IMG/VR virus record: IMGVR_UViG_3300034198_005482
Coordinates: 1-29,200 of that record
DNA length: 29,200 nt
Source of the DNA: a virus
Reading direction: 5' to 3' (one strand)
Shown here: positions 1-29,200 of the stretch, in pieces
Position numbering within the stretch: the stretch's first letter is position 1
Layout: every line of letters starts with the position of its first letter
Notes under the pieces: model-generated
Told to the model about the DNA's origin: nothing
The model's input: the letters and a program-made list of their open reading frames with translations, nothing else
The model's database searches: none
Program-made: the position numbers and the translations under genes

Positions 1-831
1 CTTCTCACGTTCCTCAATCACTGGCAAGACAATTGCAAGAATTGCTTCTGCGTCTGCTGTTGGGTCGATAGCCATAGCCTCATCAGTAGTGGTTGACTCT
101 TCAGTTGTCTCTTCAACTGTTGTGTCTTCCATCGCCACCTCTTCGGTTGACATCTCTTCCTCAACCACTTCCTCGGTTGGTGTTTTTTCCACCTCTTTGA
201 TTTCAACAACCTCGCCGTCTTTCACGACATAGATTTTGTCCTCAATGGTGTGCTCTCCATCAGGTAACTTCATGTTATTTAATTTAATTTGTTCCGATAA
301 TTTCAGACCGAGAAAGCCTTCAATGGAGAAACCGACTTGATCGTTGGCAACCAATTCGGCAAAGTAGTCAGCATCGGTCACCTGAGCGGTCACCATGAGT
401 GTGCCTTTTGGTACCTCAATGCCAAATGTACTGAATGCCTTATCCTGTTTTGGGTTGTCAACAATCCATGTCTCAAGGATGTAAGCTGGTACTTTTTTCT
501 CGGTGTCGTGTTCCAAGTTGAAGATGTCACGATTGCGCAAATCAGCCATAAATTTGGTGTGAATCTGCTCGATGACTTCCTCAGTGAACTGAACATAGTA
601 CTCACCATCACCATCATTCTTGCGGTAGATGTCCATCGGTATCATTGCCGGAGCTGTGATGCGATGCTTTAAACCATCAGAGAACATGAGGCGCTTCTCA
701 CTTCCAAAACTCAACCCCTTAACCTTAATAGCCGGTAGGTTGGTGAAAGCAATCATCTCAATACCGAGTGTTTCTCCGTCAGAGTACTCGTCATCGATGG
801 TGATTTTGTAGATAGGTAAGTCCTTAGTCAT
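1..831 (-). CDS. XkdF-like capsid maturation protease, possibly fused to a scaffold (3' end cut by window edge)
   Basis: The 277 visible residues read without a stop to base 1, so the gene runs off the left edge. The N-terminal ~180 residues resemble the XkdF-like (Peptidase_S78_2) prohead proteases: an NLPAIKVKGLSF segment near residues 31-42, a His in NLEHD (H108) and a Ser in VGFSIEGF (S169), which I infer to be the catalytic pair. Residues ~188-260 begin KLPDGEHTIEDK and become a Glu/Thr-rich low-complexity stretch, followed by a likely helix; in related phages this part often acts as scaffold. The likely last 18 residues lie at the right edge, next to the major capsid gene, which is the usual place for a protease. 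The ATG start follows the bipartite AACAAAT/TGCAACATA element by 4 nt. An A/T-rich stretch before the internal ATG at 273 could allow separate synthesis of a scaffold. Confidence 0.8.
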   Translation of the reverse strand, partial: MTKDLPIYKITIDDEYSDGETLGIEMIAFTNLPAIKVKGLSFGSEKRLMFSDGLKHRITAPAMIPMDIYRKNDGDGEYYVQFTEEVIEQIHTKFMADLRNRDIFNLEHDTEKKVPAYILETWIVDNPKQDKAFSTFGIEVPKGTLMVTAQVTDADYFAELVANDQVGFSIEGFLGLKLSEQIKLNNMKLPDGEHTIEDKIYVVKDGEVVEIKEVEKTPTEEVVEEEMSTEEVAMEDTTVEETTEESTTTDEAMAIDPTADAEAILAIVLPVIEEREK

Positions 832-859
832 TGCTTATGTTGCATATTTTGTATATTTG
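830..859 (+). promoter_or_regulatory. Bacteroidota-type promoter for the plus-strand chaperone genes
   Basis: TATATTTG at 852-859 fits the Bacteroidota -7 consensus TAnnTTTG exactly. ATTG at 830-833, 18 bp upstream, is a partial -33 box. Transcription would begin around 865, leaving a leader of fewer than 10 nt before the ATG at 874. The 42-bp divergent gap also holds the element serving the minus-strand protease, so the two units share control DNA. Confidence 0.5.
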
Positions 860-861
860 TT
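836..861 (-). promoter_or_regulatory. Bipartite late-gene element, copy 1 (upstream of protease)
   Basis: On the minus strand this reads AACAAAT, 10 nt, TGCAACATA, then AGCA and the protease ATG. Three further copies precede minus-strand genes at 2535, 11407 and 27442. Function is inferred: a promoter or activator site, or a translation leader. Confidence 0.5.
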
Positions 862-873
862 CAAAAAATAACT

Positions 874-1422
874 ATGATTACAGTATTCGACAGGGAGATT
901 CCCAACAAAATGAGTGAGCTCACCATCGAGCAGTTTGAAAAAATCAGCCAAATCCTCAACAATCAGGACTTCGATAACGTAGAGAAGTATGTTGAGATGT
1001 TCAAATACCTTGGCATTGAGGAGAAGCTATGGGATGACTACCCATTCAGCGAGTTCATTGAGTTGGTGAAGACCTTCAACCTGGACTCATACACACCACA
1101 GGAACCTGTTGCATCCATCGAGTTGGAAGGATACACCTACACAGCAGAGATGCGCTTGTCAGTGAAAGAGACCAAGCTCATCGAGAAGATTGTGAACGGC
1201 AAACCAAACAACTACATCAGCGACATCCTTGCAATCATGTTCAAACGCAGTGACCTCAGCAACACCGAGCACTTCGCAGATGCCCACTTGAAGCATAAGG
1301 CAAAGCTGTTCCGCTCTCAGAAAGCAGAGTTGTGTGTGCCATACATTGTGTTCGTAACCGAAAAGATTGCAGAGTATGCAAAAGCCAATGCTCCCGAAGG
1401 GGTGGCACCAAGTCAATCTTGA
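874..1422 (+). CDS. Tail assembly chaperone, short form (gpG-like)
   Basis: This 182-aa protein is called a tail assembly chaperone from its layout: a short first ORF whose 3' end overlaps, in another frame, a second ORF of similar character, as in lambda G/GT. Near the N-terminus it has an LTIEQFEKI segment that recurs in variant form twice in the second ORF. Such proteins coat the tape-measure protein before tail-tube polymerisation and are absent from the finished virion. The last in-frame codons run through CCC GAA GGG GTG, a plausible +1 slip site, before TGA at 1420. Unlike every other gene in the window except its partner, it lies on the plus strand, about 2 kb from the tape-measure gene rather than directly upstream of it. 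I did not recognise a named family by sequence alone. Confidence 0.6.
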   Translation: MITVFDREIPNKMSELTIEQFEKISQILNNQDFDNVEKYVEMFKYLGIEEKLWDDYPFSEFIELVKTFNLDSYTPQEPVASIELEGYTYTAEMRLSVKETKLIEKIVNGKPNNYISDILAIMFKRSDLSNTEHFADAHLKHKAKLFRSQKAELCVPYIVFVTEKIAEYAKANAPEGVAPSQS

Positions 1423-2113
1423 GCAGTTCATTGAGCTAAGGGGTCTGCAAGCAGAGGATGGTTTGTTCAACCACAACATTGATATCCTCTGCGCACTCAC
1501 TGACTCGCTACCTGAGGACTTTGATGATGCCGAACTGCATGAGGTAGCTGAGTGGTTCAAAGATTTGCAATGGCTGTACTCAGAGCCAAGCAAGTTGCAC
1601 ACTGATCGTGTTGGAAAGTTCTATCTTAAACCCATGAATGAGCTGACATTGGGGGAATTTATCGACCTCGAATACTACTTCACACAGGACTACATCAAGA
1701 ATCTTCCGAACATCTGCGCACTGTTGTATCGCATTCCCGAGATTGTGGAGGATGGTGTGGTGTCAAAGTGGGAAGCAACTACATTCAAGGCAACAGCGAG
1801 AGCGCATTACTTCCTGGACCAACCAATCACCAAGGTGTATGGCATCTTGACTGAGTACATCAAATTCAGGGACCAATTCATCTCATCCCATGCCAACCTA
1901 ATGACTGAAGATATCGAAGATGACCTCAGTGATATCGATGACCCGGAAGAGCGCAAAGAGGCAGAGAAGCAAAAGGCATCCAATAAATGGGGATGGGAGC
2001 AACTGATTTGGTCGATGACCAATGGTGACCTCACCAAGTATGACCAGGTGATTCAGATGAAGCTGATACTCGTGTTTAACTTCTTGGCAATGCGTAAAGA
2101 GTTGGATATTTAG
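1367..2113 (+). CDS. Tail assembly chaperone, frameshift extension (gpT-like)
   Basis: This frame overlaps the previous ORF by 56 nt in the +1 register. Read from the first ATG it would be 248 aa, but that start and those at 1376 and 1388 lie inside the upstream gene, so synthesis as a frameshift fusion is more likely. It contains VNLEQFIEL just after the overlap and ELTLGEFIDLEYYF further on, echoing LTIEQFEKI of the first ORF and suggesting a repeated structural unit. A very acidic stretch (EDIEDDLSDIDDPEER) lies around residues 181-196. The long form of such chaperones recruits tail-tube subunits to the tape measure. The gene ends convergently with the minus-strand gene at 2110, the stop codons overlapping by 4 nt, with no terminator between them. 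Confidence 0.6.
   Translation: MQSMQKPMLPKGWHQVNLEQFIELRGLQAEDGLFNHNIDILCALTDSLPEDFDDAELHEVAEWFKDLQWLYSEPSKLHTDRVGKFYLKPMNELTLGEFIDLEYYFTQDYIKNLPNICALLYRIPEIVEDGVVSKWEATTFKATARAHYFLDQPITKVYGILTEYIKFRDQFISSHANLMTEDIEDDLSDIDDPEERKEAEKQKASNKWGWEQLIWSMTNGDLTKYDQVIQMKLILVFNFLAMRKELDI
1393..1402 (+). other. Candidate +1 programmed ribosomal frameshift site
   Basis: The short ORF reads CCC GAA GGG GTG here and the long ORF is in the +1 frame. A +1 slip of tRNA-Gly on GGG-G (1399-1402), or of tRNA-Pro on CCC-G (1393-1396), would join them. A GGG-G slip gives a product of about 412 aa (176 + 236). A -2 shift would also fit the frame change. The location and size ratio match known G/GT frameshifts; the slip itself is inference. 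Confidence 0.45.
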
Positions 2114-2535
2114 TAATCGAGTGCGTAGTTAAAGTCACCATAAAGCGGCACAAAGTCATATATCACCTTTGGTCTTTTACGCAATAGGTTTCCGAGTTCC
2201 AAGATTGGGAACTTCTGCGCCAAGTCAGCCACATACATTCCATACATCTCACCGATGAGACCATTCATCTCAAGTGCATCGTTGAATTTCTTGACCAATC
2301 TGAAGGGTGCGATGGTGGCTGTGCCGTTGTTCAGATATCCGAAATAATAAGCAGCGAGAATCTCAACTCGTATGTTGCCTTCAGTGGTCACCTTGGCATT
2401 GATACGCACTGAATCATACAATGTGTATGTGTCAATGAGTGCTTCATCCTTGATGACTTTCTTTAATGTGTTGGCAACTCGTCTCCTGAGTGGATATTTG
2501 AAGTTGTATTCACCTGTGTTTTTATATCTTGCCAT
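2110..2535 (-). CDS. Neck or tail-completion protein (HK97 gp10-like)
   Basis: This 141-aa protein has a basic N-terminus (residues ~14-27), then LYDSVRINAKV and an AAYYFGYLNNGT segment. That pattern resembles HK97-gp10-type head-tail joining or tail-completion proteins, in which a substrate-like LxxSI/V segment is followed by a beta strand and YxxYxExGT. The match is loose. It follows the 149-aa tail-terminator candidate in the same direction with 14 nt between them, which supports a neck role. The ATG lies 4 nt after a copy of the bipartite AACAAAT/TGCAACATA element, so it may begin its own late transcript. Its 3' end meets the plus-strand chaperone gene head on. Confidence 0.5.
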   Translation of the reverse strand: MARYKNTGEYNFKYPLRRRVANTLKKVIKDEALIDTYTLYDSVRINAKVTTEGNIRVEILAAYYFGYLNNGTATIAPFRLVKKFNDALEMNGLIGEMYGMYVADLAQKFPILELGNLLRKRPKVIYDFVPLYGDFNYALDY

Positions 2536-2539
2536 TTCT

Positions 2540-2566
2540 TATGTTGCAATTAATCCTCGATTTGTT
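2540..2566 (-). promoter_or_regulatory. Bipartite late-gene element, copy 2
   Basis: On the minus strand: AACAAAT, 11 nt, TGCAACATA, then AGAA and the ATG at 2535. The AACAAAT half overlaps the last codons of the upstream gene, so it is embedded in coding sequence here. Confidence 0.5.
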
Positions 2567-2999
2567 TAGGAATTTGGCAGTCGGTCCATGAATCCATGGA
2601 GAATGTGATGGTCATCAACCACCCAGCTGCATAGTCAAGGAGGTCATTGTTGAGTGGTGACAGCGTTGGCACACCAACCACATCAAAATCACGATCATCA
2701 TTGTTGAATGTATAGTTCAAGTATAGGTCCATCAATATCTGATGGCAGTCGCTGAGGATTGTGTTGATGTTTTCCCTGTCCTTTTGGATGATGTCAAAGC
2801 AATAGATGTCAAGAGTGAAATCATTGGTGTTCTCGGTAGGGATAGCATCGACAGGAACGATGTATATAATCGGAAATTTTTCGTTTTTCGTTGCGAAATT
2901 AAACAACTGTTCCTTGAAGTCAGACCCTACTTTTTTGACCTGGAGATGCGCATTGTAGAATGCGATGATTTCGTTGACGAGCGCTTGGTAACTTATCAC
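2550..2999 (-). CDS. Putative tail terminator or minor tail protein
   Basis: This 149-aa protein has an N-terminal helix (MISYQALVNEIIAFYNAHL), a strand pair around EKFPIIYIVPVDAIP, TLDIYCFDIIQKDREN, a helix (TILSDCHQILMDLYL) and a C-terminal strand with GWLMTITFSMDSW. This is the helix-strand plan of small tail-terminator proteins, and close look-alikes sit next to tail genes in other Bacteroidota phages. The start is GTG at 2999, forming a GTGA overlap with the tape-measure stop, so translation is probably coupled. A tail-terminator role (capping the tube and joining it to the neck) is inferred from size, fold pattern and position. Confidence 0.5.
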   Translation of the reverse strand: MISYQALVNEIIAFYNAHLQVKKVGSDFKEQLFNFATKNEKFPIIYIVPVDAIPTENTNDFTLDIYCFDIIQKDRENINTILSDCHQILMDLYLNYTFNNDDRDFDVVGVPTLSPLNNDLLDYAAGWLMTITFSMDSWTDCQIPKQIED

Positions 3000-4906
3000 A
3001 ATACTGCGTTTTTGAGGATTTTGTTTACTTTGTTTTGTACACCTGTCATCTCGGTCTCACTGACCACAGCTGTGACGGTGATGTTTTGGTTGCTCTCAAC
3101 CCCTTGAGCTGAGCCTGTGTTGTTGGCTGCATTACCTTGACCGAATAAGTTGCCCGGTACGAATGATGGAACTGATGAAGCGGCAGCCGATGCGGTTGCA
3201 CCACCACCTCCACCACCTGATGGTACGTTGACTGATGCGCCACCACCACCCATGAATTTGCTAATTGATGACGCTACGATTGTACCGATGGATGTGGCTG
3301 CTCGAATCTTGGCTCCAGCAGCGGCAGCTGATGCAAGCGCGAGACCACCATCAGGCAAGAGCTTCCATGTTGGGTTGGCATAGTATCCTGATATCTCTTT
3401 CTGAGTGTTGACAATAATCTCACCAATGGCAAGAGCTTTGTCGACCAAGAATAAAGCATTGGCGAGCTTTTTATTCTCACCAGCAAGTTCAGTCAATCCT
3501 GATATCAATCCTTTCGCCGCACCAAGTCGAGCCTGTGCGAGTTGCTCTTCAGCAGCCATGACAGCATCATTGTACTTTTGTTGCTCCTCAAATGAAACCA
3601 TGTTGCCCTCACCTTGAATCTGCAACTGCTGAGTTCTTGTGGACACCATTGTTGATATAATACTCGCAGCTGATTTGGTTTGAATGAATTCATTCTCTGC
3701 CGCCTCTGCCTTGCGTACATTGTTTATCTCAAGTGCTTGAGCTGATTCAAGTGCTGTGATATCTTGCTTGTATTTCTTAGCCTCAGCAATCAGTGCAGCA
3801 TACTTGGTCTTGATGTCATCAATCTCTTTCTGCGATTGCGTTTTTGTTGAGTCAACCACGAGCTTGTTGGCGGTCGCAATCTCTGCTCGGATGGCTGCTT
3901 CACCTTCCTTGTATTTCTTGATTCGCTCTTCACGTTTTGCCTTAGCCTCCTCAGCTGCTTTCTTTTCAGCGGCAGCTTGGTCAGCCTGTTCCTGGATAAG
4001 CAACATGGAGCGCTCTTTCGAACCATCCTTGATGAGTTTGTTCTCATCCTCGATTCTTTTCTTGAGTGCTTTACGTCTCTCGATTGAATCCTTATCGGTG
4101 AGTCCTTTGAGACCAGCGTATTCGGATCGTGCATCGCTCAATCTTTTCTTGGCGGCATCACTGATTGCCTTAGATTTCTCAACCTCAAGTTTTGTGGTAT
4201 CCTTACCGGCTGCCTTCGCTTTAGCAATCTCAATGTCATATCCATCAGATATCGCTTCAGTACGTTTCTCAGATGACTTGAATGCCTTCTCGTTGGATTT
4301 CTCCATCTTGCGAGCGTTCTCTTCAGCGGCATACGATGTCAGACCCAACCAATCGGTCAGCTCTTTGAAGGCATCGATGAGCGCATTGATAGGAATCATC
4401 AAGAAATCAAGCACCTTTTGCAGCACACCAATCTTGTTGAGGAACACCCCTATCGCAACCACGATTGCAATAACAATCGCAGCCAATAAAAATATTGGAT
4501 TTGCAAGAATCTGCGCCCCGAGTTTAACGAATGCACCACCCATTGTTGTGATGGTTGATGTCAGACCCTTCATGCTCTTGCTGATGTCAGCGGCATTGAG
4601 TCCACCAAGATTTTTAGAGAACACTTTCGCCTTCTCAGATGCCTCCTCAAAATCGAGTGACATGATTGAATCCTTGATGCCACCAAATGAGTTGGATATC
4701 TGCTCAAATTTAGACCCTGATGCGAAGACATTGACTGCATCATTGGCATCCTTAATCCTATCAGCTACCTCACCAGCACGAGCAGCGAGTGCCGCCATTT
4801 GTTCCGGGTCAGAAGCATCGGCAATTGCTGCCTTGAGTTGGCGGAGTTCTGCCTTTAAGCTGGTGACTCCTGAGAGCTTGAGTGGTATTTCGACTTCATT
4901 AGCCAT
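2996..4906 (-). CDS. Tail tape measure protein
   Basis: This 636-aa protein has the composition of a tape measure. There is an Ala-rich N-terminal coiled coil (LKAELRQLKAAIADASDPEQ), a strongly hydrophobic segment near residues 136-156 (NPIFLLAAIVIAIVVAIGVF), and a long charged coiled coil rich in Ala, Lys and Glu through about residue 430. A second helical zone (GLISGLTELAGENKKLANAL) follows, then a Gly/Ser/Ala-rich linker before the C-terminus. Tape measures set tail length and later help DNA cross the host envelope; the hydrophobic segment would suit that. At about 0.15 nm per residue the tail would be roughly 95 nm. It overlaps the tail-hub gene by 8 nt and its stop overlaps the GTG of the next gene. 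The chaperones normally found just upstream are missing from this operon and lie at 874-2113. Confidence 0.9.
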   Translation of the reverse strand: MANEVEIPLKLSGVTSLKAELRQLKAAIADASDPEQMAALAARAGEVADRIKDANDAVNVFASGSKFEQISNSFGGIKDSIMSLDFEEASEKAKVFSKNLGGLNAADISKSMKGLTSTITTMGGAFVKLGAQILANPIFLLAAIVIAIVVAIGVFLNKIGVLQKVLDFLMIPINALIDAFKELTDWLGLTSYAAEENARKMEKSNEKAFKSSEKRTEAISDGYDIEIAKAKAAGKDTTKLEVEKSKAISDAAKKRLSDARSEYAGLKGLTDKDSIERRKALKKRIEDENKLIKDGSKERSMLLIQEQADQAAAEKKAAEEAKAKREERIKKYKEGEAAIRAEIATANKLVVDSTKTQSQKEIDDIKTKYAALIAEAKKYKQDITALESAQALEINNVRKAEAAENEFIQTKSAASIISTMVSTRTQQLQIQGEGNMVSFEEQQKYNDAVMAAEEQLAQARLGAAKGLISGLTELAGENKKLANALFLVDKALAIGEIIVNTQKEISGYYANPTWKLLPDGGLALASAAAAGAKIRAATSIGTIVASSISKFMGGGGASVNVPSGGGGGGATASAAASSVPSFVPGNLFGQGNAANNTGSAQGVESNQNITVTAVVSETEMTGVQNKVNKILKNAVL

Positions 4907-7586
4907 ATATTCTGACTTCTATTGGTGAGTATCTTAAAACATCATCATTGTCTTGATGATTGGATGTATCAAATGTTGTGACGTATATGTTACCATCAGA
5001 TGTGACTGATGCAGTAGCAAGGTGGTCATGCTCTACGTTGCCAAGAATGACAAAAGTGTTCACGACATCAAACGGACTGACAGGTGTACCAAGATACTCA
5101 CCCTGTGCAATACGAGTCCATGTAATGCCGCCAATTGTATCAGCCAACACAATCGCTGTCGGTGCTGTTGTTCCCACCTGAGAGAGCAACGCAGTGTATC
5201 CACCTGATGGTGTAGTGATGCCGTTTATCTGCGGAGTGATGATACCATCCTCGTTGAGAATCTTGTTGTCCCCGATGACCAATCCCTTCACACCTTGACC
5301 AATGATGTTGCCCTCACCTTTCACAATCACATCATCTCCTGAGAGATTGCCATTGGCAGTGGTTGACTTGGTCACAAGGATGCTCTCCTCTGACTCCGCT
5401 GTCGTGGTTGGTGGTGTTGGTGTACCTGGAGCAGTGATGAATGGAGCGAGGTCAATCTCTGAGTCGATGCTGATAAGCTCCACCTTGGTTGCTGTGTTAG
5501 CATTGGCATCATAGTCGATGACTCGGTTGATGTTCCACCATGAGTTGTCGATGCGCACCTTTTGGTTTAGCTTCATGGTTTGGATGTCAGCCTCATTGAG
5601 ATTGAACATCGCCACCAACATCTTGCCCACATTGATTTGGTTGACTGTTCTCCTCCAGTACAGGTTGTATAGGTTATTGGCGGTCAGCGTTTCAGGTGAA
5701 TAATAGTAGTAATCGTTGGTGCCAAAGTTGATGTCAAAGGTCGGAAGCAATGCGTTGTCAAAGTGACCGAGCATCGGATATGTCGTGTTGCCGAGCGCAC
5801 CTGTGAGTCCGTACTCAATCAAATCCCATGTGCCGCACGTCTGCTCACCACCATCATACAGGATGCGGATGTTGGTCTTGGGTGCCTCACCATCAATAGC
5901 TGGAACATAGGCATCGAATGTCGTGGCGACCACAGGAGTCGGTGAGAATAGTATCTCTTTTGTCTCAGTTCCTTTGACATATTCGTTGTCGAATGTATAC
6001 TCGAGCTGACCATATACCTCATTGGTCATTTGAAAGTACACCTCATTGGGTGAGTCCTTGTCTTGTTTGTAGCTGAGGATGAGTTTTTTTGCAGTGAGGT
6101 CAGGCAAGAATATCAAGTCTTGCTCTTTATCCTTCATCAGCTTGGCGGTCCAATCCACTTCAACACCTGAGTCATAGTATTCATCCCTGTGCTTGAGGAT
6201 GAGTTTGTTTGGTTGGTCCGTATCGATGTCGACATACAGGTTGTACATCGTGAAGATGGACTTGACGAAATCAGATTGCTTAATCTTGAGCGGGATGTAT
6301 TGGTTGATGTCCAAGATGCCACCAATCACTTGGATGTTGGCTGTTGGAAGTATCTTGATGCGTAGTGAGTTTATCTTGAAGATGGCATCAACAGGATAAG
6401 CTGTACCACCATTGAACCATGAGGTGAATGATGTGTGCGTGCCGAGCTTGATTTGGAACGTATCACCGGTGTTCAACTCACCTGAGCCGAGTGCGTTCTC
6501 CATCACCAAGATGCCGCCTGATTTGGTACCGCTGAAGATGGTTGTCTGACCCGATGCAAGTGTGGTGTTGATGGGCAAGTTCTGATTCGGTAGCACGTTG
6601 GAGTACTGACCTTGGAACGAACCGAATGCAGCCACAATGCGAGGTCGAGCATTCCATGAGTTGAAGGTGTTGGTCACATCCAAACCATTTGCGTTGTCCA
6701 GGATGAAGTCAAGACTGACCTCATACTGAATGGTGAAGCCTTGGCTGCTCGCTGCGTTGGTGTCGAATGGTATGGTGAAGATACCTGTGGTTGGGTTGAA
6801 TGACCCTTGCGCATCCGTTATCTCAGTCCATCCTGTTGCGTTGTCGTATGTGCCGAATGATGCTGTCGGTGTTGCTACCTCAAAGGCGCTGAGTTGCTCC
6901 TCGACCAAGTAGTCAGCATTGTCGAATGTGTTGGCATCACCGTTGTATGGGATGAGCAACTTGTCGAAGCGTGCAGCTGCGAGGTCAGACCACTCGTATT
7001 GGAAGCCTGCTGATGCGAAGATTCTATCGAAGTAAGTCTTGGCATAGATAGCCGGTTTGAATTGACGTACATTGAAGATGTTGTCAGTGTCAAATGGCAT
7101 CACATATTTGAAGCCATCAGTGACAGTGTTGCTAAATGTAGAGATGATGTCAGCCGCTGTGAAGGTGTGGTTGAGGTCAGTGAAGTCCAGGTCAGTGAGC
7201 TCAGCGTTTGTGATCGCAGTAAAGAACTCGATGCGAGTGTCCTTGATGAGGACCTCATACTCTACCCCTTGCTCATAGGCATCGGTTTGCTGATTCTTTT
7301 TAACTGACAGCAACTGAAGCAGCGCATCCTCCACGATAGGTACACCATTCTGAATGACTGCACACTTGGTCAGTGCGTTGATGTCGAAGGTGCCAGCTTG
7401 AATGTTTACATCATAGTAGTGGTTGAGGAGGTCATTGTTGTTCTTGCTTCCAACCAAGGTGATGGTCTTGGAGAACGTTCCGGTGCGCTTGGTGAAGTCG
7501 CGAATGTCACCGACTGCAAAATTCAAAGGAAATACCGTTCCCTCTTTAGTGTCGAGGAAGCCATTCTCAAGTTGTATCCTAACCAT
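4899..7586 (-). CDS. Large tail-tip / baseplate hub-like protein
   Basis: This 895-aa protein is encoded directly upstream of the tape measure. In long-tailed phages that position holds distal-tail and hub proteins. The N-terminus (NGFLDTKEGTVFPLNFAVGDIRDF, then RTGTFSKTI) matches a family I know from tail modules of Bacteroidota phages but cannot name by domain. The middle is beta-rich with many aromatic residues. From about residue 740 there is a Thr/Ser linker, then a GEGNIIGQGVKGLVIGDNK stretch that looks like short beta-solenoid turns, then a separate C-terminal domain (~790-895). The hub would form the tail tip and contact the receptor-binding proteins encoded upstream. It overlaps the preceding gene by 8 nt. 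The ATG follows ACAACATAA, a degenerate half of the late-gene element. Confidence 0.6.
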   Translation of the reverse strand: MVRIQLENGFLDTKEGTVFPLNFAVGDIRDFTKRTGTFSKTITLVGSKNNNDLLNHYYDVNIQAGTFDINALTKCAVIQNGVPIVEDALLQLLSVKKNQQTDAYEQGVEYEVLIKDTRIEFFTAITNAELTDLDFTDLNHTFTAADIISTFSNTVTDGFKYVMPFDTDNIFNVRQFKPAIYAKTYFDRIFASAGFQYEWSDLAAARFDKLLIPYNGDANTFDNADYLVEEQLSAFEVATPTASFGTYDNATGWTEITDAQGSFNPTTGIFTIPFDTNAASSQGFTIQYEVSLDFILDNANGLDVTNTFNSWNARPRIVAAFGSFQGQYSNVLPNQNLPINTTLASGQTTIFSGTKSGGILVMENALGSGELNTGDTFQIKLGTHTSFTSWFNGGTAYPVDAIFKINSLRIKILPTANIQVIGGILDINQYIPLKIKQSDFVKSIFTMYNLYVDIDTDQPNKLILKHRDEYYDSGVEVDWTAKLMKDKEQDLIFLPDLTAKKLILSYKQDKDSPNEVYFQMTNEVYGQLEYTFDNEYVKGTETKEILFSPTPVVATTFDAYVPAIDGEAPKTNIRILYDGGEQTCGTWDLIEYGLTGALGNTTYPMLGHFDNALLPTFDINFGTNDYYYYSPETLTANNLYNLYWRRTVNQINVGKMLVAMFNLNEADIQTMKLNQKVRIDNSWWNINRVIDYDANANTATKVELISIDSEIDLAPFITAPGTPTPPTTTAESEESILVTKSTTANGNLSGDDVIVKGEGNIIGQGVKGLVIGDNKILNEDGIITPQINGITTPSGGYTALLSQVGTTAPTAIVLADTIGGITWTRIAQGEYLGTPVSPFDVVNTFVILGNVEHDHLATASVTSDGNIYVTTFDTSNHQDNDDVLRYSPIEVRIYG

Positions 7587-9024
7587 TTATGTTGTCCTGA
7601 TTTGCGAGGCGCACGCTGAGTGAGTGGCGCATCAGATTCTTGTTTCGTTGTTTTAAGACCTCGTATGCGTTGTTGTTCACGATACATGGCTGATAAGTTG
7701 ATGACGATGCTGTCAACTGCTCACCACAAATATACGATGTTTCTTTGATGAATACCTGTGGAGATGTGACCAACTCCTCGAAGTAGGCAGCCATATCCTC
7801 AGTCATCCAATTGGTATTGAGGTCGAATGATTTGGTGACGTTGATGTTCATCGAGCGGAATCCAAACTCCTCAGTGCTGTATGTCCACTCATCTGATGCG
7901 TTGACGTATCCTGTGACATCCTGGTTGTACACCTCACGGCTGACGTCACCACGCTCGTATGATTTGAGCTGGAAGGCAAATGATGACCAAGAGCCTAATC
8001 GGTCAAGGAACAACAAAGAATACTCTACTGAGGTGGTTCTGCGGTCTAAATAGATGCGGTACTTGACCGAGTCTTGCACAGGTAGTGTAGCGGCATTGGC
8101 GAAATAGAACTCATACCATTCGACTGAGTCATCGATGAGGTCACCTGTTCCAACCAATGTGCCATAGTTATTCGGACCAACAGGAATCTGAACAATCTCA
8201 GACATCGATGAAATGGCTTTATAGAATGCCAAACCATTGCTGTTCTCGAAGATGACTCGGTCAGTTCCTTTCGGGTTGAGGATGTTTAGTGAGATGTCCT
8301 GACCAATGGTGCAGTGATATGTCTGAGGTTGGTTTGTCAACCACAATGCTGTGGGTGCTGTGAGCACATAGTTGGCTGAGTCGTATGATGCCCAATCAGT
8401 CCATCTGAAGGCTGCGTTGAACACCATGTTGTCATCGAGCTCAGTGATGTCACGAGTGATGACCTTGCGGTTGTCAGCGTACTTGACCACACCATCGATG
8501 GCAGCATTTGTGATCGTGCTCCATGAGACGTTGACCACAACAGTTGACCCGGTTGCTGATATGACGGTGTGCAGTCCCTCGAGTTGAGGATTGGCTGTTC
8601 CACCATCAGCTTGGGTAATGACTACCTGGTCGCCTGATGCGAAGGTGTTGGTCACGTTGATTTGAACGTTGCCGCTCGCATTGGTCAGTGATGATGTGTA
8701 ACTGAACTCAGCCACATACTCCTCACCGATTTTGACGTCATAGAGATAGAATGAATTTGGTGCATCGTAGAATGATGTGGTCAGTGTACCCAGGTCCCAT
8801 GATACTTGTGTCTGAAGCAGCTTGCTCAGGTCCTCGATTCCATATCCTGTACCGAATGTTGGCAACACCTTATACTCACCAATCTTGTTGGCGGTGCCAG
8901 CATCATAGATGTCGAAGATGTATTTGAATCCTGTCTTGTTCTTGTTGGTTGAGTCAACGATGAACTTGAGCGGATTGTATGCTGGACTAATTCTCTGCGG
9001 TGATGCTATCAATGTTTGGCTCAT
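7579..9024 (-). CDS. Tail-tip-associated structural protein, unassigned
   Basis: This 481-aa protein starts with MSQTLIASPQRISPAYNPLKFIVDS and is rich in beta-forming and aromatic residues, with no signal peptide or membrane segment. It is co-oriented and overlapping with the hub gene downstream (8 nt) and the 99-aa gene upstream (38 nt). The repeated short Thr/Val/Asn-rich strands around residues 105-180 resemble Ig-like or carbohydrate-binding modules of tail proteins. Its place between host-recognition genes and the hub suggests a baseplate or fibre-attachment role. I recognise the type from Bacteroidota phage tail modules but not a named family. Confidence 0.5.
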   Translation of the reverse strand: MSQTLIASPQRISPAYNPLKFIVDSTNKNKTGFKYIFDIYDAGTANKIGEYKVLPTFGTGYGIEDLSKLLQTQVSWDLGTLTTSFYDAPNSFYLYDVKIGEEYVAEFSYTSSLTNASGNVQINVTNTFASGDQVVITQADGGTANPQLEGLHTVISATGSTVVVNVSWSTITNAAIDGVVKYADNRKVITRDITELDDNMVFNAAFRWTDWASYDSANYVLTAPTALWLTNQPQTYHCTIGQDISLNILNPKGTDRVIFENSNGLAFYKAISSMSEIVQIPVGPNNYGTLVGTGDLIDDSVEWYEFYFANAATLPVQDSVKYRIYLDRRTTSVEYSLLFLDRLGSWSSFAFQLKSYERGDVSREVYNQDVTGYVNASDEWTYSTEEFGFRSMNINVTKSFDLNTNWMTEDMAAYFEELVTSPQVFIKETSYICGEQLTASSSTYQPCIVNNNAYEVLKQRNKNLMRHSLSVRLANQDNING

Positions 9025-9286
9025 ATTCCTCGTTTATTTGATGACCAGCAAAAGCGTGCTTCGGGTTCTTCGGTTCGATTAGGTTTACCCCAAAGTCGTA
9101 GGTGTTGTCTGCCATCACATCAAAGTGGTAGCCGTCTGCGTTCGTGTTTTCGTCCAAAGCAATAACCCCGAGTTCAACAACTGCGTGAACTCCGATGCCG
9201 TAGCCTTCAGCGGTTAGTATTCCTTTGCTTTCAAGGTCAGCTATTGCGGCTTCCTTGTTTGGATAAGTGAGTTTGTAGATGTTCAT
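8987..9286 (-). CDS. Small conserved tail-module protein
   Basis: This 99-aa protein starts MNIYKLTYPNKEAAIADLESKG and contains GYGIGVHAVVELGVIALDE and NADGYHFDVMADNTYDFGVN. Proteins of this pattern recur in tail modules of Bacteroidota phages with no known function. I chose the ATG at 9286, just after the stop of the 561-aa gene; an earlier alternative start would lie inside that gene. Its last 38 nt overlap the 481-aa structural gene. A small virion or tail-fibre-assembly role is a guess from position. Confidence 0.5.
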   Translation of the reverse strand: MNIYKLTYPNKEAAIADLESKGILTAEGYGIGVHAVVELGVIALDENTNADGYHFDVMADNTYDFGVNLIEPKNPKHAFAGHQINEEYEPNIDSITAEN

Positions 9287-9288
9287 TG

Positions 9289-10974
9289 TTATGCTGTTAA
9301 GGCGATGCATTGAGTGTCAGTAAGCGGTGTTGGAAATAGCGCCATTGAGTTGATGTATTTAGGTACGTCTTGCGCTTGACCGATTAAAAACTCTAAAGCA
9401 GTTGCAGTAAATGCTGTTGCTGTTATTTGTTTAAAGCCGTTAAAAAATACATCTGCCGTAGTGCCGTTCCATTTGATGGCTATTTTGCAAGTATCAGTTG
9501 TAGTTGTAAATAAGCCTATTTCGCTACCAGCTACGCGTTTAGATAATGACAATCTTAAAGTGCCTTGATTTCTAAATACAAAACCATTTGTTGCGCCCGT
9601 GTTTGTATCGGCAAGAAATAAAGTATTGACACTTGCATCCCTTGTCAAAACACGATTATTCCTCAAGTCCACAAACCAAGTCCCACCGCTTGCAGTTATC
9701 AGCCCATTGGTGAAGATGTTGTTTCGTGTTATTGAATCAGCGTTACGAGTAACACTTGCAGTTGTAGTCGGGATGAAACTTGTACTATAAGCGCCCGCTT
9801 CGAGTTGTGCGCCCCATAGGAAGATGGAGGTTGAAAGGGTGTTGGTCTCTGCTCTTGCAGCGGTTGCAGATGTCACTAAAAAAACAGAAAAAGAACCCGA
9901 AACTGTAGCGGTAGCCGTAGCAGTAATAGAGCATCGAAACCATCCGTTCCCAACGCTTGTTATAGCAGAGGTAGTTCCCGAGCCTACCGAGCCAAGTACG
10001 CCATTATTTAAATCAAAATTGGCAAAAGCATTTACTCCAAAAGCTGCTCCCGAGCCAAAAATTTGCGCAAAATTATTTGTGTCTTTTTTTAAATAAAAAC
10101 TAATTGTGTATGCAACGCCACTGGTTGTATTAATAGCTTGTTGACATTGATGCCCAGTAGATGCTCCATTAGCCGTCAAGGTGTCAGCATCTACAATACC
10201 GCTTGGTGAAGTTGTGCTATTTGCAGTAATAGTTGTTGCGGTTTTAACCCAAGTAGCGTTATCAAAAGACGAACTCTGAAGCGCTAGGTTTGTTCTCTGC
10301 GGTTCTAAAAGTATGTTAGGACATCCACCAAGTGAGTAGTCTACTCGTGGGATGTTAAGCCGTGTTTCAGTGCGGAGGTAGTCACGTGCTGAAGTGCCTT
10401 CGACAAGTTGTGCGCCCCAAACTTCTATATAATCACTCGTTGTTAAAATGCTATTGTTTGAAAAGCCGCATCGCCCCGCACCTAATAAAGATGCACCAAC
10501 TGCTCCCGTTAAAGTAAATCTTTGCCAAGATGTTGTTACAGTTATAGTAGATACTACTGCACTATCATTAATAAATATGGTTGCAGTTTTTGTGCCAACA
10601 TTTGAGCGCATCCAAACACTAATAGTCATTGTGGTGTTTATGATTGCTAAATTTTGACGAACTTGAGAGTTTAAGTTTGCCGCAGTCCAACGAGATGCAG
10701 TTGTAGTTCCATTTGGAGCTTCTGAAAAATTATCAGTAAAAACTGAAGGGCCACCGCCGCCCGTAAGCCAACTTGTATTCTGAAACTGCTGACTATATGA
10801 AACAAGATTATAAGGCACTAAATCAACCAACCCCGCAGCGTTAACCCTCGTGGCAGTTGTGGCTCTTGTAGCGGTGAAATCTCCGTTGCCGTTGGACGGA
10901 ATGACGGAGTAAAGTTTGCCCTCTTTGTATGCGTTAGGCGTTAGTAAAAGGGAAGCGTTATCAAGTAGACTCAT
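9289..10974 (-). CDS. Receptor-binding / tail fibre protein with two carbohydrate-binding-like repeats and a LamG-like end
   Basis: This 561-aa protein has three parts. Two are related beta-sandwich repeats. Repeat 1 (~56-205) runs from NLVSYSQQFQNTSW to VWGAQLVEGTSARDYLRTE; repeat 2 (~226-400) runs from NLALQSSSFDNATW to LWGAQLEAGAYSTSF. The third (~410-561) resembles a concanavalin/LamG jelly roll ending in a PLTDTQCIALTA segment. Such proteins display carbohydrate-binding modules on phage tails and probably recognise surface glycans. The DNA of this gene and the 54-aa gene before it reads differently from its neighbours: more TTA, GCA and AAA codons and fewer of the GATG/GAGTG-type words. 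That suits a swapped host-range module. It overlaps the 54-aa gene by ATGA. Confidence 0.6.
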   Translation of the reverse strand: MSLLDNASLLLTPNAYKEGKLYSVIPSNGNGDFTATRATTATRVNAAGLVDLVPYNLVSYSQQFQNTSWLTGGGGPSVFTDNFSEAPNGTTTASRWTAANLNSQVRQNLAIINTTMTISVWMRSNVGTKTATIFINDSAVVSTITVTTSWQRFTLTGAVGASLLGAGRCGFSNNSILTTSDYIEVWGAQLVEGTSARDYLRTETRLNIPRVDYSLGGCPNILLEPQRTNLALQSSSFDNATWVKTATTITANSTTSPSGIVDADTLTANGASTGHQCQQAINTTSGVAYTISFYLKKDTNNFAQIFGSGAAFGVNAFANFDLNNGVLGSVGSGTTSAITSVGNGWFRCSITATATATVSGSFSVFLVTSATAARAETNTLSTSIFLWGAQLEAGAYSTSFIPTTTASVTRNADSITRNNIFTNGLITASGGTWFVDLRNNRVLTRDASVNTLFLADTNTGATNGFVFRNQGTLRLSLSKRVAGSEIGLFTTTTDTCKIAIKWNGTTADVFFNGFKQITATAFTATALEFLIGQAQDVPKYINSMALFPTPLTDTQCIALTA

Positions 10975-11135
10975 TGTATTGCGTTAAGTGCGGTTAATTG
11001 TGCTTCAAGACAAGCGGATGCTTCGAAAACTCCGCCGTCAGCCGCTACCCTTGCGGCAAATGTTGACACAATGCTTGGGACTGGGTTGCCAAATGACAAC
11101 CAAAAAGACGGGTTGTAAAGGCTGTAGAAATACAT
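10971..11135 (-). CDS. Small tail-fibre companion protein (54 aa)
   Basis: This ORF of 54 codons starts MYFYSLYNPSFWLSFGNPVP and ends FEASACLEAQLTALNAIQ. It is supported by tight packing: its ATG shares one base with the previous stop (TAATG), and its TGA overlaps the next ATG (ATGA). The ADGGVFEASACLEAQL segment resembles a short motif that often accompanies LamG-like surface proteins of Bacteroidota and their phages. It may be an attachment peptide for the large receptor-binding protein. Function unknown. Confidence 0.6.
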   Translation of the reverse strand: MYFYSLYNPSFWLSFGNPVPSIVSTFAARVAADGGVFEASACLEAQLTALNAIQ

Positions 11136-11407
11136 TACCCAAGAACTAAAGCAACACTACCCGATGCCAATGTGACACCACTGAACTGAAGGTCATTGAT
11201 TGGGGTGATGATGGCACCGGCTTTGACTGCTGTACCTGGAGCGGCAATGTATGTGCTTTTGACATCCACACCAGCTGTCTTGATCGCGGTGAAGACTGTG
11301 TCCTGAAGTACGACAATCGCATCGATGGTCTTGGTTGCCTCAGTTGTGTTGTTGACGATGTATGTCCCATTGTTAGCGACAAGCTCGCCCATTAGATTTG
11401 TTCCCAT
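11135..11407 (-). CDS. Small structural protein, unassigned
   Basis: This 90-aa protein is rich in Ala, Thr and Val: IDAIVVLQDTVFTAIKTAGVDV, then a Gly-turn region ending SGVTLASGSVALVLG. Low charge and short predicted strands suggest a beta-fold virion protein such as a decoration or fibre-tip protein. It is the first gene after the large terminase and has its own bipartite AACACTT/TGCAACATA element, so it probably heads the late tail transcript. A second ATG (codon 6, MGELVANN) is possible. Confidence 0.5.
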   Translation of the reverse strand: MGTNLMGELVANNGTYIVNNTTEATKTIDAIVVLQDTVFTAIKTAGVDVKSTYIAAPGTAVKAGAIITPINDLQFSGVTLASGSVALVLG

Positions 11408-11419
11408 GGTTTTTTCTTT

Positions 11420-11446
11420 TATGTTGCAAATTAAGTGTGAAGTGTT
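11420..11446 (-). promoter_or_regulatory. Bipartite late-gene element, copy 3
   Basis: On the minus strand: AACACTT (5 of 7 matching AACAAAT), 11 nt, TGCAACATA. The ATG is 12 nt further on, after an A-rich AAGAAAAAACC. It starts right at the terminase stop codon and could uncouple tail genes from terminase transcription. Confidence 0.45.
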
Positions 11447-12606
11447 TAAAAGGCGAAGTATGAGTCATCGGTGTAGTACTCCTGACGGATGTGAGTCGTG
11501 GCATATCGGATGGCATCCATGGCATCATCGTACAGCTTCACAGGTTCATCCATGATGAGGTCACCGACTTTCTTCCATTTGTAGTTCTCATACTCTTTCT
11601 TGACTCTCGGGTCATCCTGACACCACACACCGAATGTCTTGATGTTGTCGATACCTTTCTTGACCACCTTGTTTGCGTTCATCACATCGTATCCAGCGTT
11701 GTTCATCTCGGCAATGATTTCAGGTCGTGCGTAGTCAGCCACGATGGTGATGTACTTCTCAATCTCGAGTTCATCCATTCGAGCAATCAGGTTGGTTGTG
11801 GTCAGATACGACTCATAGATGACCGGCTCGATGTAGATGTCATTGTCGCAGTAGTAGACCCTCATCAGCGCGGTGGGGTGATTGTACCCGAAGTCAATGC
11901 CGTATACAAAGTTGACGAACCTGGATGGGCGATGCTTGACAAAGGTCCAATTTGAGTAGATGTTGCTCTTGCTGATTGCCTTCTCACCGAGCGCATAGAT
12001 TTGGTACAGCGCCTCATCAGTGCGCTTGAGGTCCTCGATTTGTCGCTTGATGCTGTCAGGGAGAAATGGGTTGTCCTTGTACGTTGACTTGATGATGATG
12101 CTCTCCTCCATCGGTAGGTCATAGAGCCAGGATGAACTCTCACTCGGGTTGTAGTCGAAGATGAGCTTCTGCTCGGTCCTCATGTTGAGCTGTTGGAAGT
12201 CTTCGAACCACAACTCATTGGCTTCATTGCACCAACCGATGTCACGTTTGCGACCACGAATCTTCTGCTCGTCATCCACACTGAAGAACTCCACGATGCT
12301 GCCATTCGGGAAGGTATAGATGTGTTCAGACTTGTTGTGACTGCTCACCTCATATATCTCCATGGTCTTCATGATTTCAAAGAAGTCACGCATCACCGTT
12401 GCCCTGAGAGCTGGGAAGGTCTTGCGCACCACACTGACCACCTTGTTGGGATGTTGGATGCAGTAGACGATAATCATCTGACACAGGGAGTAGGTCTTTG
12501 ATGATCGTGAGCCACCCTCATTGATGATGAACCTGAGGCTCGGGTCAGCCAATGCAGTGTAGTTCTTTTCGAAGATGACAGTGCTGTCGATTGTGATTGC
12601 AGCCAT
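11446..12606 (-). CDS. terL: Terminase large subunit (packaging ATPase-nuclease)
   Basis: This 386-aa protein pumps DNA into the prohead and cuts it. The ATPase half has a Walker A-like GGSRSSKT near residue 30 and a Walker B-like IGWCNEANE near 125, the hydrophobic-acidic pattern typical of Terminase_3-type proteins. The nuclease half has FVYGIDFGYNHPTAL (D in IDFGY), VADYARPEII, and YDDAMDAIRYA near the C-terminus, giving the acidic cluster of the RNase H-like fold. I start it at ATG 12606 rather than an upstream TTG. The small-subunit gene lies 80 bp upstream with a hairpin between them. Confidence 0.93.
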   Translation of the reverse strand: MAAITIDSTVIFEKNYTALADPSLRFIINEGGSRSSKTYSLCQMIIVYCIQHPNKVVSVVRKTFPALRATVMRDFFEIMKTMEIYEVSSHNKSEHIYTFPNGSIVEFFSVDDEQKIRGRKRDIGWCNEANELWFEDFQQLNMRTEQKLIFDYNPSESSSWLYDLPMEESIIIKSTYKDNPFLPDSIKRQIEDLKRTDEALYQIYALGEKAISKSNIYSNWTFVKHRPSRFVNFVYGIDFGYNHPTALMRVYYCDNDIYIEPVIYESYLTTTNLIARMDELEIEKYITIVADYARPEIIAEMNNAGYDVMNANKVVKKGIDNIKTFGVWCQDDPRVKKEYENYKWKKVGDLIMDEPVKLYDDAMDAIRYATTHIRQEYYTDDSYFAF

Positions 12607-12624
12607 AGGCAAAGTTTAGGCAAT

Positions 12625-12654
12625 AAAAAAGCCGTACAAGAGTTTTCTCTTATA
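12625..12654 (-). terminator. Weak terminator-like hairpin between terS and terL
   Basis: On the minus strand TATAAGAG-AAAA-CTCTTGTA forms an 8-bp stem (one G-U pair) with a 4-nt loop. The six-T run comes only after a CGGC spacer. It could attenuate terL transcription or act as an mRNA-processing or stability hairpin; the spacing argues against an efficient terminator. Confidence 0.35.
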
Positions 12655-12686
12655 TGACAATTTGACCACTAAGATACTAAATATAT

Positions 12687-13109
12687 CTATTCAGTAGGTC
12701 TAATAATATTTACTTTCACCTCAGAGATGCTCTGCCCTCCTGAAGTGATGTCAGTTTTCTCAGTCAGTCCGTTCAGACGTTGAGTGATGGATGGATTGTA
12801 TTGTCCAGCCATACCTCCCTCAATTTGGTCTTGCTTGATGTTTGCCTCTATCGTGCGGCAGATTGTGGTATACGCTGAATATCTCCCATCCGTATTCGCA
12901 AAATAATCCTCCACACTTTTGTGCTTGTCAGCTGCAAATGCTCTGAATCCAACCACAGTAAGAGGTCTCTCAAGCGGTACAGGAACAGCTTCACCTGTCT
13001 TGTTAGATAACTGATATAGATATCTTGGATTGTCCTTGCACCATTTGCGGTATTCCAGGAACAATTGCCACATATCATCCGGTGTTTCTATGTTTTTAGG
13101 TCTCCCCAT
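12687..13109 (-). CDS. terS: Terminase small subunit (DNA-packaging protein)
   Basis: This 140-aa protein begins MGRPKNIETPDDMWQLFLEY, matching the opening of gp3-type packaging proteins (MGRPKxI-P-ELWxLFxEY). A predicted N-terminal helix-turn-helix follows, then a central helical part (YSAYTTICRTIEANIKQDQIEGGMAG) suited to oligomerisation. The end, GGQSISEVKVNIIRPTE, resembles the C-terminal strands that contact the portal or large subunit. It recognises viral DNA and stimulates the large subunit encoded next. The ATG shares one base with the preceding stop. Confidence 0.75.
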   Translation of the reverse strand: MGRPKNIETPDDMWQLFLEYRKWCKDNPRYLYQLSNKTGEAVPVPLERPLTVVGFRAFAADKHKSVEDYFANTDGRYSAYTTICRTIEANIKQDQIEGGMAGQYNPSITQRLNGLTEKTDITSGGQSISEVKVNIIRPTE

Positions 13110-13465
13110 TATATCAGATTTAGTCCTTTGAGTTTAGATTCTGCCCAATCAAGTCCTGTCTTGCCACCCCATAGGAGAAAGCTAACGTATGCACAATCCT
13201 CAGGTGCTGCATCATCGAAGTTCGGCTCTGCTCTGCTGAGATAGCTGTACATTCGTTTGATGGTATCGATGGAGATTGGTTCCTTATTTGCGAGCTGCTG
13301 ACCTCTAACCTTTCCAACCTGAGTGGCGCACTTGTTTCCGAGCTCTTCATTGAGTGCGATTCCTCTGCGTGCATTGTTGCGCACTGAGTCAGGATAGTCG
13401 TTGTAGCTGTCCTCAGCGAAGGCTGCGAGGTATTTACTGAGCGCGTTTTCGTTTTGCTGTTGCAT
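13109..13465 (-). CDS. Small conserved protein resembling a domain attached to head proteases
   Basis: This 118-aa protein contains YPDSVRNNARRGIALNEELG, CATQVGKVRGQQLANKEPIS, IKRMYSYLSRAE and FLLWGGKTGLDWAESKLK. I recall this order of motifs from a domain found in head-morphogenesis or protease proteins of other phages; here it stands alone beside the terminase genes. Function unknown; a DNA-packaging or prohead-assembly role is inferred. I prefer ATG 13465 (MQQQNENALSKYLAAF), giving a 32-nt overlap with the previous gene. A start at 13504 would add 13 basic, Gln-rich residues. Confidence 0.5.
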   Translation of the reverse strand: MQQQNENALSKYLAAFAEDSYNDYPDSVRNNARRGIALNEELGNKCATQVGKVRGQQLANKEPISIDTIKRMYSYLSRAEPNFDDAAPEDCAYVSFLLWGGKTGLDWAESKLKGLNLI

Positions 13466-13700
13466 TGCGTTGTTTTTTTGGTGCTGGTGCTTCGACTTGC
13501 TCATCCTCTTCGATTCCTGTGTATTGAATCGGCTCAGGTGTTGTTGCGGTCTCTGCTTCCCTTTCGAACAGGTACCCGAGTCCTATGCTCACATAGTATC
13601 GGTACTTGGTCACATCTATGTTGTCAACAACTATGGTTGTGTTTCCGAGCGTTGTCCTCTTGATGATGGTCTTGCCCTTGTGTTCTGCTTTGATTTTCAT
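13434..13700 (-). CDS. Small basic protein, unknown
   Basis: This 88-aa protein has a beta-rich N-terminal half (GKTIIKRTTLGNTTIVVDNIDVTKYRYYVSIGLGYLFE, given here in two parts: GKTIIKRTTLGNTTIVV and KYRYYVSIGLGYLFE). An acidic linker follows and then a Lys/Arg-rich tail (APKKQRNATAKRKRAQ) that could bind nucleic acid. It lies just upstream of packaging genes. The ATG is preceded by an A-rich stretch suited to Bacteroidota initiation, yet lies 77 nt inside the sigma-like gene. No family recognised. Confidence 0.5.
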   Translation of the reverse strand: MKIKAEHKGKTIIKRTTLGNTTIVVDNIDVTKYRYYVSIGLGYLFEREAETATTPEPIQYTGIEEDEQVEAPAPKKQRNATAKRKRAQ

Positions 13701-14214
13701 TATATATGATTTTTAGTTTTGTTTTGATTTCAGCGATGAGGTAGTGTGCTGAGGTGTTTGGAATCTTGAAGTACTTCGCCATTGATCGTGCAGTGGTATA
13801 CCCCTCATCGAAGTAAGCCTTGGCAACTGTTATCTTCACGTTGTCGGTGAGCGAATCTCGATATATGTCCACGCATGACTTCCATCCATGGTATTCTTTC
13901 TCGATGTTTATCTTGTCGATAAGGTCAGTATCATCCACCATCAGGTCAGGCATTGCCGTCTCACTTGATAGGAGTCGCTCCTGTCGATTGGTGTCTAGGT
14001 TCTGCCACATCACTTGGCGCTTGATGGAGTTCATCATGAGTCCCTTGACATCGGGGTCGGGTCCAGGGTTCTGAATTGACACCACATGAAGATATGCGTT
14101 GTTGATTACAACATCCGGATTGAGCCTCGGATTGTACTTGGAACAAAAAAACCGAGCGTATCGAAATAGCTCGGCATAGTGCCTGGTGATATATCGGTCA
14201 AGAGATGCTTTCAT
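13624..14214 (-). CDS. Sigma-factor-like / late transcription regulator
   Basis: This 196-aa protein has the plan of a small ECF-type sigma factor. An N-terminal helical part (LDRYITRHYAELFRYARFF, then NPDVVINNAYLHVVS) resembles region 2. The C-terminal part carries a helix-turn-helix (YFDEGYTTARSMAKYFKI, then SAHYLIAEIKTKLK) like region 4. It is the only gene here that looks able to redirect RNA polymerase, and it sits at the early/late boundary just before the terminase genes. It could read the bipartite late elements or the tandem repeat at 27478-27537, but that is inference. The last ~25 residues are Gln/His-rich, overlap the next gene by 77 nt, and look like read-out of another gene's frame. 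It could instead be a plain DNA-binding protein. Confidence 0.45.
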   Translation of the reverse strand: MKASLDRYITRHYAELFRYARFFCSKYNPRLNPDVVINNAYLHVVSIQNPGPDPDVKGLMMNSIKRQVMWQNLDTNRQERLLSSETAMPDLMVDDTDLIDKINIEKEYHGWKSCVDIYRDSLTDNVKITVAKAYFDEGYTTARSMAKYFKIPNTSAHYLIAEIKTKLKIIYNENQSRTQGQDHHQEDNARKHNHSC

Positions 14215-14410
14215 ACCAATTGATGAAGTCCTTGTACCATATTTTGCGCCTCACCATGGAGCAGAAGCATTCACGATCCGACTTGCCCTCGACTCGCTCC
14301 TTGATTTTCTTGAGTGGGAGCAGTGCTTTCTTGGTAAAGCGGTGCGCATCATCCATCTCAATCACTTGAGAGATGTATTCGATGTCAGTTTGAGTCAGTC
14401 CTGTGTCCAT
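14198..14410 (-). CDS. Small protein, unknown (70 aa)
   Basis: Starts MDTGLTQTDIEYISQVIEMDDAHRF and includes KKALLPLKKIKERVEGKSDRE and CFCSMVRRKIWYKDF. It is mostly helical, with a CxC pair and a basic-aromatic C-terminus. It overlaps the previous gene by 16 nt and the sigma-like gene by 17 nt, and may partner the latter. No family recognised. Confidence 0.5.
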   Translation of the reverse strand: MDTGLTQTDIEYISQVIEMDDAHRFTKKALLPLKKIKERVEGKSDRECFCSMVRRKIWYKDFINWYESIS

Positions 14411-14643
14411 TGAGTAATCAGATAAGCCACCATTGAGACGAGTGCGGCATATCCTATGTTGCCTGTAAGTGCCAAAGTGGTCCAAAATGAGGTGCACTTC
14501 CAACACCCAAATGATGAGTGAAGGAATTGCATGAATTTTGCCTCAGGTAGCCAATTGATGAATATCGCATCAATGACCCAATGAAGCGGCTCGAATTTAG
14601 CGATGAGCCAACCGATGGCGAGTGATATGATTAGTGCTTCCAT
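14395..14643 (-). CDS. Small membrane protein with CxxC (82 aa)
   Basis: Two hydrophobic segments (residues ~4-27, LIISLAIGWLIAKFEPL; and ~57-77, ALTGNIGYAALVSMVAYLIT) flank FGCWKCTSFWTT, which has a CxxC. Similar CWKC-SFW membrane proteins appear in other Bacteroidota phages. They might act in superinfection exclusion or membrane remodelling, but function is unknown. It overlaps both neighbours (13 and 16 nt). Confidence 0.55.
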   Translation of the reverse strand: MEALIISLAIGWLIAKFEPLHWVIDAIFINWLPEAKFMQFLHSSFGCWKCTSFWTTLALTGNIGYAALVSMVAYLITQWTQD

Positions 14644-14741
14644 AGTTCAAAGATAGCGTAAATTGTTACACAAATCGTGACAGCTGCCACCAGTGCCATT
14701 GTGCAGAGTGCTGCGAGGTATTCTTTGTCGTGGTCTTTCAT
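14631..14741 (-). CDS. Tiny membrane protein (36 aa)
   Basis: This ORF of 36 codons reads MKDHDKEYLAALCTMALVAA and continues VTICVTIYAIFELWKH: a charged N-terminus and a single membrane span. ATGA overlap with the preceding stop and a 13-nt overlap with the following ATG make it a credible coupled gene. Function unknown. Confidence 0.5.
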   Translation of the reverse strand: MKDHDKEYLAALCTMALVAAVTICVTIYAIFELWKH

Positions 14742-14941
14742 AACTTTTCGATTTCGTGTTTTACTTGTTGCCAATAGTCATAAAATACATCCGCATCTTC
14801 TTCAAGAATAGGTAAGTTTATTTCTAATATCTCCTCAACTGAAGCCATTGCACATTGTTTGGCTTTACCTTTTGATTCAATATAAGTTAGGAAACCATCA
14901 TATTTATCTACTAACTCTCGTGCTTTTTCTTTTGATGTCAT
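14738..14941 (-). CDS. Small helical protein, unknown (67 aa)
   Basis: Begins MTSKEKARELVDKYDGFLTY, with AKQCAMASVEEILEINLPI and a closing YYDYWQQVKHEIEKL-like end (FYDYWQQVKHEIEKL). This pattern is common among small early proteins of Bacteroidota phages, with no known function. Coupled to both neighbours by ATGA overlaps. Confidence 0.55.
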   Translation of the reverse strand: MTSKEKARELVDKYDGFLTYIESKGKAKQCAMASVEEILEINLPILEEDADVFYDYWQQVKHEIEKL

Positions 14942-15165
14942 AAGTCAAAGCTTATTTCGTTATCGTTCATTGCGTCTCTAAGCATCTCTCGGCATTTGCT
15001 GTATGCTTCCACCTCTAAATCATGCGCCTCTCGGTTTCCGATGTATCCGTGTTTCACTATCCCTCGCAACTCTTGGTCAAGCTTCCACAATGCGCCTTGC
15101 CATCTATCAGCATTTAATGCTTGGATTGCTTCGGCTTTGTCGTCGAATTCGATTGTGATTTTCAT
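14938..15165 (-). CDS. Small phage protein, unknown (75 aa)
   Basis: Starts with a strand MKITIEFDDKAEAIQALNADR, then WQGALWKLDQELRGIVKHGY and a helical acidic end (CREMLRDAMNDNEISFDL). The type is familiar from phage early regions but has no assigned role. ATGA overlaps join it to both neighbours. Confidence 0.55.
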   Translation of the reverse strand: MKITIEFDDKAEAIQALNADRWQGALWKLDQELRGIVKHGYIGNREAHDLEVEAYSKCREMLRDAMNDNEISFDL

Positions 15166-15371
15166 ATGTAATACTTATTTAGTTCGTCTTTTTTTACGTC
15201 AACTTCAATATCTCGCAGAGTAATTATGTAGCTTCGAACTGTTGTTCTATCCATTTTAAACTGGTTTTGGATTGAGTAAATCGGGCGCGGTCTCTCTTTC
15301 AAGAATTTAATCAATTGCTCAATTCGTTCTCGTTTCGGTGCGTATAGCTTTTCAAATTTTTGTTCGTTCAT
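15162..15371 (-). CDS. Winged-helix-like DNA-binding protein (69 aa)
   Basis: A single helix-turn-helix fits IEQLIKFLKERPRPIYSIQN followed by QFKMDRTTVRSYIITLRDI: a helix, a turn around PIYSI, and a recognition helix with basic residues. Basic overall. A small regulator of early genes is likely. ATGA overlap with the next gene. Confidence 0.45.
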   Translation of the reverse strand: MNEQKFEKLYAPKRERIEQLIKFLKERPRPIYSIQNQFKMDRTTVRSYIITLRDIEVDVKKDELNKYYI

Positions 15372-15379
15372 CTTATTGT

Positions 15380-15598
15380 TTATTTAGTTCGTGTTTTACT
15401 TGCTTCCTCCTTGAGCTTCTCAATGTAAAGCGTGGCATCCATCAACTCCTCCTGGAGATGGGTCAACCAATCAAGGAAGCTGAGGTCATCACGATCTAAA
15501 GTGCGACCATATTTCTTGACTCCTTTCTCGCTGCGTTCATAGTATTTCGCCAGCACTCTGAGAAGTATTGGGTCTTGTATTGTTGCTTTAAAGTTCAT
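15380..15598 (-). CDS. Small MazG-like / nucleotide-pyrophosphohydrolase-like protein (72 aa)
   Basis: Contains KKYGRTLDRDDLSFLDWLTH, then LQEELMDATLYIEKLKEE. The HxQEELMDA segment resembles the EExxD metal-binding helix of small all-alpha NTP pyrophosphohydrolases found in phages. At 72 aa it is shorter than complete MazG domains and shows only one clear acidic motif, so activity is uncertain. Phage members of this family adjust nucleotide or alarmone pools. Confidence 0.4.
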   Translation of the reverse strand: MNFKATIQDPILLRVLAKYYERSEKGVKKYGRTLDRDDLSFLDWLTHLQEELMDATLYIEKLKEEASKTRTK

Positions 15599-15792
15599 TA
15601 GTTTAGGCTTGAATATTGTTCATAGAATTCCTGAGCAGTCACTTCAGAGATATGTACCTCATCAGAAAGTGTCAGCACAATACAGGTGCTAACATTCGGC
15701 ATCATATTGAAAAGGTCGTGAACTCTTGCAACCAACTTATCGAGGTTGTCATTGTGGGTGCCAATGTAGGCGATGAAGTACTTTGCTTTCAT
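15598..15792 (-). CDS. Small protein, unknown (64 aa)
   Basis: Alternating strands and helices: MKAKYFIAYIGTHNDNLDKL, LVARVHDLFNMM, TCIVLTLSDEVHISEVTAQE. It looks like a compact alpha/beta fold. Coupled by ATGA to the previous gene and TAATG to the next. No family recognised. Confidence 0.5.
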   Translation of the reverse strand: MKAKYFIAYIGTHNDNLDKLVARVHDLFNMMPNVSTCIVLTLSDEVHISEVTAQEFYEQYSSLN

Positions 15793-15989
15793 TGCATCAG
15801 GTATTTGAATGCTTTGATATAGAACTCCTCGCTCACTGACTTGCCATTCATGAATCGGTATAGCATCGAGTAGTTGACTTTCATATCTTCAGCCATATGG
15901 GTCATCTTGTATCTCTTGACGAGAAGGGACTCCAACTCTTTGCGGATGAAGTCCCTGATTGTCTCCCCATCAGAAAGGTAAATCGTCAT
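15789..15989 (-). CDS. Small Cro/XRE-like DNA-binding protein (66 aa)
   Basis: The core MTHMAEDMKVNYSMLYRFMN followed by GKSVSEEFYIKAFKYL has the helix-turn-helix spacing of Cro/XRE-type regulators (AxxxxVxxSxLxRFxNG). Starts at ATG 15989 or 15998 both lie inside the end of the SSB-like gene (about 20-29 nt overlap). It probably represses within the early region. Confidence 0.5.
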   Translation of the reverse strand: MTIYLSDGETIRDFIRKELESLLVKRYKMTHMAEDMKVNYSMLYRFMNGKSVSEEFYIKAFKYLMQ

Positions 15990-16293
15990 CGATTTCATCA
16001 GTGATAGGTTTTGATGCTGGTGCTGTTGATGCGATTCGGATATCCCATGCATTCAATGACACATAGAACTTGCCATTGTACTCACGACCTCTGAGGTCAA
16101 ACTTAACCTCACACTCTTGACCTGGCTTCGCACCATCCAAGAACTTCACTCGCTCATTCACTGCTTGGAATTGTACCAACTGAGGATACTTGTCTCCGAT
16201 ACTTAGAACGAACTCTCTGAGGTTCATCTTCTCACTTACTTGTTTGGCTTCACCGATGTGGTGGATTGTGCCTTTTGCTTTTAGCTCTTCCAT
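15970..16293 (-). CDS. DUF3127-type single-strand DNA-binding protein
   Basis: This 107-aa protein resembles DUF3127 proteins, an OB-fold family typical of Bacteroidota and their phages: KGTIHHIGEAKQVSEKMNLRE, YPQLVQFQAVNE, GQECEVKFDLRGREYNGKFY and SLNAWDIR. The acidic C-terminus DEIDDDLPF is the hallmark tail by which SSBs recruit partners. It would coat single-stranded DNA during replication and annealing. Its neighbours, an exonuclease and an ERF annealing protein, make a complete recombination set. Confidence 0.75.
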   Translation of the reverse strand: MEELKAKGTIHHIGEAKQVSEKMNLREFVLSIGDKYPQLVQFQAVNERVKFLDGAKPGQECEVKFDLRGREYNGKFYVSLNAWDIRIASTAPASKPITDEIDDDLPF

Positions 16294-16299
16294 TTGTTG

Positions 16300-16917
16300 T
16301 TATTTATTTACTAATTGATTATAATACTCATCATAGTACTCAGATGCCAGCTTGAGGCGCTCAATCATCTGAATCTCTTTGTCCTCATCCCTATCCCACC
16401 ATAGGACAGTGATTCTCTTCTCCGGGTCAATGTGGTCGACTCGATGCAGCTGAAGGTTCTCCCATTCATTCAGGTACTCATCCCAAGTGGTCACCATGCA
16501 GTATATGAGTTCAGCCATACCTCTATCATACAACATCATGTATGCTCTCAACTGCCACTCATAGTCGGATTTGTATCCTTCCTCAGGTGTAGCTGGGAAC
16601 GTATCCAATGACCACGATGTTTTGATGTCGATGATTTTGTTGTCCAGGACAATATCAGCTGTGCCGATGAGATAGTCATTCTCGACTGTTGTCTCATTCT
16701 TTCGGTAGTCAGTGAAGCGAACTGCATTGAGTAGGGAGATTGATTCAAGCTCTTGCTCCCTACCTTTGAAGATATACTTGTTGTTCAACTCGGTAGTATA
16801 ATTGTAAAAGTCCTCCTTAGCTACCTGTCTGATGTAGCTCTTGGCGGTCTCACCCATTTCTGACTTCCCTCTTCCGTTGGTCATCAGCTTCCCGATTTGC
16901 GATGGATGCCATTTCAT
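16300..16917 (-). CDS. PD-(D/E)XK exonuclease (recombination partner)
   Basis: This 205-aa protein has the lambda-Exo/Cas4/YqaJ-type nuclease core: a helix with GREQELES (E54/E56), YLIGTADIV (D88), and a strand KIIDIKTSW carrying D97 and K99. QLRAYMMLYDRGMAELIY is the usual QxxxY helix. It would resect DNA ends to leave single strands for the ERF protein encoded just upstream (ATGA overlap). It might also degrade host DNA. The usual E of ExK is replaced by D, within the family's known range. Confidence 0.75.
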   Translation of the reverse strand: MKWHPSQIGKLMTNGRGKSEMGETAKSYIRQVAKEDFYNYTTELNNKYIFKGREQELESISLLNAVRFTDYRKNETTVENDYLIGTADIVLDNKIIDIKTSWSLDTFPATPEEGYKSDYEWQLRAYMMLYDRGMAELIYCMVTTWDEYLNEWENLQLHRVDHIDPEKRITVLWWDRDEDKEIQMIERLKLASEYYDEYYNQLVNK

Positions 16918-17453
16918 AGTGCAAGAGCTTTGAGTTGAACTTCAGTGAGTGCGTAGTTGGCAACCAACTGCTCTGCTGTGTACTTGCCATTGGCGATTGA
17001 TTCAACTGCCTTCTCGAATCGAGCGTTGTCAATCTTTGGCTTCCCTGTTGCTGCTGATGCTGCTGTGTTGCCATCATCATCAACTGCCTGAAGGCTGAGA
17101 AGTGATTGAATGGTACCTCTTCTGAAGTATGTAACAGCAGCCAATGCTTTCTGAGGGTCCACGATTGGAGGTAAGCTCATGAATGACTCGATGTGCTCAC
17201 CTGTCTCGATGTCGATGATACGAGTCACCACATCATTGCCAACCACAGGCTGCAACAATAGCAGTCCATGCTCGTGAAGGATTGGCTCCACTGTATCGAG
17301 CAGCGCATTGATATCAGCGTAGCTCTTTTTGAAGTGTGGATTCGTTGCATTCTTGGACACCTTGCCAATTTGCTGCTTGGCAGCGTGTAGCTTCTGCCAA
17401 ATGTTGAGGGTTGGCATCTCTGCCTCCTCCGCTTTCTTTCTTGTTGTTGTCAT
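16914..17453 (-). CDS. ERF-family single-strand annealing protein
   Basis: This 179-aa protein fits the ERF superfamily: FKKSYADINALLDTVEPIL, EHGLLLLQPVVG, VVTRIIDIETGEHIESFMSL, PQKALAAVTYFRRGTIQSLL and the closing LQAVDDDGN. ERF proteins anneal complementary single strands and can circularise or repair phage genomes. After the core comes a linker and a helical C-terminal piece (~140-179) for oligomerisation or partner binding. It is encoded immediately upstream of the exonuclease. Confidence 0.85.
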   Translation of the reverse strand: MTTTRKKAEEAEMPTLNIWQKLHAAKQQIGKVSKNATNPHFKKSYADINALLDTVEPILHEHGLLLLQPVVGNDVVTRIIDIETGEHIESFMSLPPIVDPQKALAAVTYFRRGTIQSLLSLQAVDDDGNTAASAATGKPKIDNARFEKAVESIANGKYTAEQLVANYALTEVQLKALAL

Positions 17454-17485
17454 AATTGATTTGTTTTGATTGTAAATATACTCAT

Positions 17486-17944
17486 TTATTTGATTACTTG
17501 TGTAAACTCATCATAAAATTTCAGCATATCTGCAAAAGTTTTCACGATGATGTATGTACCTCCAGCCTCTTCAATGGCTTTCTGATAGTCCTTTTGTGCT
17601 TGAGATTGCCTATCCTTGCCATATTTGATTTCAATCTTCACACTTCTGCCCTTGATCGTGGCTGATATATCTGCTGAACCAGGTGTGCCGGTCCCCTTGG
17701 TCCACTGACCACCAATGGCAACACCATCAGTGCGGTATTTTTTGCGATACACACCCATCGTATTGATGCGCTCAGCTTGGCACTTGTTGAACTGAAGGAA
17801 TGCAATCACCGACTTGGTGAGCTCATTGGCTGAGTTGTCATTCCAATGAGTGAGCGCCAACATATGTGGCGGTGTGTTTGGATACTTTTCCATTTTGTGC
17901 TTAAGTTGGAGGTCTTTTAGGAATTGTCTTTCTTGTCGTGTCAT
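17486..17944 (-). CDS. VRR-NUC-like endonuclease
   Basis: This 152-aa protein has a restriction-like core: GTPGSADISATIKGR (D92), then SVKIEIKYGKDRQSQAQKDY (E105, K107, with Q114/Q117), and GGTYIIVKTF as the closing strand. This is the VRR-NUC/Holliday-junction-resolvase type used by phages to resolve branched DNA before packaging or to nick replication intermediates. The start overlaps the primase-helicase stop by ATGA. A DNA-binding N-terminal part (~1-60) has no recognised motif. Confidence 0.65.
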   Translation of the reverse strand: MTRQERQFLKDLQLKHKMEKYPNTPPHMLALTHWNDNSANELTKSVIAFLQFNKCQAERINTMGVYRKKYRTDGVAIGGQWTKGTGTPGSADISATIKGRSVKIEIKYGKDRQSQAQKDYQKAIEEAGGTYIIVKTFADMLKFYDEFTQVIK

Positions 17945-20340
17945 AGTTTATTTGCTTTATCATTTAACTCATCCCACACATCACCATCAGTCGGTGGGGT
18001 TGACTGTTCTCCTTCCAATTCGAAGTATCTGCCGTTGTGGTTCCTTCCCTTGGTCATCTTGTATCCTTTGAAGTCAGCATATGCCTGAACCCATTTGAGG
18101 AATCTGCGTGGCTCCAGGTCCTTGAATCCTGTGAACTCCGATGTAAACTCTTGGAGCTTGGCTGAGTTGTAGTGGTAAACTGAGAGAGCAAGATTGCCCT
18201 CTTCCACCCAATCAAAGAAATCCTTGCAAGTTGCCTGAATGAATCGCTTTGCATCTGCGTTGATGCTAATTGATTTGACGAGTCCGAATTGTAGATAGTT
18301 CTGAAGGCATCCAATCATGTAGTTGTCGAACCTGAGCCAATCATTCTCTGCCCATGAGTCGAATAACAGTCGACCATACTCATCGAGTGGACTTCGCTTT
18401 GAATGGAAGTACTGAAAGAACTCAAGCTCATGACGTCTTCGGTCATGTGATGACCCGGCACCACTGATGACATAGTTGGTGGTGATGACAATCTTTGGAG
18501 AACGATCAAATGGAATGAAGATTTCATCCTTATTCTTTCTATTCACAGTAATTCCCTCAGTGATGAGGCTGAACAGCTGCTCGAAATCAAAGTTCCTCCT
18601 GACATCATCGAATGCAAGTATCTGCGTATCCAGGTTGACTCGCTGATATACGAAATCTGACTTGCTTGGATTGAAGCTCTTGCCATCTATCTTGACAATT
18701 TTGCGCAGATTGCCGATGGCGGTCAACATCAGTGACTTCCCTGAGCCACCATTCGGGTTGTCATCAATCTCTTGGTCATTGAATATGATGGCTTTTTGGT
18801 CAGTTTTATCCTTGTATGTATGGATAAGGTACCCGAGAGTGGTTTCAAGCGCTGAGATGCGAGCAGAATCATCCGCAGCCACCTTGCTCACAAAGTTTTG
18901 GAAGTCATTCTTGTGGTCTTCCATAAGTTTGAAGTCACGTTGTATGATTTGATTCTCCCAAATGTAGCCATCCACATCGATGTATGACATCAACTCGACT
19001 GCATCCTTGGTCACTTTCGCCACTCCATTCTTGTATGGTATGAATGAGGCATCCTTTGTATCCTGGAGCATCAAGATATTGATTGAGTCAATCATGTTGA
19101 GGAAGGATTCATTGAACAAAATGGTCAACTTTGAGCAGTGGTTCCACACATCTAGCTCACCCTTCTCAGCAAGGTAGTTCAATACGAAATCTTTTATCTG
19201 CTCAGTGCTGGAGATTCTGACTTTGTTCTCAATGACCCGAACAAAGGTTGGCTTCTCTGCATTCTCAGGATAGTACTTGTTGAATCCGTTCTTGACCAAG
19301 AACTCAGAGTATTTGAGCGGCTCAATGGTGACTGTTCCCTTGTCATTTTTCGACCAAAAGATATCATCTCCTGTCTTGATTTCTTTCTTTACATCCTCAA
19401 CCACATCACCACGCACATTCAACTGCTTTTTGATGTCCTCCTCAGGGATGCCGCTCTTCAGCTTCTGCTTGATTTTTTGGAAGGTATCCTTATCTTCGAA
19501 GTACTTCATGCCAAAAGTGGCTTTTTTGTATGCACTTCTGATGGTGGTGACCATCTCTTGCTCTGAGAATGATGAGCCTTGGCAGTACCTGGTCCACACA
19601 TACTGCTCAGCAGTGTCCTTGTGGATACCATACTCGCAGAGTACAGCTGCCAATTTGAACACAAACTCATTGCGACTGCCTTCAACGAACTCACAACCAT
19701 GGTCGAAGCGCTCAATCAGGCTGATGATTTTATCCTCATCATTGAGTACACAGGTTGGTGTGCGCTCGGTGTAGTTGAATCCTTGATCGTGTTCAATGCC
19801 GTTGAACTCTTGGCAGAACTCATTGAAGTATATCTTAGGGTCATAGGATTCGAAGCATACTCGACTCACATTGCTATTCTTTTGGTCGAAGTATTCAGAT
19901 TGAAAGTGCTTGCCGAATGCAGTGAATCTGCGCTTGTGTTCCACCTTATCACATTTTGGTATTCGGATGACTGCTTTCAAGCCATTGCCTGATGGGGAAG
20001 TGAACACCATCATCACATGAGCATCATCGATGAGGCGCTTCCTTTCGGCATCCATCACCTTTGCATTTGGATATTGGTCGAAGTCCAGGATGCACAATCC
20101 ACTGTGCTCAACCAAGCTGTTGTCATTGCGCTCGGTGAAGATACCGTTGAACATGATTGCATTGAGTGATGACTTGAGGCGGTCATGTTCCGGGTCTGAC
20201 TTCTCCAGTGAGCGGATTGCGGTGATTTTGCGAATCAAGTCAGGTGTGCCGTTCTTGATGCGGTTGTGTACCTCATATATTGAGAGGTTGTAGGGTGTTT
20301 CTTTGCTGTTAAATAGGTTTTTAAATACTGATACTTTCAT
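17941..20340 (-). CDS. Primase-helicase fusion (VirE_N/BT4734-like primase, SF3/D5-like helicase)
   Basis: This 799-aa protein is probably the main replication enzyme. The N-terminal part resembles BT4734/VirE_N primase domains of Bacteroidota: SGLCILDFDQYP near residue 85 (DFD acidic pair), FTSPSGNGLKAVIRI, and VSRVCFESYDPKIYFN. Residues ~230-300 (SRNEFVFKLAAVLCEYGI) look like a PriCT linker. The C-terminal helicase has Walker A NGGSGKS near residue 531, Walker B ILAFDDVRRNF near 576, and sensor PKIVITTNY near 618, followed by an Arg-rich SHDRRRHELEF. No DNA polymerase was found, so the phage must borrow the host enzyme. I start at ATG 20340; the upstream extension is iteron DNA. Confidence 0.85.
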   Translation of the reverse strand: MKVSVFKNLFNSKETPYNLSIYEVHNRIKNGTPDLIRKITAIRSLEKSDPEHDRLKSSLNAIMFNGIFTERNDNSLVEHSGLCILDFDQYPNAKVMDAERKRLIDDAHVMMVFTSPSGNGLKAVIRIPKCDKVEHKRRFTAFGKHFQSEYFDQKNSNVSRVCFESYDPKIYFNEFCQEFNGIEHDQGFNYTERTPTCVLNDEDKIISLIERFDHGCEFVEGSRNEFVFKLAAVLCEYGIHKDTAEQYVWTRYCQGSSFSEQEMVTTIRSAYKKATFGMKYFEDKDTFQKIKQKLKSGIPEEDIKKQLNVRGDVVEDVKKEIKTGDDIFWSKNDKGTVTIEPLKYSEFLVKNGFNKYYPENAEKPTFVRVIENKVRISSTEQIKDFVLNYLAEKGELDVWNHCSKLTILFNESFLNMIDSINILMLQDTKDASFIPYKNGVAKVTKDAVELMSYIDVDGYIWENQIIQRDFKLMEDHKNDFQNFVSKVAADDSARISALETTLGYLIHTYKDKTDQKAIIFNDQEIDDNPNGGSGKSLMLTAIGNLRKIVKIDGKSFNPSKSDFVYQRVNLDTQILAFDDVRRNFDFEQLFSLITEGITVNRKNKDEIFIPFDRSPKIVITTNYVISGAGSSHDRRRHELEFFQYFHSKRSPLDEYGRLLFDSWAENDWLRFDNYMIGCLQNYLQFGLVKSISINADAKRFIQATCKDFFDWVEEGNLALSVYHYNSAKLQEFTSEFTGFKDLEPRRFLKWVQAYADFKGYKMTKGRNHNGRYFELEGEQSTPPTDGDVWDELNDKANKL

Positions 20341-20543
20341 GTCATAGTTGTTTTGAGTGACGCTAATGTACAAAAATTTGCTGATTTGTGACGATTCGTG
20401 ACGATGTTTGAATTGTATCGTCACGCTTGTAACCCTTACTGCTATTGACTTTCAGCAAAAGCGTGACGATGTGACGATAAAAAAACTAAAAATTTTCAAA
20501 TAGAAATAAGGGTCTTAATAGATTCGGTATAATAAGAGATGTG
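20341..20543. repeat. Iteron-like region, candidate replication origin
   Basis: This is the longest gap between genes in the window. It holds GTGACGAT at 20388-20395, 20398-20405, 20463-20470 and 20471-20478, the inverse ATCGTCAC at 20417-20424, a variant GTGACGCT at 20357-20364, and a TCGTCAC half-site at 20549-20555 inside the next gene. Two copies are 10 bp apart and two are 8 bp apart. A long AT-rich stretch follows (about 20477-20540), suited to strand opening. The flanking genes encode a DnaA-domain-IV-like protein and the primase-helicase. No DnaA box (TTATCCACA) is visible. Iteron/origin function is inferred; the repeats may also act as an operator for the primase gene. Confidence 0.6.
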
Positions 20544-20954
20544 TCATTTCGTCACACCATACACACCCTTTTTGATGTCTTCCTGTATCTTTCTCATCTC
20601 CCAAAATGACCCACACTGGAGCACATCGAGCATCAGATTGCGGTCAACCATAAAATCCATTGCAGTGTATGCCTCGAATATTTGACGTAAATCATCGGTG
20701 ATGCGAAGGAATAGCCTGTCATTTTTCCATCCTTTGGCTTTATCGATTCCATAAAGCACTGTTGAATGGTGTGCACCAAAGAGGTTGCCTATTTCAGCAA
20801 GAGTCATCTTGTGTGAGCGCAAAAATGAATACAGGTAGTAACGCTGATAAACTTTGTAACGTGCTCGGTTGTCAGCACCTGGAATGAAATATAGCTCGTG
20901 TTTTTTTATCTGCTCATTTACCTCATCAATTATATCATTCATTGTTTTTTTCAT
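20544..20954 (-). CDS. DnaA domain IV-like DNA-binding protein
   Basis: This 136-aa protein has a segment from about residue 38 (YYLYSFLRSHKMTLAEIGNL, then FGAHHSTVLYGIDKA) that matches the DnaA C-terminal DNA-binding signature: helix-turn-helix followed by FG-x-x-HSTVL. It lacks the DnaA AAA+ ATPase part, so it cannot be a full initiator. It lies directly upstream of the iteron region and the primase-helicase, which suggests it binds the iterons as a compact origin-recognition protein. It could instead repress or compete with host DnaA. The C-terminal half (~80-136) is helical and unassigned. Start ATG 20954 lies just after the previous stop. Confidence 0.7.
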   Translation of the reverse strand: MKKTMNDIIDEVNEQIKKHELYFIPGADNRARYKVYQRYYLYSFLRSHKMTLAEIGNLFGAHHSTVLYGIDKAKGWKNDRLFLRITDDLRQIFEAYTAMDFMVDRNLMLDVLQCGSFWEMRKIQEDIKKGVYGVTK

Positions 20955-20956
20955 GC

Positions 20957-21196
20957 TCAAAAGTTTTGCTCCACCCATTGGCGAAATGATTGTTGTATCT
21001 CGATTTGTTGTTGGAAGATATCCATGTTGCCACCAGCAAGGATGGTCGCATCCACCTTCTGAATCTCCTGAAGCAGCATGGTTGCCTTCTGCTTGATGAC
21101 TCGCTTGAATACACCTTGATCGTTGAGGTCCTCAATGAAGTCACCGAGCACAGGAAGCACACCACACAGGGCAAGTAGTTTTTGTTCTTTTGTCAT
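20957..21196 (-). CDS. Small early protein, unknown (79 aa)
   Basis: Begins MTKEQKLLALCGVLPVLGDF, with IEDLNDQGVFKRVIKQKA and a helical end. Proteins of this type occur in early regions of Bacteroidota phages with no known role. ATGA overlap with the previous gene; the DnaA-like gene follows 2 nt later, suggesting co-expression. Confidence 0.55.
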   Translation of the reverse strand: MTKEQKLLALCGVLPVLGDFIEDLNDQGVFKRVIKQKATMLLQEIQKVDATILAGGNMDIFQQQIEIQQSFRQWVEQNF

Positions 21197-21339
21197 AACG
21201 GCGTGACTTTGAATCTACCATCATTATACCTCCCTGATTCCAGGCAGTCCATTTTTTTCCAATAAGCAAGTGACTTGCTTGTGAATACCCACTCTTGCAC
21301 GACTGCGAGCCCGATGTGGTATGTTAGTTTGAATCTCAT
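21193..21339 (-). CDS. Tiny protein, unknown (48 aa)
   Basis: This ORF of 48 codons (MRFKLTYHIGLAVVQEWVFT, SKSLAYWKKMDCLESGRYND, GRFKVTPL) is joined by ATGA overlaps to the genes before and after it, which strongly suggests it is real. Basic, with short strands. Function unknown. Confidence 0.55.
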   Translation of the reverse strand: MRFKLTYHIGLAVVQEWVFTSKSLAYWKKMDCLESGRYNDGRFKVTPL

Positions 21340-21617
21340 TTTGTTAGTCTTTCTTTAATATATTCAGCCATTGATTGAATTTCATCAGTCATATCGTTGA
21401 CTCCTCTATCATATGCGCCATTGACATCACACTCGCAATTTCTAAGTTGCATGATTTTCTCAATAAGCAATTGTTGTGTTGGGTCAAGTGTTGGAATCAA
21501 TTTATCAAGAATAAAAAAATGAAGCATTTCAATTGGTTTCATTTTGTTATTGTATCCTTTTTCAATCATTCTCCTCACCTCTTCTTGGTGGTTGGTTTCT
21601 TTATTCCAGATAATCAT
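21336..21617 (-). CDS. Small early protein, unknown (93 aa)
   Basis: Starts MIIWNKETNHQEEVRRMIEK at ATG 21617; an upstream TTG start is possible. Helical, with LHFFILDKLIPTL and two Cys in LRNCECDVNGAYDRG. The 81 bp before it hold no convincing ORF. ATGA overlap with the next gene. Confidence 0.5.
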   Translation of the reverse strand: MIIWNKETNHQEEVRRMIEKGYNNKMKPIEMLHFFILDKLIPTLDPTQQLLIEKIMQLRNCECDVNGAYDRGVNDMTDEIQSMAEYIKERLTK

Positions 21618-21698
21618 ATCTCTTCCATTTTTATTGCACAAATTCGGTTGTATAGATCGTGGTCAAATGATGTCCAAAATCGATTGCGTTGGTAGTGG

Positions 21699-22016
21699 CT
21701 AAACGCACCACCACTCGTAGTCATCCTCGTCTTCATCGTTGATGGCTTCGACATAGGATTGTTCGAAATAACAGTCTTGATACAGCTGCTCAAGGTAGTC
21801 ATCACATTCTTTGGTTTGTTTGATTGTAAGTTGTTCATAGTAATATTTGTTTATTATTTTGTAATCGCCATAAGAGCTCCCCACTCTGATGACATAAGTT
21901 GCCATTGTTTGTCCATTGGTTGGGTTGTCACCAACATCTTCGAGTTCAACCAACAAATCAACTGAATCTGTATTGTACTTGGTTGCCTCGTGGTCTCTGA
22001 TATCAATCTCAATCAT
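21699..22016 (-). CDS. Small acidic protein, unknown (105 aa)
   Basis: Starts MIEIDIRDHEATKYNTDSVD, with a strand-rich part (TMATYVIRVGSSYGDYKII) and a very acidic C-terminus (EAINDEDEDDYEWWCV). The acidity could mimic DNA or bind a basic host protein, as phage anti-host proteins sometimes do, but nothing proves it. A one-base gap separates it from the previous stop. Confidence 0.5.
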   Translation of the reverse strand: MIEIDIRDHEATKYNTDSVDLLVELEDVGDNPTNGQTMATYVIRVGSSYGDYKIINKYYYEQLTIKQTKECDDYLEQLYQDCYFEQSYVEAINDEDEDDYEWWCV

Positions 22017-22017
22017 T

Positions 22018-22242
22018 TTATTTGAATTTATCGTTGTACACATGGTTGACATACTTGTCGAATGAAGCTGGCAATTCATAGCTCTTCTCATGATAGATTT
22101 GTTGGTCGATGGTTGGATGGTCCATCACAGGTCTTGAGACGGTTGTGCTCAACCAAAATAAGAATGCAAGTCCGGCAACCATCACAGCGGCACCACCAAG
22201 GGTGTCGCGTTGGTCTTGTGTTAGGTTTTTAATTGTTTTCAT
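22018..22242 (-). CDS. Small membrane protein (74 aa)
   Basis: One membrane span near residues 16-34 (AAVMVAGLAFLFWLSTTV) follows a short polar N-terminus with DQRDTLGG. The rest (SRPVMDHPTIDQQIYHEKSY) is polar. As an early membrane protein it might act in superinfection exclusion. The ATG at 22242 overlaps the end of the previous gene by 14 nt. Confidence 0.5.
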   Translation of the reverse strand: MKTIKNLTQDQRDTLGGAAVMVAGLAFLFWLSTTVSRPVMDHPTIDQQIYHEKSYELPASFDKYVNHVYNDKFK

Positions 22243-22405
22243 GATCTTCGATTGTATCAAGCAAGTTAACTAATGCACCCCACTGCGCTTGGGTGTGTAG
22301 CGTTCCTCGGTCATTCGGTCCGAATGATGAGCGCATATCAAGCAGCTCAGCGTATAGCTCAGCCTCTTGGCTGCGGATAAGTTCGATGATTTGTTCTTTG
22401 TTCAT
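22229..22405 (-). CDS. Small early protein, unknown (58 aa)
   Basis: Reads MNKEQIIELIRSQEAELYAE, LLDMRSSFGPNDRGTLHTQA, QWGALVNLLDTIEDHENN. Two amphipathic helices flank a Gly/Pro turn. Tight packing (14-nt overlap with the next gene, 1 nt after the previous) supports it. No family recognised. Confidence 0.5.
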   Translation of the reverse strand: MNKEQIIELIRSQEAELYAELLDMRSSFGPNDRGTLHTQAQWGALVNLLDTIEDHENN

Positions 22406-22406
22406 G

Positions 22407-22595
22407 TTAGTTGTTTTGAAAGTATAGTCTTGATAATTTGTAATCGCTCTTCAAATGCATATTTGACATCTGACCAATCAATTGAGAAAGGTGTGCTTGC
22501 TCTTGTTCTTTGGTGTTGATGCCTAAAACAATTTGTTTGCTCACGTTTAGCTGTCCGTTGTGCAAATTTTCGATTTCGATGATAAGTGTTTTCAT
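22407..22595 (-). CDS. First early gene, small protein (62 aa)
   Basis: Starts MKTLIIEIENLHNGQLNVSK and is the first gene after the consensus promoter at 22618-22648, with a ~15-nt A-rich leader. It has a strand-turn-strand start (IVLGINTKEQEQ) and a helical end. First early genes often encode host-takeover proteins, but nothing in the sequence identifies a target. Confidence 0.55.
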   Translation of the reverse strand: MKTLIIEIENLHNGQLNVSKQIVLGINTKEQEQAHLSQLIGQMSNMHLKSDYKLSRLYFQNN

Positions 22596-22617
22596 TTTTT
22601 GTCCTTGTTTTGTTTGA

Positions 22618-22648
22618 CAAATCTACACATACTTTTTATATCTGCAAA
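22618..22648 (-). promoter_or_regulatory. Consensus Bacteroidota promoter, early operon
   Basis: On the minus strand: TTTG (22645-22648), a 19-nt spacer, then TAGATTTG (22618-22625). Both boxes match the Bacteroidota -33/-7 consensus exactly. Transcription would begin near 22611, ~15 nt before the ATG at 22595. It is the best promoter in the window and faces the early and replication genes. Confidence 0.8.
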
Positions 22649-22688
22649 ACTTTTTTAACATTTTTTTTCATCTCCTAACAAATAGGCA

Positions 22689-22713
22689 CAAAAAAAGGGG
22701 TGTCTCCACCCCT
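22689..22713 (-). terminator. Strong terminator ending the late operon
   Basis: On the minus strand AGGGGTG-GAGA-CACCCCT forms a perfect 7-bp stem (22707-22713 / 22696-22702) with a 4-nt loop, followed by about 7 T. It lies 25 bp after the metallophosphoesterase stop and 41 bp before the early promoter, insulating late from early transcription. Confidence 0.9.
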
Positions 22714-22737
22714 CAAAACAATTATGAACGCTCGAAT

Positions 22738-23616
22738 TTACAAAGGAAATTTGATACTGTCGATGTTTTTGTAAACTTTTTTATGACCATCTCGCTCGAG
22801 TCTGTCAGATTCGAAGATGAGAATGCGACCTCCTGTCGGTTTAACAGGCGCACCACGCTCAACGTGCCATCCTTTTGAGCCATCACCGTACTCTTCCTTG
22901 TATGTACCTGTGAGCATCAGGTGAATATCCTTATGCTCGTGGCGGTATCCTGTTTTGCTGTGGTATGAGACGGTATCTCTGACATCATTTCGAGCAGCGT
23001 TCTCGTGGATGTGACCCATTGCGAACACATCGAAGTCCTCATACATTTCTAAAGCTCGGGTAAGGTTTAGAGCTCCCTTTGTAACTACACCACCACCACC
23101 TGAGCCATGGAAGTACTTTATCTTGAATGATGATTGTACATTCATATTGAAAGTTTGACGCAATATAATCCAACCACCATAGCCACCGGTGAACACCTGA
23201 GTGCCATTTCGGTAGTTTAGGAGGTCAACGAATCGCTGAAGGATGTCGGTCTCTTGATACTTGATGATTGCGGTCTCATGGTTGCCGTAACCGATGACAG
23301 TAAGCAAGTGAGCATAAGGTGACCACCACTCGACAGCTGTTTCAACGATGCTATCCAGGTACTTTGCATTGTTGTGTTCAGGTCTGATGTCTGATTTGTT
23401 CCCTCTGCGATCTCCGCGACCCTGCATGAGGCAGAAAAAATCGCCATTCACCATGATGGGGATGTTGTGCTCAACACAATAGTCGAGGTCTCTCTTGAGG
23501 ATATTCCAATCACATTTTGGATTGTCCCAATGGAGGTCTGAAAGCATTGCAATCTTGACCTGTTTACCATCCATCTGAATCTCGTGGATGTTTTTTGCGT
23601 GTTTTTTTACAATCAT
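22738..23616 (-). CDS. Calcineurin-like metallophosphoesterase
   Basis: This 292-aa protein has all five metal-binding motifs of the family: DLH (D27, H29), GDFF (D59), GNHE (N112, H113), a His in KYFHGSGGGG, and GHIHE near 205. These proteins hydrolyse phosphoesters in nucleic acids, nucleotides or proteins with two metals. The substrate here cannot be read from sequence; DNA or RNA end processing and signalling-nucleotide removal are both possible. The start is ATG 23616, forming ATGA with the spanin stop; a longer upstream reading would overlap the spanin. It is the last gene before the strong terminator, an odd place for a DNA enzyme. Confidence 0.85.
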   Translation of the reverse strand: MIVKKHAKNIHEIQMDGKQVKIAMLSDLHWDNPKCDWNILKRDLDYCVEHNIPIMVNGDFFCLMQGRGDRRGNKSDIRPEHNNAKYLDSIVETAVEWWSPYAHLLTVIGYGNHETAIIKYQETDILQRFVDLLNYRNGTQVFTGGYGGWIILRQTFNMNVQSSFKIKYFHGSGGGGVVTKGALNLTRALEMYEDFDVFAMGHIHENAARNDVRDTVSYHSKTGYRHEHKDIHLMLTGTYKEEYGDGSKGWHVERGAPVKPTGGRILIFESDRLERDGHKKVYKNIDSIKFPL

Positions 23617-24044
23617 ATTTGTGTTTTGGAGTACCTGAAGAGGTACATGGTTCCCATTCCTATCACAAAGCCGAGAATCAGCACCCAAAAAACAGGCTTT
23701 TCTCGTTGGCTTTTGTACTTTGCCACCTCAACCTTCTGCACTTGGCGGATGGTGTCACGCTTGAGGCGATATTCTATGCGTGTTTGCCACCTTGTTTGAG
23801 GCACATAGGATGTCTTGTATTGAATTATCGTGTCCTTGGTGGTGTGATAGTATTCATACACTATTTGATTGTCTCTAATGACAGGAAATGAGTCGATAGT
23901 TGTGATGCGAATGGTATCACCAACATCCTCGCATCGATATCCTTTCTTAATCGCCTTATTTATATGGTAATTAACACCGCATCCTGTCACAATTATTGTA
24001 AGAATTAGTGACAAAATAAGGTTATAGGTTGAAAGTTTTTTCAT
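23613..24044 (-). CDS. Putative unimolecular spanin (u-spanin)
   Basis: This 143-aa protein has a signal peptide with a lipobox at IIVTGC (lipidated C22), a strand-rich periplasmic middle with repeated DTI words (~43-100), and one C-terminal membrane span (~118-136, VFWVLILGFVIGMGTMYLF) with a short basic cytoplasmic tail. An outer-membrane lipid anchor and an inner-membrane anchor on one chain is the design of u-spanins such as T1 gp11 (~131 aa), which fuse the two membranes in the last step of lysis. It lies beside the holin and endolysin genes, as expected. It was recognised by topology, not sequence identity; fusion is not proven. Confidence 0.7.
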   Translation of the reverse strand: MKKLSTYNLILSLILTIIVTGCGVNYHINKAIKKGYRCEDVGDTIRITTIDSFPVIRDNQIVYEYYHTTKDTIIQYKTSYVPQTRWQTRIEYRLKRDTIRQVQKVEVAKYKSQREKPVFWVLILGFVIGMGTMYLFRYSKTQI

Positions 24045-24061
24045 TTTTTAAGGTTATAGGC

Positions 24062-24640
24062 TTAAAATTCATTTATTAAGCAATAGCTCACCACCTTCTG
24101 CGCCTTGGTTGCTCTGATAAACGTGCGATATTTATCCATATCATTGACCACTTGGCACCCAGCACTCCACCATCCGATGGTTGCACCTGTGTTATCTGCG
24201 TTGATGTTGTATGTATTTGGATGAAAGTTGATGCCGAAGTATCCGGTCTGAACTTTACCGATTGCCTCGCTCTTGTCATCCTTATCGGTGTCACGATTCA
24301 CTGCAATGGATGCGCTAAGCTGAAGGAGTGCATCAACCTTGCCATTGTGCTTACCGAACTTCCAAAGATTATAGTACCATGAGTCAGCCACTACCACAGC
24401 AGCGCCATCCTTGTTGACCTTCTCGAATTGCTTCAGTGTTGGTGTACCTGGATTGGTGGTACCTGATGCAACTGCAATGAACTGCTCACCTTTAAAGAGA
24501 TAGAACTTGTCATCGAATCGATTCGGTGTGTCTTCATTAGATCGTACACCAAGAATCCAATGTTCTGAAGGAATGCTCTTGAAATTTGGCAGCGTTTTAA
24601 CCTTGTCGAGTAGCTGCTTGTCGGTATATGCTCTGACCAT
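24062..24640 (-). CDS. Endolysin, L,D-transpeptidase/YkuD-like
   Basis: This 192-aa protein has a C-terminal catalytic part with a His (NFHPNTYN, H140) followed by WWSAGCQVV (S159-A-G-C162). That matches the H...S-x-G-C motif of L,D-transpeptidase-like peptidoglycan enzymes, and I recall the WSAGCQV form in lysis genes of other Bacteroidota phages. The N-terminal ~100 residues may bind the cell wall. With no signal peptide it needs the holin encoded upstream to reach the wall. It would cut or rearrange cross-links; no lysozyme or amidase gene was found. An inverted repeat lies just before its ATG. Confidence 0.65.
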   Translation of the reverse strand: MVRAYTDKQLLDKVKTLPNFKSIPSEHWILGVRSNEDTPNRFDDKFYLFKGEQFIAVASGTTNPGTPTLKQFEKVNKDGAAVVVADSWYYNLWKFGKHNGKVDALLQLSASIAVNRDTDKDDKSEAIGKVQTGYFGINFHPNTYNINADNTGATIGWWSAGCQVVNDMDKYRTFIRATKAQKVVSYCLINEF

Positions 24641-24641
24641 T

Positions 24642-24671
24642 TGTCCAGTTTTTTGTCCGTTTTACTGGACA
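24642..24671 (-). promoter_or_regulatory. Hairpin at the endolysin start
   Basis: In the minus-strand mRNA TGTCCAG (24665-24671) and CTGGACA (24642-24648) pair over 7 bp with a 16-nt A-rich loop. The stem ends one base before the endolysin ATG, so it could hide the ribosome-binding region or, by exposing the A-rich loop, help initiation. It may also be a binding site for a regulator. Confidence 0.5.
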
Positions 24672-24699
24672 TTTTAAGTATTTTTCTCCTCAATTAAGT

Positions 24700-24733
24700 A
24701 AATAACCCCAGCAACATATCACCGGGGATTTTT
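24700..24733. terminator. Weak terminator-like hairpin after the holin gene
   Basis: CCCC (24706-24709) and GGGG (24724-24727) can pair, extended by two pairs including a G-U on the minus strand. The T-run is clear only on the plus strand (ATTTTT); on the minus strand it is a looser TTATTTACTT. It might reduce transcription between holin and endolysin. Confidence 0.3.
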
Positions 24734-24774
24734 CGGTTTAATCGGTTTACTCAACCAATAACTTGCACCGTCAG

Positions 24775-25200
24775 TTACTTCCAACCATCCAACTCTTCCT
24801 TGGACCTGGTCACAAATTTGCGCATTGCTGCGAGTATATTCTTTCCTGTTACACTTTCATAGCTTTCGTTGATGCTCTTGACCTCAACCACTACGCAAAA
24901 GAATGCAACAAATTTGGTCATGATAAGCTCAACCGAAATAAAGTGAGCGATGATATCACCAGCAATGAACTTCTCAATCAAGAATGTGAACACAATACCA
25001 CCCGAATAAAGTGTTGCCTTACCAAGTGTGTCACTCAATCTGCGTGACTTGAATGATACCCATCCGTTTTTCTTTACCGAGCGCCAAACTCCGAAGATGG
25101 TGTCAATGAATATGGCGAGGATGGCAACCAATACCAATGGCTGAACCGGTGCGAGTACTGTGAACAATGAAGCGAAGATTGCGAGTGTGGTTTGTTTCAT
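24775..25200 (-). CDS. Holin
   Basis: This 141-aa membrane protein has about three hydrophobic segments: residues ~5-37 (IFASLFTVLAPVQPLVLVAI), a second (ATLYSGGIVFTFLIEKFIA) and a third (LIMTKFVAFFCVVVEVKSIN). A polar VKKNGW-KSRRLSDTLGK loop lies between the first two. The FIDTIFGVWRS, SRRLSDTLGK and VEVKSINESYE segments fit the phage_holin_4 type. It would form holes in the inner membrane and release the endolysin. Its ATG shares one base with the previous stop. Confidence 0.75.
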   Translation of the reverse strand: MKQTTLAIFASLFTVLAPVQPLVLVAILAIFIDTIFGVWRSVKKNGWVSFKSRRLSDTLGKATLYSGGIVFTFLIEKFIAGDIIAHFISVELIMTKFVAFFCVVVEVKSINESYESVTGKNILAAMRKFVTRSKEELDGWK

Positions 25201-25766
25201 CAGATGACGAGAATTTGATTGTTGTATCCGTTGTTGCGTGGATATCCGCAGTTCCAGGTACCATCCATGAAGCAGTCACCGATGCACTGATTGCATTCGA
25301 TTTGTGGTCGAAGGTCAGTGTCACGATTCTCGTGGCTGATGAAGATAGGATACTCAGCTCGGTTCTTGACAAGGTATCTGATGAGGCGCATCTCAAAGAA
25401 TGAAGCCTTCTGAGCATAGTGTTCCATGCCGAATGCCACCTCGGAGCGAGATACACTTGATGAGTTGTCACCGAATTGAGTTTGTAGACCCTTGTTCTTG
25501 AGCTGATATGTCAACCCGAATACAGCATCCTCAGCCGAGCGCCATGCGATGACAGGCTGAATGAATGTGACGAGTGTCTCTTCCTCAGGTGTGAGTGTTT
25601 GGTCATTGTATGCCTCAAGCAAATGGTTGTAGAATACGGTGCCAAGTATCGGCATCACTCTAAGCTGTGCTTGAGTTGCCACATATGGGAACACATCAGT
25701 CACATCCACATTGGCTGTGATGGGTGTGTTGGTCTTGAGATAGTTTTCGGTGATGAAGTACAGCAT
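25200..25766 (-). CDS. Head-tail connector / adaptor protein (DUF6712-like)
   Basis: This 188-aa protein follows the portal directly (TAATG overlap). It resembles the DUF6712 adaptors of Bacteroidota phages: VFPYVATQAQLRVMPILGTV, then TLVTFIQPVIAWRSAEDAVF and FFEMRLIRYLVKN. Such proteins form the ring under the portal. The C-terminus holds an unusual Cys cluster (IECNQCIGDCFMDGTWNCGY, spacing C-x2-C-x3-C-x7-C) that could bind a metal ion. Confidence 0.65.
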   Translation of the reverse strand: MLYFITENYLKTNTPITANVDVTDVFPYVATQAQLRVMPILGTVFYNHLLEAYNDQTLTPEEETLVTFIQPVIAWRSAEDAVFGLTYQLKNKGLQTQFGDNSSSVSRSEVAFGMEHYAQKASFFEMRLIRYLVKNRAEYPIFISHENRDTDLRPQIECNQCIGDCFMDGTWNCGYPRNNGYNNQILVI

Positions 25767-27097
25767 TAGACTTGAGGTGTTTGTGTTTGTGCGGCTTGAG
25801 TAGCGGTGACATCACCACCTTCAATCGGTCCAAGTGATGCGAGTGCTCTGACTTCATTGATAGTCATCTGCTCAAGGACCTTGGTTGCCACCAATGGACT
25901 CATTGCATTGAGTGCATCTGATGTCTTGGATGCATCGCCATCGATTTCAACGATGGTTTCATTGATGATTTGGAAGTTGTTGATGGTGAACTCAGCCATG
26001 CTCAGCTTGGCAATGTGAAGTATCTCATTGAAGATATCTTGCACTTGCTCTCTGAGTGGCATCACGACATTCTTTTCGAAGATGACGTATGCTTGCTTGA
26101 TATCAGAACCTGAACCGAGTGAGCCTGTTGTGCGCACACCCATGAGTATTGGGTCAATAGTATGGGCAAAACAAATTTGCTCAGTATTCAACCCGGATGC
26201 CTCTTGGAATAGTTTGTCATTCGAGTTGGTTGGTAGGCTCTCAATCTTCGGCAACTGCTCTGCTGAGTTGGCAAAAAATGCAGCGGTCTTGCCAGCGTTC
26301 TGAGCTCCTTTAAGTTTGTCGATGGTTTGGCGCAGTACGTTCTTTTCCTCTTCGCTTTGTGGGCGCTTAGGGAACATAATTGCAAACGATGGAAATATTG
26401 AGTTCTGAATGTTGCTCTTTGCAAAGAACGAAAGCTCGCCCGACAAAAACGCAAAGTTAAGTGCTGAGGAGTATTTCGGCAGCGGATACCAATCTTGCCC
26501 TAAGCACTCGACCTCATAAACAAAAAGCTGTTCACGATCAGTGCATGATGGATGATGCCTCTTGATTTCTTGGATGTCGATGCGAGTCGACCAATCTTCA
26601 CAAATGAAGTACTGATTCTTTTGGCGGCCCTTTCTAACTTTCTCAGGTGAGACATTCTCAGCCCTGGTCATCTTCATCTTGTCATCAAAAAACAAACGGA
26701 AGTACACTCGATTGTGTACAATCAATTGCTCGGTTGTGATTCGAGCTGTCTTTTTGAGCTTGATTTTTTTCTCGAATGTGTATAATTCAAGGAGGTCCTT
26801 CGGTGTTGCGTTCTTGGTCTTGAGTTCAAATCCACCACCAATAACTGCATTTGTTTTGTAGTCCACGATGGCACCATGAAGTGGTGAGCTGTACACCATT
26901 TGATTGAGCAATTGCGGATACATATCATCCTGGCCAAATCTGATTTGATTGGCGGTAGTGTATCGACCATTGACATATGGGAGTGACAGGTTTGCGCCAC
27001 CAACTTTCAAGAATGGTGTGCTGAAAGCATCATAATTGGATGAAATCATCTCAACTGCTTCCTCTTTTTTTGCTCTGAATCTATCGTACCAAGCCAT
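25766..27097 (-). CDS. Portal protein
   Basis: This 443-aa protein is called a portal from size, position (upstream of the connector and downstream of capsid genes) and motifs: an N-terminal WYDRFRAKKEE helix, then DMYPQLLNQMVYSSPLHGAI and TNAVIGGGFELKTKN (wing), IFPSFAIMFPKRPQ, and late IDPILMGVRTTGSLGSGSD, whose GSGSD turn is common in Bacteroidota phage portals. The 12-mer ring is the DNA entry pore and docks the terminase. The C-terminal ~30 residues are Ala/Thr/Gln-rich. Confidence 0.8.
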   Translation of the reverse strand: MAWYDRFRAKKEEAVEMISSNYDAFSTPFLKVGGANLSLPYVNGRYTTANQIRFGQDDMYPQLLNQMVYSSPLHGAIVDYKTNAVIGGGFELKTKNATPKDLLELYTFEKKIKLKKTARITTEQLIVHNRVYFRLFFDDKMKMTRAENVSPEKVRKGRQKNQYFICEDWSTRIDIQEIKRHHPSCTDREQLFVYEVECLGQDWYPLPKYSSALNFAFLSGELSFFAKSNIQNSIFPSFAIMFPKRPQSEEEKNVLRQTIDKLKGAQNAGKTAAFFANSAEQLPKIESLPTNSNDKLFQEASGLNTEQICFAHTIDPILMGVRTTGSLGSGSDIKQAYVIFEKNVVMPLREQVQDIFNEILHIAKLSMAEFTINNFQIINETIVEIDGDASKTSDALNAMSPLVATKVLEQMTINEVRALASLGPIEGGDVTATQAAQTQTPQV

Positions 27098-27100
27098 GTG

Positions 27101-27442
27101 TTAATCGTAAATTGATGAAACTGATGCGCCACTGACAACCATTCTACCCTCCTCAATGACCACTCCTGTGGTATCACTGATTTCGGTTGGCGGTATGGTT
27201 GACTCGTATACGCTGTATGAGTATTGTCCCTTCATTAGTTCTGTATCGATTGGCTCATCCAGGTAGAATAGATTGAATCTCTCAGGATATGGCGACTCAT
27301 CGGTGTTGGTGAAGAGGATTGGGTCGGATGTTGGGTTCATTTCGTTTTGGAATACGAACAAATAGTATGGTGAAGGTAGCGTTGACACTTCCGACAGCGT
27401 CAGCACTATGCTGTTGACCTCACCTTTGTTGATGTATATCAT
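27101..27442 (-). CDS. Small virion-module protein, unknown (113 aa)
   Basis: Starts MIYINKGEVNSIVLTLSEVS and continues PYYLFVFQNEM and SYSVYESTIPP, with an ending EEGRMVVSGASVSSIYD. This pattern recurs in structural modules of Bacteroidota phages, and the strand-rich sequence suggests an Ig- or fibre-like domain. It heads the portal-lysis transcript: the ATG at 27442 lies 5 nt after a bipartite late element. Three bases separate its stop from the portal ATG. Confidence 0.5.
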   Translation of the reverse strand: MIYINKGEVNSIVLTLSEVSTLPSPYYLFVFQNEMNPTSDPILFTNTDESPYPERFNLFYLDEPIDTELMKGQYSYSVYESTIPPTEISDTTGVVIEEGRMVVSGASVSSIYD

Positions 27443-27447
27443 TTGTA

Positions 27448-27474
27448 TATGTTGCAGATAGGTCAAAATTTGTT
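27448..27474 (-). promoter_or_regulatory. Bipartite late-gene element, copy 4
   Basis: On the minus strand: AACAAAT, 11 nt, TGCAACATA, then 5 nt to the ATG at 27442. It lies just downstream (in transcription) of a tandem 19-bp repeat and a terminator, marking the start of a new transcription unit. Confidence 0.5.
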
Positions 27475-27477
27475 CAC

Positions 27478-27537
27478 AATCTATACTCGAGCGGGTATAT
27501 ATGTATAGAAAAACACAAAATCTATACACGAGCGGGT
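27478..27537 (-). repeat. Two 19-bp direct repeats upstream of the portal operon
   Basis: Plus-strand copies AATCTATACTCGAGCGGGT (27478-27496) and AATCTATACACGAGCGGGT (27519-27537) differ at one base and start 41 bp apart, about four helical turns. GTATAG at 27503-27508 forms inverted pairs with CTATAC at 27481-27486 and 27522-27527. On the minus strand each copy ends GTATAGATT, near the Bacteroidota -7 box. Likely operators or tandem promoters; I did not see further copies elsewhere. Confidence 0.6.
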
Positions 27538-27578
27538 GCAATTCTCGTAACAAATACACACCTAAAAATGTTACGAAA

Positions 27579-27605
27579 CAAAAAAGCCACCCCGAAGGAT
27601 GGCTT
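27579..27605 (-). terminator. Strong terminator after the tail-tube gene
   Basis: On the minus strand AAGCCATCC-TTCG-GGGTGGCTT forms a 9-bp stem (one G-U) with a UUCG tetraloop, then five or six T. It lies 24 bp after the tail-tube stop and isolates that gene from the portal operon. Confidence 0.9.
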
Positions 27606-27628
27606 CACAACGAACAGAAAGAAAGTTG

Positions 27629-28147
27629 TTAGATAACTGCTGTGACAGCAGCTGCTTCGATTTCATAAGCAAGAAATTCAACTTCAGACGTCAAGGTAAC
27701 GGAATATTTTGAACCATCCGCACGAGTCACTCCGGAACCTTCACCTGTTGCGGTGAGTTGGAGTTGTGGGAAGTACCAATACTTGCCGTTCATATCCTTA
27801 ACAATTGCCACCAAGTACTGTTGACCTGAACCCAAGATTTTGATTGCTTGAGATTTGTCCTGATCGCGGCGGTGGAACATGAGATTGATGACAGCAGTCA
27901 CATAAGATGAACCATTGATAAGGTCAATCGCTGCTTCCTCAGTATAAGAACCTGTATTTCTACGGATGTCAAATGCTGTGAAGTCAGGAGCACCACCAAC
28001 TAAGGTGATGGCATCGATTGTCCAAGTGTTGGTTGCATCTAAAGTGATACCACTGATGTTGTCTTGCTGATTAATCCAAATCTTCTCAATACCACCTGTA
28101 TTGTTGTCGCAAGATTTCACTATCGACTCGAGGGCACTACATGACAT
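27629..28147 (-). CDS. Major tail (tube) protein
   Basis: This 172-aa protein is placed as the tail tube by size, beta-rich composition and position. It has INQQDNISGITLDATNTW, DFTAFDIRRNTGSYTEE, SYVTAVINLMFHRRDQDKSQ and GKYWYFPQLQLTATGEGSGV, then KYSVTLTSEVEFLAYEI. The EEAAxD and ATGEGSG segments fit tail-tube proteins of Bacteroidota phages. Hexameric rings stack around the tape measure. Terminators on both sides, after the capsid gene and after this gene, set it apart as a single transcription unit, suiting the high dose needed. No copy of the bipartite element precedes it; TAAAATTTG upstream is close to a -7 box. Confidence 0.7.
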   Translation of the reverse strand: MSCSALESIVKSCDNNTGGIEKIWINQQDNISGITLDATNTWTIDAITLVGGAPDFTAFDIRRNTGSYTEEAAIDLINGSSYVTAVINLMFHRRDQDKSQAIKILGSGQQYLVAIVKDMNGKYWYFPQLQLTATGEGSGVTRADGSKYSVTLTSEVEFLAYEIEAAAVTAVI

Positions 28148-28167
28148 AAATTCAAATTTTATCAGTT

Positions 28168-28198
28168 AAAAAAAAAGAGGGGAGTATTTCATCCCCTC
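28168..28198 (-). terminator. Strong terminator after the major capsid gene
   Basis: On the minus strand GAGGGGA-TGAAATAC-TCCCCTC forms a perfect 7-bp stem with an 8-nt loop, followed by nine T. It lies 10 bp after the capsid stop. Confidence 0.9.
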
Positions 28199-28208
28199 AA
28201 AAGGAATC

Positions 28209-29129
28209 CTATGAATAAAGAACGATTTGCGCACCGTTAACATGGTGGAAACCAACTTTCATATTTGCACGAGTACGGATGTACGGCTCAGCAACAGTGT
28301 CAGAAAGGTTGACAGCTTTCAACGCTTTGTCATCACCTTCAGCATCGAATGCGTATAAAAGTGAATCTTTCAAACAAAGTACAGCGTGATCGTTTGGCAT
28401 ACCTTCACAAACAACAACTTTCACACCTAAGTAAGTCAACTCAAGTGGAGTCGTTACATAGGTCATTGTGTTACCTGAAGCAGCAGCCAATTCGTATGCG
28501 TTAGCTACGTTAGTAGAAACATATAAACGTAAGTCAGCTTTTTTGCGGATGATTGCAGCTGGAGCGGCAGCAAATACTTTTGCAAGCTCAGCCAATACAT
28601 TCGATGCAGTTACGGTTGTGTTCGCAACATCGATTACAGTAGCATCAGCTAACAAGCCTTTGATGTAACCATCACAAAGAGCCAAAGTAGCATTTGCACT
28701 CTCAGTGTCACCTTGCCAACGGATAAGCTCGATGTCTTGACCGATTTGCTTAGCCATTTGGTTCCAATAGAAATCCATGAAAGAAGCAACAGTGAAGTCA
28801 CCATTCGAACCTTTTGTCATTTGCAAAGCAACGAATGACTGCTCGAGGTCAAATTGACACACCTGCGCCATAGCGCTTAGGGCACATACGTCGATTTCAA
28901 CTGCGCTCAAGTCATCAGTTGGAGCATCGAATGGGCAAGTTGACGCTTGCAATACGTTACCGAATACGACAGTAGCAAGTTTTGTTTTTGACTTGATACC
29001 TGGTAAGAGGCGGTAGTTTTCTGCGAGGTTCTCTTCTCCTAAATATGCTTTAGAATAGAATGCCTCAGGATTGGCTGCCAATAAAGCTGAAGCATCCACA
29101 TCCAAATCGAATCTTAATTTTTTAGACAT
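28209..29129 (-). CDS. Major capsid protein (HK97 fold)
   Basis: This 306-aa protein has motifs I recall from HK97-fold capsids of Bacteroidota phages: EAFYSKAYLGEENLAENYRL, CPFDAPTDDLSAVEIDVCAL, QVCQFDLEQSFVALQMTKGS and FTVASFMDFYWNQMAKQIGQ, followed by ALCDGYIKGLL. Six Cys residues are spread through the chain, more than usual. Codon use leans to A- and T-ending codons, different from the tail genes and consistent with high expression. The protease 3' end probably lies just upstream; a strong terminator follows. Confidence 0.85.
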   Translation of the reverse strand: MSKKLRFDLDVDASALLAANPEAFYSKAYLGEENLAENYRLLPGIKSKTKLATVVFGNVLQASTCPFDAPTDDLSAVEIDVCALSAMAQVCQFDLEQSFVALQMTKGSNGDFTVASFMDFYWNQMAKQIGQDIELIRWQGDTESANATLALCDGYIKGLLADATVIDVANTTVTASNVLAELAKVFAAAPAAIIRKKADLRLYVSTNVANAYELAAASGNTMTYVTTPLELTYLGVKVVVCEGMPNDHAVLCLKDSLLYAFDAEGDDKALKAVNLSDTVAEPYIRTRANMKVGFHHVNGAQIVLYS

Positions 29130-29142
29130 TGTTATTTGGTTT

Positions 29143-29200
29143 TTATTGATTTACAAATTGTTTGAACTTCGCAAATTTTTCGCTCATTGAAAGCTGGGCC
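29143..29200 (-). CDS. 3' end of a gene, probably the capsid protease (right window edge)
   Basis: The last 18 residues of an open frame (AQLSMSEKFAKFKQFVNQ) end in TAA 13 bp before the capsid ATG. A helical, basic end immediately upstream of the capsid gene fits the scaffold-like C-terminus of XkdF-type proteases, and the protease at the left edge lacks its end. The frame cannot be joined directly across the two edges (one extra base here), so some sequence would be missing between them. A competing open frame, GPAFNERKICEVQ, cannot be excluded. Confidence 0.45.
   Translation of the reverse strand, partial: AQLSMSEKFAKFKQFVNQ

Follow-up and report, generated by a model that had tools for sequence, protein, structure and literature searches.

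The element and its setting in the window

The DNA considered here, referred to as the window, is the whole stretch of 29,200 nucleotides found at positions 1 to 29,200 of IMG/VR record IMGVR_UViG_3300034198_005482, which derives from an uncultured water phage. The family to which this phage belongs, with genomes of 29-30 kb, has been seen repeatedly in metagenome contigs (hundreds of matching stretches), and no isolate has been found. A search for a host in genome contigs led to a single MAG contig (L415), likely to be binned phage, and its affiliation was left unused. In this window, an earlier note had described a two-part word in front of four late genes, and this description is borne out, with three exact copies and one variant copy, spacers of 10, 11, 11 and 11 nt and distances to the ATG of 4, 4, 5 and 12 nt:

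836..861, minus strand: late element 1, AACAAAT-N10-TGCAACATA; the ATG (831) of the gene called protease follows after 4 nt
2540..2566, minus strand: late element 2, AACAAAT-N11-TGCAACATA, 4 nt before ORF 2110-2535, called neck
11420..11446, minus strand: late element 3, AACACTT-N11-TGCAACATA, directly 3' of the terminase stop codon and 12 nt before ORF 11135-11407
27448..27474, minus strand: late element 4, AACAAAT-N11-TGCAACATA, 5 nt before ORF 27101-27442, the first in the portal operon

The names protease and neck are based on gene order, and a family search with the neck product (ORF 2110-2535) gave no significant match.

The pattern AACAAAT-N9-13-TGCAACATA has exactly three matches in the window, all on the minus strand (836-861, 2540-2566 and 27448-27474), and none in 100 dinucleotide shuffles; at the fourth site (11420-11446) the second half is exact and the first half reads AACACTT. 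The second halves are non-coding at all four sites, and the first half of element 2 falls within coding sequence, at the 3' end of the gene upstream. When the TGCAACATA half is searched alone, as a 9-mer with one mismatch, 15 copies are found against 12 expected, which is not a signal, and AACAAAT alone, enriched (23 against 9.3 expected) yet scattered, is uninformative by itself. The signal is the pairing, spacing and position of the halves, and neither half alone. A half-copy before the hub gene (7586), also pointed out in the earlier note, did not hold up as a site: it belongs to the 3' end of the preceding gene's coding sequence and varies among relatives (AACGTAA, AATATAA or AACATAA), RAAC is absent 17-18 nt upstream of it, and a distance of 1 nt separates it from the ATG, unlike any real site.

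Terminator-like and host-type promoter-like sequences were found near the elements and in the early region:

27583..27606, minus strand: intrinsic-terminator-like hairpin, GAAGCCATCCTTCGGGGTGGCTTT-TTTG, upstream of element 4
28177..28198, minus strand: intrinsic-terminator-like hairpin, 3' of the capsid gene
831..859, plus strand: host-type promoter-like sequence, TTG-N18-TATATTTG, which would serve the divergent gene at 874 and overlaps, on the opposite strand, element 1
22618..22648, minus strand: early-region host-type promoter-like sequence, TTTGCAGATATAAAAAGTATGTGTAGATTTG, with a similar TTGCAGATATAAA...TATCTTTG in relative G019

In many relatives, element 4 directly follows the hairpin at 27583..27606. 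The capsid gene has an ordinary A-rich leader and no element in front of it. The TAnnTTTG of the plus-strand sequence at 831..859 is kept in relatives. On the late strand, a Bacteroidota host promoter was rejected, no minus-strand TANNTTTG (TAnnTTTG) being present at any of the four sites, which agrees with the earlier claim that the element does not match this promoter; a scan for E. coli-type promoters gave no excess.

Conservation and concerted change among relatives

Conservation was assessed in 41 relatives, and it is strong: in the form RAAC-N17/18-AAYAT, the element precedes the same groups of genes, and the start codon is at least 3 nt away. The spacing between RAAC and AAYAT is 17 nt at the element 1 locus wherever RAAC is present (38/38), and 18 nt at the loci of element 2 (20/20) and element 4 (42/42). 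Over 23 genomes, 75 sites were found against 3 expected; most genomes of the window's lineage have exactly four sites, and the competing matches inside coding sequence that the earlier note had proposed to look for are not present. This result, like the conservation in relatives, favours the earlier reading. Element 2 is missing from its place in two distant clades. The gene behind element 3 (after terL) has been exchanged among relatives and the element stays, and in distant clades, where relatives of the tail genes have moved elsewhere, the element is still found in front of them. In an exact-word scan of IMG/VR, exact copies placed 4-5 nt before a conserved late gene were seen only in this phage family, the matches outside it being single copies, mostly without a gene start and without the family context.

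A possible fifth element was also recorded:

13614..13644, minus strand: AAAC-N18-AACATA-GAT-GTG, within ORF 13434-13700, immediately beyond the end of the sigma-like gene described below

This sequence is weak in the window's lineage, and the start codon here is absent from one genome (G001). In two distant clades a clear site stands where the sigma gene ends, ahead of a small ORF whose N-terminus is hydrophobic.

The letters of the element change in concert. A GC precedes AAYAT in 69/69 sites of the window's lineage and in 0/72 elsewhere. Two genomes have AACAT in place of AATAT at 4/4 sites, one intermediate has it at 2/4, and the rest at none. The loci that share the changing letters are four, with unrelated flanks, and a change of the same letters at all sites within a genome is what would be expected for a single trans-acting reader. 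The types of the downstream half (-10 types) in the divergence series are CAACAT, CAATAT and TAATAT, one genome being half-way.

A sigma-like protein as candidate reader

A likely reader of the element, not named in the earlier note, is supplied by the present analysis:

13624..14214, minus strand: sigma-like protein of 196 aa, proposed reader of the element, universal in relatives, recognised with AlphaFold2 and Foldseek

Its gene, found in 22/22 and then in 40/40 relatives, belongs to the early/middle block and lies shortly before the terminase (packaging) genes. One relative (G004) is a chimeric contig, in which a clade E genome is joined to about 4.5 kb of a window-lineage phage, and for this reason the second sigma copy in it was not taken as a paralogue. 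Searches of the protein against Pfam, NCBIfam, PHROGs and PDB sequences gave no significant match, sequence-profile searches for a sigma factor were negative both in the whole window and in ORF 13624-14214, and tblastn against 50,697 phage records (isolate phages) returned no match. The AlphaFold2 predictions (two models) are helical, with two domains, and of medium confidence (pLDDT 72, pTM 0.37). With Foldseek, nearly all top matches in the PDB and viral sets are sigma factors (ECF sigma L, sigma E, sigma H and AlgU, among others), as are the named viral matches; the E-values are modest, owing to the medium confidence of the model, and the best one to an unrelated protein is 7e-4. Alignment to ECF sigmas with hhalign is co-linear over both domains, with 128-155 columns in register and a weak E of 0.016-0.028. 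From the models and the Foldseek matches, ORF 13624-14214 is predicted to have a sigma2-sigma4 fold.

Between the AACAT and AATAT lineages, differing residues are concentrated at positions 45-61 (12/17 against 22/158), in the sigma2 part, a stretch that corresponds to the -10 specificity loop in ECF sigmas; this clustering is a post hoc observation, and since the element types track the phylogeny, few independent events are represented.

On these grounds of sequence and predicted structure, ORF 13624-14214 appears to be the best candidate for the element's reader. It is unlikely that the element is a late promoter with another reader, either a phage activator aiding a host sigma or an alternative host sigma. 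Such a reading draws on the fact that the evidence from the element demands merely one trans-acting reader, host-like ECF sigmas occur in bacteria, and the small non-virion ORF 14198-14431, which adjoins the sigma-like gene, is universal as well and might act as reader or cofactor. However, a protein with a sigma-like fold is encoded by every relative and its lineage differences cluster in the segment that would read the -10, whereas the XRE-like and HTH-like small ORFs are absent from some relatives; moreover, the GAAC half and the two-part geometry of 17/18 nt resemble ECF promoters.

A probable late promoter and its relation to known systems

We infer for the element a transcriptional role late in infection: it would probably be a two-part late promoter, read by the host core RNA polymerase together with the phage sigma-like product of ORF 13624-14214. 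Among the three options of the earlier note (promoter, activator site or translation leader), a phage-specific late promoter is favoured by the fixed 17/18-nt spacing, the site behind a conserved terminator, the swapped and moved genes, the concerted change and the unstructured leaders. In the proposed process, early genes would be transcribed first, from host-type promoters, and accumulation of the sigma-like protein would then switch on the separate late units (protease-capsid, portal operon, tail module and neck gene). The upstream half, R-AAC-A, would serve as a -35-like contact and the downstream half, xxxAAYATA, as a -10-like contact, 17 or 18 nt apart.

The start codon is never less than 3 nt from the element in 141 sites, the distance ranging from 3 to 19 nt and being 3-6 nt in 131 of them. 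The fourth nucleotide after AAYATN is an A in 55/64 of the sites where it is not part of the start codon, and this A is the most likely transcript start. If so, late mRNAs would be leaderless or have very short leaders, probably beginning at the ATG or a few nucleotides away from it, which agrees with the nearly leaderless transcripts foreseen in the earlier note. One point against the promoter reading is that, with AAYATN as a classical -10 hexamer, sites of the commonest spacing would have their start just beyond the ATG; compared with E. coli-type promoters, either the -35/-10 or the -10/start spacing would have to be shorter by about 3 nt.

The closeness of most sites to the start codon would also suit a translation leader, that is, an mRNA element bound by the ribosome or by a phage regulator through which late mRNAs are preferentially translated, and special leaders are conceivable because Bacteroidota lack Shine-Dalgarno pairing. 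This explanation seems quite improbable: the distance to the start codon stretches to 9-19 nt while the internal spacing remains constant at 17-18 nt, the conserved A keeps its place relative to the element and not to the ATG, no RNA structure was detected in the leaders (fold z-scores -0.6 to 0.2), and the sites are found at the boundaries of units or downstream of a terminator, with none before the capsid gene. As for shared ancestry or coding constraint alone, by which conserved gene junctions would be kept without a regulatory role, the first half of element 2 does lie in conserved coding sequence (KQI codons) and that of element 1 shares bases with the TATATTTG box on the other strand, but this very improbable reading is already contradicted by the same word at four loci with unrelated flanks whose letters change together, by the elements in front of moved tail genes and by the non-coding second halves at all four sites.

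The late promoter preferred here would provide a mechanism for the late switch, consisting of a DNA site and a candidate reader, in a family whose sigma-like gene escapes all annotation libraries. With element types that form a series across lineages, one genome having both types at two sites each, co-evolution between a sigma-type protein and its promoter becomes open to direct test. The wider picture, in which virion mRNAs are leaderless and come from a dedicated promoter, the sigma-like reader is beyond sequence detection, and the -10 half and specificity segment have diverged together, possibly into orthogonal pairs, is put forward more tentatively, at somewhat less than an even chance.

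Late promoters of phiEco32-like phages are read by phage sigma factors (tAATGTAtA for phi32_gp36 and GTAAtg-16-aCTA for gp47 of 7-11), with transcript starts 6-9 nt from the element (PMC8948821). The present family would share with the phiEco32 type a phage sigma-type protein (predicted here), a few short elements at fixed places before late units and host-type early promoters, and with 7-11 a two-part element, the gap being 16 nt in that phage. In contrast, the sequence of the element is unrelated, the start codon comes just 3-5 nt past it, the genomes measure 29-30 kb, and no homologous sigma was found by tblastn in isolate phages.

ECF sigma promoters have a GAAC-type -35 and stringent spacing (PMC6411747). 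The predicted sigma2-sigma4 fold of 175-196 aa, the upstream half RAAC, the rigid 17/18-nt spacing and the location of the differences between lineages in the stretch that corresponds to the -10 specificity loop are all ECF-like, whereas the absence of a sequence-profile match, the different -10 sequence and the shorter distance to the start codon are not.

Primary promoters of Bacteroidota carry TTTG at -33 and a TAnnTTTG box at -12 to -5, and leaderless mRNAs or those with leaders below 10 nt make up 3.7-5.5% of host mRNAs (PMC9723704, PMC7366714). Counted from the start point, the 3' half of the element would occupy roughly the same position (-12 to -4), but the TAnnTTTG box is absent from the late strand at all four sites. 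If the host belongs to the Bacteroidota, the leaderless late mRNAs predicted here would be unusual for that group.

Finally, T4 late transcription depends on gp55 with gp33 (PMC2988020). In both cases late promoter recognition would be phage-specified, through a diverged sigma-family protein on the host polymerase (predicted here). T4 has its sigma2-like and sigma4-like parts in two proteins and no -35 recognition, whereas in the present family a single protein apparently combines both parts and the promoter is made up of two halves, which bears on a question raised in a review of T4, namely why a late sigma joining both DNA-reading parts is not seen there (PMC2988020).

The late element and its conservation

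The window is a 29.2 kb phage genome, complete or nearly so, of a metagenome-only kind; its terminase has hundreds of related stretches in IMG/VR, and the terminases of isolate phages share about 34% identity with it or less. The form AACAAAT-N9-13-TGCAACATA has three exact matches in the window, on the minus strand only, and a fourth site carries a different first half. The two-part word that the earlier note had placed ahead of four virion gene units was recovered in this way, with the same spacers and ATG distances on re-measurement:

836-861, minus strand: late element 1 (protease), exact two-part word
2540-2566, minus strand: late element 2 (neck protein), exact two-part word
11420-11446, minus strand: late element 3 (first tail gene, after the terminase gene terL), first half AACACTT
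27448-27474, minus strand: late element 4 (portal operon), exact two-part word

The exact word did not occur in 100 dinucleotide shuffles of the window, and single halves, scanned separately, have little meaning there.

Conservation in related phages, a check named in the earlier note, was found across the 41 relatives fetched, most of them genome-length. A loose form, AACA-N12-18-GCAAYATA, has exactly four matches in most window-lineage genomes: one each ahead of the protease, neck and portal-operon genes, and one immediately past the stop codon of the terminase gene. Across 23 genomes it matches 75 times, where shuffles lead one to expect about 3. In more distant relatives the element persists at the start of the protease gene and of the portal operon, and usually also after terL, its 3' half being richer in A+T; the neck copy has been lost in two distant clades. 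The IMG/VR contig G004, with a second terminase and a second sigma-like gene, looks chimeric (L241, L242), being composed of one distant-clade genome and about 4.5 kb of window-lineage phage.

Arguments for a late promoter

An alignment anchored on the 3' core gives R-AAC-A ... xxxAAYATN ... start codon as the form common to the family. Among sites with a RAAC, the RAAC-to-AAYAT distance never departs from 17 nt before the protease gene (38/38), or from 18 nt before the neck gene (20/20) and the portal operon (42/42); after the terminase gene it is 18 nt (26) or 19 nt (3), and some distant relatives have no clear RAAC there. The gap between AAYATN and the start codon varies over 141 sites (3 nt in 77, 4 nt in 31, 5 nt in 17, 6 nt in 6, and 8-19 nt in 10); none is below 3 nt, in a search whose range was 2-9 nt at three of the four genes; a separate site listing across relatives likewise holds no shorter gap.

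The halves are thus rigidly spaced, as in DNA contacted by two domains of a sigma factor, and the distance to the start codon is variable; this argues for a late promoter, one of three options in the earlier note. The promoter reading is further supported by the position of the portal-operon element, which in many relatives lies directly behind a terminator hairpin:

27606-27583, minus strand: terminator hairpin upstream of the portal-operon element in the window

It is also favoured by the post-terminase gene, which is swapped between relatives while the element stays in place, and by distant clades in which relatives of the tail genes lie elsewhere in the genome, again with the element just ahead. 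Moreover, ahead of the capsid gene, which lies within the protease unit, there is just a common A-rich leader, no RNA structure was found in the four leaders, and the 3' half shifts in concert across sites, all of which point the same way.

The swap site itself (window 11135-11407 and the equivalent place in relatives) holds differing tail or receptor-type genes. Directly upstream of the portal-operon element, with the terminator on its other side, the window has a 22-nt direct repeat, CACAATCTATACTCGAGCGGGT (27475-27496 and 27516-27537, 91%), which looks like an insertion specific to this genome; the relatives compared have terminator and element side by side.

Leaving aside sites at which the start codon already occupies it, the fourth nucleotide after AAYATN is A at 55 of 64. 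Were AAYATN a classical -10 hexamer, transcription would, at the commonest spacing, begin just beyond the ATG. With the conserved A as start point, the 3' half would extend from about -12 to -4, near the position of the Bacteroidota -7 box (-12 to -5; PMC9723704), the host being assumed to be Bacteroidota; the upstream half would be closer by about 3 nt than it is in ECF promoters, and the commonest transcripts would be leaderless.

A sigma-like protein as candidate reader

GC immediately precedes AAYAT at all 69 sites of 18 window-lineage genomes and at none of the 72 sites of the other 24. Two genomes, G000 and G001, have AACAT instead of AATAT at each of their four sites, and a third, G002, at two of four; the sites of the remaining genomes do not have it. 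That unlinked sites change together points to a single trans-acting reader. The element types track phylogeny, and few independent events are therefore represented. The candidate is the following:

13624-14214, minus strand: sigma-like ORF, 196 aa

This ORF was present in every relative tested (22/22, then 40/40); searches of Pfam, NCBIfam, PHROGs and PDB sequences gave no significant match to it. Three helices in the N-terminal part and a helix-turn-helix in the C-terminal part are predicted by two AlphaFold2 models (pLDDT about 72, with a low-confidence linker at about 72-96). Foldseek searches of the PDB returned sigma factors almost exclusively, led by ECF sigma L, sigma E, sigma H, AlgU and SigK; among viral models the top match was an uncharacterised phage protein with 61% identity, and those matches that carry a name were sigma factors. 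A profile alignment with 21 bacterial ECF-type sigmas kept 155 columns in register, at a weak E of 0.028. The residues by which the AACAT and AATAT lineages differ are concentrated at positions 45-61 (12/17 vs 22/158; p ~1.5e-6, for a segment picked after the fact). This segment connects helices 2 and 3, the place of the -10 specificity loop in ECF sigmas (PMC6411747). Residues 72-74 split the GC from the A+T-rich element types.

XRE-like and HTH-like small ORFs are absent from some relatives. The small ORF 14198-14431 (minus strand), adjoining the sigma-like gene and kept in 40/40 relatives, could encode a cofactor or partner.

Proposed cycle and known phage systems

Late in the proposed cycle the sigma-like protein would redirect the core polymerase of the host to the four late units; before that, early genes would be transcribed from host-type promoters, with these candidates in the window:

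22648-22618, minus strand: candidate host-type promoter TTTG-N-TAnnTTTG, early genes
831-859, plus strand: probable host-type promoter TTG-N18-TATATTTG, for the divergent pair 874-2113

The second of these shares DNA with late element 1. The pair on the plus strand, between protease and neck and opposite in direction to all other genes, has no family match; of the 22 relatives fetched first, nearly all keep it.

A fifth element may lie where the sigma gene ends. Two distant clades have a clear late element within the 3' coding end of this gene (14996-15026 in stretch L397, 5910-5940 in L377, and similar loci), followed by an ORF of 54-58 aa with a hydrophobic N-terminus; the window's candidate, at 13644-13614 (minus strand), is weak.

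Some phages are known to pair a sigma factor with dedicated late promoters: gp36 of phiEco32 goes with tAATGTAtA (PMC8948821) and gp47 of 7-11 with the two-part GTAAtg-16-aCTA (PMC8948821), and a further case is the sigma-type late system of T4, gp55/gp33 (PMC2988020). Although neither the element nor the sigma-like protein is a recognisable member of these families, the system proposed from the window's sequence would work like those of phiEco32, 7-11 and T4.

Follow-up and report, generated by a model that had tools for sequence, protein, structure and literature searches.

A conserved iteron array beside a phage primase-helicase gene as a candidate replication origin

Do the short repeats that separate a DnaA-like gene from a primase-helicase gene in this phage mark a replication origin, and if so, which of the two neighbouring proteins reads them? 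The window analysed here is the whole 29.2 kb stretch of DNA, all coordinates are window positions, and the array region lies at 20357–20555. A sequence-only reading had proposed a compact origin in which the DnaA-like protein serves as a minimal initiator that binds the repeats as iterons.

A clustered and conserved repeat array

We scanned the window and found seven CGTCAC cores within 200 bp, five of which are exact copies of GTGACGAT. The neighbouring genes are on the minus strand, so the repeat reads CGTCAC in the gene sense. The copy nearest the primase start is a plus-strand variant, GTGACGCT (20357–20364), with its core on the minus (gene) strand. It is followed by two exact plus-strand copies (20388–20395 and 20398–20405) with starts 10 bp, or one helical turn, apart; an exact inverted copy (20417–20424, minus strand); two further exact plus-strand copies (20463–20470 and 20471–20478) with starts 8 bp apart; and an inverted variant, GTGACGAA (20548–20555, minus strand), within the final codons of the DnaA-like gene (GTG ACG AAA TGA). 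An AT-rich tract at 20476–20535, the window's second least stable stretch of 60 bp, is a candidate unwinding element. The window therefore combines phased direct repeats with an AT-rich tract, as iteron plasmid origins do. The sequence-only reading had described four direct copies, one inverted copy, a variant and a half-site in about 200 bp, the 10 bp and 8 bp spacings and the adjacent AT-rich tract, a description that we confirm.

The total number of cores in the window is ordinary (12, against 11.7 expected), as is the number of single-mismatch copies of GTGACGAT (32, against 25.9), indicating that the remarkable feature is the clustering of exact cores. The array holds 7 of the 12 cores, and the largest cluster per 205 bp in 1000 dinucleotide shuffles of the window was four, reached twice. 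The exact 8-mer was observed five times in the whole window (shuffle mean 1.07, shuffle maximum 3) and never outside the array. A similar repeat density elsewhere in the window, which would have spoken against an origin here, was not seen; the other five cores are scattered singles, and a regulon of scattered operators was rejected on that ground.

We next consider the array in the many relatives retrieved from IMG/VR (loci labelled with L-numbers). The gap between the DnaA-like and primase-helicase genes is exactly 211 bp in most relatives and 202–221 bp in the window's branch. Cores upstream of the primase gene average 4.3 per 215 bp across 42 distinct regions, against a background of 0.07, a contrast that is partly built in, because these regions were picked for having at least three cores. 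Fewer cores are present in another 12 distinct regions. Across 21 aligned gaps of 211–213 bp, mean identity was 0.986 in core columns and 0.840 elsewhere, and none of 210 circular shifts of the core mask reached the observed conservation. No other part of the gap is as well conserved as the cores. The exact 8-mer named by the sequence-only reading describes the repeat in the window, but the unit conserved in relatives is A-N-CGTCAC-(G/A), with A at position −2 in 99% of copies, a variable position −1, and G or A after the core. Direct spacings in relatives cluster at 10 and 21 bp, with 10 bp the commonest; the upstream pair is spaced by 6 or 8 bp, and about 64 bp separate the two clusters. The position of the copy at 20357 is kept in L051–L063, and the inverted copy at 20417–20424 is kept in most of these loci and missing in the 211-bp gap class. 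The GTGACG that overlaps the end of the DnaA-like gene is found at the same place in most relatives. In the commonest class, with a gap of 211 bp, the AT-rich tract does not stand out within its locus.

By inspection, small ORFs resembling HNH homing endonucleases (e.g., MVEVWKDIPGIEGYQVSNIARIKSF...) lie between the array and the primase gene in L001/L055, L057, L059, L072, L024 and L030, shifting the primase start to about 670–740 bp from the DnaA-like gene. Several of these carry a perfect Bacteroidetes-type TATATTTG (also by inspection), and several of the regions with fewer cores (e.g., L057, L059 and L072) have such a gene.

The two neighbouring proteins

The primase-helicase (17941–20340, minus strand) has 799 amino acids, which we assign to a BT4734-like/AEP primase, PriCT-1, a DUF5906/D5-like helicase and a C-terminal winged helix (residues ~695–778). 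Domain searches with the window protein matched BT4734-like_N and PriCT_1, and DUF5906 was detected in 23 of 30 relatives. A sequence search of the PDB returned nothing credible; fold comparison did give matches, the best by Foldseek being ASFV PrimPol, MPXV E5 (D5/E5), the SaPI5 primase-helicase (7ola/7om0) and RepB'. In VIA-align comparisons, the N-terminus aligned with AEP primases (6zp9, Z 9.6), and residues 324–689 aligned with the SaPI5 and D5 helicases at a middling Z of ~6. The protein thus has a helicase of the D5/SF3 type found in the SaPI Rep/D5 class, though the model is of low confidence in the helicase core (pLDDT 23–34 over residues 510–660). Residues 706–776 of the predicted model (pLDDT ~78) follow the H-E-H-H-E-E order of a winged helix. 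Genes for an Erf-like annealing protein, an exonuclease and a DUF3127 single-strand-binding-like protein lie beside the primase operon (15970–17453).

The DnaA-domain-IV-like protein (135 amino acids; 20544–20951, minus strand, with an alternative start possible at 20978) consists of a helix-turn-helix and a conserved C-terminal segment of 45 amino acids. The window protein matched Pfam Bac_DnaA_C with E=1.3e-5, under the curated cut-off; alleles above the cut-off include the homologous allele in L054 (E=1.6e-11) and, from the second family described below, those in L131 (2.7e-8) and L155 (1.6e-11). The closest fold to its AlphaFold model (pLDDT 69.5) was DnaA domain IV (3pvp, Z 9.5 over 89 residues, rmsd 3.0; 1j1v, Z 8.8); Foldseek alone gave the same top match with a weak E-value. 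No AAA+ domain was matched by Pfam in these proteins of 135–144 amino acids. By sequence and fold, then, the protein corresponds to DnaA domain IV and lacks the AAA+ domain of a full DnaA initiator. The C-terminal 45 amino acids (20547–20670 in the window; D-V-L-x-C-x-S-(F/Y)...I-K-x-G-V-Y) are conserved even though the helix-turn-helix differs strongly between alleles, and are possibly a partner-binding segment.

In the window's family, the DnaA-like gene stands beside the repeats wherever the contig reaches far enough, indicating that the gene is clearly important; 120 locus records, which include repeated fetches of the same contigs, have both genes. Apparent exceptions were set aside: in the primase-bearing loci that seemed to lack the DnaA-like gene, no more than 300 bp of contig precedes the primase gene, except in L078, where the contig ends within 582 bp, and L050, with a DnaA-like fragment and no primase gene, looks like a chimeric contig. 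We found no relatives of the DnaA-like protein in annotated phages by tblastn, and no cellular homologues for the DnaA-like or primase alignments in cellular genome contigs. The gene preceding the DnaA-like gene varies between relatives; in L051, L054, L058 and L073 it resembles, on inspection, the end of a cytosine-5 DNA methyltransferase (RRLTPRECFRLMDFPDTF).

Which protein goes with the repeats

The assignment of the iterons to the DnaA-like protein fared less well than the description of the array. In the clearest pair, the window and L051, the primase-helicases are 99% identical and the gaps with their repeats 96% identical, whereas the DnaA-like proteins are 33% identical and differ in the recognition helix. 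Similarly, the same CGTCAC repeats accompany alleles that are only 30–35% alike and have different recognition helices (GAHHSTV in the window; MDHSTV, KRDHATV, KRHHALV, GLKHCTV and NMAHCTV among other alleles). Across 32 loci, divergence of the gap tracked divergence of the primase when the DnaA-like protein was accounted for (partial r 0.65). By contrast, gap divergence was unrelated to divergence of the DnaA-like protein when the primase was accounted for (partial r 0.09). Both genes border the gap, and physical linkage by itself therefore leaves this asymmetry unexplained. These sequence comparisons seem to tie the repeats more closely to the primase-helicase than to the DnaA-like protein.

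A second phage family, comprising MW202828 (L131) and about 80 IMG/VR relatives, mostly contigs of 30–66 kb, has a primase-helicase 40–43% identical to that of the window. Directly upstream of its gene is an array of A-N-(C/T)GACA-T, averaging 3.85 copies per 145 bp on the forward strand and none on the reverse (background 0.63); this pattern was chosen after inspecting the same regions, with strand asymmetry and spacing (9, 11, 20 and 30 bp) as controls. Of 39 loci, 32 have three copies or more, and in 15 of 15 the array lies beside the 50 bp of lowest stability in the locus. The consensuses of the two families align as A-N-C-G-(T/A)-C-A-(C/T). In 36 of 37 loci, the DnaA-domain-IV-like gene belongs to the same replication cassette but is 2.2–3.5 kb upstream of the primase-helicase gene; that is, the array sits at the primase gene, kilobases away from the gene of its proposed reader. 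The trio of conserved iterons, DnaA-domain-IV-like gene and primase-helicase therefore recurs in two phage families, which supports this part of the sequence-only reading, but in the window's family the DnaA-like alleles change under constant repeats. The winged-helix region is the least conserved domain of the primase-helicase between the families (0.27, against 0.35–0.55 for the others), as expected if the winged helix reads the changed iteron. This divergence fits an altered iteron specificity, short of proof. In L131, we also observed a palindrome, TGTCG(T/C)TAACGACA, at four places (near positions 5, 536, 1033 and 4419); it is absent from the other second-family loci checked, and is possibly an operator or a second class of binding site.

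We regard as a tentative possibility that the DnaA-like protein is after all the iteron reader and true initiator, its helix-turn-helix binding so as to bend or open the DNA and recruit the primase-helicase, possibly via the C-terminal 45 amino acids. Consistent with this idea are the predicted DnaA domain IV fold, the presence of the gene beside the repeats in all relatives with a long enough contig, its retention in the second-family cassette, and the GTGACG copies overlapping its end. In all alleles, moreover, the His of the recognition helix is retained, as is a basic residue close to the position of the DnaA basic loop, and for this reason the protein may bind the same repeats directly. 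The constancy of the repeats across strongly diverged alleles, the partial correlations and the location of the second-family array all argue against it as the reader, as does the resemblance of the primase-helicase itself to SaPI5 Rep/D5 proteins, whose characterised members bind iterons through their C-termini.

A candidate origin and its alternatives

The explanation that we favour, with moderate confidence, is that 20357–20555 is a candidate replication origin of the SaPI-Rep/D5 kind, with iterons read by the primase-helicase and the DnaA-like protein as an accessory. Its short iterons, of the form A-N-CGTCAC-(G/A), are mostly direct repeats in helical phase and form two clusters beside the AT-rich tract. 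The primase-helicase would bind these through its C-terminal winged-helix domain, after which hexamers would assemble and melt the adjacent AT-rich DNA; judging from the domains, the helicase would then unwind the DNA and the N-terminal AEP primase would make the first primers. The DnaA-domain-IV-only protein would have a conserved accessory role, perhaps helping by binding the origin or regulating its own operon, but would not read the iterons alone. A DnaA-box (oriC type) origin was rejected: TTWTNCACA occurs once in 29.2 kb, at 26777, and not in the array region, in agreement with the earlier description of the locus as unlike DnaA-box origins. What is directly established is that the array exists and is conserved, that it keeps its place beside the primase-helicase gene in two families, and that it stays constant when the DnaA-like allele changes. 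The proposed check by GC skew, for raw sequence and 4-fold sites, gave no switch at 20.4 kb and was uninformative, nearly all genes being on one strand. Given that skew result and the unexceptional AT tract of the 211-bp class, the case for an origin is built on anatomy, conservation and analogy.

The analogy is closest to SaPI Rep and the related Cch2, self-loading helicases whose C-terminal domain binds short iterons beside the helicase gene (PMC7581432). The window resembles SaPI5 Rep-ori and the putative SCCmec Cch2 origin in having a D5/SF3-type helicase, primase-fused in SaPI5 Rep, with short direct-repeat iterons adjoining its gene (PMC7581432). The structural similarity to 7ola/7om0 comes from a predicted model, and the C-terminal DNA-binding domain is here a predicted winged helix only. 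In SaPI, the origin is downstream of rep, whereas here the array precedes the gene; the sequence of the iterons also differs from those of SaPI and Cch2, a DnaA-domain-IV-only companion is conserved, and the host, as inferred from the families, is probably a member of the Bacteroidota. In phage P4, a single protein, alpha (ori1/crr), acts as primase, SF3 helicase and origin binder, uses short iterons, and is known for a second cis element; the window likewise has a primase and an SF3-type helicase in one protein together with short iterons. To our knowledge, P4 alpha has no DnaA-like partner. Helically phased direct repeats and an AT-rich tract beside an initiator gene also recall iteron plasmid origins of the RepA/TrfA type; however, those initiators have a different fold and recruit the host helicase, whereas this phage encodes its own. 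With DnaA/oriC, the locus shares the domain IV fold of the small protein, but neither the AAA+ domain nor DnaA boxes in the array region.

It is possible that the array has an operator function, alone or alongside that of an origin. The stricter proposal, that a regulator acts through the array to repress or activate the primase operon while replication starts elsewhere, we consider unlikely, whether that regulator is the DnaA-like protein, the primase-helicase or some other phage protein. In its favour, the array directly precedes the start codon, and inspection showed that in many relatives the last iteron is followed by TATATTTA, a possible Bacteroidetes −7 motif; DnaA is also known to act as a transcription factor, and iteron arrays often serve as both origin and operator. 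Neither a sigma-70 promoter nor a terminator was found between the two genes. Nonetheless, five to seven copies, mostly helically phased and beside an AT-rich tract, exceed the needs of a simple operator, and no second cluster in the window hints at a regulon. Most arrays are also kept where an HNH gene puts the primase start about 690–740 bp away, although this argument is not decisive, since a promoter near the array would survive the insertion too. Highly improbable, in our judgement, is that the repeats are incidental, the product of recombination-prone or low-complexity sequence with no protein partner. Slippage can create short repeats in AT-rich intergenic DNA, but the core columns are conserved above their surroundings in 21 relatives, and a variable −1 position stands next to a nearly invariant A at −2, which is the pattern of a binding site. 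No known RNA element was matched in the window by Rfam.

A further, rather doubtful reading is initiation by two proteins, in which the DnaA-domain-IV-only protein, having lost the AAA+ motor, co-binds the iterons and passes the origin to the self-loading D5-type primase-helicase. The helicase would set the iteron code and the DnaA-like partner would undergo diversifying exchange, perhaps as a way around a host defence or to suit a host factor. We found no description of phage DnaA-domain-IV-only proteins with iterons in the open-access literature searched.

Overall, this analysis puts forward a specific origin and initiator, open to testing, in two phage families, for neither of which we found one described. 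The exchange of DnaA-like alleles over a constant origin and primase is a natural experiment that separates the two candidate readers of the iterons. Should the DnaA-like protein turn out to function at the origin, the DNA-binding domain of DnaA would there be operating without the AAA+ motor, next to a helicase of the D5 type.
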